Shown in pieces: positions 1 through 64,000 of a DNA stretch of 64,000 nt. The number at the start of each line of letters is the position of its first letter. The first letter of the stretch is position 1. The notes beneath the pieces are model-generated. The model did not search any database and was not told the DNA's origin. It saw only the letters and a list, made by a program, of their open reading frames with translations. This DNA is from Prevotella sp. (lineage in GTDB: Bacteria > Bacteroidota > Bacteroidia > Bacteroidales > Bacteroidaceae). The position numbers and the translations under genes were made by a program. The stretch is taken from assembly GCA_017469955.1 (NCBI GenBank), contig JAFUFJ010000014.1, forward strand, positions 54,601-118,600, in the 5' to 3' direction.

Positions 1-293
1 TTTCTAACAGTCTTCCCGACCTTTACAATATAGCAACCTTTGGTCAGATCAAGATTGATGTATTTATCTGGACCATCAACCTTATAGTTCTGAACACAAA
101 CACCAGCGACATTATAGATCTTGACAACTTCGCCTTGAGCTCCCGTTACATGAAGTACATTGCCTTCAACAGTAATCGAGATTTCCTGGAAGTCATTCTC
201 TATAATCTCAATGGCATTACCTGCTTGCATTGTCATAGGATTCCCTAAAAGCAATACCGAGGAAAATACTATAGTTAGTAACGTTTTTGTCAT
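1..293 (-). CDS. Secreted protein with T9SS-like C-terminal region (3' end outside window)
   Basis: Reading the minus strand from the ATG at 293 gives at least 97 residues with no stop before the window edge. Residues 1 to about 24 (MTKTLLTIVFSSVLLLGNP, then MTMQAG) look like a signal peptide. The rest resembles a type IX secretion sorting domain: a beta-rich stretch with VKIYNVAGVCVQNYKV, then LDLTKGCYIVKVGKTV, which matches the family pattern 'v.iyn..G..v......i.l..G.Y.vkv'. The protein therefore seems to consist of little more than a signal peptide and a sorting-like domain, or continues past the edge. A consensus -7 box lies about 40 bp upstream at 332-340. Substrate and function are unknown. 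Confidence 0.7.
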   Translation of the reverse strand, partial: MTKTLLTIVFSSVLLLGNPMTMQAGNAIEIIENDFQEISITVEGNVLHVTGAQGEVVKIYNVAGVCVQNYKVDGPDKYINLDLTKGCYIVKVGKTVR

Positions 294-331
294 ACGCCTG
301 CATTTAAAAGTACAAGTCATTAATAATTAGC

Positions 332-340
332 GCAAAGTTA
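332..340 (-). promoter_or_regulatory. Bacteroidetes -7 box for the T9SS-like gene
   Basis: The minus strand reads TAACTTTGC, an exact TAnnTTTG match, about 40 bp ahead of the ATG at 293. Confidence 0.6.
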
Positions 341-396
341 ATGATTTTCAACCATAATACGATGGTCTATTTGCAGAAAACAGCAACTAATTATGA

Positions 397-1314
397 TTAT
401 TTAACATCAAACACCTGCTGCTCGGCAGCCAGATCTGTGTTTTCAAACTCCTCACGTGCTTGCCGAAGAAGGGCTGTCTCGTCATCATAACGAGCACTGA
501 AATGACCTATCACAAGGTGTCCAACTCCCGCACAACGCGCAACCTTTCCTGCCTCACGAGCCGTGCTATGAAAATAGAAACCTGCACGATCTGCACGGTC
601 GTCAGCATATGTGGCCTCATGATACAACAGGTTAACCCCTTTAATCATTTCGTGTAAACGAGGAATATATCGGGTATCGCTACAATAAGCATACGACCTT
701 GCCAAGTCAGCTGGGCGCGTAAGTCGCTCAGAAGGGATAACTTCGCCATCGGGAGTCGTCCATGAACTACCGTTTTTTATATTGTTGATTTGAGAAACAG
801 GTATTTGATAAAAGTCGATCATCTCTCGACGAATGTGAGGGAGACCTTGTTTTTCACGGAAAAGAAAGCCACAACACGGGACACGATGTTCAAGAGGTAT
901 TGTCTCAACCATGAGGCTACGGTCTTCATATATGGTCTTTTTTTGCTCTGTATCTATGCCATGGAACTCCACTTCATATTCCAAATTAGGGCAAAACATC
1001 TCAAGTTGAGATTTGAGCATTGGGCCAAGTGCTGGGTGAGCATACACATGAAACTTCTGCGTCCTTCCTAACATTCCGAATGTGGAAATCATGCCAACCA
1101 AGCCAAGACAATGATCGCCATGCAGATGAGAGATGAAAACTGCCGTCAAGTTGGCAAAACTTATACGAGAACGTCGCATGGCAATCTGAGTACCCTCTCC
1201 ACAATCAATCATAAAAGACTTTCCCCTAACCTCAACAACTTGTGAAGACGCATAATGTTTGGGAGTGGGCAAAGCGCTTCCACAGCCTAAGATATGTACT
1301 CTGAACGGCTCCAT
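397..1314 (-). CDS. rnz: Ribonuclease Z
   Basis: 305 residues, the usual length of the short-form tRNA 3'-processing endonuclease, which removes 3' trailers from tRNA precursors. It is a metallo-beta-lactamase-fold hydrolase. The zinc motif HLHGDHCLG is complete (His63, His65, Asp67, His68), and the later family signatures (LEHRVPCCGF, YCSDTRY, HEATY, and GHFSARY near the C-terminus) are all readable. The ATG at 1314 begins MEPFRVHILGCGSA, the expected N-terminus. It lies 2 bp after the stop of the lipoprotein gene and is probably co-transcribed with it. Few tRNA genes here encode CCA, so trailer removal by this enzyme is plausible for both tRNAs in the window. Confidence 0.95.
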   Translation of the reverse strand: MEPFRVHILGCGSALPTPKHYASSQVVEVRGKSFMIDCGEGTQIAMRRSRISFANLTAVFISHLHGDHCLGLVGMISTFGMLGRTQKFHVYAHPALGPMLKSQLEMFCPNLEYEVEFHGIDTEQKKTIYEDRSLMVETIPLEHRVPCCGFLFREKQGLPHIRREMIDFYQIPVSQINNIKNGSSWTTPDGEVIPSERLTRPADLARSYAYCSDTRYIPRLHEMIKGVNLLYHEATYADDRADRAGFYFHSTAREAGKVARCAGVGHLVIGHFSARYDDETALLRQAREEFENTDLAAEQQVFDVK

Positions 1315-1316
1315 TA

Positions 1317-1877
1317 TTACTGTAATCGTTTGTAGACAAATATACCATTGTCATTCTCCAAAAACAGGGAATCGGCATTGAGTGCCACAATGTCAAACGT
1401 GTCCCTGTCAAAAAGAAGCTGGCCATTCATGATTTTCCACGAAGTCCACGACTTTGACTCTGTGGCCACATTCGACTGTACGACCCCACCTTCCTGGATC
1501 TCAAAATTCTTGTCAAGACTCGTCCAATGTCCTAATAATGACGTCAAATTAACGATAAGGCTGGCACAAGAATCACCATATTCGTCGATGCCACGAAGCA
1601 CTGCCACCCGATCTCCGACCATCAGTCCGCCACGAGTCACCTGATCTTCTCCCGTATTGTAGCTGTAAATAAGCGTATCGCCATCATTTGTTATCAGCTC
1701 AAGGGAGTGCATTGACGTTCCGTCTCCACAGACTCCATAGTATGTAGTATCCAAAACTTCCTCTTCAATTGTTTCGTCTACGAGAGGTTCTGCCTGCTGA
1801 CCACGGGGAGAAGGCTGACACGCAACGATTAAAACGAGTAGTGTCAACATTCTTGAAAAGTGTTTAAATTTTTCCAT
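1317..1877 (-). CDS. Putative lipoprotein, lipocalin-like
   Basis: 186 residues from the ATG at 1877. An upstream in-frame start at 1898 would add seven residues but would put a non-hydrophobic extension ahead of the signal peptide, so I prefer 1877. Residues 1-20 (MEKFKHFSRMLTLLVLIVAC) form a lipoprotein signal with Cys20. The mature part is acidic at first and then beta-rich, ending with LFLENDNGIFVYKRLQ. The pattern 'LLGHW', 'MNGQLLFDRDTFDIVALNADSLFLE' resembles small Bacteroidetes lipocalin-like lipoproteins that measure a stability or threshold motif, but I cannot assign a ligand. It precedes rnz by 2 bp. No clear promoter is seen, so it may be read through from mazG. Confidence 0.7.
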   Translation of the reverse strand: MEKFKHFSRMLTLLVLIVACQPSPRGQQAEPLVDETIEEEVLDTTYYGVCGDGTSMHSLELITNDGDTLIYSYNTGEDQVTRGGLMVGDRVAVLRGIDEYGDSCASLIVNLTSLLGHWTSLDKNFEIQEGGVVQSNVATESKSWTSWKIMNGQLLFDRDTFDIVALNADSLFLENDNGIFVYKRLQ

Positions 1878-1965
1878 ATTTAAGACTATATGTTTCACAT
1901 TCGCAGTATTTTCACTATTTCATTCATCCCTCACAAGGCAAGATCTGAACAGGAAGAGCTCATAA

Positions 1966-2820
1966 TTAGTTTTTTTCCTGCGCTTTAGCTTCATTCCACA
2001 GTTCGTCCATTTCCTGCAATGTCATGTTTGTTAGAGGCTTCCCGATACGAATAGAATGTTCTTCCACATAATTAAAACGACGTATAAACTTCTGGTTTGT
2101 TGCTTCTAATGCATTATCAGGATTAAGCTTGTAGAGGCGAGCCGCATTGATAACAGAGAAAAGAAAGTCGCCCAATTCCTGTAAAGACTTTTCCTTATCC
2201 TCACGCTTCAATTCCACTTCCAGCTCATCCAACTCCTCGCGAACTTTCTTCCACACGTCATTCTTTTCCTCCCAGTCAAACCCTACATTGCGAGCTTTGT
2301 CCTGGATGCGATATGCTTTGATAAGGCTTGGGAGGGAATTTGGAACTCCCGACAACACTCGTTTATTCCCGTCCTTTTCTTTCAATTTTATTTGTTCCCA
2401 ATTCTGCAGCACCTCTCCTACTGTTTTTGCATCTTGGAATTCCGTATGATCCAGTTCCTCTCCATAGGGCAACGGTTTGGGCTCTTTGGCTCCGACTTGT
2501 GAAGAATGATAGACATGTGGATGGCGGAATATGAGTTTATCTGCCGACCGATTGCACACATCGGCAATGTCAAAATCGCCTTTCTCCTCACCTATCTTGG
2601 CATAAAAGCAAATATGTAGCAGCACATCGCCCAACTCCTTGCAGATTTCATTTTTATCTTCCTTCATCAAAGCATCGGCCAGTTCAAATGTTTCCTCTAT
2701 AGTGTTCGGCCGAAGGCTTTCGTTTGTCTGCTTTCTATCCCATGGACATTTCTCTCTTAGAGTATCGAGAACATCCAGATAACGGCCAAAAGCCGCCATT
2801 TTTTCTTCCCGTGTATGCAT
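1966..2820 (-). CDS. mazG: Nucleoside triphosphate pyrophosphohydrolase MazG
   Basis: 284 residues with two tandem MazG domains. The enzyme hydrolyses (d)NTPs to monophosphates and pyrophosphate and is considered a house-cleaning activity against non-canonical nucleotides. Domain 1 carries the hallmark CPWDRKQT (residues 25-32), then EETFE and ELGDVLLH with the metal-binding acidic residues. Domain 2 repeats the pattern around VREELDELEVEL and LQELGDFLFSVINAAR. The ATG at 2820 (MHTREEKMAA) is 20 bp from a consensus -7 box. It is divergent from valS, with both promoters in a 101-bp gap. Confidence 0.95.
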   Translation of the reverse strand: MHTREEKMAAFGRYLDVLDTLREKCPWDRKQTNESLRPNTIEETFELADALMKEDKNEICKELGDVLLHICFYAKIGEEKGDFDIADVCNRSADKLIFRHPHVYHSSQVGAKEPKPLPYGEELDHTEFQDAKTVGEVLQNWEQIKLKEKDGNKRVLSGVPNSLPSLIKAYRIQDKARNVGFDWEEKNDVWKKVREELDELEVELKREDKEKSLQELGDFLFSVINAARLYKLNPDNALEATNQKFIRRFNYVEEHSIRIGKPLTNMTLQEMDELWNEAKAQEKN

Positions 2821-2839
2821 ATTTATTTAAATTTATGTT

Positions 2840-2848
2840 GCAAAAGTA
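2840..2848 (-). promoter_or_regulatory. mazG -7 box
   Basis: Minus strand TACTTTTGC matches TAnnTTTG and lies about 20 bp from the mazG start. Confidence 0.55.
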
Positions 2849-2870
2849 CTAATTTCTGACGGGAAAATAG

Positions 2871-2879
2871 TAACTTTGC
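2871..2879 (+). promoter_or_regulatory. valS -7 box
   Basis: TAACTTTGC is an exact match, 43 bp ahead of the valS ATG. The -33 region is not clear. Confidence 0.65.
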
Positions 2880-2921
2880 ACCGTTTTTTACACGTATAAT
2901 TCATAAAATTAAAAATATTGT

Positions 2922-5624
2922 ATGGAATTAGCAAGTAAATACGATCCGAAAGTTGTCGAATCGAAATGGTACCAATATTGGTTAGATAACAAACTGTTTT
3001 CCAGCAAGCCAGATGGTCGTGAACCGTATACCATCGTCATCCCGCCCCCTAACGTAACTGGTGTGCTTCACATGGGACACATGCTAAACAACACCATCCA
3101 AGACATTCTCGTCCGCCGTGCCCGTATGGAAGGAAAGAATGCCTGCTGGGTGCCTGGAACCGACCATGCTTCTATTGCTACAGAAGCAAAGGTGGTGAAA
3201 AAACTGGCTGAACAAGGCATAAAGAAGCATGACCTGACCCGAGAGGAGTTCCTAAAGCACGCATGGGACTGGACTGATGAGCACGGAGGAATCATCCTGA
3301 AACAACTACGCAGGCTCGGAGCCTCATGCGATTGGGACCGTACTGCCTTTACGATGGATGAGAAGCGTTCAAGAAGTGTCATAAAAGTTTTTGTAGACTT
3401 ATACAACAAAGGGCTCATCTATCGTGGTCTGCGCATGGTGAATTGGGATCCGAAAGCCCTTACCGCCCTTTCCACAGAAGAGGTCATTTATAAGGAAGAG
3501 CATTCAAAACTCTACCATTTAAAATACTATGTTGCCGACTTAGAGGCCCTGAAGGATATCGAAGCCCTTACCGAATCGGGCAACATCATCCATAAAGATG
3601 AGAAGGGATTTTATGCCGTGGTTGCCACAACCCGCCCGGAAACCATCATGGGCGACACAGCCATGTGTATCAATCCAAAGGACCCCAAGAACCAATGGCT
3701 CAAAGGACGCAAGGTGATTGTTCCGCTGGTGGGTCGAGTAATCCCTGTCATTGAAGACCGTTATGTCGACATTGAGTTCGGAACGGGCTGTCTGAAGGTC
3801 ACGCCTGCCCATGACACTAACGACTATATGCTGGGAAAGACCCATCACCTTGAGACCATCGACATCTTCAATCCCGACGGCACCATTAGCGAACAGTCTC
3901 CTCTTTACGTTGGAATGGACCGCTTCGCATGCAGAAAGCAAATCGTAAAAGACCTGGAAGCTGCCGGTCTTTTGGAAAAGGTCGAGGACTACAACAATAA
4001 GGTTGGATATTCCGAGCGCAACCCGGATACGGCAATAGAGCCACGTCTCTCGCTCCAATGGTTCCTCCGCATGAAGCATTTTGCTGACATAGCACTGCCA
4101 CCAGTCATGAACGACGAAATCAAGTTCTATCCTGAAAAATACAAAAACACCTACAAAAACTGGCTTGAGAACATACAAGACTGGTGTATCTCCCGGCAGC
4201 TATGGTGGGGGCATCGCATCCCGGCCTACTATTACAACGAAAATAATGACTTCGTCGTAGCCGAGACACGTGAAGAAGCACTGACGCTTGCACAGCAGAG
4301 AGATCCGCAGGTTACCGACGCCGACTTGCGTCAGGATAACGACGCCTTAGACACTTGGTTCAGTTCCTGGCTATGGCCCATCAGTCTGTTTGACGGCATT
4401 AACAATCCGAACAACGAAGAGTTGTCGTACTATTATCCCACCAGTGACCTGGTGACCGGCCCCGACATCATCTTCTTCTGGGTGGCCCGCATGATTATGG
4501 CCGGCTACGAATATGTAGGCAAGATGCCGTTCAAGCATGTCTATTTCACAGGCATCGTACGCGACAAGCTTGGCCGCAAGATGTCAAAGAGCCTTGGCAA
4601 CAGTCCCGACCCCATCGAACTTATCGAGAAGTTCGGTGCCGATGGTGTGCGTATGGGCATGATGCTCTCCGCGCCAGCAGGCAACGATATCCTCTTCGAC
4701 GAAGCCCTGTGCGAGCAAGGACGCAACTTCAACAACAAGATCTGGAATGCCTTCCGCCTCGTAAAAGGATGGAAAGTTGAAGACATTGAGCAACAAGAGG
4801 CCTGCAAGACTGCTGTTACTTGGTTCAGCGCAAAGCTCCGTCAAACCAACGAAGAACTGGACGACCTTTTCTCAAAATACCGCATTTCGGAGGCCCTCAT
4901 GGCTGTTTACAAGCTCTTCTGGGACGAGTTCTCCTCATGGTATCTTGAGATGATCAAGCCCGCATACGTCAATGGTCAGCCACAACCGATTGACCGCACG
5001 ACCTATGAGGCTACTCTCAACTTCTTTGATGCGCTTCTAAAGATGCTTCATCCGTTCATGCCGTTCATCACAGAAGAGCTTTGGCAGGCCTTGCAGGAGC
5101 GCAAGTCAGGAGAAAGCATAATGCGAGAAAAGCTTACTGTTGCCGTCCCGACCGAGGAAGACCGGCAACTGCTCAGTAACATTGAACAAGTCAAGCAGAT
5201 TGTCAGCAGCATCCGTATGGTGCGCAACCAGAAAGGAATTGCCCCTAAAGAGCCATTAACGCTGCAGGCTGTCGGCAGCGATCCATACGAAAAGTTCCAC
5301 GATGTCGTCACTAAAATGGCCAACCTCACGGCAATCACCGTGGTCAAGGAAAAGGACACAACGGCCTCTGCCTTCATGATCGGAACCAATGAATATGCCG
5401 TCCCTCTTGGCGACCTGATCGACGCCGAAGCCGAAATCGCAAAGATGGAAGCCCAGTTGCAGCACCTTGAAGGATTCCTTGCGGGAGTGATGAAGAAACT
5501 CTCCAACGAGCGTTTCGTCCAAAACGCCCCAGAAGCCGTCGTGGCCATGGAGCGGAAGAAGCAGGGCGATGCCGAAGAAAAGATAGCGGCCCTGAAGGAG
5601 TCCATTGCCACTCTGCGCAAGTAG
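2922..5624 (+). CDS. valS: Valyl-tRNA synthetase
   Basis: 900 residues. It charges tRNA-Val with valine. The class I signatures are present: HMGH (residues 50-53, within [15 protein letters not shown]) and KMSKS (553-557). The CP1 editing domain is recognisable ([22 protein letters not shown]), as are [15 protein letters not shown], the anticodon-binding region, and a C-terminal coiled coil ([19 protein letters not shown] to the end) typical of ValRS. It stands alone, with its own promoter and a strong terminator just after the stop. Confidence 0.97.
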
Positions 5625-5643
5625 TCTGTTCTTCCCTGAATAT

Positions 5644-5682
5644 AAAGCCAGCCTGTTCCTATGAGAAGCAGGCTGGCTTTTT
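5644..5682 (+). terminator. Intrinsic terminator of valS
   Basis: AAAGCCAGCCTG pairs with CAGGCTGGCTTT around a 13-nt loop and is followed by T's, starting 20 bp after the valS stop. Confidence 0.85.
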
Positions 5683-5725
5683 CTTGTATCAGAGATGGGG
5701 GTCCTGATGTTACGGTCCTTTTCTC

Positions 5726-5857
5726 CTTTATAAAGGCAGGTTGTTTGTGCATGAACAACAAGGAATCTCTGTGCGAAAGATGATCTATTGCTGTGCAAAA
5801 GATGATGTTTTGGCCAGCAAAAGATGATCTTTTGGTGCAAGAAGCCTTTGAGTCTAC
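5726..5857 (+). repeat. Degenerate 22-bp tandem array (about 6 units)
   Basis: Three adjacent units at 5770, 5792 and 5814 share GCRAAAGATGATSTWTTG at exactly 22-bp spacing. The blocks before (5726, 5748) and after (5836) are weaker and keep the phase. It lies in the 313-bp convergent gap between valS and the DUF3078 gene, where I see no coding potential. Confidence 0.65.
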
Positions 5858-5881
5858 GGGAATAACGGTGAGGCAATATAT

Positions 5882-5915
5882 GAATAAGGGACGCCCGTCC
5901 GGGCGTCCCTTATTC
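5882..5915. terminator. Perfect 15-bp hairpin between convergent genes
   Basis: GAATAAGGGACGCCC pairs perfectly with GGGCGTCCCTTATTC around the loop GTCC. It is 22 bp past the stop of the minus-strand DUF3078 gene and can act as its terminator. Confidence 0.75.
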
Positions 5916-5937
5916 GTGTTGCGATGCGCGAATGAGA

Positions 5938-7239
5938 CTAAAGGGAGTAAGAGAGGCCAAACGACATGTACTCTTTGAACTGCCAATAGCCGTGGTGGTC
6001 GTCGCGTTTACGGTTGTCATCAAACCGGGGATAGACGTAGAAGGTCGAGGTCAAGTATCTTCCGATTTTGAAGTTAAACGTGTTTTCAATCTCCACCTCG
6101 GCGCGTTTGTAGGTGGTATAGCCATAGAGTCGCATCTTCCATGAGATGTTCGGGTTGAAGATGGTTGTCGTCTCGATGCGGATGCTCGAACCGTAGTCTT
6201 TCATTGTATGGTGGCCTTCGGCTATTCCGTAGCGCGTGACGAGTGCCTTTCGGCCGCAGTATTTCCAGTTGTAGGTCAGTGGAGCCACGTCGATCAGTCC
6301 GTTCATCTTCTTCTTGAACATCGACAGGTTGTATTTCATACCCGCAGAGAGCTTTACGGTCAGCGGCGACAGGATGTCGGAATAGACCACGGGGTCATTG
6401 CTTCGGTAGCCTTTCAGGTTCTGGGTAGTGGCGATGAGCGTGAACGAATAGTCCCACTTCTTGATGGCCTGCAGGCTAAGGTTGCTCGTATAGCGGAGCA
6501 GGTCGTTGTATGTCTTGAGGGTATGCAGGGTGTCGGCTTTCGACGTTTGCAGGCCGAGTTTTATTTCAAGGGTGTTGTTCCACTTGACTTTCTGCTTGTT
6601 GTTATAGTTAAGTGTCAGCACATGGTCGTTCAGGATGTTAAAGTTGTTCTCGCCTCCCTGATACCAATTAGACGAGAAGGTGTTCTGGGTCAGCGTCACT
6701 TTGAAACTGCCCGTGAACTTCCAGAAATTGGGTTTGCGCACCATGACCGGCACTTTCTCTACGTAAGCCTCATCGGGCATGGCGGTCTTTTCCGAGATGT
6801 TGGGCTGGGTTGTCGCGGGTATTGCCGTTTCGGGAGCCACGGTTATGTTCCTCCCTTCATCCTTGTGTATCCCTGCAACCAAGCCTGGACGATAGAGATA
6901 GACGTTCAAGAGCGACTCGTCTATCGAAGAATTATAGTAGTCATAGGTGTCCAAACTGTTCGAGTCTAACGAGAAACGCCGATTGGCCACGTCGTTATAG
7001 AACGACAGAGGCATGAACAAACGCAGCATGCGTTCGTCGACAGGTCGCACGCTCTGCTGACGCCTGCTGGCTTCATACAGCGAATCTATCTGGTGTTTAT
7101 ACAAAGCTAACGAGTCAGTGTAGCTCTTGATGATCTGAGTAACCGAGTCCTTTTCTGCCGATATAGAAATAGGATTCTGGGCTGACACCATGCATGTCAA
7201 CACGGCCATGATACAGGCTGATGCCGTTCGCTTATTCAT
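5938..7239 (-). CDS. DUF3078 domain protein, probable outer-membrane-associated
   Basis: 433 residues from the ATG at 7239 (MNKRTASACIMAVLTCMVSAQ, a signal peptide). An in-frame start 12 bp upstream is possible but less typical. The N-terminal third is a helical region with SYTDSLALYKHQIDSLYE. The C-terminal 250 residues are beta-rich with the DUF3078 signature around NFWKFTGSFKVTLTQ, NTFSSNWYQGGENNFN and KVKWNNTLEIKLGL, ending with aromatic, barrel-like strands (YMSFGLSYSL). Such proteins are common in Bacteroidetes and look like outer membrane beta-structures, but no function is known to me. It is a single gene with its own promoter (7276-7284) and hairpin terminator. Confidence 0.85.
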   Translation of the reverse strand: MNKRTASACIMAVLTCMVSAQNPISISAEKDSVTQIIKSYTDSLALYKHQIDSLYEASRRQQSVRPVDERMLRLFMPLSFYNDVANRRFSLDSNSLDTYDYYNSSIDESLLNVYLYRPGLVAGIHKDEGRNITVAPETAIPATTQPNISEKTAMPDEAYVEKVPVMVRKPNFWKFTGSFKVTLTQNTFSSNWYQGGENNFNILNDHVLTLNYNNKQKVKWNNTLEIKLGLQTSKADTLHTLKTYNDLLRYTSNLSLQAIKKWDYSFTLIATTQNLKGYRSNDPVVYSDILSPLTVKLSAGMKYNLSMFKKKMNGLIDVAPLTYNWKYCGRKALVTRYGIAEGHHTMKDYGSSIRIETTTIFNPNISWKMRLYGYTTYKRAEVEIENTFNFKIGRYLTSTFYVYPRFDDNRKRDDHHGYWQFKEYMSFGLSYSL

Positions 7240-7275
7240 ATTTCCCATCATAAAACATTAATATTCATTCTTGGT

Positions 7276-7284
7276 GCAAAATTA
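7276..7284 (-). promoter_or_regulatory. -7 box of the DUF3078 gene
   Basis: Minus strand TAATTTTGC, about 36 bp ahead of the chosen start. Confidence 0.55.
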
Positions 7285-7324
7285 CAAAAATCAATCAAAA
7301 CACCATACATATCATAAAAAAATA

Positions 7325-7357
7325 TTTGGAAGTTAACCTTTTTATTAGTACCTTTGC
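7325..7357 (+). promoter_or_regulatory. yidC promoter
   Basis: TTTG at 7325, 20 bp, then TACCTTTGC at 7349-7357. The leader to the yidC ATG is about 115 nt and contains the short palindrome TTGCGACAGTGTCGCAA at 7440-7456. Confidence 0.65.
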
Positions 7358-7476
7358 AGATTGTTAAATATAAAATATTTAGAGTCCTGACTTCAATTAT
7401 ATTATAGCATCAAACTTTAGGGAATAAACATTAAGTATATTGCGACAGTGTCGCAACGCATAAAACAAATAAACAA

Positions 7477-9381
7477 ATGGATAAAAACACTACAACAGGT
7501 TTCGTTCTCATCATTCTCGTATTGCTGATTTTCAGCTGGTGGTCACAACCTTCTGAAGAACAGCGCCGTGCACAGTTCGTACAAGACTCTATTGAGCAAG
7601 CCAGCATTCAACAAGCTCAGCATGAAGCCGAACTGAAAGAACTCGCACAAAGTCAGGAAGCACGCCAGCAAGTGCTGGCCGATTCGACAGCACTCTTCCA
7701 TGCAGCACTCACTGGGGAGGCAAAACAGATTGTGCTTAAGAATGAAAAAACAGAACTTACCTTCTCTACAAAAGGAGCAAACGTCGAAAAAGCCGTCATC
7801 AAGGGGTACAATGACCAAGAAGGAAACCCTGACCTCACCCTCTTTGAAGGTGGCAAAGAACAGCAAATCAACTACATGCTCTCTGCCAAAGAGACCAACA
7901 TTGAGACGCAGAGCCTCTATTTCCAAGTCACAGAATCAAACGACACGTCTGCGACCTTCGTGGCTGAAGCCGGAGACAACAAGAACATAACCATCCGTTA
8001 TCAATTGGGAAAAGACTACCTGCTTCACATGCAAATGAAAACAGAAGGCATGGCCGGGCTGTTTGCTCCCAACACCAATCAGATGGACATCTCTTGGACT
8101 GGCATGTGTAGACAGCAAGAACGTGGCTTCATGTTTGAGAACCGTTATGCCACGCTGACATATAAAAAAGACGGGGCTTCGACCGACCATCTGAGCGAAA
8201 CTTCCGAGAAAACCAAGACTATTGAGGAGCAACTCAACTGGGTTGCATTCAAAGACCAGTTCTTCTCAAGCATCATGATTGCCAAGAACGACTTTGCGTC
8301 CCAAGCCACACTCACCTCGATTCCGCAGCAGAAAGGCTCCGAATATCTGAAAGAATACCGGGCACAGCTGAAGACTTTCTTCGACCCGACCGGCCAGGAA
8401 GCTACCGAATTTGAGTTCTACTATGGCCCTAACGATTTCAGAATTCTTCAAAATACTGAAAAGGAAAGCACATTCGGCAAAGACCTTCAGCTGAAAAAGC
8501 TCGTCTATCTCGGATGGTGGATTGTCCGCTGGATTAACCGTTGGTTCACGGTTTATGTCTTCGACTGGCTCACAAGACTTGGACTCAACATGGGCATAGT
8601 GCTCATTCTCATCACGCTATTGCTAAAAGCCATCACATTCCCGCTGGTGAAAAAGAGCTACATGTCGTCAGCAAAGATGCGCGTACTGAAGCCGAAACTC
8701 GACGCCGCTACAGCCCAATATGACAAACCAGAAGACCAGATGATGAAGCAACAGGCCATGATGAGCGAGTATGCAAAGTACGGCGTCTCGCCTCTATCAG
8801 GCTGCTTGCCTATGCTAATACAGATGCCTATCTGGATTGCCATGTTCAATTTTGTGCCTAATGCCATACAACTGCGTGGCGAAAGCTTCTTGTGGATCAA
8901 AGACCTTTCTACGTATGACCCCATTGTTGAATGGGGAAAGAACATCTGGCTCATTGGCGATCACCTGTCGCTCACCTGCATTCTTTTCTGTGGAGGCAAC
9001 ATTCTCTATTCAATGATGACCATGCGGCAGCAGCGCGATCAAATGGTAGGACAACAGGCCGAACAAATGAAGATGATGCAATGGATGATGTATCTCATGC
9101 CACTGATGTTCTTCTTCATGTTCAATGACTATTCAAGTGGTCTTAACTTCTATTATTTCGTCTCACTTTTCTTCTCGGCTGCCATCATGTGGACACTCAG
9201 AAAAACCACTAACGATGCAAAACTCTTGGCATCCCTTGAGCGACGTTATGAGGAGAACAAGAACAACCCACAAAAGAAAAACAGCGGATTGGCTGCACGA
9301 CTCCAAGCCATGCAGGAACAGCAGATGGAAATGCAACGCCAACGCGAAGAGATGATCAAGCGCAGAAATCAACAGAAATAA
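7477..9381 (+). CDS. yidC: Membrane protein insertase YidC
   Basis: 634 residues. It inserts and folds inner membrane proteins, alone or with SecYEG. The order is: N-terminal membrane segment (about residues 6-22, TGFVLIILVLLIFSWW), a large periplasmic beta domain (to about residue 345), then the conserved Oxa1/YidC core with transmembrane segments near GIVLILITLLLKAITFPL, GCLPMLIQMPIWIAMF and LMPLMFFFMFNDYSSGLNFYY. The C-terminal tail is rich in Gln, Arg and Met (EQQMEMQRQREEMIKRR), a basic ribosome-facing extension. It is 14 bp upstream of the DUF1846 gene, so the two are probably co-transcribed. Confidence 0.96.
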   Translation: MDKNTTTGFVLIILVLLIFSWWSQPSEEQRRAQFVQDSIEQASIQQAQHEAELKELAQSQEARQQVLADSTALFHAALTGEAKQIVLKNEKTELTFSTKGANVEKAVIKGYNDQEGNPDLTLFEGGKEQQINYMLSAKETNIETQSLYFQVTESNDTSATFVAEAGDNKNITIRYQLGKDYLLHMQMKTEGMAGLFAPNTNQMDISWTGMCRQQERGFMFENRYATLTYKKDGASTDHLSETSEKTKTIEEQLNWVAFKDQFFSSIMIAKNDFASQATLTSIPQQKGSEYLKEYRAQLKTFFDPTGQEATEFEFYYGPNDFRILQNTEKESTFGKDLQLKKLVYLGWWIVRWINRWFTVYVFDWLTRLGLNMGIVLILITLLLKAITFPLVKKSYMSSAKMRVLKPKLDAATAQYDKPEDQMMKQQAMMSEYAKYGVSPLSGCLPMLIQMPIWIAMFNFVPNAIQLRGESFLWIKDLSTYDPIVEWGKNIWLIGDHLSLTCILFCGGNILYSMMTMRQQRDQMVGQQAEQMKMMQWMMYLMPLMFFFMFNDYSSGLNFYYFVSLFFSAAIMWTLRKTTNDAKLLASLERRYEENKNNPQKKNSGLAARLQAMQEQQMEMQRQREEMIKRRNQQK

Positions 9382-9395
9382 CACCAGAAACGATT

Positions 9396-10859
9396 ATGAA
9401 AATTGGGTTTGACAACGAAAAATACCTCAAGATACAATCTGAACATATCCGCGATCGCATAGCACAATTCGACGGAAAACTGTATCTGGAACTTGGCGGG
9501 AAGCTTTTTGACGATCATCATGCGTCACGTGTTTTACCCGGATTTAAACCCGACAGTAAGCTTCGCATGTTCGGTCAACTGCGCGATCAGCTGGAAATCA
9601 TCATCGTCATCAGTGCTGAAGATATTGAGAGGAACAAGGTACGTGCCGATCTTGGCATTACTTACGACGAGGATGTGCTTCGACTTCGCGACGAATTCAT
9701 GAAGCGCGACTTCATGGTTGGCTCGGTTGTAATAACCCACTATAATGGCCAACGAGCAGCTGATCAATTCCGACACAGGCTGGAACGTCTGGGCATTCAC
9801 TCCTACATCCACTACCCTATTGACGGGTATCCGCACAATGTCGAGTTGATTGCATCCGATGATGGTTTTGGGAAAAACGACTATGTCAAGACCACACGTC
9901 CATTGGTTATCGTCACCGCTCCTGGCCCTGGAAGCGGGAAAATGGCAACCTGCTTAAGCCAACTTTATAACGAAAACAAGAGAGGTATTCGTGCCGGTTA
10001 TGCAAAGTTCGAGACTTTCCCCGTATGGAACCTGCCGTTGAAACATCCCGTCAACATTGCTTATGAAGCAGCAACAGCAGACCTCAACGACGTCAACATG
10101 ATAGATCCGTTCCATCTTGAGGCCTATGGAAAGACTGCCATCAACTATAACCGGGACATAGAGATATTCCCCGTGCTCAATGCTCTGTTCGAAGGCATCT
10201 ATGGAGAGAATCCCTACAAGTCGCCAACAGACATGGGAGTCAACATGGTTGGGTTCTGTATCTCTGATGATGAAGTATGTTGCCATGCCAGCCGTGACGA
10301 GATTATCCGCCGTTTCTATGATGCAACCAACAAGATGGCCAATGGTGCAGACAATGAAAGCGAAGTTACGAAGATCCGAATGCTCTTCAATCAGGCCAAG
10401 ATCACGACTGCTTTCCGGCGTGTAACCACAGCAGCCTACGAGAAAAAGATAGAGAGTGGTCATACAGCAGCAGCAATAGAACTGGCCGACGGCACCATTA
10501 TTACTGCCAAATCTTCGCCTTTGCTAGGATGTAGTGCAGCCCTATTGCTCAACGCAACCAAGCAGTTAGCAAACATCGACCATGAGGAAAAACTGATTCC
10601 TCAAAGCATGATTGAGCCTATTCAGAAGACAAAAATTGAGTACCTTGGCGGGAAAAATCCTCGTCTACACACTGATGAAGTGCTCGTAGCCCTTAGCGTT
10701 CTGAGCCAGCATGACGACCTTTGCCGGCGTGCTCTTGAGCAATTACCCATGCTACGCGGGTGTCAGGTCCATTCAACTGTCATGCTTAGCGAGGTCGACC
10801 GTAAGATATTCAAGAAATTAGGATGCGAGCTCACGTGTGATCCGATAAAGAAAGTATAA
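9396..10859 (+). CDS. DUF1846 family protein
   Basis: 487 residues, full length for the DUF1846 family. The start MKIGFDNEKYLKIQSEHIRDR and the blocks KLYLELGGKLFDDHHASRVLPG and VTAPGPGSGKMATCLSQLYN are characteristic. The glycine-rich GPGSGKMATCLSQ stretch resembles a nucleotide-binding loop, which is an inference. No biochemical function has been firmly established for the family as far as I know. The gene follows yidC by 14 bp and precedes the S9 peptidase by 27 bp, suggesting a three-gene transcript without obvious functional theme. Confidence 0.9.
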   Translation: MKIGFDNEKYLKIQSEHIRDRIAQFDGKLYLELGGKLFDDHHASRVLPGFKPDSKLRMFGQLRDQLEIIIVISAEDIERNKVRADLGITYDEDVLRLRDEFMKRDFMVGSVVITHYNGQRAADQFRHRLERLGIHSYIHYPIDGYPHNVELIASDDGFGKNDYVKTTRPLVIVTAPGPGSGKMATCLSQLYNENKRGIRAGYAKFETFPVWNLPLKHPVNIAYEAATADLNDVNMIDPFHLEAYGKTAINYNRDIEIFPVLNALFEGIYGENPYKSPTDMGVNMVGFCISDDEVCCHASRDEIIRRFYDATNKMANGADNESEVTKIRMLFNQAKITTAFRRVTTAAYEKKIESGHTAAAIELADGTIITAKSSPLLGCSAALLLNATKQLANIDHEEKLIPQSMIEPIQKTKIEYLGGKNPRLHTDEVLVALSVLSQHDDLCRRALEQLPMLRGCQVHSTVMLSEVDRKIFKKLGCELTCDPIKKV

Positions 10860-10886
10860 TATTGAACATATAATAAACGATGAGAC

Positions 10887-13040
10887 ATGAAAAAGATATT
10901 ATTCGTCATCGCCACTATATTTCTATGTGGTGATATCAATGCACAGACAATGATTGGGAAAAACACGATCAAATTGGGAAGCGATCTCATGACCCCAGAA
11001 GCCCTATGGGCCATGGGACGCATCAGCAGCTATGCCGCATCTCCCGACGGAAAGAAGATTGTCTATCAGGTAGCATACTATAGTGTCAAAGAAAACAAGA
11101 GCCACCACATACTCTATGTGATGGATTCCAATGGGAAAAACCAACGGCAACTGACGACAACTACAGACAACGAGACCGACCCTGCATGGCTTTCCAACAA
11201 AGTCATCGCCTTCTCACGCGGTGGAGAAGTATGGACGATGAATGCCGACGGAAGCAATCGCCGGCAACTTTCCAATACGGGAGGAAAGGTTGAAGGTTTC
11301 CTCTTCTCGCCCAATGGCAAGAGAATTATTCTCATCGAAAGCATTCCATTCCATGAAATCATCAAAGAGAATCCCGAAGATCTTCCTTTGGCAACGGGAC
11401 GACTTGTCACCGACTTGATGTACCGGCACTGGGACCACTATGTGGAAAGCATCCCACATCCTTTCATTGCCGAAGTGACAGACGAGGGCATTGGCGAAGC
11501 GACAGACATCCTCGAAGGCCTTCCATACGAATGTCCGATGGAACCATTTGGAGGCATTGAACAGCTGGCATGGAGCGTTGATTCCAAATCAATTGCCTAT
11601 ACGTGCCGCATGAAGAAGGGTGTCGACTATGCCATCTCTACTGACTCTGACATATTTCTTTATGACATCGACACGAAAAACGTCACCAATCTTTGCAAAG
11701 GCGACATAGCTTCTACCGTATGGACCGATCCAACAAAGACCATGAAGGGGCAGCCTGTCAACTCCGATGCAATGAAAGATTTGAATGTGGGGTATGACCA
11801 GAATCCAAAATTCTCTCCTGACGGCCACTATGTTGCATGGATTTCCATGGAACGAGACGGATATGAGGCCGACAGACAGCGTCTCTGTGTCTATGACTTG
11901 GAGACTTCGGCGAAGCGATATGTCACAGAATCCTTTGACTCAAACGTCGACGATTTCTGCTGGGCTCCCGACTCAAAAACTTTGTATTTCATCGGTGTGT
12001 GGCATGCTACAGAGAACCTCTATGCCACAAACCTTGACGGAGAGGTTACTCAAGTCACCAACGACTGGGCCGACTTCGGTTCGCTCCAGATGCTGGGCCA
12101 TAAGCAAATCCTGGCCGAACGTCATGACTTCATGCATGCCGCCGACCTCTATGTCGTCACGCCCAACCTGAAAAATACAGAGAAAACGAAAGTTGAGCAG
12201 GTCACCAACGAGAACAAGCACATCTTCGATCAGCTCGCACGTGGCAAGGTTCAGCAACGCTGGGTAAAGACTACCGACGGAAAGGACATGCTTTACTGGG
12301 CCATTCTTCCTCCTCACTTCGATGAGACGAAGAAGTATCCCACCCTGCTTTTCTGTGAGGGAGGTCCTCAAAGTCCCGTATCTCAGTTCTGGTCCTACCG
12401 ATGGAACTTTATGATCATGGCCGCTCACGGCTATGTTGTCATTGCGCCCAACCGTCATGGTCTGCCAGGCTTTGGCTCTGAATGGTGCGAGGAAATCTCA
12501 GGCGACTGGACCGGCCAGTGCATGGACGACTACTTGACTGCGATTGATGATGCTGCCGAAAACCTTCCCTTCGTCGACAAAGACCGCCTTGGAGCCGTCG
12601 GTGCTTCTTTCGGAGGTTTCTCTGTTTACTATCTTGCCGGCCATCATAACAAGCGGTTCAAGTGTTTCATTGCCCACGACGGAGCCTTTAACCTTGAATC
12701 GATGTACACCGATACAGAGGAGGTTTGGTTCTCCAACTGGGAGTATGAAGATGCATATTGGAACAAAGACCTGAGCGAGAACGCCAAGAAAACCTACGAG
12801 AACTCTCCCCATCGCTTTGTTGACAAGTGGGATACTCCGATCTTATGCATACACGGCGAGAAGGACTATCGCATCAATGCCAATCAGGGAATGGGAGCCT
12901 TCAATGCTGCACGGCTGCGCGGTATCGAGGCCCAACTGCTCATTTTCCCTGATGAAAACCACTGGGTTCTGAAGCCTCAGAACGGCATTCTGTGGCAGCG
13001 CACTTACTTCAATTGGCTCGACCGATGGCTGAAAAACTGA
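10887..13040 (+). CDS. S9 family peptidase (dipeptidyl-peptidase 5 type)
   Basis: 717 residues. Residues 1-20 (MKKILFVIATIFLCGDINAQ) are a signal peptide, so it acts in the periplasm or outside. A WD40/TolB-like beta-propeller (about 40-420) precedes the alpha/beta-hydrolase domain. The catalytic triad is readable: Ser574 in GASFGG, Asp660 in HGEKDYRIN, His692 in DENHWVL. The closest family I recognise is the DPP5-like serine peptidases of oral Bacteroidetes, which release dipeptides for amino-acid fermentation. A perfect 19-bp hairpin follows the stop. Confidence 0.9.
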   Translation: MKKILFVIATIFLCGDINAQTMIGKNTIKLGSDLMTPEALWAMGRISSYAASPDGKKIVYQVAYYSVKENKSHHILYVMDSNGKNQRQLTTTTDNETDPAWLSNKVIAFSRGGEVWTMNADGSNRRQLSNTGGKVEGFLFSPNGKRIILIESIPFHEIIKENPEDLPLATGRLVTDLMYRHWDHYVESIPHPFIAEVTDEGIGEATDILEGLPYECPMEPFGGIEQLAWSVDSKSIAYTCRMKKGVDYAISTDSDIFLYDIDTKNVTNLCKGDIASTVWTDPTKTMKGQPVNSDAMKDLNVGYDQNPKFSPDGHYVAWISMERDGYEADRQRLCVYDLETSAKRYVTESFDSNVDDFCWAPDSKTLYFIGVWHATENLYATNLDGEVTQVTNDWADFGSLQMLGHKQILAERHDFMHAADLYVVTPNLKNTEKTKVEQVTNENKHIFDQLARGKVQQRWVKTTDGKDMLYWAILPPHFDETKKYPTLLFCEGGPQSPVSQFWSYRWNFMIMAAHGYVVIAPNRHGLPGFGSEWCEEISGDWTGQCMDDYLTAIDDAAENLPFVDKDRLGAVGASFGGFSVYYLAGHHNKRFKCFIAHDGAFNLESMYTDTEEVWFSNWEYEDAYWNKDLSENAKKTYENSPHRFVDKWDTPILCIHGEKDYRINANQGMGAFNAARLRGIEAQLLIFPDENHWVLKPQNGILWQRTYFNWLDRWLKN

Positions 13041-13088
13041 CACATGACGGCATCTGAGCCGTAAACTCAAAAGAAAAAAGCATCTAAA

Positions 13089-13149
13089 ACGAAGAGAGAG
13101 AGCACCTGTTGCGAGTCTGATCCTGCGCCAAGGTGCTCTCTCTCTTCGT
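13089..13149. terminator. Bidirectional terminator, 19-bp perfect stem
   Basis: ACGAAGAGAGAGAGCACCT pairs with AGGTGCTCTCTCTCTTCGT across a 23-nt loop between the convergent S9 peptidase and AlkZ-related-like genes. Confidence 0.75.
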
Positions 13150-13174
13150 GTTGTTTCCGACTCTTGCCCTGTTC

Positions 13175-13837
13175 CTATCTTATCAGTCGTTCTATCTGTC
13201 TGTCCGAAGCCTGGGGCAAGAGAGCATGCAGATGGGAGTACATCAGGCCGAACGACTCCTGGGGAGTGTGCTGACTTTGGCAGGCTTCACGCCCATAGAG
13301 CTGTTCGGGCGTGGTCAGCAACGACCATCCCCAGCCGTATTCCCGCCCGTGCTTGTCAACAGGATAGACGAAATCTTCGGTCACTATGTAGCATGCCGAC
13401 TGCAGACGAGTGACATAGCCGTCAAACTTGCTTCTCATCTTGGGGCCGTTGAACCCGCAGGCTGCACGCAGTTCGCGCGTGATAGTGCTTCCGTTTTCGC
13501 GCAGTGTGCCAAGGATGGCCTCTTCTATCGACCCTTCTTCCGGATAAGGATGCTGGCTCCGGCGGCAGTTGCAGAAGTCGCTCCACCACGACATGCTGAT
13601 GAATCCTGCCTTGCCATTGAAAAACTTCCCGTAGACACAATTGCCTTCTGTCACCACGGGGCCTTTCCATTTCCACAGAGGCCAGTCCCATCCGCCGTCG
13701 GGAAACACGACGTACCTGCATTCTTCATCCACCAGTTCTTCTGCCGAAAAGCCCTCAATGCCACTGTCAAGCAGTGGCAGGAAGCCGATCTCCTGTATCA
13801 GTTCTATCAGTTGGGCACAAGAATGTATTTCTTTCAT
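13175..13837 (-). CDS. AlkZ-related-like protein, function unknown
   Basis: 220 residues, soluble. Visible blocks are EIGFLPLLDSGIEGFSAEEL, then a Trp-rich region (GGWDWPLWKWKGPVV), GNCVYGKFFNGKAGFIS and WWSDFCNCRR, and a C-terminal half with TITRELRAACGF and KMRSKFDGYVTRLQSA. The pattern recalls short Bacteroidetes proteins annotated as AlkZ-related, that is, distantly like the winged-helix DNA glycosylases AlkZ/YcaQ. I make this link from memory of the pattern and cannot test it. The glycosylase catalytic motif is not evident. No promoter was identified. Confidence 0.55.
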   Translation of the reverse strand: MKEIHSCAQLIELIQEIGFLPLLDSGIEGFSAEELVDEECRYVVFPDGGWDWPLWKWKGPVVTEGNCVYGKFFNGKAGFISMSWWSDFCNCRRSQHPYPEEGSIEEAILGTLRENGSTITRELRAACGFNGPKMRSKFDGYVTRLQSACYIVTEDFVYPVDKHGREYGWGWSLLTTPEQLYGREACQSQHTPQESFGLMYSHLHALLPQASDRQIERLIR

Positions 13838-14150
13838 TACAATATGTTTAACGGTTCAACGTGAAGGATAAATTACGGATCTATCTTGCATACAGCCGTC
13901 AAAGGGCTGCATTGGATGCCGGATGTGGGCGCGTTGCCCCGCGACTGCATCCACAGTCATCATGATTCAGGCCATGCATGCTCTGGCTGTCTGTCACCAT
14001 CGAGCGACGTTATGACACCTGCAAAGATACTGAATTTCCAGCCTTGAGCCAAGCCTTTGCCGCATATTTTTCGGTTCTACGCCACCATTGACGGCGACAA
14101 GACATGCTCTCTGCCGTCATGATGGCAGCATTTCCAGCCGACGGCATGCC
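13838..14150. other. Non-coding stretch, nothing recognised
   Basis: This part of the 727-bp gap ahead of the first MFS gene has no ORF with coding character on either strand and no RNA I recognise. The repeats that follow are listed separately. Confidence 0.5.
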
Positions 14151-14260
14151 GACAGACGATTCATACACGTAAGATGTATGGAGCATACCAGGCAGATGTA
14201 TCAAGCGTACATCGGGCATGTATGAAGCGTACCAGGCAGATGTACAGCCATGGAACGGAG
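14151..14260 (+). repeat. 22-bp tandem array with GTAYG-N3-CRTAC cores (5 units)
   Basis: Units start at 14151, 14173, 14195, 14217 and 14239. Units 2-4 carry GTATGGAGCATAC, GTATCAAGCGTAC and GTATGAAGCGTAC at the same place, with 9-bp linkers such as CAGGCAGAT. The outer two keep half a core. A related array lies at 60816-60903. Confidence 0.75.
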
Positions 14261-14311
14261 GCCTCCTGCGTGACAACGAGCACGATATAATTGATAGAAA
14301 TCGGCCGTTTA

Positions 14312-14522
14312 TCTTTGCATCTCGCCCGCTTATTCCCAACTTTAGATAAGTTACTCCCGCTCGACAATACCAACAAAAACGAAAACAAGTTCTCGTTTTT
14401 TCTTTGCATTGTCCTCGCTTATTTGCAACTTTGGATAAGTTACTTCCGCTCGACAATACCAACAAAAACGAAAACAAGTTCCCGTTTTTCTTTGCATTGT
14501 CCTCGCTTATTCGTAACTTTGC
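14312..14522 (+). repeat. Tandem promoter module, about 2.4 copies of 88-89 bp
   Basis: Copies begin at 14312, 14401 and 14489. The two full ones share GATAAGTTACTYCCGCTCGA, CAATACCAACAAAAACG and AAAACAAGTTCYCGTTTTT. Each ends in a promoter-like stretch, but only the last has the full consensus TAACTTTGC (14514-14522). Confidence 0.8.
14491..14522 (+). promoter_or_regulatory. Promoter of the first MFS gene
   Basis: TTTG at 14491, 19 bp, then TAACTTTGC at 14514-14522, giving a leader of about 37 nt to the ATG at 14565. Confidence 0.7.
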
Positions 14523-14564
14523 ATGCAATTTAGAAATTATAAGTTCATAATACAATCAAACAAA

Positions 14565-16211
14565 ATGTCACAAACTATTCCACAGACCGGGTTTTCAACA
14601 ACTCAACAAAAGACATTGCGCGACAGCGCAGCTATGAGATGGACGGCGCTTCTGCTGCTGGCACTGGCCATGTTCTGCTCATACATCTTCATGGACATTC
14701 TCTCTCCCATCAAGGATCTCATGCTGGAGACGCGCGGGTGGGACTCGACCGCATTCGGCACAATGCAGGGTTCTGAGGTGTTTCTCAACGTGTTCGTGTT
14801 CTTTCTCATCTTTGCAGGTATCATACTTGACAAGATGGGCGTGCGTTTTACGGCTGTGCTCTCTGGCGCAGTGATGCTCGTAGGCGCCATCATCAAGTGG
14901 TATGCCGTCACTGACAGCTTCGCAGGAAGCGGTCTGGAGACATGGTTCACCAACCACCTGAACTACATTCCCGTGTTCGACGAGTTAGGCGTGTCGCCGT
15001 TTTATGAGGGCATGCCCGCCTCGGCAAAGCTGGCTGCTTGCGGATTTATGATATTCGGATGCGGCTGCGAGATGGCCGGCATCACCGTAAGTCGCGGTAT
15101 TGTAAAATGGTTTAAAGGACGTGAGACGGCCTTGGCCATGGGCTCTGAGATGGCGTTGGCTCGCCTTGGCGTAGCTACTTGCATGATATTCTCACCCTTC
15201 TTTGCCAAGCTTGGAGGCGAGGTAAGCGTGAGCCGCTCGGTAGCATTCGGCGTAGTGCTGCTCTGCATTGCCCTGATCATGTTTGTCGTCTACTTCTTTA
15301 TGGACAAGAAACTCGATGCCCAGACGGGCGAAGCCGAGGAGAAAGACGACCCGTTCAAGATTTCCGATATCGGACAGATATTGACTTCAAGCGGATTCTG
15401 GCTCGTGGCACTGCTCTGCGTGCTTTACTATTCAGCCATATTCCCCTTCCAGAAATATGCCGTGAACATGCTCCAGTGCAACCTGACATTCAGCGAAGTT
15501 CCCACCGACTCGTTCTGGGCAAGCTCGTCAGTGACCATCATTCAGTATCTGATCATGCTCGTTGTCGCAGCATCAGCCTTTGCCAGCAACTTCATGAAAG
15601 ACAAGTCAAAGAAGTATGGACTGCTGATTCTGTCCGTCATTTCGCTCGTCGTTTTCTGCTACATGGGCTACATGCGACAGTCAGCAGAGACCATCTTTGC
15701 CGTGTTCCCACTGCTGGCTGTGGGCATCACTCCTATCCTTGGCTCGTATGTCGACCATAAAGGAAAGGCTGCGTCAATGCTCGTTCTGGGCTCATTATTG
15801 CTCATTGCATGCCACCTTACGTTTGCATTCATCCTGCCAGCATTCAAGGGTAATGCCGTCGGAGGCGTCGTAATAGCCTATCTTACCATCCTTGTCCTTG
15901 GCGCATCGTTCTCGCTTGTGCCCGCCTCTCTGTGGCCAAGTGTGCCGAAACTGGTTGATGCCAAGGTCATCGGCTCTGCCTATGCACTGATTTTCTGGAT
16001 TCAGAATATTGGTCTTTGGCTGTTCCCGCTGCTCATTGGCAAGGTGCTTGACAAGACGAATCCTGGCGTAACCGACCCGACACAATACAACTACACGGCA
16101 CCGCTCGTCATGCTTGCCTGCCTTGGTGTTGCCGCTCTTCTGCTTGGATTGGTACTGAAAGTTGTAGACAAGAAGAAAGGGCTCGGACTGGAAGAGCCTA
16201 ATATAAAATAG
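14565..16211 (+). CDS. MFS transporter
   Basis: 548 residues from the ATG at 14565 (MSQTIPQTGFSTTQQ). An in-frame ATG at 14523 overlaps the promoter and is unlikely. Twelve or so hydrophobic segments are visible, beginning with WTALLLLALAMFCSYIFMDI, with the MFS loop pattern FAGIILDKMGVRFT between segments 2 and 3 and a central cytoplasmic linker (KLDAQTGEAEEKDDPFKISD). The C-terminus is DKKKGLGLEEPNIK. It is clearly paralogous to the MFS gene at 19450, sharing the linker pattern 'SDIG.IL' and the C-terminal motif. Substrate is unknown. It converges with the TIGR03915 gene. Confidence 0.88.
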   Translation: MSQTIPQTGFSTTQQKTLRDSAAMRWTALLLLALAMFCSYIFMDILSPIKDLMLETRGWDSTAFGTMQGSEVFLNVFVFFLIFAGIILDKMGVRFTAVLSGAVMLVGAIIKWYAVTDSFAGSGLETWFTNHLNYIPVFDELGVSPFYEGMPASAKLAACGFMIFGCGCEMAGITVSRGIVKWFKGRETALAMGSEMALARLGVATCMIFSPFFAKLGGEVSVSRSVAFGVVLLCIALIMFVVYFFMDKKLDAQTGEAEEKDDPFKISDIGQILTSSGFWLVALLCVLYYSAIFPFQKYAVNMLQCNLTFSEVPTDSFWASSSVTIIQYLIMLVVAASAFASNFMKDKSKKYGLLILSVISLVVFCYMGYMRQSAETIFAVFPLLAVGITPILGSYVDHKGKAASMLVLGSLLLIACHLTFAFILPAFKGNAVGGVVIAYLTILVLGASFSLVPASLWPSVPKLVDAKVIGSAYALIFWIQNIGLWLFPLLIGKVLDKTNPGVTDPTQYNYTAPLVMLACLGVAALLLGLVLKVVDKKKGLGLEEPNIK

Positions 16212-16247
16212 GAACGCTTCCTGACAAGGACAAGCAAGCATCAATAC

Positions 16248-16297
16248 AAGAAGTGAGAGGACGGGGCCTTTGCATGAGCCACATCTTCTCACTTCTT
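16248..16297. terminator. Hairpin between convergent MFS and TIGR03915 genes
   Basis: AAGAAGTGAGA (16248-16258) pairs with TCTCACTTCTT (16287-16297). Confidence 0.55.
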
Positions 16298-16342
16298 CTA
16301 TTTGCTATGGCTAAAGAGGAAACACCCTATTCATAAAGGACA

Positions 16343-17161
16343 TCACTGCTTCTCTGTCATATACTTCCAATACCGCCTTGGCATGTCGTTGAGCTGTTTT
16401 TTCGGATTTATCCGCTCGCGAATACAGATGGCTTTGAAATAGGTTCGCCACAGATCTTGTAAAAGATGGTCGTCAGAACTGAGCAGGTCTTCATTGAGTT
16501 TCCCCGTTCCAAGGTCAAACGACAGGTCCGCTTCATCTTCAAAAGTCACGCGAATCACCTCGTCACTGCCCTCCCCTTCTCCCTTTGGACTATAATAATA
16601 TCCATAGCGACGGCGAGCATCAAAGATGAGCCAAGGCTGTGAGCAAAAGCGGTCCCGGAAATGATCTATAATCAAAGGAAGCACGTTGTTGTCGGGAGAA
16701 ACAACTCCAACATAGGTACCATCCTTAGCTTTCTGGAAACGCAAGAACTGCATCATCCGCAATCGCTCGTGCATCACTCGGCGAGCAGTGTTTGTAACAT
16801 ACAGCACATCCGGGTCTGAAAAGTTCCGCTCATAGCTCATTGATGCACCTTCTGGCAAAGGATGCTTAAATACCTTATATATATAGCTGAACAACGGAAA
16901 TGCCAGTTCTTTCTCTTCCGACAGATAACTTACCATCAGCATCTTCATCGCTTCACGCGACAAACGCTTCCCTAATCCGGTCCATACACGCGAAACCTTC
17001 TCCTCACTGGTTACGACTTCGTGTACCGCCTCACAGAAAAGAGGCAGCACTTCGCCTTTTCCAACGAGACCTTCAGGCTCTTGATGAAGCGCATAAGCAT
17101 CAAAAATCGCCGAAAGAAGACCGTCAAAAGTACGGTCAAAAGTATAGACCAGCATCGCCAA
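16343..17161 (-). CDS. TIGR03915 family putative DNA repair/metabolism protein (DUF4130)
   Basis: 272 residues. The N-terminal block LVYTFDRTFDGLLSAIFDAY and the central MSYERNFSDPDVLYVTNTARRVMHE pattern belong to the TIGR03915/DUF4130 group, which is normally encoded next to a TIGR03916 radical SAM protein and is predicted to act on DNA. The C-terminal half (DHFRDRFCSQPWLIFDARRRYGYYY, NPKKQLNDMPRRYWKYM) is DUF4130-like. DUF4130 is distantly related to uracil-DNA glycosylase folds in some predictions; I cannot confirm that here. It is the last gene of the operon, 30 bp after deoD, and its partner is the radical SAM gene two positions upstream. Confidence 0.85.
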   Translation of the reverse strand: MAMLVYTFDRTFDGLLSAIFDAYALHQEPEGLVGKGEVLPLFCEAVHEVVTSEEKVSRVWTGLGKRLSREAMKMLMVSYLSEEKELAFPLFSYIYKVFKHPLPEGASMSYERNFSDPDVLYVTNTARRVMHERLRMMQFLRFQKAKDGTYVGVVSPDNNVLPLIIDHFRDRFCSQPWLIFDARRRYGYYYSPKGEGEGSDEVIRVTFEDEADLSFDLGTGKLNEDLLSSDDHLLQDLWRTYFKAICIRERINPKKQLNDMPRRYWKYMTEKQ

Positions 17162-17191
17162 GGATATCGTTTGTCACCGGCATGAGACGCA

Positions 17192-17899
17192 CTATATCAG
17201 CGAAAAGGCCACATCCATCATGTGAGTAAAGGATGTTTGACGCTCTTCTGCTGTCGTAACTTCACCGGTAATGAGGCTGTCGGAGATCGTACAGATGACC
17301 AAAGCACGATTGCCTGAGCGTGCTGCATTCATATAAAGGGCAGGAGCTTCCATCTCAACTGCCAGCACTCCCATGTTCATCCATTTCTCATTATAGGCAT
17401 TTTCCGAGTAGAACACATCCGAAGAGAACACGTTTCCCACCTTATAGTGATAGCCAAGCCTGTCACAAGTATCGGCAGCTCTACGCAAGAGTTCAAAGTC
17501 AGCTATAGGAGCATAGGTACCGGGAAGGTCGTATTGGGCTGCATAATTGGAATTTGTACATGAGCCCATAGCTATGACAAGGTCACCCAAATGGAGCTCA
17601 GGGTGCAGAGAACCTGCCGAGCCGACACGGATAATCGTCTTTACTCCATAAAAATTGTAGAGCTCATAGCTATAGATACCTATTGACGGAATGCCCATTC
17701 CATGCCCCATTACACTCACTCGCTTACCCTTATATGTACCCGTGAAGCCGAGCATTCCACGGACATTGTTAAATTGAACAGGATTTTCCAGAAACTTATC
17801 GGCCATGAATTTGGCACGCAAGGGGTCGCCTGCCATGATTACAGTCTCAGCTATTTCGCCAAGTTTTGCCTCGATATGGGGAGTTGGTGTATTACTCAT
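17192..17899 (-). CDS. deoD: Purine nucleoside phosphorylase, DeoD type
   Basis: 235 residues, the standard length for trimer-of-dimers DeoD. It cleaves purine (deoxy)ribonucleosides with phosphate to give base and (deoxy)ribose 1-phosphate. Signatures: [62 protein letters not shown], and the catalytic Asp in [10 protein letters not shown]. It lies between the TIGR03916-type and TIGR03915-type genes on the same strand, with gaps of 23 and 30 bp, so all three look co-transcribed. The position inside a predicted DNA repair pair is unusual and may hint at salvage of a damaged nucleoside, which is inference. Confidence 0.95.
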
Positions 17900-17922
17900 A
17901 TGTCCTTTTGTTTAATTAGTTT

Positions 17923-19227
17923 TCAACTCTTTTCGGTTTCCTTTTCCTCGAACTCCAGCCTCAACTGCCGTTCAGCAGCCACTTGCTTTTGCAACGACTT
18001 TGAGATAAGCAGTGGACGCAGGCGCTCCGGATGAAGCTCGTTGATGCCGATAATCGGCGTAGAATAGCCGTCAGCCAGCTCTCCGCAGGTAATAAAGTAT
18101 TTGGCCTTCTTCATTACAACGCCCATTTTCTTTAAGTGATATGACGTTACACGGCCAAACCTGCGAGAGTTGACGATGAGCATTGCCGACTTGACTCCTA
18201 TGCCAGGCACGCGAAGAATCTGCTCATAATCAGCCGTATTGATATCCACAGGAAAGGATTCTGGATGCCGAAGTGCCCACGAAAGCTTCGGGTCTATGTC
18301 CAAGTCAAGGTTGGAATGTGCATCATCTACAATCTCATCAACCTTGAATTGATAGAACCTCAAGAGCCAGTCTGCTTGATATAAACGGTTCTCTCTGACC
18401 AAAGGTGGTTGTTTCAAGAGTGGCAAACGAGGGTCATAATTGACACTGATGTAGCCCGAATAATAGACACGACGCATTGAAGGCTGCCCATATAGTGTCG
18501 AAGACATTCTTAGTATGTCTTTGTCGGTTTCCTTTGTTGCCCCGACTATCATCTGAGTGCTCTGTCCGGCAGGCACAAAACGTGGGGCATATCGATACTT
18601 CCGTCGGTCTTCCTTGTTTTCTATTACGCCCTGTTGTATGAGGTGCATGGGTTGGAACACGCTCTGATGGTCTTTTTCCGGAGCAAGTCTCTTGAGCGAT
18701 TCTTCCTTGGGAATTTCGATGTTTACGCTCATTCGGTCTGCATAACGCCCTGCTTCGGCCAGCAGTTCACGGCTGGCTCCAGGAATACTTTTTAAGTGAA
18801 TATATCCATTAAAGCGGTGAACGGTGCGGAGATCTCTTACGATTGCCGTCAGCCTCTCCATCGTGTAATCGGGATTTCTGACCACTCCACTGCTCAGGAA
18901 CAGTCCTTCAATATAGTTTCGACGATAGAATTCCATCGTGATTTCCTCGAGTTCCGACACTGACAATGTTGCCCGTCGAATGTCATTCGAACGGCGATTG
19001 ATGCAATAAGCGCAGTCGTATTTGCAGTAGTTTGTCAACATAACCTTCAGTAAAGAGATACATCTGCCGTCGTCAGCAAACGAGTGACATATGCCGACAC
19101 CGCCAACAGTATTTCCAACCATGCCCTGTTTTCCTTTGCGCACAGTTCCGCTTGACGAGCACGACACGTCATATTTGGCCGACTCTGCCAGTATCCTTAA
19201 CTTTTCTAAAGTTTTCTCTGTCAACAT
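17923..19227 (-). CDS. Putative DNA modification/repair radical SAM protein (TIGR03916 type)
   Basis: 434 residues from the ATG at 19227. A TTG three codons upstream lies inside the -7 box and is rejected. The radical SAM cluster motif CX3CX2C is Cys68, Cys72, Cys75 (NYCKYDCAYCINRR). Additional N-terminal cysteines at 23, 47 and 56 may bind a second metal site. Residues about 320-380 form a helix-hairpin-helix DNA-binding region (INTADYEQILRVPGIGVKSA), supporting action on DNA. The family is predicted to work with TIGR03915 proteins; the substrate is not known. The transcript seems to start almost at the ATG, since only 5 bp separate the -7 box from it. Confidence 0.88.
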   Translation of the reverse strand: MLTEKTLEKLRILAESAKYDVSCSSSGTVRKGKQGMVGNTVGGVGICHSFADDGRCISLLKVMLTNYCKYDCAYCINRRSNDIRRATLSVSELEEITMEFYRRNYIEGLFLSSGVVRNPDYTMERLTAIVRDLRTVHRFNGYIHLKSIPGASRELLAEAGRYADRMSVNIEIPKEESLKRLAPEKDHQSVFQPMHLIQQGVIENKEDRRKYRYAPRFVPAGQSTQMIVGATKETDKDILRMSSTLYGQPSMRRVYYSGYISVNYDPRLPLLKQPPLVRENRLYQADWLLRFYQFKVDEIVDDAHSNLDLDIDPKLSWALRHPESFPVDINTADYEQILRVPGIGVKSAMLIVNSRRFGRVTSYHLKKMGVVMKKAKYFITCGELADGYSTPIIGINELHPERLRPLLISKSLQKQVAAERQLRLEFEEKETEKS

Positions 19228-19232
19228 TGTTT

Positions 19233-19241
19233 GCAAAGGTA
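19233..19241 (-). promoter_or_regulatory. -7 box of the radical SAM operon (leaderless)
   Basis: Minus strand TACCTTTGC ends 5 bp before the ATG at 19227, so the mRNA has little or no leader. It lies inside the left arm of the inverted repeat. Confidence 0.6.
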
Positions 19242-19411
19242 ATACTTTTCGGGAAGTTAGGAAAGATTAGGAAGTTAAAAAGGCTAAAGCTGCTTAAGTT
19301 TTATCAATCGGTACAAGAAAGTTCTCCTGCCAACGGCAGGTATCTGATTTTTCCTGCTAACATCTTTAGTTTCTTTAACTTCCTAATCTTTCCTAACTTC
19401 CCGAAAAGTAT

Positions 19412-19420
19412 TACCTTTGC
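19412..19420 (+). promoter_or_regulatory. -7 box of the second MFS gene
   Basis: TACCTTTGC, the mirror copy of the box at 19233-19241, 29 bp ahead of the ATG at 19450. Confidence 0.6.
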
Positions 19421-19449
19421 GCCCGATTTTACGATATAAGTTTGGAATA

Positions 19450-20805
19450 ATGGCTGAAGCAATAGCACGAAAGCTCAACGATTCGCCGATGGCCCGTTGG
19501 ACTGTTTTATTCATTGTTGCATTTACAATGATGATGGGATACTTCATCAACGACGTGATGTCTCCGCTTGAAACGTTGCTTGAAACACCCGTGAGCGAGG
19601 GTGGACTGGGCTGGTCGAGCACCGACTATGGTTTCTTTTCGGGTTCAAGCAGTTTCATCAATGTCTTCCTTCTGATGCTTTTCTTCAGCGGATTGATTCT
19701 CGATCGCATGGGAGTTCGCTTCACTGGTGTGCTGGCTTGCTTGCTGATGATTGCCGGAGTGCTCATCAAGATATATGCCATCACTGCTCCTCTTGGCGGA
19801 CATACATTTACATTCTCGGCCTTTAACCTTCATCTTCCTCTCTCAGCAGCCTTAGCAGCCTTGGGGTTTTCTGTATTCGGAGTAGGCTACGAAATGTGCG
19901 GCATCACTGTTTCGAAGGTGATGGTTCGCTGGTTCACAGGCTATGAACTCGGCCTTGCCATGGGCCTTCAGGTAGCCTTAGCCCGCCTTGGTACGGCTTC
20001 CGCTCTTAGTCTTAGTGCCCCTGTTGCCATGCGCTATTCGCTTAACACTCCCCTGCTCGTCGGGCTGCTGTTTCTTACTTTCGGCTTTGTGTGCTATCTT
20101 GTCTATTGCGTGATGGACCGCCGTCTGGAGAATGAGAACAGCAAGTCGGCCGGTGAAAGCAATGCAGACGACTCGTTCCGCCTCAGCGATATCGGCAGGA
20201 TTCTGGGCAATCCAGGCTTTTGGATCGTAACGTTGCTGTGCATGGTGTTCTACTCTGCGGTCAGCCCATTCCTCAAATTTGCCACAAAACTGATGATTGC
20301 CAAGTATGGAGTCGATGCCGACGTGGCAGGCTTCTTTACCTCTATTGCCCCATTTGGCACACTGTTGCTCACCCCCATTTTTGGCAGTATATACGATAAA
20401 TTCGGCAAAGGCGTGACGATTATCATCATCGGAACCAGCATGCTCACATGCGTCTACATCGGTTTTTCACTGCCGATCCATGCCAGCGGATTTGCCATTG
20501 CGATGATGATTCTGTTGAGCATAGCCTATTCTCTGGTGCCTTCAGCACTATGGCCGGGCGTCCCTAAGATGATTCCCCTTAAGTGTCTTGGCACGGCTTA
20601 CTCCATGATCTTCTTCATCCAGAACCTCGGTCGCAGCATCGTACCCATGTGTGTAGGCAAAGCCAACGCCCTCGACCCGACCTATTCCACGTCGATGCAT
20701 ATCTTCGCCGGACTGGGATTTGCAGCTATAGGCGTTGCATTCCTGATGCTCTATGTAGACAAAAAGAAAGGCTACGGACTGCAATTGCCGAACATTAAGA
20801 AGTAG
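19450..20805 (+). CDS. MFS transporter (paralogue of the gene at 14565)
   Basis: 451 residues from the ATG at 19450 (MAEAIARKLNDSPMARWTVL). A TTG at 19417 overlaps the -7 box and is rejected. About twelve membrane segments are visible. The segment 2-3 loop FSGLILDRMGVRFTG, the linker FRLSDIGRILGNPGFW and the C-terminus DKKKGYGLQLPNIKK match the first MFS protein closely; the N-terminal extension and an extra loop are shorter. The two paralogues flank the radical SAM operon. Substrate is unknown. Its last 11 bp overlap the 3' end of the convergent ATP-grasp-like gene. Confidence 0.88.
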   Translation: MAEAIARKLNDSPMARWTVLFIVAFTMMMGYFINDVMSPLETLLETPVSEGGLGWSSTDYGFFSGSSSFINVFLLMLFFSGLILDRMGVRFTGVLACLLMIAGVLIKIYAITAPLGGHTFTFSAFNLHLPLSAALAALGFSVFGVGYEMCGITVSKVMVRWFTGYELGLAMGLQVALARLGTASALSLSAPVAMRYSLNTPLLVGLLFLTFGFVCYLVYCVMDRRLENENSKSAGESNADDSFRLSDIGRILGNPGFWIVTLLCMVFYSAVSPFLKFATKLMIAKYGVDADVAGFFTSIAPFGTLLLTPIFGSIYDKFGKGVTIIIIGTSMLTCVYIGFSLPIHASGFAIAMMILLSIAYSLVPSALWPGVPKMIPLKCLGTAYSMIFFIQNLGRSIVPMCVGKANALDPTYSTSMHIFAGLGFAAIGVAFLMLYVDKKKGYGLQLPNIKK

Positions 20806-21883
20806 TTGTCAGGCGATATCGGCCTCCTTCATATACGATGCGCAGCTGTCGGATGTGCTTTTCTGGGTCGAACATGAGGGCTACATGCCCCATTGTTCGG
20901 CGCAAATTCAGTTCTACGCAAGGATGAAGGCAAACCTTTCCGTCCATTTCCACCATCATCATGTCGACACCAAACGGCCCTTCATAGGCGGGAGCGATGT
21001 GTCTGTCGGCCAATGAGACGATGGCATCACGCACGCTATCCAGCAAGTCAAGGTCGACATAGCTGCCCAATCTCGCCCGTTTCTGATGCTCGGTTGCAAC
21101 AAGATTGCCCGTATAGGCGCCCCGCTCGGTGGTGAAAAGCGACAGGCCAAGGTAACGTGTCTGGCGCTGACTGCTCGTTTCTTCTGCCGGCGACTCGACC
21201 TGAAACTCCATGGCAAAGTCGCACACCTTATTATATAATGGCTCGACCATAATGCCTCCTTGCTGGGCTATGACCCGCTCGGCCCATGTCAAGTTGTGCG
21301 ACCATCCTGCCTCGTCTCGGGCATAACGCACACCTCTGCCCGTCGAACTCCATGGAGATTTCAGCACGACAGGCAGGCCATAGGGCATGCCATTCAGACT
21401 TTCCACCATGCACGAATCGCCCGTCAACCGCCCGTCAAGGGCTGTCAGAACGGGGAGAAATTTCTCTGAAGAGAACCTTCTATGGCTCATCGAACGCACT
21501 CTTTCAAGCCATTCGTTATCAGGAAGTAACGAATCACTAACGCATTTCCGCAGCTGTTGCACCAAAGAAACATCCCATCCCCAGGGGTCTACCGTTGACA
21601 CCTCTTCACCTGAACGGTGGAGCATCAACAGGTCATTCCGCGTCACAAGCCTCACTCTCGCCATTTTTTCAGCGAACGGTTTCATGCCGTTTTCTGCCAA
21701 AGCCACATCGTCGACCAGCACCAAGTCGCCCTCCTCTGCCCACAAAGCAGGCAGAAAGCCGAGGTCGCGACGCAGCTCTCGGCCTGCCCTTGGTGCCGTA
21801 AACCGTGCAAGATTGGCAGCCAAGGCAAGGTCATGTTCGGGATTGAACACGTGCAGCCGATATCCTTTTTGATGTCTTTCCAT
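20795..21883 (-). CDS. Conserved protein with ATP-grasp-like region
   Basis: 362 residues, soluble. The N-terminus (MERHQKGYRLHVFNPEHDLALAAN) is a conserved Bacteroidales pattern without known function. The middle and C-terminal part reads like an ATP-grasp ligase: GLPVVLKSPWSSTGRGVRY (residues about 165-185) resembles the small-domain lysine and glycine loop, MVEPLYNKVCDFAMEFQV the central strands, and the end has PFGVDMMMVEMDGK and PCVELNLRRTMGHVAL with metal-binding Glu and Asn. This assignment is by eye. A ligase activity on an amino acid or peptide would be expected if correct. The transcript begins about 70 bp upstream. Confidence 0.6.
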   Translation of the reverse strand: MERHQKGYRLHVFNPEHDLALAANLARFTAPRAGRELRRDLGFLPALWAEEGDLVLVDDVALAENGMKPFAEKMARVRLVTRNDLLMLHRSGEEVSTVDPWGWDVSLVQQLRKCVSDSLLPDNEWLERVRSMSHRRFSSEKFLPVLTALDGRLTGDSCMVESLNGMPYGLPVVLKSPWSSTGRGVRYARDEAGWSHNLTWAERVIAQQGGIMVEPLYNKVCDFAMEFQVESPAEETSSQRQTRYLGLSLFTTERGAYTGNLVATEHQKRARLGSYVDLDLLDSVRDAIVSLADRHIAPAYEGPFGVDMMMVEMDGKVCLHPCVELNLRRTMGHVALMFDPEKHIRQLRIVYEGGRYRLTTTS

Positions 21884-21956
21884 TGTATTTTTTCCGATAA
21901 TGCCAGTGAGTGCAAAGGAAGCTTGCTTCGGTTTTGCCGAGCGCAGCTTACCTTAT

Positions 21957-21965
21957 GCAAAGATA
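21957..21965 (-). promoter_or_regulatory. -7 box of the ATP-grasp-like gene
   Basis: Minus strand TATCTTTGC. The leader of about 68 nt begins AAGGTAAGCTGCGCTCGGCA and contains the short hairpin GAAGCAAGCTTC. Confidence 0.55.
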
Positions 21966-22031
21966 ATGAAAATCCATCAGACCTGAAGAATTATCCTGAA
22001 TTTTTCTGACAACAAAGGCCTCCAAACCACC

Positions 22032-22384
22032 ATGAGAATCGATTTTTCGGAACAAAAAAATATTTCACCGAGAATTTTCAAGTTATAGCGCACCGCTATA
22101 ATCCATTATCTAACAGAGAGTTAACACTTTTCTTCACAAAAATTGCCCGAAAACACGCTGAGAACACTTAGCTTTCTTCACATGAAAGATGCTCTTTCTC
22201 GCGAAAAACCCTTTGACATCTGCCCGCGAAAAGGCCTGCTTCTGGCCGAGAATGGGCAGCCTTCTCACCGAAAACCAGCCTAAGCCAGCCCGAAAACCAC
22301 CACTTTTCCACACAAGAAGCCTCAACACTGGCGCTAAAAATCAAAAAATACATGACAGAAATTCGTCGTATCTTTTCTTGACAA
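22032..22384 (+). repeat. 353-bp intergenic element with ten 22-bp units (copy 1)
   Basis: It starts ATGAGAATC, has a 74-bp left flank, then ten 22-bp units from 22115 to 22334, then a 50-bp AT-rich right flank ending TTTTCTTGACAA. It lies in the 711-bp gap upstream of pyrG and aligns without a gap, base for base in length, with the element at 28815-29167. Typical unit starts are CGAGAATGGG, CGAAAACCAG and TGAGAACACT. Sequence identity is moderate, but flanks and phase are conserved. Confidence 0.85.
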
Positions 22385-22562
22385 CCTTATCGCTTCGACA
22401 AATGATGAGCCACCTCCCCCGTAATGACTATTTGCAAACATTATCGCAAATATTGTTTCAAATCGAAACGAAAATAAATACAATATCTTTCGAATTAAAA
22501 CTTTTCAAAGAAATTTAGATTAAAAATCAAGCCATACACACTGTGAAAAGACAGAAAAAACG

Positions 22563-22571
22563 TAAATTTGC
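22563..22571 (+). promoter_or_regulatory. pyrG -7 box
   Basis: TAAATTTGC, 23 bp ahead of the pyrG ATG at 22595. Confidence 0.6.
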
Positions 22572-22594
22572 AGTCCATAAATACGCTTGAATTT

Positions 22595-24196
22595 ATGGAA
22601 ACAAAGTACATTTTCATCACCGGCGGAGTGGCCTCTTCACTTGGAAAAGGCATCATTTCGGCCTCCTTGGGCAAGCTGCTTCAGGCCCGCGGATACAAGA
22701 TTACCATCCAAAAGTTCGACCCATACATCAACATTGACCCCGGCACTCTGAACCCATATGAGCACGGAGAGTGCTATGTTACGGCCGACGGACAGGAGAC
22801 AGACCTTGACCTTGGCCACTATGAACGGTTCACAGGCATCCAGACTACACGCGACAACAGCGTCACGACGGGACGCATCTACCTGAGCGTCATTGAGCGC
22901 GAACGCCGAGGAGACTATCTGGGAAAGACCATACAGGTGGTGCCTCACATCACGGATGAAATCAAACGGCGCATCCAACTCAACGCCACGAAAGAGCATT
23001 TCGACTTCGTCATCACCGAAATCGGAGGCACAATCGGTGATATTGAAAGTCAGCCGTTCCTCGAAGCCATACGCCAACTGCGATGGGAACTAGGTCGCAA
23101 TGCACTGAATGTACACCTTACCTACGTGCCATACCTTGCCGCTGCGGGCGAGTTGAAGACCAAACCAACCCAGACAAGCGTCAAACAATTGCAAGGACTG
23201 GGCATCCAGCCCGAAGTGTTGGTTTTGAGAACCGAGCATGACCTGAGCGACGAGCTCCGCAGAAAAGTGGCCCACTTCTGCAACGTCGACGCCGAAGCCG
23301 TCATTCAGAGCCAAGACCTTCCCAGCATCTATGAGGTGCCGGTCAACATGCAGAAGCAAGGGCTCGACGCTATTTGCCTGAAGAAGATGGGCACAGAAGT
23401 AGGACCTACGCCCGAGTTAGGCCCATGGCGCGACTTCCTCGAACGACGGAAGCGCGCCACAGAGGCGACAGACATCGCCCTCGTCGGAAAATACAACCTG
23501 CAAGATGCCTACAAAAGCATCCTCGAAAGCCTTGCCCACGCCGGCACCTACAACAACAGGAAAGTACGTACTCACTTTGTCAACAGCGAGTTTCTCACCG
23601 AGGAAAATGCAGCCGAACTGCTGGGAAACATGAACGGAGTGGTCATCTGTCCGGGCTTCGGACAGCGCGGAACTGAGGGTAAGATCATTGCAGCCCACTA
23701 CACCCGGACCCACGACATCCCCACGTTCGGCATCTGTCTCGGCATGCAAATGATGGTCATCGAGTTTGCAAGAAACGTCCTGAACTACAAGGATGCCAAC
23801 AGCAGCGAGATGGATCCGGAAACCATCCACAACGTCATCGACCTGATGGAAGAGCAGAAAAACGTCACGCAAATGGGCGGAACCATGCGATTGGGAGCCT
23901 ATGAGTGCAGCATCATGGAAGGCAGCCGTACGTGGTATGCCTACGAAAAGCAGTCGCTCATCAGCGAACGCCATCGCCATCGCTACGAGTTCAACAACCA
24001 ATACATCGACGAATACGAACGGAACGGCATGAGATGCGCAGGCATCAACCCCTTGGCCAACCTCGTCGAAATCATAGAAATACCGACACTGAAGTGGTAT
24101 GTCGGCACCCAGTTCCACCCTGAATACTCCTCTACTGTGCTTCATCCCCACCCACTCTTCATGAGCTTTGTCAGTGCATGCATCAAGAACAAGTGA
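22595..24196 (+). CDS. pyrG: CTP synthase
   Basis: 533 residues from the ATG at 22595 (METKYIFITGGVASSLGKGI). A TTG nine codons upstream overlaps the -7 box. It makes CTP from UTP, ATP and glutamine. The synthetase domain starts with the P-loop GGVASSLGKG and includes PYINIDPGTLNPYEHGE. The glutaminase domain has FGICLGMQ with nucleophile Cys381 and the His/Glu pair in QFHPEYSS. It is the first gene of a nucleotide operon, 1 bp from the amidophosphoribosyltransferase gene. Confidence 0.97.
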   Translation: METKYIFITGGVASSLGKGIISASLGKLLQARGYKITIQKFDPYINIDPGTLNPYEHGECYVTADGQETDLDLGHYERFTGIQTTRDNSVTTGRIYLSVIERERRGDYLGKTIQVVPHITDEIKRRIQLNATKEHFDFVITEIGGTIGDIESQPFLEAIRQLRWELGRNALNVHLTYVPYLAAAGELKTKPTQTSVKQLQGLGIQPEVLVLRTEHDLSDELRRKVAHFCNVDAEAVIQSQDLPSIYEVPVNMQKQGLDAICLKKMGTEVGPTPELGPWRDFLERRKRATEATDIALVGKYNLQDAYKSILESLAHAGTYNNRKVRTHFVNSEFLTEENAAELLGNMNGVVICPGFGQRGTEGKIIAAHYTRTHDIPTFGICLGMQMMVIEFARNVLNYKDANSSEMDPETIHNVIDLMEEQKNVTQMGGTMRLGAYECSIMEGSRTWYAYEKQSLISERHRHRYEFNNQYIDEYERNGMRCAGINPLANLVEIIEIPTLKWYVGTQFHPEYSSTVLHPHPLFMSFVSACIKNK

Positions 24197-24197
24197 C

Positions 24198-25949
24198 ATG
24201 GAACAGCTGAAACACGAATGCGGCGTGGCAATGATACGCCTCCTGAAACCGTCAGACTACTATAAAGAGAAGTACGGCACGCAGCAATTTGGACTGAACA
24301 AGCTCTATCTGATGATGGAGAAGCAGCACAACCGCGGACAGGAAGGTGCCGGAATAGCGTGTGTCGACATGCATGCACCGGCAGGAACCGAATACATGTT
24401 CCGCGAAAGGGCCGAGGGTTCCGATGCCATTACAAAAGTATTCAGGCAAACCGGCAGCAGCTTCTCCGGCCAGCTTTACATGGGCCACCTGCGATATTCC
24501 ACAACCGGCAAGAGCGGACTCACGTTTGTTCACCCCTTCTTGCGCCGTAACAATTGGCGGGCAAAGAACCTTTGTCTGTGTGGAAACTTCAACATGACGA
24601 ACATCGACGAAGTCTTTTCCTTCCTCATCCGGCAAGGTCAATCGCCACGTATCTACGGAGACTCGTACATAACGCTCGAACTGATGGGTCACAGGCTTGA
24701 CCGAGAAGTGGAACGACTCTATGAAAAGGCGAAGACAATGGGGCTGAGCCAACAGGCCATCACCCAATATATAGACAACCATGTGTGCATCTCCAACGTG
24801 TTGAAGACCACCATGCCCCACTTCGACGGTGGCTATGTAATGTGTGGACTGACAGGAAGCGGAGAGATGTTTGCCGTCAGAGACCCTTGGGGAATGCGCC
24901 CTGCTTACTATTATCAGGACGAAGAATTGGTGGCAGTGGCCAGCGAACGTCCCGTCATCCAGACCACGTTCGACCTTGATGCCGACGACATCAAAGAACT
25001 ATCTCCAGGCAAAGCACTCGTCATCCATAAGAACGGCGAGTGTAAGACCGAAGCCATCTTCAGCAATAAGCAAGGAGAGAAAACAGAAAAGCCTGCTGCC
25101 TGCTCGTTTGAACGCATCTACTTCAGCCGAGGTTCCGACCGCGACATCTACCAGGAACGAAAGCTTTTAGGCGAACAACTCTCACGACCCATCCTGAAAA
25201 CCATCGGTGAAGATGTGGCACATACGGTATTCTCGTACATCCCAAACACGGCCGAAGTAGCCTTCTTTGGTATGACTGACGGGGTACGAAGGCTGGGATA
25301 TGACGTGCGGATTGAGAAGGTAATATGGAAAGACATCAAGCTGAGAACCTTCATCACCGAGGGGAATGAGCGCAACGACCTTGCTGCTCATGTCTATGAC
25401 ATCACCTACGGAAGCCTGAAAGCCCATGAAGACAACCTCGTCATCATTGACGACAGCATCGTGAGAGGGACCACCTTAAGGGAGAGTATCTTCAAGATGC
25501 TCGACCGCTTACACCCCAAGAAAATCGTAATGGTCAGTTCTTCACCGCAGATACGTTACCCCGATTACTACGGCATTGACATGCCAAGTCTTGAAGAACT
25601 CTGTGCATTCCGTGCAGCAATGGCCCTCATTGAGGAAAAGAACATGATGCATCTTGTCAGAGAAACCTGCCGCTTGTGCAAGGAAAAGCCTCTGGAAGAC
25701 AACCACGTACGCAGCATATATGCACCATTTTCAGTAGAAGAAATCAACAGGAAGATTGTCGAAATGCTCCGCCCCGACGGCATGCAAGCCCCAGTTGAAT
25801 TAGTATTCCAGAGCATAGAAGGGCTGCATAAGGCCTGCCCGGGACACCCTGGCGACTGGTATTTCTCAGGAAACTATCCCACCCGAGGCGGCATTCGTCT
25901 GGCGAATCAGGCCTTTATCAGCTATGTTGAGAATGTTTTGAAGATATAA
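24198..25949 (+). CDS. Amidophosphoribosyltransferase (long Bacteroidetes type)
   Basis: 583 residues from the ATG at 24198 (MEQLKHECGVAMIRLL). It transfers glutamine-derived ammonia to PRPP in the first step of purine synthesis. The class II glutaminase nucleophile would be Cys8, exposed after removal of a seven-residue propeptide. Blocks seen: QHNRGQEGAG, GHLRYSTTG, ISSFADDPWGMRP-like RDPWGMRPAYYY, and the PRPP loop VIIDDSIVRGTT near residues 415-427. The protein is longer than classic PurF (about 470-510), as in the second Bacteroides-type enzyme, so I leave the symbol blank. It is tightly coupled to pyrG (1 bp) and carA (10 bp). Confidence 0.85.
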   Translation: MEQLKHECGVAMIRLLKPSDYYKEKYGTQQFGLNKLYLMMEKQHNRGQEGAGIACVDMHAPAGTEYMFRERAEGSDAITKVFRQTGSSFSGQLYMGHLRYSTTGKSGLTFVHPFLRRNNWRAKNLCLCGNFNMTNIDEVFSFLIRQGQSPRIYGDSYITLELMGHRLDREVERLYEKAKTMGLSQQAITQYIDNHVCISNVLKTTMPHFDGGYVMCGLTGSGEMFAVRDPWGMRPAYYYQDEELVAVASERPVIQTTFDLDADDIKELSPGKALVIHKNGECKTEAIFSNKQGEKTEKPAACSFERIYFSRGSDRDIYQERKLLGEQLSRPILKTIGEDVAHTVFSYIPNTAEVAFFGMTDGVRRLGYDVRIEKVIWKDIKLRTFITEGNERNDLAAHVYDITYGSLKAHEDNLVIIDDSIVRGTTLRESIFKMLDRLHPKKIVMVSSSPQIRYPDYYGIDMPSLEELCAFRAAMALIEEKNMMHLVRETCRLCKEKPLEDNHVRSIYAPFSVEEINRKIVEMLRPDGMQAPVELVFQSIEGLHKACPGHPGDWYFSGNYPTRGGIRLANQAFISYVENVLKI

Positions 25950-25959
25950 ACCATTAGAT

Positions 25960-27051
25960 ATGAGACAGGCAAAGCTAATACTTGAAGACGGAAGCCAGTT
26001 CGTTGGCGAGTCGTTTGGGTATGAGAAAAACGTGTCAGGCGAAGTCGTTTTCAACACCGCCATGACCGGTTATCCGGAAAGTCTGACAGATCCAAGCTAT
26101 GCGGGGCAGATGCTTGTGATGACCTATCCTTTGGTAGGCAACTATGGAGTGCCGTCCATGAAGACGGGAAAGGACGGGATTCCCGTCTTCATGGAAAGCA
26201 ATTCTATACATGTTTCAGCGCTGATCGTGGGCGACTACAGCCAGCAATATTCCCATTGGAACGCCCAAGAGTCGCTGGCTTCATGGCTGAAACGCGAGCA
26301 GATTCCTGCGCTGACAGGCATTGATACCCGACGTTTGACCTTGAGACTTCGTGAACATGGCGTGATGATGGGTCGACTCATCTTTGAAGGAAGTCGGGAG
26401 AATGTCATGACGAAGACATACGCTTCAGTGAATTGGGTGGAAGAAGTCAGCTGCAAAGAGGCGACCGTCTACCGGCCTACAGAGAAGCGTCATCGGGCAG
26501 TATTGGTTGACTGCGGGGTGAAAAGCAACATCATCCGCTGCCTGTTGCGCCGGGGAATAGAGGTAGTCAGGGTGCCTTGGAACTATGATTTCAATACCCT
26601 TGACTTCGACGGTCTGTTCCTTGCCAACGGTCCCGGCGACCCAAACCAGTGCGGAGAGACCGTCGGTCACATACGGAAATTCCTTGAAAGCGAGCCTGCA
26701 AGACCGTGCATGGGCATCTGTCTGGGCAACCAACTTCTTGCGAAAGCTGCCGGAGCATCCACATACAAGCTGAAATATGGCCACAGAAGTCACAACCAGC
26801 CTGTCAGGCAGGTTGGGACAAACAGGTGTTTCATCACGTCGCAGAACCACGGATATGCCGTTGACGACAAGACGCTGCCTGCCGATTGGGAGCCGTTTTT
26901 CATCAACATGAATGACGGATCGAATGAAGGTATCCGGCATAAGACCCGTCCTTGGATGTCGGTTCAGTTTCATCCTGAGGCCTGTTCGGGGCCGACTGAC
27001 ACGGAGTTTCTTTTCGATGAATTTGTCAAATGCTTAGACATGCAACCATGA
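25960..27051 (+). CDS. carA: Carbamoyl-phosphate synthase small subunit
   Basis: 363 residues. It hydrolyses glutamine and passes ammonia to CarB. The N-terminal domain shows [15 protein letters not shown] and [16 protein letters not shown]; the glutaminase has MGICLGNQ with Cys254 and the pair in VQFHPEA. The ATG at 25960 gives the family N-terminus. Its stop overlaps the carB start in an ATGA at 27048-27051. The ATGA coupling suggests matched synthesis of the two subunits. Confidence 0.97.
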
Positions 27052-28745
27052 CTGACAAGAACATAAGCAAAGTATTGCTGCTCGGAAGCGGCGCTTTGAA
27101 GATAGGACAGGCCGGCGAATTTGACTATAGCGGCTCACAAGCCTTAAAGGCGCTCAAGGAAGAGGGTATCCAGACGGTGCTCATCAACCCCAATATTGCC
27201 ACAGTTCAGACGTCGGAAGGCATTGCCGACAAGGTGTATTTTCAGCCTGTCGAGCCACGTTTTGTCGAGAGAATCATCGAGAAAGAACGTCCTGACGGCA
27301 TCCTTCTTTCCTTTGGAGGGCAAACAGCCTTGAACTGTGGAGTGGAACTTTTCAGGAGCGGTGTGCTCGAAAGATATGGAGTAAGCGTGCTGGGGACCCC
27401 CGTACAGGCCATCATCGACACCGAAGACCGCGAGCTGTTTGTCAGACGACTCGATGAAATCGGCGTGAAGACCATCAAGAGCGAGGCCTGCGAGGACATC
27501 GGACAAGCGCTGCAGGCAGCATCCAAGCTCGGCTATCCCGTCATCATTCGTGCCGCCTATGCACTGGGTGGACTCGGTTCGGGCTTCTGCAACAACGGCG
27601 AAGAGCTGGCCCGGCTGGCCAAGGAGGCGTTCTCTTTTTCTCCGCAAGTGCTCGTCGAGAAGTCGCTGAAGGGCTGGAAGGAGATTGAGTATGAGGTCGT
27701 TCGCGACCGATATGACAACTGTATCACGGTGTGCAACATGGAGAACTTCGACCCGTTAGGCATACATACGGGCGAGTCGATCGTGGTGGCTCCGAGCCAG
27801 ACGCTGACCAATTCAGAGTATCACAAGCTGCGTGCGCTGGCGATAAAGATCATCCGCCACATCGGCATCGTGGGCGAATGCAACGTGCAATATGCCCTTG
27901 ACCCGGCTTCAGAAGACTACCGTGTCATTGAGGTCAATGCCCGTCTTTCCCGATCATCGGCCCTGGCGTCGAAGGCAACGGGCTATCCGCTGGCCTTCGT
28001 GGCTGCCAAACTCGGACTGGGATACGGCCTTTTCGAGCTGAAAAACTCGGTGACGAAGACCACGAGTGCCTTCTTTGAACCCGCGCTTGACTATGTGGTG
28101 TGCAAGATTCCGCGCTGGGATCTCTCCAAGTTTCAGGGCGTAAGTCACCAGCTTGGGTCGTCAATGAAGAGTGTTGGAGAGGTGATGGCAATAGGACGAA
28201 CCTTTGAGGAGACCCTGCAAAAAGGGCTGCGGATGATCGGACAGGGCATGCATGGCTTTGTTGAAAACAAGGAGATGAGCGTCGGCGACATCTGCGAAGC
28301 CTTGAAAAATGCCACCGACAACCGCATATTCGTGCTCTCAAAGGCTATGAGGAGGGGGTTCTCGGTCGACCAGATTCACGGCCTGACAAAGATTGACCGG
28401 TGGTTCTTGCAGAAGCTAAGGCACATCGTAGAGATCGACTCCCGGCTCAGACAATTCGACCATATTGCCGAACTCATCGGATTCATGGAGCCGACTGAGC
28501 TGCTGGAATATCTTGAAGGTCCCGAATTTTCAACCCTGCTGCGCGAGGCAAAGGTGTACGGTTTCTCCGACTTCCAGATTGCACGTGCGTTAGGACTGGG
28601 CGAAGTCATGGGCATGGAGGAGGCCGGACTGACCGTCAGGGCATGGCGTGAAGAACTGGACATCTGCCCCGTCGTGAACCAAATAGACACGCTTGCGGCC
28701 GAATATCCGGCCCAGACCAACTATCTCTACCTGTCATACCAATAA
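27048..28745 (+). CDS. carB: Carbamoyl-phosphate synthase large subunit, N-terminal half only
   Basis: 565 residues from the ATG at 27048, about half of the usual 1050-1080. It contains the N-terminal carboxyphosphate synthetase (ATP-grasp) domain, with [44 protein letters not shown] and [20 protein letters not shown], and the oligomerisation domain up to [16 protein letters not shown]. In full-length proteins this point is the hinge before the second ATP-grasp domain. Here a TAA follows, and the next 575 bp have no coding similarity to the missing carbamoyl-phosphate synthetase and allosteric domains. It may be a naturally split gene, a truncation, or a homodimeric half-enzyme. A second in-frame ATG (27030) is less likely. 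Confidence 0.9.
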
Positions 28746-28814
28746 GGAGCCGGCCGGAAAGCAGACAAGAGTCCTGCCATGAAAAATCATGACAGCAGAG
28801 TCCTTTGTACCGCA

Positions 28815-29167
28815 ATGAGAATCAAAAATTCGGAGCAAGAAAATATTTCAGCCGGAATTTCGCAGTTATGCCACATCAAAGTAACGCGCTAAGCGACAGC
28901 GAGTTGGCACTTTCCACTCTCAGAAGGGGCCGGAGACAGGCCGAGAAAGGATAGCTTTCAAGACGAGAAAGATGCCCGTTCTCATTGAGAACCCGATGAT
29001 TTCCCAGCATGAAAAGAAAGGTTTCCTCCCGAGAAAGCTGTCCTTTCTCGGGACGAACCAGTATCAGGCAGCCTCAAAACACTGCCTTTTCACCCCGAGA
29101 ACCGCCCCGTCCGTTGCTAAAAACCACAAAAACACTGACAGAAAAATGCAATGATTTTTCTTGACAA
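28815..29167 (+). repeat. 353-bp intergenic element with ten 22-bp units (copy 2)
   Basis: It starts ATGAGAATC and ends TTTTCTTGACAA like copy 1, from which it is offset by a constant 6783 bp. Ten 22-bp units run from 28898 to 29117. Unit 7 (29030) includes the perfect palindrome CCCGAGAAAG-CTGTC-CTTTCTCGGG at 29028-29052. It lies between carB and the AAA ATPase. Confidence 0.85.
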
Positions 29168-29257
29168 GCCATGTCGACACCGGCATCCTCCATACCCCCT
29201 CACACTCGCAAAAGTCACTCCTTCATGCCACATTTTTCAAGAATTTTGCCATCTACA

Positions 29258-29290
29258 CTTTGCAAATTGAGAAATAATGAGTAACTTTGC
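29258..29290 (+). promoter_or_regulatory. Promoter of the AAA ATPase gene
   Basis: TTTG at 29258, 20 bp, then TAACTTTGC at 29282-29290; 31 nt to the ATG at 29321. Confidence 0.7.
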
Positions 29291-29320
29291 AGGTTGTATG
29301 CACCAATAAAGGCAAAGATT

Positions 29321-30508
29321 ATGGAGTCTTTTTTTCGCACACATGCTTATCTTGTAGAGCACACCAACGCGCCTGTTCGCCGCATTCTGATGGACGAAAT
29401 CGACTGGAACCATCGCCTCATCGGCATTAAAGGCAGCCGTGGCGTGGGCAAGACCACGTTTCTGCTGCAGTATGCCAAGGAGCAATTCGGGGTGAACGAC
29501 CGCCAGTGTCTGTACGTGAACATGAACAACTTCTACTTCCAAGGGCGCGGAATAGCCGACTTTGCCGGCGACTTCGTAGGCAGAGGAGGCAAGGTGCTGC
29601 TCATCGACCAAGTGTTCAAAGAACCCAATTGGAGCAGAGAACTGCGCAAGTGCTACGACCTTTATCCGGGGCTGAAAATCGTATTCACGGGCTCAAGCGT
29701 GATGCGCCTGAAAGAGGAAAACCCCGAACTGAACGGTATAGTGCAAAGCTACAACCTCAGAGGATTCTCGTTTCGTGAGTTCATCAACCTCAAAGCCGGG
29801 ACAGCCCTGCACCCCTACTCGCTCGAAGAGATACTGACCAACCACGAGCACATCATCAAGGAAATACTGCCAAGGGTAAGTCCGCTGCGCTACTTCCAGG
29901 ACTATCTGCACCACGGCTACTACCCCTTCTTCCTCGAACAGCGCAACTTCTCAGAGAATCTGCTCAAGACCATGAACATGATGACTGAGGTAGATATCCT
30001 GCTCATCAAGCAGATTGAGCTGAAATACCTCACCAAAATCAAGAAACTTTTCTACCTTTTATCGGTTGACGGATCGAAGGCTCCCAACATAAGCAACCTG
30101 GCAGAAGAAATAGAAACGAGCCGGGCAACAGTGATGAACTATATCAAAAACCTGGCCGATGCTCGACTCATCAACATGATATATCCCGTGGGAGAAGACT
30201 TCCCGAAGAAGCCTTCAAAGGTGATGTTGCACAACTCAAACCTGATGTACGCCATCTACCCCATACACGTCGAGAAGCAAGACGTGATGGAAACCTTCTT
30301 CGTCAACGCACTATGGAAGGACCATGTCATCAACCAGGCAGGCAAAGATCCCCACTACATCGTAGACGGGCGCTACAGATTCCGCATCTGCGACGCCACC
30401 AACGACCACAAGATACGCTATAACGACAACACCGTCTATATGCGATACAACACCGAAGTGGGACAGAACAACCGCATCCCGCTCTGGCTTCTCGGCTTCC
30501 TCTACTAA
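29321..30508 (+). CDS. AAA-family ATP-binding protein (DUF4143-type)
   Basis: 395 residues from the ATG at 29321 (MESFFRTHAYLVEHTN); an upstream TTG is ignored. Walker A is GSRGVGKT (38-45), Walker B is KVLLIDQV, and a sensor-like IVFTGSSV follows. The C-terminal half has a winged-helix stretch (NISNLAEEIETSRATVMNYIKNL) and ends in a nuclease-like fold typical of DUF4143 proteins. Such ATPases are frequent in Bacteroidetes, often in many copies, with unknown role. It stands alone between two intergenic arrays and nifJ; the ten-unit repeat element lies directly upstream of its promoter. Confidence 0.85.
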   Translation: MESFFRTHAYLVEHTNAPVRRILMDEIDWNHRLIGIKGSRGVGKTTFLLQYAKEQFGVNDRQCLYVNMNNFYFQGRGIADFAGDFVGRGGKVLLIDQVFKEPNWSRELRKCYDLYPGLKIVFTGSSVMRLKEENPELNGIVQSYNLRGFSFREFINLKAGTALHPYSLEEILTNHEHIIKEILPRVSPLRYFQDYLHHGYYPFFLEQRNFSENLLKTMNMMTEVDILLIKQIELKYLTKIKKLFYLLSVDGSKAPNISNLAEEIETSRATVMNYIKNLADARLINMIYPVGEDFPKKPSKVMLHNSNLMYAIYPIHVEKQDVMETFFVNALWKDHVINQAGKDPHYIVDGRYRFRICDATNDHKIRYNDNTVYMRYNTEVGQNNRIPLWLLGFLY

Positions 30509-30580
30509 ACAACCGGTCGCCCAAAGAAGCAGGTTGGCAGCCAGGAAAGCACAGCAGGTTAAGTGAATTATAATTAAAAA

Positions 30581-30613
30581 TTTGCCCATATCAACTAAAA
30601 CAAGTATATTTGC
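30581..30613 (+). promoter_or_regulatory. nifJ promoter
   Basis: TTTG at 30581, 20 bp, TATATTTGC at 30605-30613; leader about 40 nt. Confidence 0.7.
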
Positions 30614-30657
30614 AGAATATTTAAGAACTATACAAACACATTAAATGTAATACAACA

Positions 30658-33600
30658 ATGGCAAAAGAAAAAAAGTTTATCACTTGTGATGGTAACGAAG
30701 CTGCCGCTCATGTGAGCTATATGTTCTCGGAAGTAGCAGCCATCTACCCCATCACTCCATCCTCGCCCATGGCAGAACACGTAGACGAATGGGCAGCACG
30801 GGGCCGAAAGAACCTGTGGGGACAGAACGTTAGCGTCCAGGAAATGCAGTCGGAAGGCGGAGCAGCAGGTGCATTGCACGGCTCGTTGCAGGCAGGTGCG
30901 CTGACGACAACATTCACAGCATCACAAGGTCTGCTGCTGATGATCCCAAACATGTACAAGATTGCCGGCGAAATGCTTCCCTGTGTATTCGACGTTTCGG
31001 CACGCACACTGGCCAGCCACTCACTCTGTATCTTCGGCGACCATCAAGATGTCATGGCCTGTAGGCAGACCGGTTTCGCCATGTTCTGCTCGGGTTCCGT
31101 ACAAGAAGTCATGGACCTTACAGCCGTACCTCATCTGGCAACCCTGAAGACCAATATCCCATTTGTCAATTTTTTCGACGGATTCCGCACCTCACACGAA
31201 TACCATAAGATCGAGGTTATGGAGCAAGAAGAGATAGCAAAGCTGGTAGATCCTGCCGACGTAAAGCGCTTCCGTGACCGTGCTCTCTCACCAGAGCGGC
31301 CCATCACACGCGGTACTGCAGAGAATCCAGAGACCTTCTTCACCCATAGAGAAGCCTCCAACAAGGCTTACGAAGCTGTGCCGGAAGTAGTAGAAGGCTA
31401 CCTGAACAAGATATCAGAAATCACTGGTCGCGAGTATCATCTCTTTGACTACTACGGAGCAAAGGATGCCGATCGCATCATCATCCTTATGGGATCTGCC
31501 ACAGAAGCAGCCCGCGAAGCCATCGACTACCTGACCTCTCAAGGCGAGAAAGTCGGCATGATAGCCGTGCACCTCTATCGTCCTTTCAGCGTGAAACACC
31601 TGCTTGCTGCCGTACCAAAGACTGTAAAACGCATTGCTGTGCTTGACAGAACGAAGGAACCTGGTGCTGAAGGCGAGCCACTTTACCTTGATGTCAAGAG
31701 CGCATTCTATGATGTTGAAGATAAACCTCTCATCGTTGGCGGACGTTATGGACTGGGATCTGCAGACACAACTCCTGCAAAGATCATCGCCGTCTACAAC
31801 AATCTTGCCCTGCCAGAGCCAAAGAACCACTTCACTGTAGGCATCGTTGACGACGTGACTTTCACCTCTCTTCCTGAAGTTGAGGAAATGGCATTGGGCG
31901 GAGCAGGCATGTTCCAGGCCAAGTTCTATGGCCTTGGTGCCGACGGTACGGTAGGAGCAAACAAGAATTCCGTAAAGATTATCGGCGACTCTACAGACAA
32001 ATACTGCCAAGCTTACTTCTCGTATGACTCCAAGAAGTCTGGCGGTTTTACCTGTTCACACTTACGTTTTGGCGACACCCCCATCCGTTCTACTTACTTA
32101 GTTACGACACCAAACTTCGTAGCATGTCACGTGCAAGCTTACCTGCATATGTATGATGTTACGCGCGGTTTGCAGAAGAATGGCACGTTCCTTCTTAACA
32201 CTATTTTCGAAGGAGACGAACTCATCAACTTCATTCCCAACAAGGTAAAGCGTCTGTTTGCCCAAAACAATATTACGGTTTACTATATCAACGCTACTAA
32301 GATTGCGCAGGAAATCGGTCTTGGCAACCGCACAAATACCATTCTCCAGTCGGCATTCTTCCGCATCACGGGCGTGATACCCGTTGAGTTGGCTGTCGAA
32401 CAAATGAAGAAATTCATCGTGAAGTCATACGGAAAGAAGGGCGAAGACGTGGTGAACATGAACTATGCTGCCGTTGATCGTGGCAATGAATACAAGCAAT
32501 TAGCTGTCGATCCTGCATGGGCTAACCTTGCTGATGACGCAGAAAAGCAAGATGACGCACCTACTTTCGTCAAGGAACTTGTCCGTCCGATTAACGGTCA
32601 AGCAGGTGATTTGTTGAAGGTTTCCGACTTCGTCAAGCACGATACTGTCGACGGATCATGGCAAAACGGCACCGCAGCTTTCGAGAAACGCGGCGTTGAA
32701 GCCTTTGTTCCCGTGTGGACAAAGGAGAACTGTATCCAGTGTAACAAGTGTGCTTTCGTTTGTCCTCATGCAGCCATACGCCCGTTTGTTCTGACCGATG
32801 AGGAGCTTGCCGGGTTCAATGGTCTTGAAACTATCGAAATGAAAGCACCTGCAGCCATGAAGGGGATGCACTTCCGCATTGAGACTTCTGTGCTTGATTG
32901 CTTAGGATGTGGCAACTGTGAGGACGTTTGTCCTGGCAATCCGAAGCTCGGAAAAGCCCTTAAGATGGTACCGTTCAACCCCGATGCTCCCGACATGGTT
33001 GAGGAAGCAAAGAACTGGGACAAGCTGGTTAAGGACGTGAAGTCGAAGCAGCATCTTGTCGACATCAAGGCTAATGCCAAGAATTCTCAGTTTGCAACTC
33101 CGCTCTTTGAGTTCTCCGGAGCATGCTCTGGTTGTGGTGAAACGCCATATGTGAAGCTCATATCTCAACTTTTCGGCGACCGTCAGATGGTGGCCAATGC
33201 CACGGGTTGCTCGTCAATCTATTCGGCTTCCATCCCGTCAACGCCATACACCACTAACGAAAAAGGCCAAGGACCGGCGTTCGACAACTCCCTGTTTGAG
33301 GACTTCTGCGAGTTTGGTATGGGTATGGTGCTCGGCAACAAAAAGATGAAAGAGCGCGTAAGCATGCTGCTCACTGAGGCTACAGCCGACGACAACTGCC
33401 CGGAAGAGTTCAAGGCACTCGCCAAGGAATGGATTGAAAAGAAAGAAGATGCCGAAGAGACCAAGCGCATAGCCGAAGCCATCAAGCCCTACATCAAGGG
33501 CGGTGCTGAGGCAGGTTGCCCGATCTGTACAGAGCTGCAGACGCTCGATCATTACCTTGTAAAGCGCTCACAGTGGATCATAGGTGGTGACGGTGCGTCC

Positions 33601-34314
33601 TACGATATCGGCTATGGAGGTCTTGATCACGTAATAGCCTCTGGCGAAGACGTGAACATCCTTGTGCTCGACACAGAAGTATACTCCAATACGGGAGGCC
33701 AGTCGTCGAAGGCAACTCCGCTCGGAGCCATCGCCCAGTTTGCCGCTCAAGGCAAGCGCATACGCAAGAAAGACCTCGGAATGATAGCAACTGCCTATGG
33801 CTATGTATACGTAGCCCAGGTTGCAATGGGTGCCGACAACGCACAATGTCTGAAGGCTATCCGCGAAGCCGAGGCTTATCCCGGCCCGTCACTCGTGATT
33901 GCCTATGCACCATGTATCAACCATGGTCTGAAGATCAAGGGCGGAATGGGACGTTCGCAGGCAGAAGAAGGACGCGCAGTAGAATGCGGTTACTGGCACT
34001 TGTGGCGCTACAATCCAGAACTTGCAGAACAAGGCAAGAACCCATTCACCCTCGATTCGAAGGAGCCGAAGTGGGATAAGTTCCGTGATTTCTTGCTCGG
34101 CGAGGTACGCTATCTCTCCGTTCAGAAGGCATATCCTAACGAAGCCGACGAACTTTTCGCAGAAGCAGAGCGCATGGCCAAGCTCCGTTACCAGAGCTAT
34201 GTGCGCAAGTCAAAGGAAGACTGGACCGTGAACATCGAGACCGAGACCTCGCAGGTTGACGCCGATGCTGCCACAGACTCACAGCTTCCCAACTGCACCA
34301 CCTGCACCAAGTAG
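30658..34314 (+). CDS. nifJ: Pyruvate:ferredoxin (flavodoxin) oxidoreductase
   Basis: 1218 residues, the full fused homodimeric form. It oxidises pyruvate to acetyl-CoA and CO2 and reduces ferredoxin or flavodoxin, which fits an anaerobic fermenter. The order is the pyruvate-binding domain (IYPITPSSPMAEH), the CoA region, a two-cluster ferredoxin domain (CIQCNKCAFVCP from residue 692, CLGCGNCEDVCP from 748), and the TPP domain with CSGCGETPYVK (823-833) and GDGASYDIGYGGLDHV. Iron-sulfur cysteines are all present. The C-terminus ends with a Cys-containing tail (LPNCTTCTK). Strong own promoter and terminator. Confidence 0.97.
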   Translation: MAKEKKFITCDGNEAAAHVSYMFSEVAAIYPITPSSPMAEHVDEWAARGRKNLWGQNVSVQEMQSEGGAAGALHGSLQAGALTTTFTASQGLLLMIPNMYKIAGEMLPCVFDVSARTLASHSLCIFGDHQDVMACRQTGFAMFCSGSVQEVMDLTAVPHLATLKTNIPFVNFFDGFRTSHEYHKIEVMEQEEIAKLVDPADVKRFRDRALSPERPITRGTAENPETFFTHREASNKAYEAVPEVVEGYLNKISEITGREYHLFDYYGAKDADRIIILMGSATEAAREAIDYLTSQGEKVGMIAVHLYRPFSVKHLLAAVPKTVKRIAVLDRTKEPGAEGEPLYLDVKSAFYDVEDKPLIVGGRYGLGSADTTPAKIIAVYNNLALPEPKNHFTVGIVDDVTFTSLPEVEEMALGGAGMFQAKFYGLGADGTVGANKNSVKIIGDSTDKYCQAYFSYDSKKSGGFTCSHLRFGDTPIRSTYLVTTPNFVACHVQAYLHMYDVTRGLQKNGTFLLNTIFEGDELINFIPNKVKRLFAQNNITVYYINATKIAQEIGLGNRTNTILQSAFFRITGVIPVELAVEQMKKFIVKSYGKKGEDVVNMNYAAVDRGNEYKQLAVDPAWANLADDAEKQDDAPTFVKELVRPINGQAGDLLKVSDFVKHDTVDGSWQNGTAAFEKRGVEAFVPVWTKENCIQCNKCAFVCPHAAIRPFVLTDEELAGFNGLETIEMKAPAAMKGMHFRIETSVLDCLGCGNCEDVCPGNPKLGKALKMVPFNPDAPDMVEEAKNWDKLVKDVKSKQHLVDIKANAKNSQFATPLFEFSGACSGCGETPYVKLISQLFGDRQMVANATGCSSIYSASIPSTPYTTNEKGQGPAFDNSLFEDFCEFGMGMVLGNKKMKERVSMLLTEATADDNCPEEFKALAKEWIEKKEDAEETKRIAEAIKPYIKGGAEAGCPICTELQTLDHYLVKRSQWIIGGDGASYDIGYGGLDHVIASGEDVNILVLDTEVYSNTGGQSSKATPLGAIAQFAAQGKRIRKKDLGMIATAYGYVYVAQVAMGADNAQCLKAIREAEAYPGPSLVIAYAPCINHGLKIKGGMGRSQAEEGRAVECGYWHLWRYNPELAEQGKNPFTLDSKEPKWDKFRDFLLGEVRYLSVQKAYPNEADELFAEAERMAKLRYQSYVRKSKEDWTVNIETETSQVDADAATDSQLPNCTTCTK

Positions 34315-34340
34315 TCGTCTGCCAGTCAGAACACTATAAG

Positions 34341-34376
34341 AACGGGGGCGGAACCGCATGAGTTCCGTCCCCGTTT
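34341..34376 (+). terminator. nifJ terminator
   Basis: AACGGGGGCGGAAC pairs with GTTCCGTCCCCGTT, followed by TTTT, 26 bp after the stop. Confidence 0.85.
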
Positions 34377-34392
34377 TACATTGTATACAGCC

Positions 34393-34429
34393 CTGACCAT
34401 TGAACACTGACCATTGAACATTAACCATT
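34393..34429 (+). repeat. 14-bp tandem repeat, 2.5 copies
   Basis: CTGACCATTGAACA occurs twice in a row (34393 and 34407), then TTAACCATTT. Confidence 0.6.
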
Positions 34430-34501
34430 TGCCCACATTCTTCCCCAACATCCTCGGACAGAATCAGCAGGAAAGTCGCCACAAGCCCGCACAGGAACAT
34501 T

Positions 34502-34611
34502 TGAGAAACCTATCCTTTCAGCCCGAGAAACCTATGGGTTATGCCCCAGAAAGCTATGATTTATTGACAAGAAAGCTAAGACTTCTCGGGCTGAATCCTA
34601 AGCTTTCTCCG
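34502..34611 (+). repeat. Five-unit 22-bp array, left copy
   Basis: Units at 34502, 34524, 34546, 34568 and 34590 begin TGAGAAACCT, CGAGAAACCT, CCAGAAAGCT, CAAGAAAGCT and GCTGAATCCT. AGCCCGAGAA and TTCTCGGGCT can close the array as a hairpin. It matches 36794-36903 with three internal differences. Confidence 0.9.
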
Positions 34612-34707
34612 TAAGCCCTCAACCCTTTCTTCAACATATCTCTTTCCGTTTAGCAGAAAATAGGGAAACCGAGCGGGGCTTATCGGCACAACTTTTTGTA
34701 GATAGAA

Positions 34708-34739
34708 TTGGTAATATCGGAAAAATATATTATTTTTGC
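34708..34739 (+). promoter_or_regulatory. Promoter of the structured RNA
   Basis: TTGG at 34708, 19 bp, TATTTTTGC at 34731-34739. Transcription would start near 34744. Confidence 0.6.
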
Positions 34740-34743
34740 ACAT

Positions 34744-34951
34744 GGATTCCTGCACTCATGCAGGAGCCAAGACATCGTTGGTTAAGTGAGCGTTTGCTGT
34801 TATTCGAACATTCCTGAAACTTGGCCGTGAAAGGAACATCTGAGCGTTTAGCGGTAAGCGTCTGCGATAGTGTGGACGCTTATTTCATCTCGGATGTTAG
34901 GTTAGGCCAAGTACCTAGGAATGTGGATGGAATACGTCCACATTCTTTTTG
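34744..34951 (+). ncRNA. Candidate structured RNA, about 208 nt: small RNA or leader attenuator
   Basis: A promoter is followed by a long helical RNA and a U-run terminator. Paired blocks in nested order are ACATTCCT/AGGAATGT (34808/34917), ACTTGGCC/GGCCAAGT (34819/34905), AACATCTGAG/CTCGGATGTT (34835/34889) and TAAGCGTC/GACGCTTA (34855/34875). The outer strand AGGAATGT is shared with the terminator stem GAATGTGGA/TCCACATTC. Small hairpins CCTGCA-CTCA-TGCAGG and CCAA..TTGG stand at the 5' end. A 6S-like RNA or the Bacteroidales-1 motif are candidates on shape alone; a riboswitch-like leader for the gene at 35086 is the alternative. Confidence 0.6.
34919..34950 (+). terminator. Terminator of the structured RNA
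   Basis: GAATGTGGA (34919-34927) pairs with TCCACATTC (34937-34945), followed by five T's. Confidence 0.8.
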
Positions 34952-35085
34952 CAAGGTACTTGTCATTAACTGTTGTTGTGAGTATAAGCTTTCGATTTGC
35001 TCTTATGCCATCATCTGAAGTGGGCAGAACTTGATTCTTCCCACATTATCGGCGTGTTTGTCAGTTCAATTTAAAAGTTTATAGT

Positions 35086-36729
35086 ATGACAACTTATTTA
35101 TGGACAATCTTTCGATTGTTTTTCAAGCCCGTGAAGGGATGGGTGTTCTTGTATTTGCTGTTGCTCAATCTGGTTTCAAATTGCGTGGCTTCGTATGTTT
35201 TTCATGGTGCATGGCCCCTGCTTCAAATGGTGCTGCTCTCGTTTGTGAGTGCATATATTGAGAATGCAGCCTATGTTTTGCTGGCATTTAAGCCTTTGAG
35301 ACGCCTCTATTTGGGAATGATGGCCCTGATTCATAACATATTGATTGTAGCCGACTACTTCGTTGTGTTCTCATTTCAGAAAATTGTCAATCAGGATATT
35401 GTCGACATTCTCGCAGAAACCAATTCGGCAGAGATCGAGAACTTTGCCGGAAGTTACCTGCAATGGCCAGTCATCTTCGTATGGGTTCTGGGCCTGACAG
35501 TACTGAATTTCTGCCTGGTAAAGACATCGCGCCGGATAAGCCGAATGAGATATCACCTCGTTGCAGGCATCTGTTCCGCTGCAGGAATGCTCCTCTGTGG
35601 GCACACGATGTTCAGCTATCTGATGTATCATAACGGCAATGCAGTTCCTCAGTATCATGCATTTACGCGAGTTGCCTATGCATCTTACGTCATGAAGCAG
35701 CGCGAAGGCAAGATAGAGTTGCTCGGAAAGGTGGCAAGAGAGCTCGAGGCTTCCGCCCCGGAAGACGCCCCAAACATGGTCGTCATCGTCGGAGAATCCT
35801 ACAGCGTCTACCACTCTTCTCTCTATGGCTACCGTCAATTGACGTCTCCATATTTGGAACATCGCCGGCAGAATGGCGAACTGGCTGTCTTTGATGACGT
35901 TGTATCTGTTGCAGATGCCACACACGCTGTCATGCAGTCTGTATTCTCTTTAGACTCGTTAGGCATTGATTTCGAGTCGAAACCGCTGTTCCCCATGTGC
36001 TTCAAGAGTGCCGGTTATCATACATTGATGTATGACAACCAGTATTTCATTGGCAACGGAATAACGTTTCTTTCGGATGAGAAATTGTCGGGAATGATGT
36101 TCGATGTGAGGAACGGGAAGCGATACGGATATGACGGAGACATGGTGAAAGACATGGAGAACAGTCCTTCTCCTTATCTATATGTCATCCACTTGTGGGG
36201 GCAACATTATACGTATAGCGAGCGATATCCGTCCGAGTTTTCCTGTTTTTCGGCAGACGACTATGACAAAACTGCATGGGATGCCTCTCAAAGGGAAGTG
36301 ATTGCTCATTATGACAATGCCATGAGATACAACGACTTCGTGATAAACGAAATCATCAAGCGGTTTGAGAATGACGATTGCTGCATCGTATATTTTGCGG
36401 ATCATGGTGAAGAAGTCTACGACTACAGGAACTACATGGGACATGGAAATGCCCATCTCACTTCGCAAAAGCAATATCAGATAAGAGTTCCCCTGATGAT
36501 ATGGACATCATCTTCATTCAGGGAAAAGCACCCGAATCTTGCCTCACAGATACAGAGTTCTGCTCATGCTCCTGTCACAACTGATGACATTTCCCATTTA
36601 ATCTTAGATATTGCGGGGATAAAGACAGAATGCTTTAGTGCTTCGCGAAGTGCAATCAATCCTAACTACAACTCGGAAAAGCCCCGTATCATATTGCATT
36701 CGCTCGACTATGACAAAGACTGCAGGTAA
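35086..36729 (+). CDS. Phosphoethanolamine-transferase-like sulfatase-family membrane enzyme
   Basis: 547 residues. Five hydrophobic segments lie in about residues 1-200, followed by an extracytoplasmic alkaline-phosphatase-fold domain. Features of the EptA/CptA group are VVIVGESYSVYHSSLYGYRQLTSPYLE, a likely nucleophile Thr in DATHAVMQS, a His-containing LWGQHYTYSERYP, VYFADHGEEVYD and MGHGNAHLT. These transfer phosphoethanolamine to lipid A or other surface glycans; the acceptor here is unknown. Expression may depend on readthrough of the structured RNA, since no separate -7 box is found in the 135 nt between the terminator and the ATG. The gene is flanked by near-identical repeat arrays. 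Confidence 0.85.
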   Translation: MTTYLWTIFRLFFKPVKGWVFLYLLLLNLVSNCVASYVFHGAWPLLQMVLLSFVSAYIENAAYVLLAFKPLRRLYLGMMALIHNILIVADYFVVFSFQKIVNQDIVDILAETNSAEIENFAGSYLQWPVIFVWVLGLTVLNFCLVKTSRRISRMRYHLVAGICSAAGMLLCGHTMFSYLMYHNGNAVPQYHAFTRVAYASYVMKQREGKIELLGKVARELEASAPEDAPNMVVIVGESYSVYHSSLYGYRQLTSPYLEHRRQNGELAVFDDVVSVADATHAVMQSVFSLDSLGIDFESKPLFPMCFKSAGYHTLMYDNQYFIGNGITFLSDEKLSGMMFDVRNGKRYGYDGDMVKDMENSPSPYLYVIHLWGQHYTYSERYPSEFSCFSADDYDKTAWDASQREVIAHYDNAMRYNDFVINEIIKRFENDDCCIVYFADHGEEVYDYRNYMGHGNAHLTSQKQYQIRVPLMIWTSSSFREKHPNLASQIQSSAHAPVTTDDISHLILDIAGIKTECFSASRSAINPNYNSEKPRIILHSLDYDKDCR

Positions 36730-36793
36730 AGGATTCTGCCGAGAAAAGTCAAGAAGCAGCTGAGAAATTTCCGGCAATCCATTCCCTAACGCC

Positions 36794-36903
36794 TGAGAAA
36801 CCTATCCTTTCAGCCCGAGAAACCTGTGGGGTATGCCCCAGAAAGCTATGACTTATTGACAAGAAAGCTAAGACTTCTCGGGCTGAATCCTAAGCTTTCT
36901 CTG
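36794..36903 (+). repeat. Five-unit 22-bp array, right copy
   Basis: Near-identical direct copy of 34502-34611 (differences at three internal positions and one near the 3' edge). The blocks 36750-36793 and 36904-36925 keep the 22-bp phase, so the array may be longer here. Confidence 0.9.
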
Positions 36904-36960
36904 CAAGAAGGGTTGAGGAAACAGGGATGAATGGTAAGAAGCCCGTGCCTGAAAGGGAGG

Positions 36961-37851
36961 CTAAACGAGGCTGCCGACGGCCACTGAAAGCCCGTATACA
37001 AAGATGTTGCGGGCCGTGAGTCCCAGTACTTTGTTCAAGGCACGCCCCTCTCCTATCGCACACAGCTGACGATAGGCTGAGAGATGCAGGGGCAGGTAGG
37101 CCAGCAGAGGCAAGAGGAACGCCCAAGGATGGCCTGAGAAGACATGCACCGTGCAAAGCAACAGAGCCGTAATGCCCGACAGCAGGTAGAGACGACGGCC
37201 ACGCCGGTCGCCGACCATCACGATCAGGGTGCGCTTGCCTGCTCTGGCGTCATTGGCTATGTCGCGATAGTTGTTCACGATGAGCAGGGCATCAATTGCG
37301 ATGCCACAGGCCACAGACGCCACAAAGACCTCAACGGTCAGGCAGTGATGTTGTATGAAAAATGTGGCACAAACGGGCACGATGCCGAAAAAGACCAGCA
37401 CCAGCAAGTCGCCAAGTCCATAGTAAGAAAGAGTGGTAGTGTATAGGAAGCAGAACAGGACACAGGCTGCCCCGACCAACAACATCGACCATCCTCCATA
37501 GAATATCAGCGGAAAGCCGACGGCACATGCCGTGAGACTGGTCAGGCAAATGGCAGCCTTCATGGCCTGCATCGACACCCATCCCTGCGCACAAGCTCGC
37601 TGAGGTCCGAGACGAGTGTCGTCGTCGTTGCCGTGAAGACAGTCGAAATAGTCGTTGACAAAATTGGCATCTATCTGCATAATGAAGGCAAAAAAAAGGC
37701 ACAACAAGGCCGGAAGCCAGGCAAAACGCCCGCTGTCGAAGCGCCAAGACATGGCCAAGGCAATCATCACCGGCACGGCTGCTCCCGCGAGAGTCTTCGG
37801 TCTGGCAGCCAGAAACCATGCCTTCGGCGAATTTAAAACAATATCTTCCAT
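36961..37851 (-). CDS. menA: 1,4-dihydroxy-2-naphthoate polyprenyltransferase
   Basis: 296 residues, UbiA family. It attaches the prenyl side chain in menaquinone synthesis. The first Asp-rich motif NFVNDYFDCLHGNDDDTRLGP and the second NNYRDIANDARAGKRTL bind Mg-diphosphate. Eight or so membrane segments are visible. The ATG at 37851 is the first in frame, and the -7 box ends only 7 bp before it, so the mRNA is nearly leaderless. It is divergent from the HD gene and convergent with the phosphoethanolamine-transferase-like gene. Confidence 0.93.
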   Translation of the reverse strand: MEDIVLNSPKAWFLAARPKTLAGAAVPVMIALAMSWRFDSGRFAWLPALLCLFFAFIMQIDANFVNDYFDCLHGNDDDTRLGPQRACAQGWVSMQAMKAAICLTSLTACAVGFPLIFYGGWSMLLVGAACVLFCFLYTTTLSYYGLGDLLVLVFFGIVPVCATFFIQHHCLTVEVFVASVACGIAIDALLIVNNYRDIANDARAGKRTLIVMVGDRRGRRLYLLSGITALLLCTVHVFSGHPWAFLLPLLAYLPLHLSAYRQLCAIGEGRALNKVLGLTARNIFVYGLSVAVGSLV

Positions 37852-37855
37852 ATCA

Positions 37856-37888
37856 TTTGCAAATTTAGAGATTATTTCCTAATTTTGC
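37856..37888 (+). promoter_or_regulatory. Promoter of the HD gene
   Basis: TTTG at 37856, 20 bp, TAATTTTGC at 37880-37888; overlaps the menA promoter head to head. Confidence 0.6.
37859..37867 (-). promoter_or_regulatory. menA -7 box
   Basis: Minus strand TAAATTTGC. Its TTTG overlaps the -33 box of the divergent HD gene. Confidence 0.55.
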
Positions 37889-37952
37889 AAAGAAAATTTT
37901 CCGAAAAAGAAAACCTGCTGCGTTTAGCCGGCAAAAATCCCCTCATACCGCT

Positions 37953-38600
37953 ATGGACAACAACGTAAGTCTTGACCTGATGGAGTTTGTGGAGAAGAAC
38001 ATCCTGCCACGATACAACGAGTTTGACAAGGCTCACAACCTGACTCACGCCAACCGCGTCATCAGTCGCTCGCTTGTATTGGCGCGAAACGTCGGAGCCA
38101 ACCTCAACATGGCCTATGTCGTGGCTGCCTATCACGACCTGGGAATGAGCGGTCCGAGAGCCATCCACCACATCACCAGCGGAAAGATTCTCAATGCCGA
38201 TGCACGGCTGAAGAAATGGTTCACCCCCGAAGAAATCAGCATCATGCGCGAAGCTGTGGAAGACCATCGGGCTTCTGCAAGCCATGCCCCACGGAGCATC
38301 TATGGAAAAATCGTAGCTGAAGCTGACCGTGACATGGAGCCGGAAATAGTGTTCAGACGTACCGTGCAATACGGACTTTCGCACTACCCTGAGAAGGCAA
38401 AGGAAGAACAGTGGGAACGCTTCTGCGAACACATGCACAACAAATACTCAGAAAACGGATACATACGCCTCTGGATTGCCAACTCTCCCAATCAGGAGTA
38501 CCAGAAGCAACTGCGCAAAATCATTGAAGACAAAGCCACGCTGAGAGCACATTTCGAGCGTATCTATGCAGAAGAATCGGAACAACAGCAAGTTTTTTGA
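37953..38600 (+). CDS. HD-domain phosphohydrolase
   Basis: 215 residues, single HD domain. Metal ligands appear as His32 (LTHANRV), His61-Asp62 (YHDLG), His in VEDHRAS and Asp in EADRDMEP. The C-terminal 80 residues are helical and charged. Such small HD proteins cleave phosphate esters or nucleotides; the substrate cannot be told from sequence. It is followed by the tRNA-Arg promoter. Confidence 0.82.
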   Translation: MDNNVSLDLMEFVEKNILPRYNEFDKAHNLTHANRVISRSLVLARNVGANLNMAYVVAAYHDLGMSGPRAIHHITSGKILNADARLKKWFTPEEISIMREAVEDHRASASHAPRSIYGKIVAEADRDMEPEIVFRRTVQYGLSHYPEKAKEEQWERFCEHMHNKYSENGYIRLWIANSPNQEYQKQLRKIIEDKATLRAHFERIYAEESEQQQVF

Positions 38601-38630
38601 GCACTTCACCATAAAAAACAACCAAAAAAT

Positions 38631-38662
38631 TTTGCAGATTCAAAAAAACATTGTAACTTTGC
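38631..38662 (+). promoter_or_regulatory. tRNA-Arg promoter
   Basis: TTTG at 38631, 19 bp, TAACTTTGC at 38654-38662. Confidence 0.7.
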
Positions 38663-38679
38663 AACCGCTAATAAGGAAT

Positions 38680-38753
38680 GGCTCCCTAGCTCAACTGAAT
38701 AGAGCATCTGACTACGGATCAGAAGGTTGTGGGTTTGAATCCCGCGGGAGTCA
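38680..38753 (+). tRNA. tRNA-Arg (anticodon ACG)
   Basis: 74 nt. Acceptor GGCTCCC pairs with GGGAGTC (one G-T pair). The anticodon stem-loop TCTGA-CTACGGA-TCAGA gives anticodon ACG, the T-loop is GTGGG-TTTGAAT-CCCGC, and the discriminator is A. CCA is not encoded. Confidence 0.95.
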
Positions 38754-38896
38754 CACGACAAGAGAATTTCTTAACGGAAATTCTCTTGTTCTTTTATACC
38801 CAAAATCCATCTCCTTCCCCTTCAAAACCATTCGTAACACGCACGAGAAGGCAACAAAAAAACCTCCACAAAATGTGAAGGCTCAATGCTGAAAGC

Positions 38897-38970
38897 GGTG
38901 CGTACGGGACTCGAACCCGTGACCTCCTGCGTGACAGGCAGGCATTCTAACCAGGCTGAACTAACGCACC
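38897..38970 (-). tRNA. tRNA-Asp (anticodon GTC)
   Basis: 74 nt. Acceptor GGTGCGT pairs with ACGCACC. The anticodon stem-loop CCTGC-CTGTCAC-GCAGG gives GTC, and the T-arm is ACGGG-TTCGAGT-CCCGT. CCA is not encoded. Confidence 0.95.
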
Positions 38971-38988
38971 TCGTTTTCGTTTGCGGAT

Positions 38989-39021
38989 GCAAAGGTAGCT
39001 ATAATTATTTGTTCTACCAAA
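38989..39021 (-). promoter_or_regulatory. tRNA-Asp promoter
   Basis: Minus strand TTTG (39021-39018), 20 bp, TACCTTTGC (38997-38989), 18 bp from the mature 5' end. Confidence 0.65.
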
Positions 39022-39036
39022 CTTTTGTTCACTTTT

Positions 39037-39540
39037 TTATAAAAAAGTTTGCAACAAATGGGCATCCTGATAGCTCGTTCCGTCAAAGATCCACTGCCGA
39101 AGTGTAGCCGTTTTCTGGAATCCGGAGGAGACGAATGCCTCTTCAGCAAAACGGTTCTCCACATTGACGACGGCATAGAGCTGATGCAAATGCAAGCGCT
39201 CAGTGGCATAAATGCACAGCTGGCGCAGGGCTTCAGTGGCATATCCACAATGCCGATATTGCTGAAGTATGACTATTCCCACCTCGGCTCGCATGTGAAG
39301 GGGCTCGAAACTGGTCAAGTCTGCCATGCCGACAACGCCTAAGTCGCCTGCTTCTACCATCAGCCTAACCTGACGGTCGGCAAAGATGTCGCCCGTAGCA
39401 TGCAGGATAAAGTCATTGATGGCATAACGAGAATAGGGAACTGTGGCCGATCCGACATGCCAAAGAGAGGGATCATTCTCGATGGTGTAGAGCAGTTCGA
39501 GGTCTTCCGGTTCGATTGCCCGCAAGCGTACTGACGTCAT
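39037..39540 (-). CDS. GNAT family N-acetyltransferase
   Basis: 167 residues, RimJ/RimL-like. Visible: VRLRAIEPEDLELLYTIEND (strand 1), LGVVGMADL, AEVGIVILQQYRHCGYATEAL (acetyl-CoA pyrophosphate loop QYRHCGYA) and VENRFAEEAFVSSGFQ. Substrate is unknown. Its start overlaps the end of the GT2 gene by 4 bp (39537-39540), so it is probably translationally coupled. Confidence 0.85.
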   Translation of the reverse strand: MTSVRLRAIEPEDLELLYTIENDPSLWHVGSATVPYSRYAINDFILHATGDIFADRQVRLMVEAGDLGVVGMADLTSFEPLHMRAEVGIVILQQYRHCGYATEALRQLCIYATERLHLHQLYAVVNVENRFAEEAFVSSGFQKTATLRQWIFDGTSYQDAHLLQTFL

Positions 39541-40727
39541 TTCAGCACCTCCTCTCCGGTAATGACAAGCCGAGTACGGGCATCAAAAGTTCCCATATGG
39601 ACAAGCGGGCTTGTCTTTTCTCCAAAGATATCGAAGATGTTTTCATAGCTATATGCACCGACGTCATAGACAATATAGACCAGCCTGTCCGTCGGCACTA
39701 CCAATGACTGGTGGCCACGGGGAAGACTCTCTGCATCTCCTACATGGAATTCTGCCCCAAGAGCATGCTTGGTAGCGATTTCTTTGCACGTCATTATGCT
39801 TTCGTTCGAACCAATAAATATATAATATGGTGTGAAGGACGCCTTGCGAGGACTAAAGCCAAGCATCTTCCTGATTCGCTCCAATTGGATCTTTACTAAC
39901 GTAACCGAGGCTTTAAAATAAATAGCCAGCTTGATTGGTATCGAGAAAAGAAGACTCTTATGGCCATAATGCTTCCTGATAAAGATGAGCATAGCCTGAT
40001 AGAACACATGCACATATCGGAAAGAAGACTTCTGGGTCGATTCGCCTTTGTAATGGAGTATCCTCGACGGAATGTACCAGTTCTGATAGCCTGCCTTGAG
40101 GATTCTGTATGACAAGTCAATGTCTTCACCATACATAAAGAAGTCTTCGTCAACCAGACCTATCTGCTCAAATACCCGTCTTTTGACAAAGAAGCACGCG
40201 CCACTGATCACCTCTATCTGCGAGGAAACGTTCCATGGCAGGTAACTTAGGTAGTAATGGGCAAAACGATGGCTCTGTGGATATCGCTCACAAAGACCAA
40301 CCATCTTGTAGAAAGCGGTCATGGGTGTGGGCAATCCTCGCCGTGATTCATTAGCAGGAGAGCCATCGGTCTTCAACTGACAAACACCCAGTGCGCCTGC
40401 CTTCTCATGCTCATCAAGAAAACTTATGGCCTGACGCAAGGTCTGTTCTGCTAAGATTGTGTCCGGATTCAGCAAGAGCACATATTCTCCTTTGCTCTGT
40501 CTGATGGCAAGATTGTTGGCTCTGGCAAAGCCAAGATTGTGGTCACTTGCAATAAACCTCACCTCGGGAAACTTGTCTCTGATATAATTTTCAGACTCGT
40601 CAGAAGAATGATTGTCTACAACATATACCTCAGCATCAATGCCAATTGTAGCCTTTCTCAGCGACAACAGGCATTGTTCAAGATAATACTTGACATTGTA
40701 ATTAACGATGACAACCGACAGTTTCAT
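39537..40727 (-). CDS. Family 2 glycosyltransferase
   Basis: 396 residues. The GT-A core reads LSVVIVNYNVKYYLEQCLLSL, VYVVDNHSSDES, NLGFARANNLAI, VLLLNPDTIL, then ISGACFFVKRRVFEQIGLVDEDFFMYGEDIDLSYRI and LHYKGEST. This is the rhamnosyl/galactofuranosyl-like branch. After about residue 290 there is a 100-residue extension with TCKEIATKHA, which I do not recognise. The target glycan is unknown. It is within a same-strand cluster (recR, membrane protein, GT2, GNAT). Confidence 0.88.
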   Translation of the reverse strand: MKLSVVIVNYNVKYYLEQCLLSLRKATIGIDAEVYVVDNHSSDESENYIRDKFPEVRFIASDHNLGFARANNLAIRQSKGEYVLLLNPDTILAEQTLRQAISFLDEHEKAGALGVCQLKTDGSPANESRRGLPTPMTAFYKMVGLCERYPQSHRFAHYYLSYLPWNVSSQIEVISGACFFVKRRVFEQIGLVDEDFFMYGEDIDLSYRILKAGYQNWYIPSRILHYKGESTQKSSFRYVHVFYQAMLIFIRKHYGHKSLLFSIPIKLAIYFKASVTLVKIQLERIRKMLGFSPRKASFTPYYIFIGSNESIMTCKEIATKHALGAEFHVGDAESLPRGHQSLVVPTDRLVYIVYDVGAYSYENIFDIFGEKTSPLVHMGTFDARTRLVITGEEVLK

Positions 40728-40783
40728 AAATGTCTACGTTGTTAATGCCCTTACTATCCTCCTTTTCTTCCCAATACAGTTTA

Positions 40784-41236
40784 TTATGCTGCTTCTGTAT
40801 TGTCTGCAGAAGTAGTCTCAGACAGGCATCTGCTCATCGACGGATAGACGAAAAACAGGCAAAGAGCCAAAATGATTCCCATATACCAGAAGGAAACTCC
40901 TTGGGTCAGATAGCTCAACAGAATATTTAATACCAAAGGAATCCCAAGCATGTTGATGCGAACCGTGCCCCACTTCAGCAGGCTGGCAGCCCGTTCTTCG
41001 TCAGTTCCCTTCGTAAGACTGCGGCTGATTCGCGAATAGCGGAACAAGCGTAATGCCAATGGAATGATACAGACCGTCAGCAGTTCCATAAACGTTGCCA
41101 GTATGAACTGCAGAGTAGAATTGGTTGCCCAATAGCCATTTAGCACCAAATTGCTTTCATAGGCGACCACCAGCAATAATGAAATAATGACAGGAAGCCA
41201 AAAATACCACATCAAAACATTTTGAGTCTTTTTCAT
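40784..41236 (-). CDS. Small four-helix membrane protein, function unknown
   Basis: 150 residues with four membrane segments: WYFWLPVIISLLLVVAY, LQFILATFMELLTVCIIPLAL, NMLGIPLVLNILLSYL and WYMGIILALCLFFVYPSM. A charged loop (SRISRSLTKGTDEERAAS) lies between helices 2 and 3. The C-terminus is short and acidic. Genes of this type are commonly found next to recR in Bacteroidales. It starts 14 bp after recR. Confidence 0.75.
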   Translation of the reverse strand: MKKTQNVLMWYFWLPVIISLLLVVAYESNLVLNGYWATNSTLQFILATFMELLTVCIIPLALRLFRYSRISRSLTKGTDEERAASLLKWGTVRINMLGIPLVLNILLSYLTQGVSFWYMGIILALCLFFVYPSMSRCLSETTSADNTEAA

Positions 41237-41250
41237 AATCTGTCGATCAA

Positions 41251-41865
41251 TTATTTTTCAAATGGCGTACGATTAAGTATGGAGCGGCCGAGAGTAACCT
41301 CGTCTGCATATTCGAGCTCGTCACCAACGGATATTCCTCGTGCAATGACACTTAGCACAACAAGATAAGGAGCCAGTTTTCTGGAGATATAGAAATTGGT
41401 CGTATCGCCTTCCATTGTCGGGCTCAATGCTAATATCACCTCTTCTATATCCCCTTGTCCGACCCGTTTTACTAACGATTCTATCTCTATGTCATTCGGA
41501 CCTATGCCGTCCATTGGCGAAATAATGCCACCCAACACGTGGTAAAGGCCATGGTATTGCTGCGTATTTTCGATAGCCATCACATCTTGAATGTTCTCCA
41601 CTATGCATATCGTTTTTCGATCGCGATGGTCATCAGCGCATATGGGACAGACATCGCTATCGCTGATATTATGACAAACTTGACAATGCTTCACGTCGTG
41701 ACGCATCGTCACTATCGCCGAGGCAAAGCCGTCGACTTCTTCTTCTGGCCGACGTAACATATTAAGCACCAGACGCAAAGCCGTTTTGCGTCCGATGCCT
41801 GGAAGCTTACTAAACTCAGCAACTGCCTTCTCAAGGAGTGCAGAGGGATAAGCCGTGTCTGTCAT
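41251..41865 (-). CDS. recR: Recombination protein RecR
   Basis: 204 residues, full length. It works with RecF/RecO in loading RecA at gaps. N-terminal HhH ([20 protein letters not shown]), zinc finger Cys61-X2-Cys64-X8-Cys73-X2-Cys76, then the Toprim domain with [14 protein letters not shown]. It begins 4 bp after the OMP gene. Confidence 0.97.
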
Positions 41866-41869
41866 TTAT

Positions 41870-42364
41870 TCAGCGGAAAAGATAGATGCCAAGTCCTACT
41901 TTCAAACCAAATGTCGAGAAGTCGCTATGGTTTTTAAACGACTGGTCATAGTATACCGACGGTTCGATGGTCACAGTCCGGCTAAGGAAATAGGCATAAC
42001 CGATTTCAATACCTGGGCGGAAATCGTCCAGATTATAGTTGCTGTTATGGACATACTTGGCATTTAGTCCGAGGAAGATGCCGTTTTGTTCAATATAGTA
42101 GCGTGCTCCGACACCCAAAGCAAGGTCGGATGAAGAATGTGCTGTTGAATGATCATAGCCGACTATGCCCTTGACAAGGAAATCATCTGCAAGGAAATAG
42201 CCTCCTTCTGCTTGCAAACCTACATTAAATTCCTTGATCCCACTGTAGCTCAAGTCAAGCCCTGTTAGAGATCCTCCGACGTAGATTTTGTCTTGTTCAA
42301 ACTGTGCACTTGCAGACATTGCCATCAGCAATGCGACTGCTACCATCATGATTTTCCTTTTCAT
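41870..42364 (-). CDS. Outer membrane beta-barrel protein
   Basis: 164 residues. The signal peptide is MKRKIMMVAVALLMAMSASA, then an eight-strand-like barrel with alternating hydrophobic residues (QDKIYVGGSLTGLDLSYSG, YYIEQNGIFLGLNAKY, EIGYAYFLSRTVTIEPSVYY) and a C-terminal FGLKVGLGIYLFR, the usual terminal aromatic strand. OmpW/OmpX-like porin family. It lies between cstA (25 bp) and recR (4 bp). Confidence 0.85.
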   Translation of the reverse strand: MKRKIMMVAVALLMAMSASAQFEQDKIYVGGSLTGLDLSYSGIKEFNVGLQAEGGYFLADDFLVKGIVGYDHSTAHSSSDLALGVGARYYIEQNGIFLGLNAKYVHNSNYNLDDFRPGIEIGYAYFLSRTVTIEPSVYYDQSFKNHSDFSTFGLKVGLGIYLFR

Positions 42365-42389
42365 ATCAATTCATGTTTTAGTTAATAAT

Positions 42390-43844
42390 TCATTTTTTCC
42401 TATTATTAGCATACCATACGGCAAACCATACAGCCGCTATGCAGAACACGACACCGCCACCTATATACGAAACGGTTGCGCCCATTCCGAACGCTTGGTT
42501 GGAAATCAGAAGGAAAGTGGCACATACAACGGTCATAAACAATGCCGGTATGAGGGCTATCTGGAATGGTTTGTGAGCCTTTACCAGAAAGACCGTGGCC
42601 GTCCAAAGGGTGAATACTGCAAGAGTCTGATTGCTCCATCCGAACCAGTTCCACAGCGTTTGAAAGCCGTTTGCGTTGCCCATATGCCACAACAGCAGCA
42701 GGATTGCCACGCCAAACATCGGCAAGGCTATATAGAAACGCTTATGGATGCTCTTCTGTTCCAGATGTAATGCCTCGGCAATAATCAAGCGAGCCGACCT
42801 GAATGCAGTATCTCCGCTGGTAATGGGTGCTGCCACTACACCCAAAATGGCCAACACACTACCCACTACACCCAGCCAGTTCTGACAGACAATTGTCACC
42901 ACTGCTGGTGAGGATGACTGAGCTCCGCTGGTCACTCCGCTCAGCAATTCATAGCCGGGTTGGGGCTCATTATAGAAGAAATACATGGCTACGGTGGCCC
43001 AGATCAGTGCCACCACTCCTTCTGCTACCATTGCTCCATAGAAGACTGCCCTGCCCTGTTTCTCATTTGTAATGCAGCGGGCCATCAAAGGACTCTGCGT
43101 TCCGTGGAAGCCACTGATGGCTCCACAGGCTATCGTAATAAAGAGACATGGAAACAACTGTTCTGTGAAGCCAAGCCTCTCGGTTCCCCAATTGCCCAGC
43201 CCGTCCCAGAATTCTGGCAACTGAGGCGTCTTTACAAAGAGTACGACCATCAGTGCTGCAGCCATGAACAACAAGGCAAAGGCAAAAACAGGATAGAACT
43301 TCCCGATGATTTTGTCTATGGGCAACATGGTTGCCAGTATGTAATAGACAAAAATAACGACAATCCACAGCATTTCCGTCCCGCCCATTCTGGCCAGAAT
43401 CTCTGCCGGGCTGTACACAAACACCACGCCAACCATCAGCAACAGCAACACCGAGAACGCCAGCATCACTTGCTTTGTATGCTTTCCCAGGTATATTCCG
43501 ACAAGCTCAGGAAGGTTTGCTCCGCCATGCCTTACGCTCAACATACCCGTCAAATAGTCATGGACTGCACCGGCGAAGATGCAACCGAAGACGATCCACA
43601 AATAGGCAGCAGGGCCGAACTTAGCTCCCATGATGGCTCCGAATATCGGCCCTGTTCCAGCGATATTCAAGAACTGTATCATGAATATCTTCCAACCTGG
43701 CATCGGAATATAATCAACTCCGTCGGCCATTGCTATGGCTGGTGTCGGACGGTTGGCGTCAGGAACAAACACCCGCTCTACAAATCTCCCGTAGAGAAAG
43801 TAGCCAAGCAACAATGCTATGAGACTTATCGCGAATGATATCAT
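42390..43844 (-). CDS. cstA: Carbon starvation protein CstA family peptide/pyruvate transporter
   Basis: 484 residues, the short form common in Bacteroidetes (E. coli CstA is about 700). Family signatures are GTGPIFGAIMGAKFGPAAYLWIVFGCIFAGAVHDY, SVRHGGANLPELVG and GAISGFHGTQSPLMARCI. About 13 membrane segments. Known members take up peptides or pyruvate. It has its own promoter and may head the OMP-recR cluster. Confidence 0.9.
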   Translation of the reverse strand: MISFAISLIALLLGYFLYGRFVERVFVPDANRPTPAIAMADGVDYIPMPGWKIFMIQFLNIAGTGPIFGAIMGAKFGPAAYLWIVFGCIFAGAVHDYLTGMLSVRHGGANLPELVGIYLGKHTKQVMLAFSVLLLLMVGVVFVYSPAEILARMGGTEMLWIVVIFVYYILATMLPIDKIIGKFYPVFAFALLFMAAALMVVLFVKTPQLPEFWDGLGNWGTERLGFTEQLFPCLFITIACGAISGFHGTQSPLMARCITNEKQGRAVFYGAMVAEGVVALIWATVAMYFFYNEPQPGYELLSGVTSGAQSSSPAVVTIVCQNWLGVVGSVLAILGVVAAPITSGDTAFRSARLIIAEALHLEQKSIHKRFYIALPMFGVAILLLLWHMGNANGFQTLWNWFGWSNQTLAVFTLWTATVFLVKAHKPFQIALIPALFMTVVCATFLLISNQAFGMGATVSYIGGGVVFCIAAVWFAVWYANNRKK

Positions 43845-43862
43845 TTTTTTGCTATTAACACC

Positions 43863-43871
43863 GCAAAATTA
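43863..43871 (-). promoter_or_regulatory. cstA -7 box
   Basis: Minus strand TAATTTTGC, 18 bp ahead of the ATG at 43844. Confidence 0.6.
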
Positions 43872-43880
43872 AGCAATTTA

Positions 43881-43912
43881 TTTGAAAAACGAAAAAATAT
43901 CCTTACCTTTGT
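43881..43912 (+). promoter_or_regulatory. Promoter of the glycoside hydrolase gene
   Basis: TTTG at 43881, 19 bp, TACCTTTG at 43904-43911; 21 nt to the ATG at 43933. Confidence 0.65.
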
Positions 43913-43932
43913 ACACATTAATTTACATTGAG

Positions 43933-45666
43933 ATGAGACATCTACTCTTTTTTTATACATTATTAATATTTTTCTTTACATTGCCTTTGTCAGCCCAAGA
44001 CAACGCGCACCTCTTTCCTGCTCCTTCCTATGTTGAAAGCCTGATGCCTCAAAATCCCAAATATGAGGTAAGAGCGGTGTGGCTCACTACCATCAGCGGC
44101 TTAGACTGGCCTTCCGTCTATGCCAAAAGCGAAAATACCGTCCGTAAACAGCAAAAAGACCTGTGCGACATCCTTGACCGTCTGCAGCAGGCGGGCATCA
44201 ATACGGTTTTGCTCCAGACCCGGGTCAGGGCCACGACCATCTATCCTTCACAATATGAACCTTGGGATGCATGCCTTACAGGCACCGCAACCAAGTCGCC
44301 AGGCTACGACCCTTTGGCCTTTGCCATTGAGGAATGCCACAAAAGAGGCATGGAACTGCACGCGTGGGTGGTCACCATTCCCGTCGGGAAATGGAGTTCT
44401 GCAGGGTGTACGCGCATAAGAAAGAAATATCCAAGTCTCATCAAGAAGATCGGCGACGAGGGCTATATGAACCCAGAAATGGCTCAGACGTCCCGCTATC
44501 TGGCCGACATCTGCGACGAGATTGCCAGCAACTACGACGTAGACGGCATCCATTTAGACTACATTCGCTATCCCGAAACTTGGAAAATCAAGGTATCAAA
44601 GGCGCAGGGACGACGCAACATCACGGCTATTGTCACGGCCATCAGCCAACGAGTAAAGGCCCGCAAGCCCTGGATCAAGATGAGTTGTTCGCCAATAGGC
44701 AAGCATGACGACCTCAGCAGGTATCGCTCTGGTGGATGGAATGCGCGCACTACCGTATGCCAGGACGCACAAGAGTGGCTCCGGACAGGCCTCATGGATC
44801 AGCTCTATCCTATGATGTATTTCCAAGGAAACAACTTCTACCCCTTTGCCATCGACTGGAAAGAAAACTGTTTCGGGCGCATGGTCGTGCCCGGACTGGG
44901 CATTTATTTCATGTCACCCAAAGAAAAGAACTGGCCGCTCGAAACCATTACGCGCGAGATGCAGGTGCTTCGCCAGCTCGACATGGGGCATGCCTACTTC
45001 AGAAGCCGCTTCTTCACCGACAACACCAAAGGGCTTTTTGACTTTGCCCGACACCGCTTCGACAACACGCCTGCGCTCATTCCTCCCATGAAATGGATGC
45101 ATGACAAGGCGCCAGGCGAGCCTCAACAGCTGAACATCGACGAGGAACGCAGCCTGCTTTCATGGACGAAAGCCACCGACTACAGCGACGCCCCTTACCT
45201 ATTATATAATGTATATGCCAGTCAAGAATGGCCCGTTGACGTCGAGAGCCCCAACCATCTGATGGCTGCAAGGCTGCGACAGACCTCGGCAAAGATACCC
45301 CTCGCCATGAAGAAAGGCAACGGAGCCCAGCCTGTCTACTACGCCGTCACGGCCGTCGACCGCTATGGAAACGAGAGCAAGCCTGCCCAAAGCCATCATT
45401 TCGACGCGCCAAAACGGACGGCAGACATTCCGCAAGGCCTGCTGAACTGCGACGGATCGAGGCTGCAACTGCCAAGAATCGATCCGCAAATCGATGCTCC
45501 GCTCGTCGTCATTGCCACCATGCAAGGGAAACCCGTCAAGACAATCAGGAAGAGCGAAGCCACGGTTGACGTCAAAAACCTGCCCGAAGGCATCTATCAG
45601 CTGCGCTCCCTTAACCGCAAAGGCACGACCCATAGGCTCGGTTTCTTCATGATAAGACGCCGATAA
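43933..45666 (+). CDS. GHL10 (DUF187) family glycoside-hydrolase-like protein
   Basis: 577 residues from the ATG at 43933, after the promoter, with the signal peptide MRHLLFFYTLLIFFFTLPLSAQ. The catalytic-type (beta/alpha)8 domain shows EVRAVWLTTISGLDWP, LDRLQQAGINTVLLQTRVRAT, LAFAIEECHKRGMELHAWV, DGIHLDYIRYP and a later MDQLYPMMYFQ. It is followed by a FN3-like domain (LLSWTKATDYSDAPYLLYNVY) and a beta-rich C-terminal tail with IYQLRSLNRKG. Members of this family act on cell-wall or surface glycans; the exact bond is not known here. Confidence 0.88.
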   Translation: MRHLLFFYTLLIFFFTLPLSAQDNAHLFPAPSYVESLMPQNPKYEVRAVWLTTISGLDWPSVYAKSENTVRKQQKDLCDILDRLQQAGINTVLLQTRVRATTIYPSQYEPWDACLTGTATKSPGYDPLAFAIEECHKRGMELHAWVVTIPVGKWSSAGCTRIRKKYPSLIKKIGDEGYMNPEMAQTSRYLADICDEIASNYDVDGIHLDYIRYPETWKIKVSKAQGRRNITAIVTAISQRVKARKPWIKMSCSPIGKHDDLSRYRSGGWNARTTVCQDAQEWLRTGLMDQLYPMMYFQGNNFYPFAIDWKENCFGRMVVPGLGIYFMSPKEKNWPLETITREMQVLRQLDMGHAYFRSRFFTDNTKGLFDFARHRFDNTPALIPPMKWMHDKAPGEPQQLNIDEERSLLSWTKATDYSDAPYLLYNVYASQEWPVDVESPNHLMAARLRQTSAKIPLAMKKGNGAQPVYYAVTAVDRYGNESKPAQSHHFDAPKRTADIPQGLLNCDGSRLQLPRIDPQIDAPLVVIATMQGKPVKTIRKSEATVDVKNLPEGIYQLRSLNRKGTTHRLGFFMIRRR

Positions 45667-45771
45667 GGCACTGCATTGCCGGTGCCATCATGAACCCTTC
45701 TGTGCAAAACCGACCGAGAAGAGCCGGCGAGAACCGTCTGCAACAACAGGGAATTCTCCAGAAAATTTCAT

Positions 45772-45811
45772 AAATTCTCCAGAAAATTCGGCAAATTTTC
45801 TGGAGAATTTT
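45772..45811 (+). terminator. Terminator-like hairpin after the glycoside hydrolase
   Basis: AAATTCTCCAGAAAATT pairs perfectly with AATTTTCTGGAGAATTT around CGGCA, followed by TTCC. A partial extra copy of the left arm lies at 45752. Confidence 0.6.
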
Positions 45812-45952
45812 CCTTTACCCCTACCCTTTCTCAGGCGCCAACAGCCAGAACGACTGCCAGAAACGGCAGAAAACACACACGGAAAACCGCCCTACATGCG
45901 CCAAGAAAGGACTGGAAGACGAGCCGAAAAAGTAATAAACTATGTTATTTTC

Positions 45953-45984
45953 TTGGTCAAATGGCGTCTTTTGTATACCTTTGC
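45953..45984 (+). promoter_or_regulatory. kdsA operon promoter
   Basis: TTGG at 45953, 19-20 bp, TACCTTTGC at 45976-45984; 29 nt to the ATG. Confidence 0.65.
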
Positions 45985-46013
45985 ATATCATACAACATTA
46001 ACATTCCAACCAT

Positions 46014-46769
46014 ATGCAACCCATATTCATAGCCGGTCCGTGCGTCATTGAGTCGCAAGAACTGCTCGAAACCGTAGCCGAAAAGCTGGTGGACATCAAC
46101 CGGGAGCTTGACGTTGACATCATCTTCAAGGCATCATTCGACAAGGCAAACCGCACCTCTATACACTCGTTTCGAGGGCCTGGCCTGGAAAAAGGCCTGC
46201 AGATGCTGAACAGGATCAAGCAGTGTTACGGCCTTCGCATCCTCACTGATATCCACGAAAGCTGGCAGGCGGAGCCCGCAAGTGAGGTGGCTGATGTACT
46301 GCAGATTCCCGCTTTTCTCTGTCGACAGACCGACTTGCTGGTGGCAGCAGCCAAGACTGGCCGCATCGTGAACATCAAAAAAGCCCAGTTTCTCAGCGGA
46401 CATGACATGAAGTATCCTGTGGAAAAAGCCCATGAAGCAGGAGCAAAGGAAGTGTGGTTGACCGAGCGAGGCAACACGTATGGCTACAACAACCTGGTCG
46501 TAGACTTCAGGAATATCCCCGACATGCAGGAGATTGTCCCGACAGTTATCATGGACTGCACCCACAGTGTGCAGAGGCCCGGCTCCGGCGACGGCAGCAA
46601 AACCGGTGGCGACAGACGGTTTGTCCCGTCGATGGCCATGGCTGCCAAGGCCTTCGGAGCCAACGGATATTTCTTTGAAGTGCATCCCGATCCCGACAAA
46701 GGTTTAAGCGATGCTGCCAATATGCTGGAACTGAATAATTTGAAAAGCTTAATCAGAGACCTTCTATGA
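46014..46769 (+). CDS. kdsA: 3-deoxy-8-phosphooctulonate synthase
   Basis: 251 residues. It condenses PEP with arabinose 5-phosphate to Kdo 8-phosphate for lipopolysaccharide. Signatures: IFIAGPCVIES, FKASFDKANRTS, RGPGLEKGL, TDIHE, IPAFLCRQTDLL and MDCTHSVQRPG. The first gene of the Kdo operon; its end overlaps the kdsD start by ATGA (46766-46769). Confidence 0.96.
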   Translation: MQPIFIAGPCVIESQELLETVAEKLVDINRELDVDIIFKASFDKANRTSIHSFRGPGLEKGLQMLNRIKQCYGLRILTDIHESWQAEPASEVADVLQIPAFLCRQTDLLVAAAKTGRIVNIKKAQFLSGHDMKYPVEKAHEAGAKEVWLTERGNTYGYNNLVVDFRNIPDMQEIVPTVIMDCTHSVQRPGSGDGSKTGGDRRFVPSMAMAAKAFGANGYFFEVHPDPDKGLSDAANMLELNNLKSLIRDLL

Positions 46770-47740
46770 GTAGCGATTATCAACTGCATGCCGAAGAAGT
46801 GCGCAACTACGGAGTCCGATGTCTGCACGACGAGGCTGAGGCTGTCATGGGACTTGTCAGCCAACTTGACGAGAATTTCGACCGTGCCGTAGAGATGATG
46901 CTCAACTGCAAAGGCAAGGTTATCGTAACCGGCGTGGGGAAAAGCGGACACATCGGAGCCAAGATTGCTGCCACATTAGCCTCTACCGGCACACCGGCTT
47001 TCTACATCAATCCTTTGGATGTCTACCATGGAGACTTAGGAGTCATCACCGTCGACGACGTGGTGCTGGCCCTCAGCAATTCGGGACAGACCGACGAACT
47101 CTTGCGATTCATCCCGATGGTGCTCCACATGAACGTGCCGATCATCGGCATGAGCAGCAATCCTCACTCACTACTCGCCAAGTACAGCACGGCACATATC
47201 ACCGTACACGTAGAGCGCGAAGCCTGTCCTTTGAACCTTGCACCCACCAGCAGCACCACGGCTGCGCTGGCAATGGGCGACGCTCTTGCCATAGCACTGA
47301 TGCAAGTACGTGGCTTCAGACCTGGAGATTTCGCCCAGTTCCACCCGGGAGGCGAACTGGGGAAACGCCTGCTCACGACGGCTACCGACGTGATGCGTTC
47401 TGACGATCTGCCCGTCATTCCAAAAGAAATGCACCTTGGCGAGGCCATCATCCACGTCAGTAAGGGCAAGCTGGGGCTGGGAGTATCTACTGAAAACGGA
47501 CAAGTCATCGGCATCATCACCGACGGAGACATCCGGCGAGCCATGGAAAAGTGGCAGGCAGAGTTCTTCGACCATACCGTGAACGACATCATGACACGCA
47601 ATCCGAAGTCAGTACTCCCCACCACGCGCATCTCTGATATCCAGCACATCATGCAGCAAAACAAGATACACTCCGTGCTGGTCGTCGACGAGAACAACCA
47701 CCTGTTAGGCGTAGTAGACCACTATTCATGCATGATCTGA
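46766..47740 (+). CDS. kdsD: Arabinose-5-phosphate isomerase (KpsF/GutQ family)
   Basis: 324 residues: SIS domain (KVIVTGVGKSGHIGAKIAATLASTG, ALSNSGQTDEL) followed by two CBS domains (from about residue 205: VMRSDDLPVIP; and DIMTRNPKSVLPTTRI). It makes arabinose 5-phosphate from ribulose 5-phosphate for KdsA, so the two operon genes catalyse consecutive steps. Coupled to kdsA by ATGA overlap and 1 bp from the PLD gene. Confidence 0.93.
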   Translation: MSSDYQLHAEEVRNYGVRCLHDEAEAVMGLVSQLDENFDRAVEMMLNCKGKVIVTGVGKSGHIGAKIAATLASTGTPAFYINPLDVYHGDLGVITVDDVVLALSNSGQTDELLRFIPMVLHMNVPIIGMSSNPHSLLAKYSTAHITVHVEREACPLNLAPTSSTTAALAMGDALAIALMQVRGFRPGDFAQFHPGGELGKRLLTTATDVMRSDDLPVIPKEMHLGEAIIHVSKGKLGLGVSTENGQVIGIITDGDIRRAMEKWQAEFFDHTVNDIMTRNPKSVLPTTRISDIQHIMQQNKIHSVLVVDENNHLLGVVDHYSCMI

Positions 47741-47741
47741 C

Positions 47742-49007
47742 ATGGGAAAGAAATCTGTCCTCATTAGCATTTACTGCCTCATCTGCTCATCTCTTTGGGC
47801 ACAGACCTCCGACAGCATCATTGTGAAGACCTTGCGCGACGCCGGCGTCACTTTCTCTCACAACAATTCCGTCACACTGCTCATGGACGGACAGGAGAAG
47901 TTTGACGACATGTTCACTGCCATCAGGCAAGCGAGAAACAGCATCCATCTGGAGTATTTCAACTTCAGAAACGACAGTATTGCCTCCCTGCTTTTCGACA
48001 TACTTGCCGAGAAAGTCAAGGAGGGCGTTGAGGTAAGAGCCCTGTATGACGCGTTTGGAAATGCGTCAAACAACCAGCCTCTCAAAAAGCATCACATGGA
48101 AGACTTGCGCAGAAAGGGCATCGAGATCTATCAGTTCGACCCGCTTGACTTCCCATGGGTGAACCATGTCTTCACACGCGACCATAGGAAAATCGTCGTC
48201 ATCGACGGAAAACTCGCCTACACAGGAGGCATGAATGTGGCCGACTATTATATCGAAGGCACACCAGTTGTGGGCGAATGGCACGACATGCACTGCCGTA
48301 TTGACGGCTTAGAAGTGAATACCCTGCAGTCCATTTTCATCAGGATTTGGAACAAGGTCACTGGGCAAAACCTGCACGGAAGCCAATACTTTCGCGGCGA
48401 AACTCCGCCCGATTATTTCAACGATCTCAAACCAGACACCACACGAACAGCCTACAAAAAGATGGTCGGCATTATCAATAGAGAACCACGAACATCGAAC
48501 GGTATTATCCGTACTTTTTATGTAGGTGCCATTAATGCAGCCCAAGACAGCATCAAACTCATCAACCCTTACTTCACGCTTAACCACGGAATAAAACGAG
48601 CTTTGAAAAAAGCCATCAAGAGAGGAGTCAAGGTTGAACTCATGTTGTCTACGAAAAGCGACATACCACTGACTCCAGACTGCGGGTTCTACAATGCGCA
48701 TAAGCTCATGAAAAAGGGGGCTGAAGTGTGGATGTACGAACCTGGATTCCATCATACCAAGGTCATTATGGTCGACGGACGATTCTGTACTGTCGGAAGT
48801 GCCAACCTAAACGCAAGAAGCCTGAGCTGGGATTACGAGGAGAATGCTGTCATTATCGACCCGTCGACAACGAGCGAACTTGACCAGCTTTTCGATGCAG
48901 AAAAGGCTGAAAGTTTCAAACTTACCCCAGAATCATGGGACAAGTTCCGCACGCCTTGGCAGAAATTCCGCGGTTGGTTTGCCCATCTGCTGGCCCCATT
49001 CCTGTAA
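47742..49007 (+). CDS. Phospholipase D / cardiolipin-synthase-like protein with signal peptide
   Basis: 421 residues. Two HKD motifs are intact: His148-Lys150-Asp155 (DHRKIVVID) and His338-Lys340-Asp345 (HHTKVIMVD), each followed by GG/GS and N. Canonical cardiolipin synthases begin with two membrane helices; here the first 20 residues (MGKKSVLISIYCLICSSLWA) look like a cleavable signal peptide instead, so it may be periplasmic. It is within the Kdo operon, 1 bp after kdsD. Cardiolipin synthesis or another phosphatidyl transfer are both possible. Confidence 0.87.
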   Translation: MGKKSVLISIYCLICSSLWAQTSDSIIVKTLRDAGVTFSHNNSVTLLMDGQEKFDDMFTAIRQARNSIHLEYFNFRNDSIASLLFDILAEKVKEGVEVRALYDAFGNASNNQPLKKHHMEDLRRKGIEIYQFDPLDFPWVNHVFTRDHRKIVVIDGKLAYTGGMNVADYYIEGTPVVGEWHDMHCRIDGLEVNTLQSIFIRIWNKVTGQNLHGSQYFRGETPPDYFNDLKPDTTRTAYKKMVGIINREPRTSNGIIRTFYVGAINAAQDSIKLINPYFTLNHGIKRALKKAIKRGVKVELMLSTKSDIPLTPDCGFYNAHKLMKKGAEVWMYEPGFHHTKVIMVDGRFCTVGSANLNARSLSWDYEENAVIIDPSTTSELDQLFDAEKAESFKLTPESWDKFRTPWQKFRGWFAHLLAPFL

Positions 49008-49022
49008 ATTCAGACCCTCAAT

Positions 49023-49628
49023 ATGAAACAAGAAGAGCGTCCAAACATAGCAATCGTCGACTCAAACACGCTGGCAGTCCTCGGACTTCGGCAGATTCTT
49101 CAGAACGTAATGCCCATTATGTCCATCGAGACTTATGGTTCTTTTGCCGAACTGCAGGCCAACCATCCCGAGCATTTCGTCCATTTCTTCGTCGCCATGA
49201 GCATTGTTCTTGAACATCGCGACTTCTTTCTGGAGCATCAAAGACGCACGATCGTGCTGACAAATTCCACCGATCCCAACATCCAGCTTAGCGGTTTCCA
49301 TTGTCTTTCCATCAACCAGCCAGAAAAACATCTCATCAAGTCTCTCCTCATGCTTGAGCAGCATGCCCATGCTCACGGGAAGAACCTCCCTCCAATTACC
49401 GATGTTCTGAACAAGAAAATACTCTCTGACCGAGAAATTGAGGTGCTTGCGCTCATTGCGCAAGGCTTTCTTAACAAGGAGATTGCCGACTTGTTGAGCA
49501 TAGGACTCACAACTGTCATCACGCACAGGAAGAACATAACCGACAAGTTAGGCATGAAAAGCGTCTCGGCACTGACAATATATGCCGTCATGCATGGCTA
49601 TGTCGACATCAACAAGCTAAGGGATTGA
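49023..49628 (+). CDS. LuxR/NarL-type regulator with degenerate receiver
   Basis: 201 residues. The C-terminal HTH (about 135-198) is clear: LSDREIEVLALIAQGFLNKEIADLLSIGLTTVITHRKNITDKLGMKS. The N-terminal part has the receiver start (NIAIVDSNTLAVLGLRQIL) and the Thr strand (RRTIVLTNS), but where the phosphoacceptor Asp should be I read VHFFVAMSIVL, with no Asp. It is thus probably not phosphorylated in the standard way. It follows the PLD gene by 15 bp in the Kdo operon. Confidence 0.85.
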   Translation: MKQEERPNIAIVDSNTLAVLGLRQILQNVMPIMSIETYGSFAELQANHPEHFVHFFVAMSIVLEHRDFFLEHQRRTIVLTNSTDPNIQLSGFHCLSINQPEKHLIKSLLMLEQHAHAHGKNLPPITDVLNKKILSDREIEVLALIAQGFLNKEIADLLSIGLTTVITHRKNITDKLGMKSVSALTIYAVMHGYVDINKLRD

Positions 49629-49648
49629 CCGGCACTTTCAGCATTCTG

Positions 49649-50113
49649 CTACTTCCAAAACCTTGAAGTAATGTCAACGAAAGTGCCGTCTGGCTGTCGC
49701 TTATAAAGCCGCTGGTTGGTGGTTTTCGACTTCAATGCTCCAAGATGGGCTATGTATGGACCGATTTTTATGTAGTCAAAGTCGGCCTTATTCACCAAAG
49801 AAGACACCCTTATCCGCCCGCTATACCATGCTACAGCGAACTGCGGATAGGCTGAATGTATGTAGCAAGCCAGGCGGTTTACATACTCCGGGTCGGCGTC
49901 ACCTCCCATGAAAGCGATGCACGTAATGTCCTTTCCATATTCGTCTACAAGCTGGTCAAGCGCGTCTTCCGACAGCGGTTCGCCGATGTCTTCTGCCAGA
50001 TATTGGCTGTGACAGCCCGGACAATGGCACGGACAGTTGGAGATATTGATAGACAGCGTCGTCTCATCAGGTATTTCCTGAAAGACGACGCCGGTGTTAA
50101 CAAATTTCAGCAT
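49649..50113 (-). CDS. nrdG: Anaerobic ribonucleotide reductase activating protein
   Basis: 154 residues from the ATG at 50113; longer in-frame starts lie inside nrdD and are rejected. It uses SAM to install the glycyl radical on NrdD. Radical SAM motif CX3CX2C is Cys27-Cys31-Cys34 (NCPCHCPGCHS). GGDADPE matches the SAM-binding GGE-like motif. It begins 2 bp after the nrdD stop and converges with the LuxR gene, whose likely hairpin (CGGCACTTTC/GAAAGTGCCG, 49630-49688) extends into its 3' end. Confidence 0.95.
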   Translation of the reverse strand: MLKFVNTGVVFQEIPDETTLSINISNCPCHCPGCHSQYLAEDIGEPLSEDALDQLVDEYGKDITCIAFMGGDADPEYVNRLACYIHSAYPQFAVAWYSGRIRVSSLVNKADFDYIKIGPYIAHLGALKSKTTNQRLYKRQPDGTFVDITSRFWK

Positions 50114-50115
50114 GG

Positions 50116-52227
50116 CTATGCTTCTATTGTATACTTTGACTTTTCTGCATAATATCTGCGGTGCTCTTCTTGCTGACGCGGCTCTGAGAAGTTGGAAACT
50201 CGCTTCAGATAGCCAATGATTCTCGTCATATAGTCGACGTTCTTTGAATGGCAGTGAGGGCATTCTTTCAGATATCGCTTGTCGATATATCCGCAATCGT
50301 TGCACAGCGTGTTGGGGATGTTGAAGGTGAAATAGTTGCATCCCTCTTTTGCGGCTACCTTCAACAGCTGCCTGTACTGTGTCTTCGACAAGTGTTCTTC
50401 CAGGTTCATGTGCAGGGCGGAACCGCCAGTGAGGTGCTGTATGTAGGGAGCTCCGTGCAATTTAAACTTGTCAATGATGTTCAACGAGTCGTCTTCCACG
50501 ACATAGAAATAGGAGTTGTAGCAGTCGCGCGGAACAAAGTAGCCGTCTTCACGGTCCCATTTGGCATGCTTCACGCCGACGTTCTCTGCCGGAATCATCT
50601 CACAGTTGAACAGGACATCCTTCGTGCGATACTGCTTGTTGAACTTCTCCACGAGTCCGAGTATGCCTTGCACGAACTTCAGATAGTCGGGATTGTCGGT
50701 GATTTGCAGGCCCATGAACTCGGCTGCTTCGACTAATCCGTTGATACCTATCGTGAGATACTGCCTTCCGATGTTGATGTAGCCTGCGTCAAACAGGGGC
50801 AACATGCCGTGGCTCTGCAGCTCTTTGAGGTTCTCGTTGTAGGCGATCTGTACCTTATGACAGAGTTCTATCACATGAGACAGGTAGTCTTTGTAGTCCA
50901 TTTTGTTGTTGACTGCATACTGAATGCAGCGGTTCAGATTGACGGTGAGCACGCTCTTTGAGCCTGTTGAAACGCCGCCTGCACCCAGTGTGTAGCTGAA
51001 TCCGTTGTCCTGTATCTCGTTACGCAGCCTGCAGCAAGAGCTCAAAGAGTCGGCATTGTCGCTCATGTAGGTGAAGAACGAGTGTCCCTCGGCATACATC
51101 TCAGCCGTGAAGTCGGCCCACTCCTTGTCCATGCAGTCGCCGTCTTTGGTCAGCAAGGCCATCGTTTCCACAGGGAATGTCAGGACGGTCTTCGTGCGTT
51201 CTTTGTTGAACCATTTCATGAAGCGCTTCTGAAGCCATGAAAGACCCTCCCAGTCAGGCTTCGAACCGTCGGGGAAATAGAAGTTTCCAAACAACGATTC
51301 AAAGTAAAAACGGTCGTAATAGGCCACGTTCCAGAACACGGCTTGATAGTTGCGAGCACCAGTAGGCTGGTTCAGGGTATAGACGATTTGCTCGAAACAG
51401 TCGGTGATCATTTTGTCTATTGTGCGCTGTTTCACCGAGAGATCGACCACCTTGTCGGGCTCTTTATAGTATTCCTTACCATATTCCATGCCGATGAAGT
51501 AGTTCAGATACATCAGGAACTCGGGCGTGGCACATGCTCCGCTAAGCATGCTCGACACCATGAACACCATGTTGACAAAGCCTCCGCAGAAGGCCTTCAG
51601 GTTGGTTGGTGCCGTTGAATTGCCTCCGATGCTGGTCGTACCTCCTATGAGCCACGGGTACATTGTTATCGAAGCACAGTAGTTGGCCAGTGAAGTCTCG
51701 TCGTTCTTGTATATGAAATGGTGAGTAAGCAAATCGATATATTCGTCGGCAAGCGACTTTCCGTAGAGTTGCTTTATTCGATCAGTCAGGAGCCGACGGT
51801 TCAGGCGTATGAAGCTGGCTTTGGGCAGTTCGCCGATAAGAGTAGCAATGTTCTTGTGCTCGACGTTTGCGTTTGCATCGTATTTTGATCCCGTTGCTGC
51901 GTTTGCCGCATCAACATAGTCTGCCAAAAATTTCAATTTCTCAAGGGTTTCTCTGTCCTCAGTGTGCTGCTGACGGTAGAGCATAAACGACTTGGCCACT
52001 TGATAGTGACCCTCACGCATCAGTGCCTCTTCGACCTGGTTCTGGATGTCTTCCACCGTGATGTCGTTCTTAATATCCAAGTGACTGAGAATCTTTGAGA
52101 TGCAGCCCAAGTCGGAAGGTTGGTTAACTGACTCAAATGCCTTGATGATGGCATTCATGATTTTGTCCAGCGAGAAGCTGTCTTTCGAGCCGTCTCGCTT
52201 GGTGATGGTGAAGTTTTTGATTTCCAT
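50116..52227 (-). CDS. nrdD: Anaerobic ribonucleoside-triphosphate reductase
   Basis: 703 residues, class III enzyme making dNTPs without oxygen. N-terminal ATP-cone (TITKRDGSKDSFSLDKIMNAI), the catalytic barrel, a C-terminal zinc site (CNDCGYI and CPHCHSK), and the glycyl radical site at Gly672 in RIIGYLKR. nrdG follows 2 bp downstream. The leader of about 114 nt has a perfect 10-bp hairpin. Confidence 0.97.
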   Translation of the reverse strand: MEIKNFTITKRDGSKDSFSLDKIMNAIIKAFESVNQPSDLGCISKILSHLDIKNDITVEDIQNQVEEALMREGHYQVAKSFMLYRQQHTEDRETLEKLKFLADYVDAANAATGSKYDANANVEHKNIATLIGELPKASFIRLNRRLLTDRIKQLYGKSLADEYIDLLTHHFIYKNDETSLANYCASITMYPWLIGGTTSIGGNSTAPTNLKAFCGGFVNMVFMVSSMLSGACATPEFLMYLNYFIGMEYGKEYYKEPDKVVDLSVKQRTIDKMITDCFEQIVYTLNQPTGARNYQAVFWNVAYYDRFYFESLFGNFYFPDGSKPDWEGLSWLQKRFMKWFNKERTKTVLTFPVETMALLTKDGDCMDKEWADFTAEMYAEGHSFFTYMSDNADSLSSCCRLRNEIQDNGFSYTLGAGGVSTGSKSVLTVNLNRCIQYAVNNKMDYKDYLSHVIELCHKVQIAYNENLKELQSHGMLPLFDAGYINIGRQYLTIGINGLVEAAEFMGLQITDNPDYLKFVQGILGLVEKFNKQYRTKDVLFNCEMIPAENVGVKHAKWDREDGYFVPRDCYNSYFYVVEDDSLNIIDKFKLHGAPYIQHLTGGSALHMNLEEHLSKTQYRQLLKVAAKEGCNYFTFNIPNTLCNDCGYIDKRYLKECPHCHSKNVDYMTRIIGYLKRVSNFSEPRQQEEHRRYYAEKSKYTIEA

Positions 52228-52269
52228 TTGCTACTCTTTTTGGATAACTTTTTAGCTAATATTCTCGCG

Positions 52270-52294
52270 AAAGTTTTCCGTTTTGGAAAACTTT
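52270..52294 (-). promoter_or_regulatory. Perfect inverted repeat in the nrdD leader
   Basis: AAAGTTTTCC-GTTTT-GGAAAACTTT between the -7 box and the nrdD start. No U-run follows on the minus strand, so a binding site or leader hairpin is more likely than a terminator. Confidence 0.5.
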
Positions 52295-52346
52295 TTCATT
52301 TTTACGTATTGCAAGATTGTCTGAATTTCACTACCTGAAACTGCTT

Positions 52347-52355
52347 ACAAAGTTA
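52347..52355 (-). promoter_or_regulatory. nrdDG -7 box
   Basis: Minus strand TAACTTTGT, about 120 bp upstream of the nrdD start. Confidence 0.5.
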
Positions 52356-52629
52356 ACATAAAAAGTCTGATTGCCCACCATTTTTCAGCAATAAAATTTT
52401 CTTTTTTACATATTTTAGTGACTAAATTATTACACCCGTTTTTAAGTTTTCTTAAGGCTCTTTCACCTTTCTTTCTGACAACTAAAGACTTATTATGGCC
52501 GACTACAGCTTTTTGCCGAAAACGGACATTTGAGAAGAAAAATCGAAGGATTTCTGTTTTCGTCATCCTGACAGCCGCTTTTCCGGCAGAGTCATGCGAA
52601 GGCTGCTCCCCTCTCCTTCCCCGTCATCC

Positions 52630-52739
52630 CGAGAAAGCTGTCCCTTCTGCCCAAGAAGTCTTAGGGTTATCGTCGAGAAAGGATAGACTTCTCACCCAGA
52701 AAGCTTAGACTTCTCGACCTAAAACGTAAGCTTTCTCGG
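52630..52739 (+). repeat. Five-unit 22-bp array between nrdD and glgP
   Basis: Units at 52630, 52652, 52674, 52696 and 52718 begin CGAGAAAGCT, CAAGAAGTCT, CGAGAAAGGA, CCAGAAAGCT and CCTAAAACGT. Unit by unit they match the arrays at 34502 and 36794. The rest of the 742-bp gap (52356-52629) shows no gene. Confidence 0.85.
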
Positions 52740-52834
52740 CAACCTTCCTGCCAGCAGTGCTTCTCCTTCGGCAGTCTGCTCTGCGCAGAAAGCACGGCAA
52801 CTCCCTGACGGTCAGCGTGAAAACACAAAAATAA

Positions 52835-52886
52835 AAGGGAGCAAGCCGACCTCATTCCTGCCTTGCAGGTGTCGCCTTGCTCCCTT
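52835..52886 (-). terminator. Terminator of the glycogen operon
   Basis: AAGGGAGCAAG and CTTGCTCCCTT close a large hairpin; on the minus strand it is followed by TTATTTTTG. Confidence 0.7.
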
Positions 52887-52969
52887 CGATGCAATCAACT
52901 CCGTCGGGTTCTCGAGCTTCTTGCCAAGAGAAGCTCACCGAACGCTTCGGACTTCTCGCTGCCTTTTTC

Positions 52970-55531
52970 CTAATCAAGCCACTTCACATAGCAGAAGTCT
53001 TGACGATGAGGCAGATGCTCATTCTTCGGATACATTCTCACGCAAGTGCGGAAAGCACCGGCTTCGTCGGGCTCTACGTGGCACTCGAAGGTATAGAGGT
53101 TGCCCTCACGGCCAGTCAACCGGAACTGATGCACTCCGTAGAGCTCGTGGTCGTCACTGCTCTGCTCGCTCTTCAAGGTCACGAGCTCTAAGCCTACAGC
53201 GTCGTCGAGGCCCTGTTCGTCGATCACGTACCTGATGGTATAGGTCACGCCTGTTTCCCCTCCTGTGGCGTGCAGCTCGCTTTCTTTTGACACGACGCTG
53301 ATGGCATCCCAGCGCTCGGCTACGGTTTCCTTCCAGCGGGCGATGTCTTTTGCCAGCTGATAGCCGTTGGCTGCGAGCTTCTTGAAGCGTGCGGCTTCCT
53401 TGTTATAGAACTTGCTATAGTAGTCGTCAAGCTGGCGCTTCATCGTATAGTGTGGCGCAATCTGGGCAATTGAGTTCTTGACCACCTGTATCCAGCCCTC
53501 GGAATAGCCCTTCTCGTTCTTGTCATAATAGAGAGGAATGATCTCATTCTCCAGCAGACTGTAGATGGTTGCGGCGTCAAGTTGGTCCTGATAGGCCTGA
53601 TTCTGGTAAGTGCGCTTCTCGGTTAATGCCCATCCTGCGCCCTCTCGATAGCCTTCAAGCCACCAGCCATCAAGCACTGAAAGGTTGACAACACCATTCA
53701 TCTCGGCCTTCTCGCCACTCGTTCCAGATGCTTCAAGCGGACGGGTCGGCGTGTTCATCCAGATGTCGACACCCGACACCAGCCTGCGTGCCAGCATAAA
53801 GTCATAGTCTTCGAGGAAGATAATCTTTCCGAGGAACTCCGGCCTCTGCGATATTTCGTAGATATGCTTGATAAGTCCCTGACCTGCTCCATCGGCCGGA
53901 TGTGCCTTTCCGGCAAAGAGAAATTGTACGGGATGCTCAGGATCATTCACGATCTTGCTCAGGCGGTCAAGGTCTGTAAACAGCAGATGTGCGCGCTTAT
54001 ATGTGGCAAAGCGACGGCAGAAACCGATGATAAGTGCATTCGGATTGATGCGCTCCAACAGTGAGAGTACTCGTGAGGGATCACCCTGATTGCGTAGCCA
54101 TGAATCGCGGAACTGGTCCTTGATATATCTTACCAGCTTCTCTTTCAAGACCATTCGAGTCGACCATATTTCCTCATCCGGACACTCATAGATGGCCTCC
54201 CATATTTTCTGATTAGACTGGTCTGACATAAACTTCTTGTCGAAATACTTGGCATATAACTTGCGCCACTCTGTGGCAGACCAGGTTGGGAAGTGAACAC
54301 CGTTGGTCACATATCCCACGTGGTTTTCCTCAGGATAGTAACCTTTCCAGATTCCGGCAAACATCTTTTGGCTCACCCATCCGTGCAGTTTTGACACACC
54401 ATTGACCTCCTGGCAAGTGTTGCAGGCAAAGGTCGACATCGAGAACTTCTCGCTATGGTCGTCAGGATTGGTGCGGCCCATGCCGATGAACTCGTCCCAC
54501 GTAATGCCAAGACGCTGAGGATAGCCGCCCATGTATTTGCCGAAAAGCCCTTCCTCAAAGTAGTCATGTCCGGCAGGAACCGGCGTGTGGCAGGTGTACA
54601 AGCCACTGGCTCTCACCAGTTCAAGAGCTTCATTGAAGGTCAGACCCTCGTCAATATAGTCGCACAAGCGTTGCAGATTACACAGAGCAGCATGACCCTC
54701 GTTGCAGTGGTAGACATCCTTTTTGATGCCAAGTTTCTTGAGCATCAGCACACCACCGATACCCAGCAGAATCTCTTGCTTCAGCCGGTTCTCCCAGTCA
54801 CCTCCGTAAAGCGAGTGGGTAATCGGCTTGTCGAATTCAGAGTTCATCTCGTTATCGGTGTCCAACAGATAGAGTTTAATGCGGCCTACATTGACGCGCC
54901 ACACGTACGCGTGTACCTTATAATTATTATAAGGCACATCGATAACCAGCGGGTTTCCTGCCTGATCATACTCGCGTTCGATAGGCAACGACGAGAAGTT
55001 TTGTGCCTCATAATTGGCTATTTGCTGACCGTCCATCGACAGGCTCTGCGTGAAATACCCGAAGCGATAGAGGAAACCTACGGCACACATGTCGACATTT
55101 GAGTCGGAGGCTTCTTTCAGATAATCGCCGGCAAGCATGCCCAAACCGCCGGAATAGATTTTCAAAGCCGAATGAATTCCGTATTCCATTGAGAAGTAAG
55201 CCACAGAAGGACGCTTCGCATCGGGCTTCACTGACATGTACTTCTTGAACATGTCGCACACTTTTTTGATGCGGGCCATCAGGGCTTCGTCTTTCACTAT
55301 TGCCTCTTTACGGTCATAACTTAGGCGCTCAAGTAGCATCACAGGGTTGTGCTTTACTTCGTGATAAAGTACAGGATCAAGGTCGCGAAACAGGTCGCGA
55401 GCCTCATAATTCCAGACCCACCACATGTTGTGAGCCAATTCATCCAAACATTTCAGTTCCTCTGGAAGTCTCGATTTGATGGTGACTTCTTTCCATTGAG
55501 GGGCGTTAGCATAGTCTGCTTTAATCTTCAT
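52970..55531 (-). CDS. glgP: Alpha-glucan phosphorylase (short GT35 form)
   Basis: 853 residues. It releases glucose 1-phosphate from glycogen or maltodextrin. The N-terminal DUF3417 region is present ([19 protein letters not shown]). PLP-binding signature [25 protein letters not shown], with the catalytic Lys, and [12 protein letters not shown] and HCNEGHAAL are typical of the bacterial short phosphorylase group. It lies 33 bp downstream of the glycogen synthase on the same strand; the two form a synthesis/breakdown operon. Confidence 0.95.
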
Positions 55532-55564
55532 AACTTGTTATCTTATGTTCTGTTTGTTGTTCTG

Positions 55565-57265
55565 CTATTGGTTTTCAGATGATTTCATACGCTGTTCGGC
55601 CTTGCATAAAGCCAAGTCATAGGCCGTTCGATAGTAGGAAATGAAGTGACTCCACAACGCTTTCTTCGACAAACGGAAAGCGTTTGTACGCGATTTTGCC
55701 ACATCTCCCCTATCCATCTTCGCATATTCCAATACCGTGTCGCGAATCTCGTCAGCCACTTCATGGTAGTTATAGTCTGTGCGATGAATCACCTTCACGC
55801 CGTTCATGATGCTGTTTCTGCCGTTCTCTGCCGTCAATGCCCACTGGCCAAAGCCGGCTAAGCCCGTAGTGATGCAGGGCACTTTGAAGGCAATTGACTC
55901 TAACGGGGTATACCCCCATGGCTCATAATAAGAAGGATAGACCGTGAGATCATTGCCAAGAACGACATCATAGTACGACATATTGACAATACCGTCGGTG
56001 CCGTTCAGATAGCTCGGTACGAATATCACGGTCACTTGGCTGCCGTTCTCGTTCGCCATGCCAAGATATCCCATCATGCCCAGCACACGGTCTTCATCCA
56101 TATTGTGCAGCCAATGGGTGATATAGGGGTTTTCCAAGGCGTCCTTATATACCACTTCAGCTCCAGATTCGAGACGATTCTGCAGGTCTGCACGTGGACA
56201 TGCCACCCATGCCGGTACCTCAACAAAGGCTAACACCTGACGGTTCAGCCCTTCAGAAAAGCGCAAACGGTTCATCGCATCGATGAAAACATCGATGCCT
56301 TTATTACGGAATTCATAGCGTCCGCTGGTCGAAACAATGAGCGTATCGGCATCAAACTCCCGCCCGGTCAAGGCATTTGCCACCCTCATCAGTCGTCTAC
56401 GAGCAGCTGAACGCTTCTTGGTAAAAGCATTCCCCGTCGGTACAAATCCGTCTTCAAAACCATTTGGAAGCACTACGTCGGCAGGTTTTCCGATCAAGGC
56501 TTTGCACTCTTCGTCGGTAATATTGCTGACCGTCGTAAAACAATCAACATGCAAAGCAGTCTGCTTCTCTATCGAGTGTTTGCTTTGCATGTTCAGCTCC
56601 TCAGCCATCTGGTCACCGTCATAGGCACAAAGATAGTCGTAAAGCGGCTTGTTGTTGCCTGCAATGCTGCGGCCAATGCTGGTAGCATGAGTCGTAAAGA
56701 CTGTTGCAACCTGGGGTAAATGCTGCCGGATATACAACAGGCCGAGGCCGGTCATCCACTCGTTCCCGTGGAAAACAACCCGTACATTTTCGTCAAGATA
56801 GAAACGATAGAAGCTCTCTACCGTGCGACCTGCTGCATAGGAAAACATAGAAGCCTCGTCGTAGTCGCCGTAAGCATGCAGACTGTCCACCTGAAAGGCT
56901 TCCCAAAGTCTGGTATAGATAGCGTCTTTCTGAGCAAAAAAGGGTTTGAAGTCAACCAATACTGCTATAGGATTTCCCGGAACATCCCATCGACCTATGC
57001 GCAAGGCAAGGCCTTCTTGCGACGCCTTTTCCCGCCAATCAGCAAAAAGACTGTCATCTTCCACGAAGTAAGGAGAATGCTGTTCTTCCCAGCAATCTGG
57101 TCCAATAAATACGAGATGGTCAGGAAAAAGGGCCTGCAACGTCTTGGCACGCGTCGAGAGAACGGTATAAATACCGCCAACCTTGTTACAAACTTCCCAA
57201 CTTGATTCAAATATATAGTCCGGACATCGCAGTCCGTCAAACCCACGGTCTGTACTTCTATCCAT
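55565..57265 (-). CDS. Glycogen synthase (Bacteroidetes/eukaryote-like type)
   Basis: 566 residues from the ATG at 57265; an upstream GTG at 57286 overlaps the -7 box. The pattern SSWEVCNKVGGIYTVLSTRAK, FHGNEWMTGLGLLYIR, TTHATSIGRSIAGNN, TTVSNITDEEC, LPNGFEDG and YEPWGYTPLESIAFKVP matches the glycosyltransferase family 3-like synthases found in Bacteroides and eukaryotes. It adds glucose to glycogen, from UDP-glucose in the eukaryotic enzymes; donor here is not shown. First gene of the operon with glgP. Confidence 0.9.
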   Translation of the reverse strand: MDRSTDRGFDGLRCPDYIFESSWEVCNKVGGIYTVLSTRAKTLQALFPDHLVFIGPDCWEEQHSPYFVEDDSLFADWREKASQEGLALRIGRWDVPGNPIAVLVDFKPFFAQKDAIYTRLWEAFQVDSLHAYGDYDEASMFSYAAGRTVESFYRFYLDENVRVVFHGNEWMTGLGLLYIRQHLPQVATVFTTHATSIGRSIAGNNKPLYDYLCAYDGDQMAEELNMQSKHSIEKQTALHVDCFTTVSNITDEECKALIGKPADVVLPNGFEDGFVPTGNAFTKKRSAARRRLMRVANALTGREFDADTLIVSTSGRYEFRNKGIDVFIDAMNRLRFSEGLNRQVLAFVEVPAWVACPRADLQNRLESGAEVVYKDALENPYITHWLHNMDEDRVLGMMGYLGMANENGSQVTVIFVPSYLNGTDGIVNMSYYDVVLGNDLTVYPSYYEPWGYTPLESIAFKVPCITTGLAGFGQWALTAENGRNSIMNGVKVIHRTDYNYHEVADEIRDTVLEYAKMDRGDVAKSRTNAFRLSKKALWSHFISYYRTAYDLALCKAEQRMKSSENQ

Positions 57266-57284
57266 AGTTTTCGTTATAGCGCAC

Positions 57285-57293
57285 ACAAAGTTA
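57285..57293 (-). promoter_or_regulatory. Glycogen operon -7 box
   Basis: Minus strand TAACTTTGT, about 20 bp ahead of the ATG at 57265; this supports the shorter start. Confidence 0.65.
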
Positions 57294-57405
57294 CTTACAT
57301 TTTGTCAGAAAAATGCCGTACCGGACAGAAAAATAACGAAACCTTTATATTTATTGATTTAAAACATCTCTGCCTGTCGTCTCTTGCCGTCCTTCCAACT
57401 GAATC

Positions 57406-57444
57406 ACAAAAAAGACGGCAACATCATCACTGTGCTACCGTCTC
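57406..57444 (-). terminator. Terminator of the LRR/small-ORF transcript
   Basis: AGACGG pairs with CCGTCT; on the minus strand it ends in TTTTTT. Confidence 0.65.
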
Positions 57445-57513
57445 AAGTTCATAATAATTAGAAAATAAACTTATCAGTATTCCTCCTCACGAGGATGCTT
57501 TTAGCCAAACTTT

Positions 57514-57705
57514 CTACTTCCAGAGTTCCCAGGAGTCGTCCCATTTTGCGTCAGGATCGTCATTTGGATCTCCGTCACCTCCGAAGTCCCACTTGTCTTG
57601 TCCGGCCAAAGAACCCTCAGCTCCATAGCTTGCCTGGTTCATTTGTTGCATCAGAGGCTCGACGGTTACGTCGGAAATCTCTGGCTTGATATATGTTTTT
57701 TTCAT
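57514..57705 (-). CDS. Small acidic protein, 63 residues, precursor-like
   Basis: It begins MKKTYIKPEISDVTVEPLMQ, a pattern seen in many short Bacteroidetes proteins, and continues QMNQASYGAEGSLAG, then an acidic, Trp- and Asp-rich tail (DKWDFGGDGDPNDDPDAKWD, then DSWELWK). There is no classic signal peptide. It is 19 bp after the LRR protein gene, same strand, with a terminator after it, so it is probably expressed from that transcript. No modifying enzyme or transporter is adjacent. Function unknown; a peptide precursor or small exported protein are options. Confidence 0.7.
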   Translation of the reverse strand: MKKTYIKPEISDVTVEPLMQQMNQASYGAEGSLAGQDKWDFGGDGDPNDDPDAKWDDSWELWK

Positions 57706-57724
57706 ATCTGTTTCCTCCTTTTGA

Positions 57725-60490
57725 CTATTTGATTGCGACTTTCTTTCCGTTCACGATGAAGATACCTGCAGGCAATTCTTCTGGAGCAACGTCCAGTTTG
57801 CGTCCCTGCAAGTCGTAGATGCCAATGCTCACGGCTTCAGCTTCCACGTCTTCGATGCCGGTCGGGTTGGGATTAAAGAGCTTTGCATTAGAGGTTGATG
57901 CTCCGCCATCGGTCTTCAAGCCGTCGACTGAGATCGACCAGTAACAGCGGCAAGCACGAATTGTTGCGGCATGGTCGGCATCGGGCACGCGGTAGAACTT
58001 GGCCACTTCATTCTCGTCATACTGCCATCCGCCGTTGCCGTCCTCGGTCTTGTTCTTGTACATGAAGTAAAAGTCCCACGGGAAGAGCTTGTAGTCAAGG
58101 TAGCGACCCTTCATGGTGATGACGGCTCCGTCTTCGGCATTAGCGCTGTAGCCATGGTCCTTGGTCGACTCTGTCTTGAAGTAGTCCTCGATGGTGTTTT
58201 CGGCTTCATAGAACGTATACTCCGTCTGGTGGGCGGGCTTGATGAGCAATGGCAGATTGGCCGGTATGCCATCTCCCTCCAACAGCTTGAATTCGATGTT
58301 ATAGACACGGGTGGCCTTGCCGTTGACACTCTGTGTAGAATACTTGAACGTCTTGTCCTGATCCATCACAGCCACGAGCGTTCCCTCGCCAAAGACATCG
58401 GCATAATTCTCCTGACCGTATGGGAACAGGGCCGTCACCCACACGTTAGGCATCAGCGTGCGCTTGGTGTCAGGGATGGCAGTCAGCCAGTTGCCGAACT
58501 TACCGTTCTCGGGATCGTATACGCCATTTTCGTTAATACGGCTCCAAACGGGGTCGTTGACATAGCCTTCCAGGTTCCCGCTGGTCGTGTAGAAGGTGCA
58601 CTTACTGACGGCCTCCTTACAAAGCGTCTCATTGGCTGAGAAGGTGCTTGAAGATGAACCCGATGTGCCTTCGGCATACTCGCCCTGAAGGGCAGCTGCA
58701 GGGCCAAGGATGTAGACCGACTCCAGGCTTTCGCATCCGTGGAAACTGGCTCCGTCGATATACTTGACGCTCACGGGAATGGTAAGCATCTTGAGCGACG
58801 AGCAGCTGCAGAGGAAGTGAGGACCGATGCGTTCCAGTGTGTTTGGCAGGCGAAGGGTAGTCAGGCTGGTCAGGTATTGCAGCGAAGCACCCGACCGCTG
58901 ACCCTCAATCTCGGTGATGCCGTCGGGCAGTTCGAGCGTTGGCAATGAAGTACACAGCCAGAAGGTGAAGTTCTTGATGGTCTTGATCTTGGTCGTGAAC
59001 GAGCCGTCATCGGCCTTTTGGAACTCTACATCCGTCAGCTTCGTGTCCATTTCGAAGGCTCCTTGCCCGAGGAACTCTACCGTGTTTGGTATCTTCACCG
59101 AAGTCAGCTTCTTACAACTCATGAAGGCATAGTCGCCGATAGAGCGGAGATTTGACGGACTTTCAAACGTAACCGTCTCCAGATACCAGTTGCTATGGTC
59201 GTCGACAAGTCTTCCATGGTATGTTATATTGTCTGGATTAGGGATGTTGTTGGTTACTTCGCAGTTGAAGACCTCCTCCACGTCTTCCTGCTTATAGCAC
59301 AGACCCCACTTCTGAATGGCTACAACCTTGCGGCCATCGGGGGCAGTTTGAGGGATGACAGCATTCTTTACATGAGAGGTACCGATAGTGCGAGTGACAT
59401 TATAAGTATATGCTCGACGATAAATAGGAGTACCATCAGTGAGGGTATTGAACTGCTCCCAATTGTTATCCATACTTACAAAACGATAAACAACATTGTC
59501 ACCAAATTCGTTATCACTATCAACAACTGTGGTAGTAGAATTATTTAATCGAGTTGTGCCATCGTCAGCTAATGGATAAAGATTAGCTGCGTCGCTATTG
59601 TTGGATCGATTAATTAGGCTGCTTCCATTCAAATCGAAATAGTACCAGTTAGTGTAATAGGAATAACCATAATTATCATCATATCTATATCTATAATATG
59701 TCTTTGTCTCCGTCACTTCTTCTGCCGTGAGATGGAGGCTGATGGCGCACTCATCGTCGGGCAGGATGATCTCGGTACCTGTGGTACGATAGTAACGATT
59801 GGAGTAGTCCCAGACGCCATCGGTGGTTACGGTGGCTGCCGTCGATGCTACATAGTTCACGTAGATGTTTCCGAGGTAGCCGAGCTGGGCTTCGTTGGTG
59901 TTGACATAGTAGCTGGTGGTATAGCCACTGATGGGGCGAGCCTGGATGTAGTTGCTCACGTTAGCAGTGGTGAGCGTCGGTATTTCGTCCGTTCCGGTCT
60001 TCTGGATCTCGAGCACGGTGGCGTCGGCTGCAGACGTGATGCGTCCGTTCGTAGGATTGGATCCCGTAAGGGTATAGCCTGCTCCGGGCAGCGTCGACAT
60101 CTCGTAGAGCACGCGATAGCGCACGGTCTTGGGCGAATAGGCGATGGTGATGACGCCATAATAGCCTGTCGGAGCGTTGCGAGTGCTGACGGTAATCGAA
60201 GCATCATAGTCCGTTACTTCACGTGCCTTAATGTAATTACCGATGTTCTGTGTACTAAGTGCCGTTGGATTGCTGTTATAACCCGTACCGTTACGATACG
60301 TCACCAGCGTCTCCGCATCATAGCCAGAGGTAATTGAGCCGTCGGTCAACTGCGTGTTTTGGACCGTGTAGCCTGCTCCTTGCGAGGTTGTTCGCCCAGT
60401 GTAGACCACCTGATAGTTGCGGGTTCCACCCAGCACCACGTTCACTCCTCCCGCCAACATCAGCAGGAGCAGCAGAAATTGTTTTTTCAT
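57725..60490 (-). CDS. BspA-like leucine-rich-repeat surface protein with sorting region
   Basis: 921 residues from the ATG at 60490 (MKKQFLLLLLMLAGGVNVVLG, signal peptide). Residues about 25-210 hold two tandem modules, each with 'Y.V.Y......GAGYT', 'ITS..DA..L' and 'YI.AR.....Y....N'. Next is an Asp/Tyr/Asn-rich region, then five to six BspA-type LRR_5 units (IGDYAFMSCKKLTSVKIPNT, LGQGAFEMDTKLTDVEF, LERIGPHFLCSCSSLKMLTI). The C-terminal region SIGIYDLQGRKL..LPAGIFIVNGKKVAIK looks like a T9SS sorting domain. Likely surface-attached and interacting with host or other bacteria. Confidence 0.9.
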   Translation of the reverse strand: MKKQFLLLLLMLAGGVNVVLGGTRNYQVVYTGRTTSQGAGYTVQNTQLTDGSITSGYDAETLVTYRNGTGYNSNPTALSTQNIGNYIKAREVTDYDASITVSTRNAPTGYYGVITIAYSPKTVRYRVLYEMSTLPGAGYTLTGSNPTNGRITSAADATVLEIQKTGTDEIPTLTTANVSNYIQARPISGYTTSYYVNTNEAQLGYLGNIYVNYVASTAATVTTDGVWDYSNRYYRTTGTEIILPDDECAISLHLTAEEVTETKTYYRYRYDDNYGYSYYTNWYYFDLNGSSLINRSNNSDAANLYPLADDGTTRLNNSTTTVVDSDNEFGDNVVYRFVSMDNNWEQFNTLTDGTPIYRRAYTYNVTRTIGTSHVKNAVIPQTAPDGRKVVAIQKWGLCYKQEDVEEVFNCEVTNNIPNPDNITYHGRLVDDHSNWYLETVTFESPSNLRSIGDYAFMSCKKLTSVKIPNTVEFLGQGAFEMDTKLTDVEFQKADDGSFTTKIKTIKNFTFWLCTSLPTLELPDGITEIEGQRSGASLQYLTSLTTLRLPNTLERIGPHFLCSCSSLKMLTIPVSVKYIDGASFHGCESLESVYILGPAAALQGEYAEGTSGSSSSTFSANETLCKEAVSKCTFYTTSGNLEGYVNDPVWSRINENGVYDPENGKFGNWLTAIPDTKRTLMPNVWVTALFPYGQENYADVFGEGTLVAVMDQDKTFKYSTQSVNGKATRVYNIEFKLLEGDGIPANLPLLIKPAHQTEYTFYEAENTIEDYFKTESTKDHGYSANAEDGAVITMKGRYLDYKLFPWDFYFMYKNKTEDGNGGWQYDENEVAKFYRVPDADHAATIRACRCYWSISVDGLKTDGGASTSNAKLFNPNPTGIEDVEAEAVSIGIYDLQGRKLDVAPEELPAGIFIVNGKKVAIK

Positions 60491-60677
60491 TTTGAATACC
60501 ATCATAAAAATTTTGGTTTTACTATTATACTTCCCTAAATCGTATTATTATCAACATATTTCAACGCTCAACTGCGAAAAGCAGGAAAGCGCTGACCATC
60601 AGAGTCTTGCAAGAGCAACAAAGAGAAACGTGTCCACAGCGATCGTGGCACTTAACTTAATATTATACTATTTTCAT

Positions 60678-60686
60678 GCAAAGGTA
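60678..60686 (-). promoter_or_regulatory. -7 box of the LRR protein gene
   Basis: Minus strand TACCTTTGC, giving a leader of about 180 nt to the ATG at 60490. Confidence 0.55.
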
Positions 60687-60815
60687 CTATTAAATATCTG
60701 ACACACAAAACTTTTCTGTATCTTTTTTCGCTTTTTAACATTTTCGGCATCTGTCATCCGCCAAAAGCATCGTCCTCGATTCTTCATGGCCCAGAGGCGG
60801 GCTTGAGAACCCTGA

Positions 60816-60903
60816 CCTTTCTGGCTCGTACACCATAGATGTACGAACCATACCAGCAACGTGTATGGAGCATACACACGAGATGTATGCACAAGAAAGA
60901 AAA
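60816..60903 (+). repeat. 22-bp array with GTAYG-N3-CRTAC cores (4 units)
   Basis: Units at 60816, 60838, 60860 and 60882. The inner two carry GTACGAACCATAC and GTATGGAGCATAC at the same offset as in the array at 14151. Confidence 0.7.
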
Positions 60904-60954
60904 AGCGACAGAAACTGCCGGATATCGGAAATTTATGAGTAAACTTTGAATCAT

Positions 60955-61037
60955 TTACTTATACTCGACAGAACAAAGGAAATCACAAACAAGTTTCCGA
61001 TTTCTTTTGTTTTGTTCTCGTTTATTCGTAACTTTGC
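60955..61037 (+). repeat. Promoter module related to 14401-14522
   Basis: It shares CTCGACA, AACAAGTTTCCG, a CGTTTATTCG-like stretch and TAACTTTGC in the same order as the module ahead of the first MFS gene. Confidence 0.65.
61006..61037 (+). promoter_or_regulatory. Promoter of the WG-repeat operon
   Basis: TTTG at 61006, 19 bp, TAACTTTGC at 61029-61037. Confidence 0.65.
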
Positions 61038-61102
61038 CCAATAATATAAATAGGCACGCGAAGAGAGCGTTCGCATCCACCCATCTCACCCTTTTGACCA
61101 TC

Positions 61103-61336
61103 ATGCGCAAAACTGTTGTATTCCTATTCCTGATGGCCTGCCTTACGGTTGCAGGCCAGAGTGCTGACGATGTTTTCCTGCTGAAAGACCCCTCTACCGG
61201 CAAATGGGGCTATGCCAGCAAGATACAAAACCGGAAAAGCCCGCTCAAAGGGGTGAAGAAGATGGCCGTCAACGTGCTGGGAAAGGCCGGCTCGGCAATG
61301 CTCGACGCCGACGATGCAGCGGAGATTGACTGGTGA
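61103..61336 (+). CDS. N-terminal part of a WG-repeat protein (short ORF)
   Basis: 77 residues from the ATG at 61103: signal peptide MRKTVVFLFLMACLTVAGQS, then VFLLKDPSTGKWGYASKI, the start of a WG repeat, ending AAEIDW. The stop TGA overlaps the GTG start of the next ORF (GTGA, 61333-61336), which is in the -1 frame. In other WG proteins the text would continue directly as W-VIPAQYD, so the two ORFs look like one gene split by a frameshift, or else a coupled pair. Confidence 0.6.
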   Translation: MRKTVVFLFLMACLTVAGQSADDVFLLKDPSTGKWGYASKIQNRKSPLKGVKKMAVNVLGKAGSAMLDADDAAEIDW

Positions 61337-62652
61337 TTCCTGCCCAATACGACGCTGTTGCCAGCAGTTTCCAGGAGGGCCTGGCTGCCGTTGAGACCGG
61401 CGGAAAGGTGGGATTCATCGACCTGCATAACCGGTTTATCATCGAACCGCAGTATGAACCCGTGAAGAATCTCGAAGGATTCAGCATGGGAATGGCGCCG
61501 GTGAAGGTGGACGGGAAGTATGGATATATCGACAAAAAGGGACGGATGGCCATCGAACCCCAGTATGACTATGCCAAGGGTTTCAAAGACAACTTGCTGG
61601 CAACGGTGAAGAACGACGGCAAGTTCGGGGCCATCGACCTGGCAGGAGACTTGGTGGTGGCGTGCAAATATATTGCCGAAGAGGCCATGACGACAGTGCC
61701 CATCTCAAACAAAGACTATCGGGAGGCAGCGAAAAACGCGAAGGCACGCAACGAGAGCAAGGCGTATGAAGCCCTGCAGAAAAGGCTGAAGCAGGCGGAA
61801 AACGAAGCCGGCGAGCGCATCAACAACCCGGCGTGGATACAGCCTCTCACCTATGAGACCACCTCGACAGACGGCAACCTGCAGGGCATCAGGGACAACT
61901 ATCGGCGAATGGTCGTGCCCGAACGGTTTGAAGAGGTGAGCTACGACAAGGCCAACCATGTATATATCGTGAAAGACCAGGATAGCCATTACGGGGTGTT
62001 CTCCTACAAAGGCGACCAGCTGTTCCGCCCGCTCTTCGACAGCATCGGCGGATTCTCGGCAGGGAGAAGCAACGTCAGCATAGACGACTACAGCGGATGG
62101 ATTGAAAATGAGGGCAACATGCAGGAAGAGTTCATGGACAACATCTGCGATGCAGGACTGGACTTCGACCAGGCTGGCAATAGCGAAAAGGCACGTGAAC
62201 TGTACGAACGCATCCTGCTCATCGACCCCAACCACGTGATGGCACTCAACAACCTGGCCATCATGGACATCAACAACAAAGACTACAACAAGGGCATGCG
62301 CAAGCTGAAGCTGGCCCATAAGCTGGCTCCGGACAATAAACTCGTAGACGAAAACCTGCATGAAGCCAAGCAAAACCGCAACGAACGCCGATGGAACCGC
62401 ATCGGTCGTGCAATGGATATCGTAGCTGCCGTGGCCGAAACAGCAGTTGCAGTGATGGCGCTGGCTGACGACAGCAATGATGGACTGGCCGAAAAGAACA
62501 GCGAAAACTCGCACAAAGGTCTCACCTCGCTGACTACTAAAGACGGTGTTTTCGATATCGACGCCGAAATAAGAAGGCTCAGCTATGAGGTCAATGAAAT
62601 GAAAAAAGGACGATTCAGAGGCATCGGCGGAAAAAAATACAGACAAACATGA
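61333..62652 (+). CDS. WG-repeat and TPR protein (main part)
   Basis: 439 codons from the GTG at 61333 (VIPAQYDAVASSFQEGLAAV). WG repeats follow: GKVGFIDLHNRFIIEPQYEPV, GKYGYIDKKGRMAIEPQYDYA, GKFGAIDLAGDLVVACKY and later SHYGVFSYKGDQLFRPLF. TPR-like helices occur at about 275-340 (AGNSEKARELYERILLIDPNHVMALNNLA). A short hydrophobic Ala-rich stretch lies near 365 and a charged coil at the end. Without the upstream ORF it has no signal peptide, which favours a single original protein. It overlaps the next gene by ATGA. Confidence 0.8.
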   Translation: MIPAQYDAVASSFQEGLAAVETGGKVGFIDLHNRFIIEPQYEPVKNLEGFSMGMAPVKVDGKYGYIDKKGRMAIEPQYDYAKGFKDNLLATVKNDGKFGAIDLAGDLVVACKYIAEEAMTTVPISNKDYREAAKNAKARNESKAYEALQKRLKQAENEAGERINNPAWIQPLTYETTSTDGNLQGIRDNYRRMVVPERFEEVSYDKANHVYIVKDQDSHYGVFSYKGDQLFRPLFDSIGGFSAGRSNVSIDDYSGWIENEGNMQEEFMDNICDAGLDFDQAGNSEKARELYERILLIDPNHVMALNNLAIMDINNKDYNKGMRKLKLAHKLAPDNKLVDENLHEAKQNRNERRWNRIGRAMDIVAAVAETAVAVMALADDSNDGLAEKNSENSHKGLTSLTTKDGVFDIDAEIRRLSYEVNEMKKGRFRGIGGKKYRQT

Positions 62653-63044
62653 ACGACAGGTTTGAGCGAAACGCCGCATTAGCCACAGTAAAGGACTATG
62701 AAAGAATAGTCGAGAAACTGCAAAGAAAAAAGGCTCAAGGATATACAGAGATGACCATACAGGAATACAATGGCTGGTTCCGCGCGATGAGAAGGGCTGG
62801 CAAAGCCGAACATGAACGGAAAATGGCCATGAAAAAGCAGCAGAGAGAAGAGACGCTGTCGTTCTGGAGAGGACAGCTATACGACCAATACGACAGCTCC
62901 TTGCGCGACATGAAAAACCATCCTGACAAATATTTGGACACCATGGACGGTGACGATTACATGCGCGAAATGGAGAACTATCAGAAGAAAATGGACGACC
63001 TGCGCAAAAAACACAAGGACGAATTCGGAACGGAACCTTTCTGA
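62649..63044 (+). CDS. Charged coiled-coil protein, function unknown
   Basis: 131 residues, nearly all helical and strongly charged (RRAGKAEHERKMAMKKQQREE, YQKKMDDLRKKHKDEF). There is no signal peptide. It overlaps the WG-repeat ORF in an ATGA (62649-62652), so is probably made together with it. I do not recognise the family. Confidence 0.65.
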   Translation: MNDRFERNAALATVKDYERIVEKLQRKKAQGYTEMTIQEYNGWFRAMRRAGKAEHERKMAMKKQQREETLSFWRGQLYDQYDSSLRDMKNHPDKYLDTMDGDDYMREMENYQKKMDDLRKKHKDEFGTEPF

Positions 63045-63064
63045 ACCAGGGAATTTCAACAGCC

Positions 63065-63090
63065 GACCATCGAGCTGATGGTCTCGTTTC
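63065..63090 (+). terminator. Possible terminator of the WG operon
   Basis: GACCATC-GAGCT-GATGGTC then TCGTTTCTT, 21 bp after the stop at 63044. Confidence 0.5.
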
Positions 63091-63187
63091 TTGTCTTGCA
63101 CTGGCACAGACAGCCTGATAAAATGGTGCCCAGACGCCTAAAGAGGCATGAAAATGCATATCAAAGGGCTATAAAGTGATGGTTTCC

Positions 63188-63219
63188 TTGGCATCACCAA
63201 AGAGTACGACTATTCTTGC
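63188..63219 (+). promoter_or_regulatory. Possible promoter of the superoxide dismutase gene
   Basis: TTGG at 63188, 19 bp, TATTCTTGC at 63211-63219 (one mismatch to TAnnTTTG). Confidence 0.4.
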
Positions 63220-63263
63220 AACTGCAATAAAACGATATTTATTCAATTAATAATTAAAGCCTT

Positions 63264-63848
63264 ATGAAAAAGTTTGAGCTCATGGTTCTGCCATATAAAG
63301 AGGATGGACTGGAACCAGTTATCAGTCGGGAGACCATCAGGTATCATCACGGGAAGCATCTGATGGCATACGTCAGCAACCTGAATGCACTATTGGAAGG
63401 CAACCCGTTGGGCGACCTTCCGCTAACCGAGATGGTGAAACAAGGAAAAGGAGGCATTGCCAACAACGCAGGACAGATACTGAATCATGAGATGTATTTT
63501 GAGCAATTCACGACTCCACGCGAAGACAACAGGCCGACTGGACGTATCGCAGAAGCCATCAACAGAGACTTTGGCTCTTTTGAAGTATTCAAAGAGGAAT
63601 TTCAAAAGATGGGCGCTACGCTGTTTGGATCTGGCTGGGTATGGCTATCTGCCGACAAAAACGGTAGCCTGTTGATCACACAAGAAGCCAATGCGACAAA
63701 CCCAGTACAAAAGGAACTAACTCCCTTGTTGACCTTCGACGTATGGGAACATGCCTACTATCTTGACTATCAAAACCGGCGTCCCGACCATCTCAGCGCC
63801 ATGTGGCGGATCATCGACTGGACTGTAGTGGAAAGACGACTGCCGTAA
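63264..63848 (+). CDS. sodB: Superoxide dismutase, Fe/Mn family
   Basis: 194 residues. It disproportionates superoxide and is important for an anaerobe in air-exposed niches. Metal ligands His28 (YHHGKH), His75 (LNHEMYF), Asp159 and His163 (FDVWEHAYYLDYQ) are all present. The Fe-versus-Mn choice cannot be settled from these residues alone. The 3' end overlaps by 38 bp a convergent ORF entering from the right edge. Confidence 0.93.
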   Translation: MKKFELMVLPYKEDGLEPVISRETIRYHHGKHLMAYVSNLNALLEGNPLGDLPLTEMVKQGKGGIANNAGQILNHEMYFEQFTTPREDNRPTGRIAEAINRDFGSFEVFKEEFQKMGATLFGSGWVWLSADKNGSLLITQEANATNPVQKELTPLLTFDVWEHAYYLDYQNRRPDHLSAMWRIIDWTVVERRLP

Positions 63849-64000
63849 AAGCAAGATCCACACGCGACCATTGGAACCCGAATACCACACTCGCGGCAAT
63901 CAACACACTGACAAAAGATCCTGCTAACACCACCGGCACCAGACCCTGAGAAGCAGCAAAAAACAGAATCCCCGCCGATACCTGATTCAAAACGATAGTA
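63811..64000 (-). CDS. C-terminal end of a membrane protein (5' part outside window)
   Basis: The minus strand has an open frame from the window edge to a TGA at 63811, at least 62 residues. It is strongly hydrophobic (VSAGILFFAASQGLVPVVLA, GSFVSVLIAASVVFGF) and then RVDLAFTAVVFPLQSSR, consistent with two membrane helices and a short tail. It overlaps the end of sodB by 38 bp. Family not identified; a chance frame is possible. Confidence 0.4.
   Translation of the reverse strand, partial: TIVLNQVSAGILFFAASQGLVPVVLAGSFVSVLIAASVVFGFQWSRVDLAFTAVVFPLQSSR

Follow-up and report, generated by a model that had tools for sequence, protein, structure and literature searches.

The window is a 64-kb stretch of a Prevotella genome (positions 54601-118600 of contig C19; assembly G000, 2,259,279 bp in 22 contigs, 75.6% complete) whose intergenic regions hold eight arrays of 22-bp units. 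An earlier note on this DNA had claimed that all eight regions can be aligned at 22 bp, and laying out each of them confirms it. They do not form the single class that had been proposed; families A, B and C and a long ten-unit element are represented among them. Three family-A elements of five units each lie on the forward strand at 34502-34611, 36794-36903 and 52630-52739. The first two are copies of each other, identical at 106 of 110 positions (96%), and therefore are not independent examples; their flanks are unrelated. The long element occurs twice on the same strand, with its ten in-phase units at 22115-22334, upstream of a CTP synthase gene, and at 28898-29117, upstream of an AAA_14 ATPase gene. 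Conserved arms border both blocks, the left ones at 22007-22114 and 28790-28897 and the right ones at 22335-22384 and 29118-29167.

The remaining features carry no strand assignment. A three-unit core of family C (CAAWASATNATSTWTTG type), defined by layout and motif, spans 5774-5834, and the extra units once ascribed to this array, at 5748-5769 and 5836-5857, are its weak in-phase neighbours. Family B, whose units are of the RTAY...RTAY type, contributes a four-unit core at 14163-14245, defined by layout and motif and called by TRF as an array at 14172-14244, and a three-unit core at 60828-60888 that stays below the autocorrelation threshold; an A-like unit at 60803-60824 lies in phase with the latter. 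Neighbouring genes encode a DUF3078 protein (5938-7251) and a 362-aa protein without a Pfam match (20795-21883), and a BspA-type leucine-rich repeat protein of 926 aa (Pfam LRR_5) is encoded at 57725-60505. Separately, positions 14305-14521 hold 2.5 copies of an 89-bp tandem repeat that ends just before an ORF start at 14523. Its copies contain a TAACTTTGC-like stretch, which we take to resemble a duplicated Bacteroidetes promoter.

Autocorrelation (88-bp windows, at least 50% self-identity, lags 8-60) yields eight self-similar windows at lag 22 in the 64 kb, six at its harmonic 44, one at lag 12 and none at any remaining lag. Across 435.6 kb of G000, a sample in which 5 kb are counted twice since two stretches overlap, there are 87 windows at lag 22, 55 at lag 44 and at most eight at any other. 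The anticipated period is thus the sole peak besides its harmonic at both scales. By this measure six of the eight reported regions stand, and 28898-29117 and 60816-60903 fall under the threshold. The former is backed by a gap-free alignment to the 22115 array and a reverse-strand A-type match of 67 bits, and the latter by the family-B motif. A three-unit GAA/TT pattern with one mismatch finds 549 forward and 547 reverse matches in G000; its reversed control finds 65 and 88. The 22-bp feature is real, ordered and non-random.

Family A is the best defined group. A weight-matrix scan of 807,825 bp of G000 found 66 elements at 90 bits or more and 76 at 20 bits or more, with no element at 20 bits or more in the same sequence reversed; extrapolated from the 66, the genome would hold about 185 copies. 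Each element consists of five units and has inverted ends, CGAGAAAGCT...AGCTTTCTCG. The unit reads GAA-XXX-NNN-YYY-TTC plus a linker, where XXX is mostly AGC, AGG, GTC, CCC, CTC or ACC and YYY mostly their reverse complements. Units are position-specific: in the 66 elements, AGC is the left triplet of the first unit 61 times, GAC the right triplet of the fourth 59 times and GCT the right triplet of the fifth 62 times. The half-sites are inverted within the unit, GAA near position 5 and TTC near position 17, so that direction alternates every 10-12 bp, on roughly one side of the DNA.

The other families account for much of what remains. Autocorrelation detected 131 arrays in G000, of which 63 lie away from any family-A element; four of these 63 fall in long ORFs, and about 47 of the other 59 were assigned by eye to family B or C. 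Unit number is largely fixed: five in A, mostly three in C (20 of 26 arrays, with four or five in the rest), mostly three to four in B, and four in two other species. A left arm similar to that of the long element adjoins two further arrays, on contig C4 at about 55.1 kb and about 66.8 kb.

Phase is kept with great precision. All 267 neighbouring strong family-A unit pairs spaced 17-27 bp apart sit at exactly 22 bp, and pairs near 44, 66 and 88 bp are just as exact, with one off-spacing pair at looser thresholds. Family-C unit pairs within 70 bp fall at 22 bp (60 pairs), 44 bp (34), 66 bp (8) and, once, 63 bp. In a second species, represented by genome G039, the spacing is exactly 22 bp in 115 of 115 unit pairs. 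This absence of indels is striking, given that copies share on average 72% identity for family A in G000 (50 non-redundant elements of the 66, the set also used for symmetry) and 74% in G039.

The frame also extends past the cores. Around 61 family-A elements the flanks are otherwise unrelated, and weak half-sites persist in them in phase: on the left, unit -1 has T at position 17 in 47 of the 61, and on the right, unit 8 has A at position 5 in 49. Strong A-like units are rare there, occupying 4 of the 132 positions that lie 22 bp from a core, and mean A-unit scores at 22, 44, 66 and 88 bp from the cores exceed those at all other distances. A-like units further lie 22 bp from C cores at 11 of 52 flank positions, and from B cores at 13 of 64 (some family-B arrays entered these and the symmetry counts in two phases), with one match over 63 other distances together in each case. 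Families that look unrelated therefore share one 22-bp frame. The flank signal in G039 is weaker and shorter than in G000.

Comparison with other genomes shows the same geometry in different letters. Without mismatch, the GAA/TT pattern occurs in 43 of 80 genomes of the genus (17 of them with a single match) and in 18 of 119 genomes of the order (13 with a single match), G000 being included in both; the reversed control also matches in many genomes, partly since other 22-bp motifs fit it. The letters of the matched units vary between species. Period-22 arrays appeared in six of nine genus genomes sampled at about 40 kb each, several of them picked for high counts and G012 (340 bases) left out, and three of the nine had none. 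Relatives within the genus were sampled as 20 stretches of some 20 kb each, a non-random set of 14 near relatives and six genomes picked for pattern or control matches, with coding sequence unfiltered; there lag 22 leads with 21 arrays and the next lag has 12. Twenty stretches of the order (314 kb) gave five arrays at lag 22 and no peak. Among 80 loci around tnaA relatives (1.48 Mb), 20 lag-22 arrays occur in 17 loci, and lag 22 does not rise above lags 12, 18, 21, 24, 27, 33 and 36; array density therefore varies widely.

Dyad symmetry accompanies the period. Over 38 stretches from the genus, unit dyad symmetry reaches P<=0.05 in 29 of 34 period-22 arrays. The corresponding figures are 10 of 28 arrays with period 21, 5 of 17 with period 24 and 4 of 18 with period 14; at lags 27 and 33 it was found in 3 of 5 and 5 of 7. 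Within G000 it is significant in 117 of 124 arrays. Several other Prevotella genomes thus contain arrays with other letters and the same period and symmetry, and G039 carries a family of its own, mostly of four units, with 38 elements in 435 kb. The architecture may extend beyond Prevotella, since a genome from another family of the order (G502, locus L186) has 22-bp palindromic arrays at 8910-9064 and 17803-17953, of the GAAACTTTAGTTTC type and the TGCCA...TGGCA type.

Individual positions are conserved far less than the architecture. Of 19 relatives, one carries an array in the position that corresponds to 52630; three of these 19 loci reach less than 340 bp past the gene, and 70 of the 398 genomes in this search were left unscored. 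Between G000 and G039, four spacers are co-occupied among 56 matched genes (odds ratio 2.6, P=0.14). As orthologous spacers are mostly not co-occupied, turnover or mobility is favoured over a conserved positional role.

The earlier note knew of no described family with these properties in the genus, and this needs correction. PINSR, a 188-bp intergenic repeat of P. intermedia (Naito et al. 2015, PMC4755523), is reported there with 177 and 184 copies, no coding sequence, no terminal inverted repeats and specificity to a species group, with a copy beyond tnaA and a positive PCR for P. falsenii. Genome G084 (two contigs of 1,965,935 and 708,235 bp) very probably belongs to the P. intermedia group; its TnaA is 98% identical to those of P. 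falsenii and P. aurantiaca. About 230 bp beyond its tnaA stop lies a four-unit 22-bp element with arms, roughly 190-200 bp in all (locus L219, tnaA at 1492-2868 on the reverse strand, array at 1103-1259). Matches to one of its units at one mismatch or fewer number at least 122 + 122, against 0 and 1 for the control; the matches listed omit the copy beyond tnaA, and no strand-biased orientation is claimed. The conserved element measures roughly 8.5-9 units including arms in 29 copies, taken from loci chosen for perfect pattern matches in one part of contig C1. P. falsenii has a clearly homologous element and P. aurantiaca a more diverged relative; the latter species is not among the PINSR PCR-positive ones named in PMC4755523.

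PINSR is therefore probably one such 22-bp array element, an assignment based on architecture, tnaA position and copy number and not on consensus letters. Both are intergenic and high in copy number (about 185 by extrapolation for family A of G000, 177 and 184 for PINSR in PMC4755523), and the G084 element shares with PINSR the copy beyond tnaA. Families A, B and C of G000 differ from the G084 element in letters, unit number and arms. Neither '22-bp' nor '22 bp' is used anywhere in the main text of PMC4755523, and a literature search for a described 22-bp array class returned PINSR, BrickBuilt and general REP papers only. One member has thus probably been published, and we found no report of the class itself.

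BrickBuilt of Porphyromonas gingivalis (Klein et al. 2015, PMC4596501) is alike in placing intergenic tandem units of similar size within a dispersed element. It differs, as described in that paper, in its 23-nt units present in 1 to 22.8 copies, indels of up to 6%, 19 copies, and a leader and tail with IS5-like terminal inverted repeats. Membership was rejected on the period, exactly 22 here and 23 nt in BrickBuilt. Section 7 of the same paper lists 22-, 23- and 41-nt tandem repeats in P. gingivalis.

The earlier note's suggestion of one protein per non-coding unit on one DNA face is the better-supported of its two models, as far as sequence evidence goes; locked phase, dyad symmetry and in-phase outer half-sites all point to it. 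On this basis the arrays can tentatively be regarded, with a confidence just short of even, as dispersed DNA elements with phased sites to which a putative oligomerising protein binds along one face of the DNA. Dimers of one such DNA-binding protein would fill the units side by side. A filament on one face could then be nucleated on the core and reach the weaker in-phase half-sites outside it.

A purely selfish, MITE-like element remains a serious rival to this platform reading, and we consider it possible though somewhat improbable. Here the units would serve as sites for a transposase or recombinase acting in trans, with nothing for the host, and phase would be kept as only in-phase copies move. 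The ends of Tn7 and Mu do carry transposase sites of about 22 bp. Dispersal fits this account: a family-A unit resembles the unit at the same position in other arrays (0.720) far more than its array-mates (0.597; background 0.587), from which dispersal as whole elements follows, and G039 shows the same trend less strongly (0.737, 0.691 and 0.681). Two element pairs, 1.1 and 2.3 kb apart, match at 106 of 110 positions within unrelated flanks, and a third, 3.5 kb apart, is 95% identical and shares its left flank. A selfish element would also account for the many copies and for the letter differences between species.

Several observations speak against it, however. In 34 elements, a search for target-site duplications (direct repeats of 2-10 bp, offset by up to 12 bp from the ends) showed no excess outside the element. 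Half-sites in the flanks and other families in phase with the core would not be expected from random insertion. Y1_Tnp (PF01797), the only transposase family sought, was not found in the array-rich genomes G000, G039 and G058 (76-81% complete), and some Y1_Tnp is present in 9 of 15 genomes searched. Moreover, section 3.4 of PMC4755523 gives about three quarters of PINSR-containing regions as common to two strains. On the platform reading, elements of about 110 bp would be copied without target duplication, possibly by gene conversion or by template switching among loci that lie close together. Carriage by phages was also considered and rejected, the family-A pattern having no match in IMG/VR; a close variant of the pattern was likewise not found in genome_contigs, where the host genome may be left out.

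The second model of the earlier note, transcribed hairpin arrays, or cruciforms, in which RNA or single-strand hairpins are processed or bound, is quite improbable. Its appeal lies in the palindromes: units and whole elements are imperfectly palindromic, the family-A consensus about the axis i+j=110 with 70% mean pairing (34 of 43 elements), and six elements have predicted folds of -35 to -55 kcal/mol. Pairing specific to the single element is nevertheless absent or negative. With the same element filter as in the flank analysis (which used 61), flank pairing is no different from that between swapped flanks (z -0.07) and core pairing falls below the swapped level (z -2.9), so base pairing across the dyad is not maintained relative to shuffled partners. 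Folding energies agree, with -45.5 kcal/mol for real elements, slightly better values of -48.1 for chimeras of two elements, -46.8 for unit chimeras and -44.6 for column shuffles.

Unit symmetry points the same way in two families. Equal halves occur in none of 50 inner units 2 and in none of 50 inner units 3 of family A, against 7.1 and 5.2 expected, and in 10 of 86 family-C units against 22.1, and so are avoided. Outer family-A units have them in 7 of 50 and 9 of 50 cases (8.1 and 9.8 expected). The avoidance is not a general rule, because it is absent in family B (16 of 159, 16.3 expected) and in G039 (22-26 of 38). Loop indels, which hairpins would tolerate, were not seen, and an Rfam search of the whole window at gathering threshold returned two tRNAs and no match to the arrays.

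Ordinary minisatellites grown by local slippage, a reading already largely refuted for family A, are most improbable. Tandem units without spacers and the P. gingivalis repeats mentioned above would suit them, as would G039 array C1 43070-43268, where near-identical extra units look like local expansion; yet units resemble their positional counterparts in other arrays and show no indels between them. To our knowledge, no phase-locked 22-bp frame has been described in REP, BIME or REPIN elements. An origin as REP/REPIN elements that a RAYT (Y1) transposase mobilises is equally remote, for although these too are high-copy intergenic palindromes serving as protein-binding sites (PMC2817692), their linked transposase was not found in G000, G039 and G058, at 76-81% completeness.

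Around 53 family-A elements, flanking genes are co-directional in 30 cases, convergent in 12 and divergent in 11, with no preference relative to background spacers of at least 150 bp (108, 46 and 41). Since gene orientation does not matter, a terminator or promoter reading fits poorly. Ten of the 63 elements classified for context overlapped a called ORF; three of the 66 had no neighbour in the fetched stretch. Arrays occur once per 5-11 kb, depending on the contig. With all families pooled and compared with random spacers from a crude ORF-derived gene list, evenness gave P=0.047, 0.013, 0.008, 0.27 and 0.14 on five contigs, significant on three of them only, and single families are not more even than random. 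Against an initial, less refined null, four contigs had P<0.001, 0.14, <0.001 and 0.22, and on contig C19 close array neighbours are commoner than expected. Neighbours with the same label (A versus others) number 31 of 48 on contig C6, with 23.6 expected, and the effect is weaker on other contigs. Both the even spacing and the neighbouring of like with like are suggestive only.

Such platforms might serve chromosome-wide DNA organisation and not single-gene control. A bolder proposal, which we regard as speculative and rather unlikely, is that evenly spaced 22-bp nucleoprotein platforms organise Prevotella chromosomes, one fast-evolving oligomerising protein setting the frame, the families acting as interchangeable inserts, and letters turning over while geometry stays fixed. 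It is rare for a geometry to persist across species as the letters change, and this suggests a hidden binding factor that may have coevolved with hundreds of sites per genome. PINSR, until now a lone oddity, would then be a single instance of a broader class. Should the arrays organise the chromosome, they would amount to a nucleoid system so far overlooked in a genus that is abundant in the gut and mouth.

Two further loci illustrate the variety of 22-bp repeats. Genome G241 (L154, 3853-4081) has a 22-bp direct repeat of up to 88% self-identity inside a 444-codon stop-free frame, and a 20-kb stretch of G028 (L168) has 22-bp motifs of three distinct classes, at 3048, 10251 and 16698.
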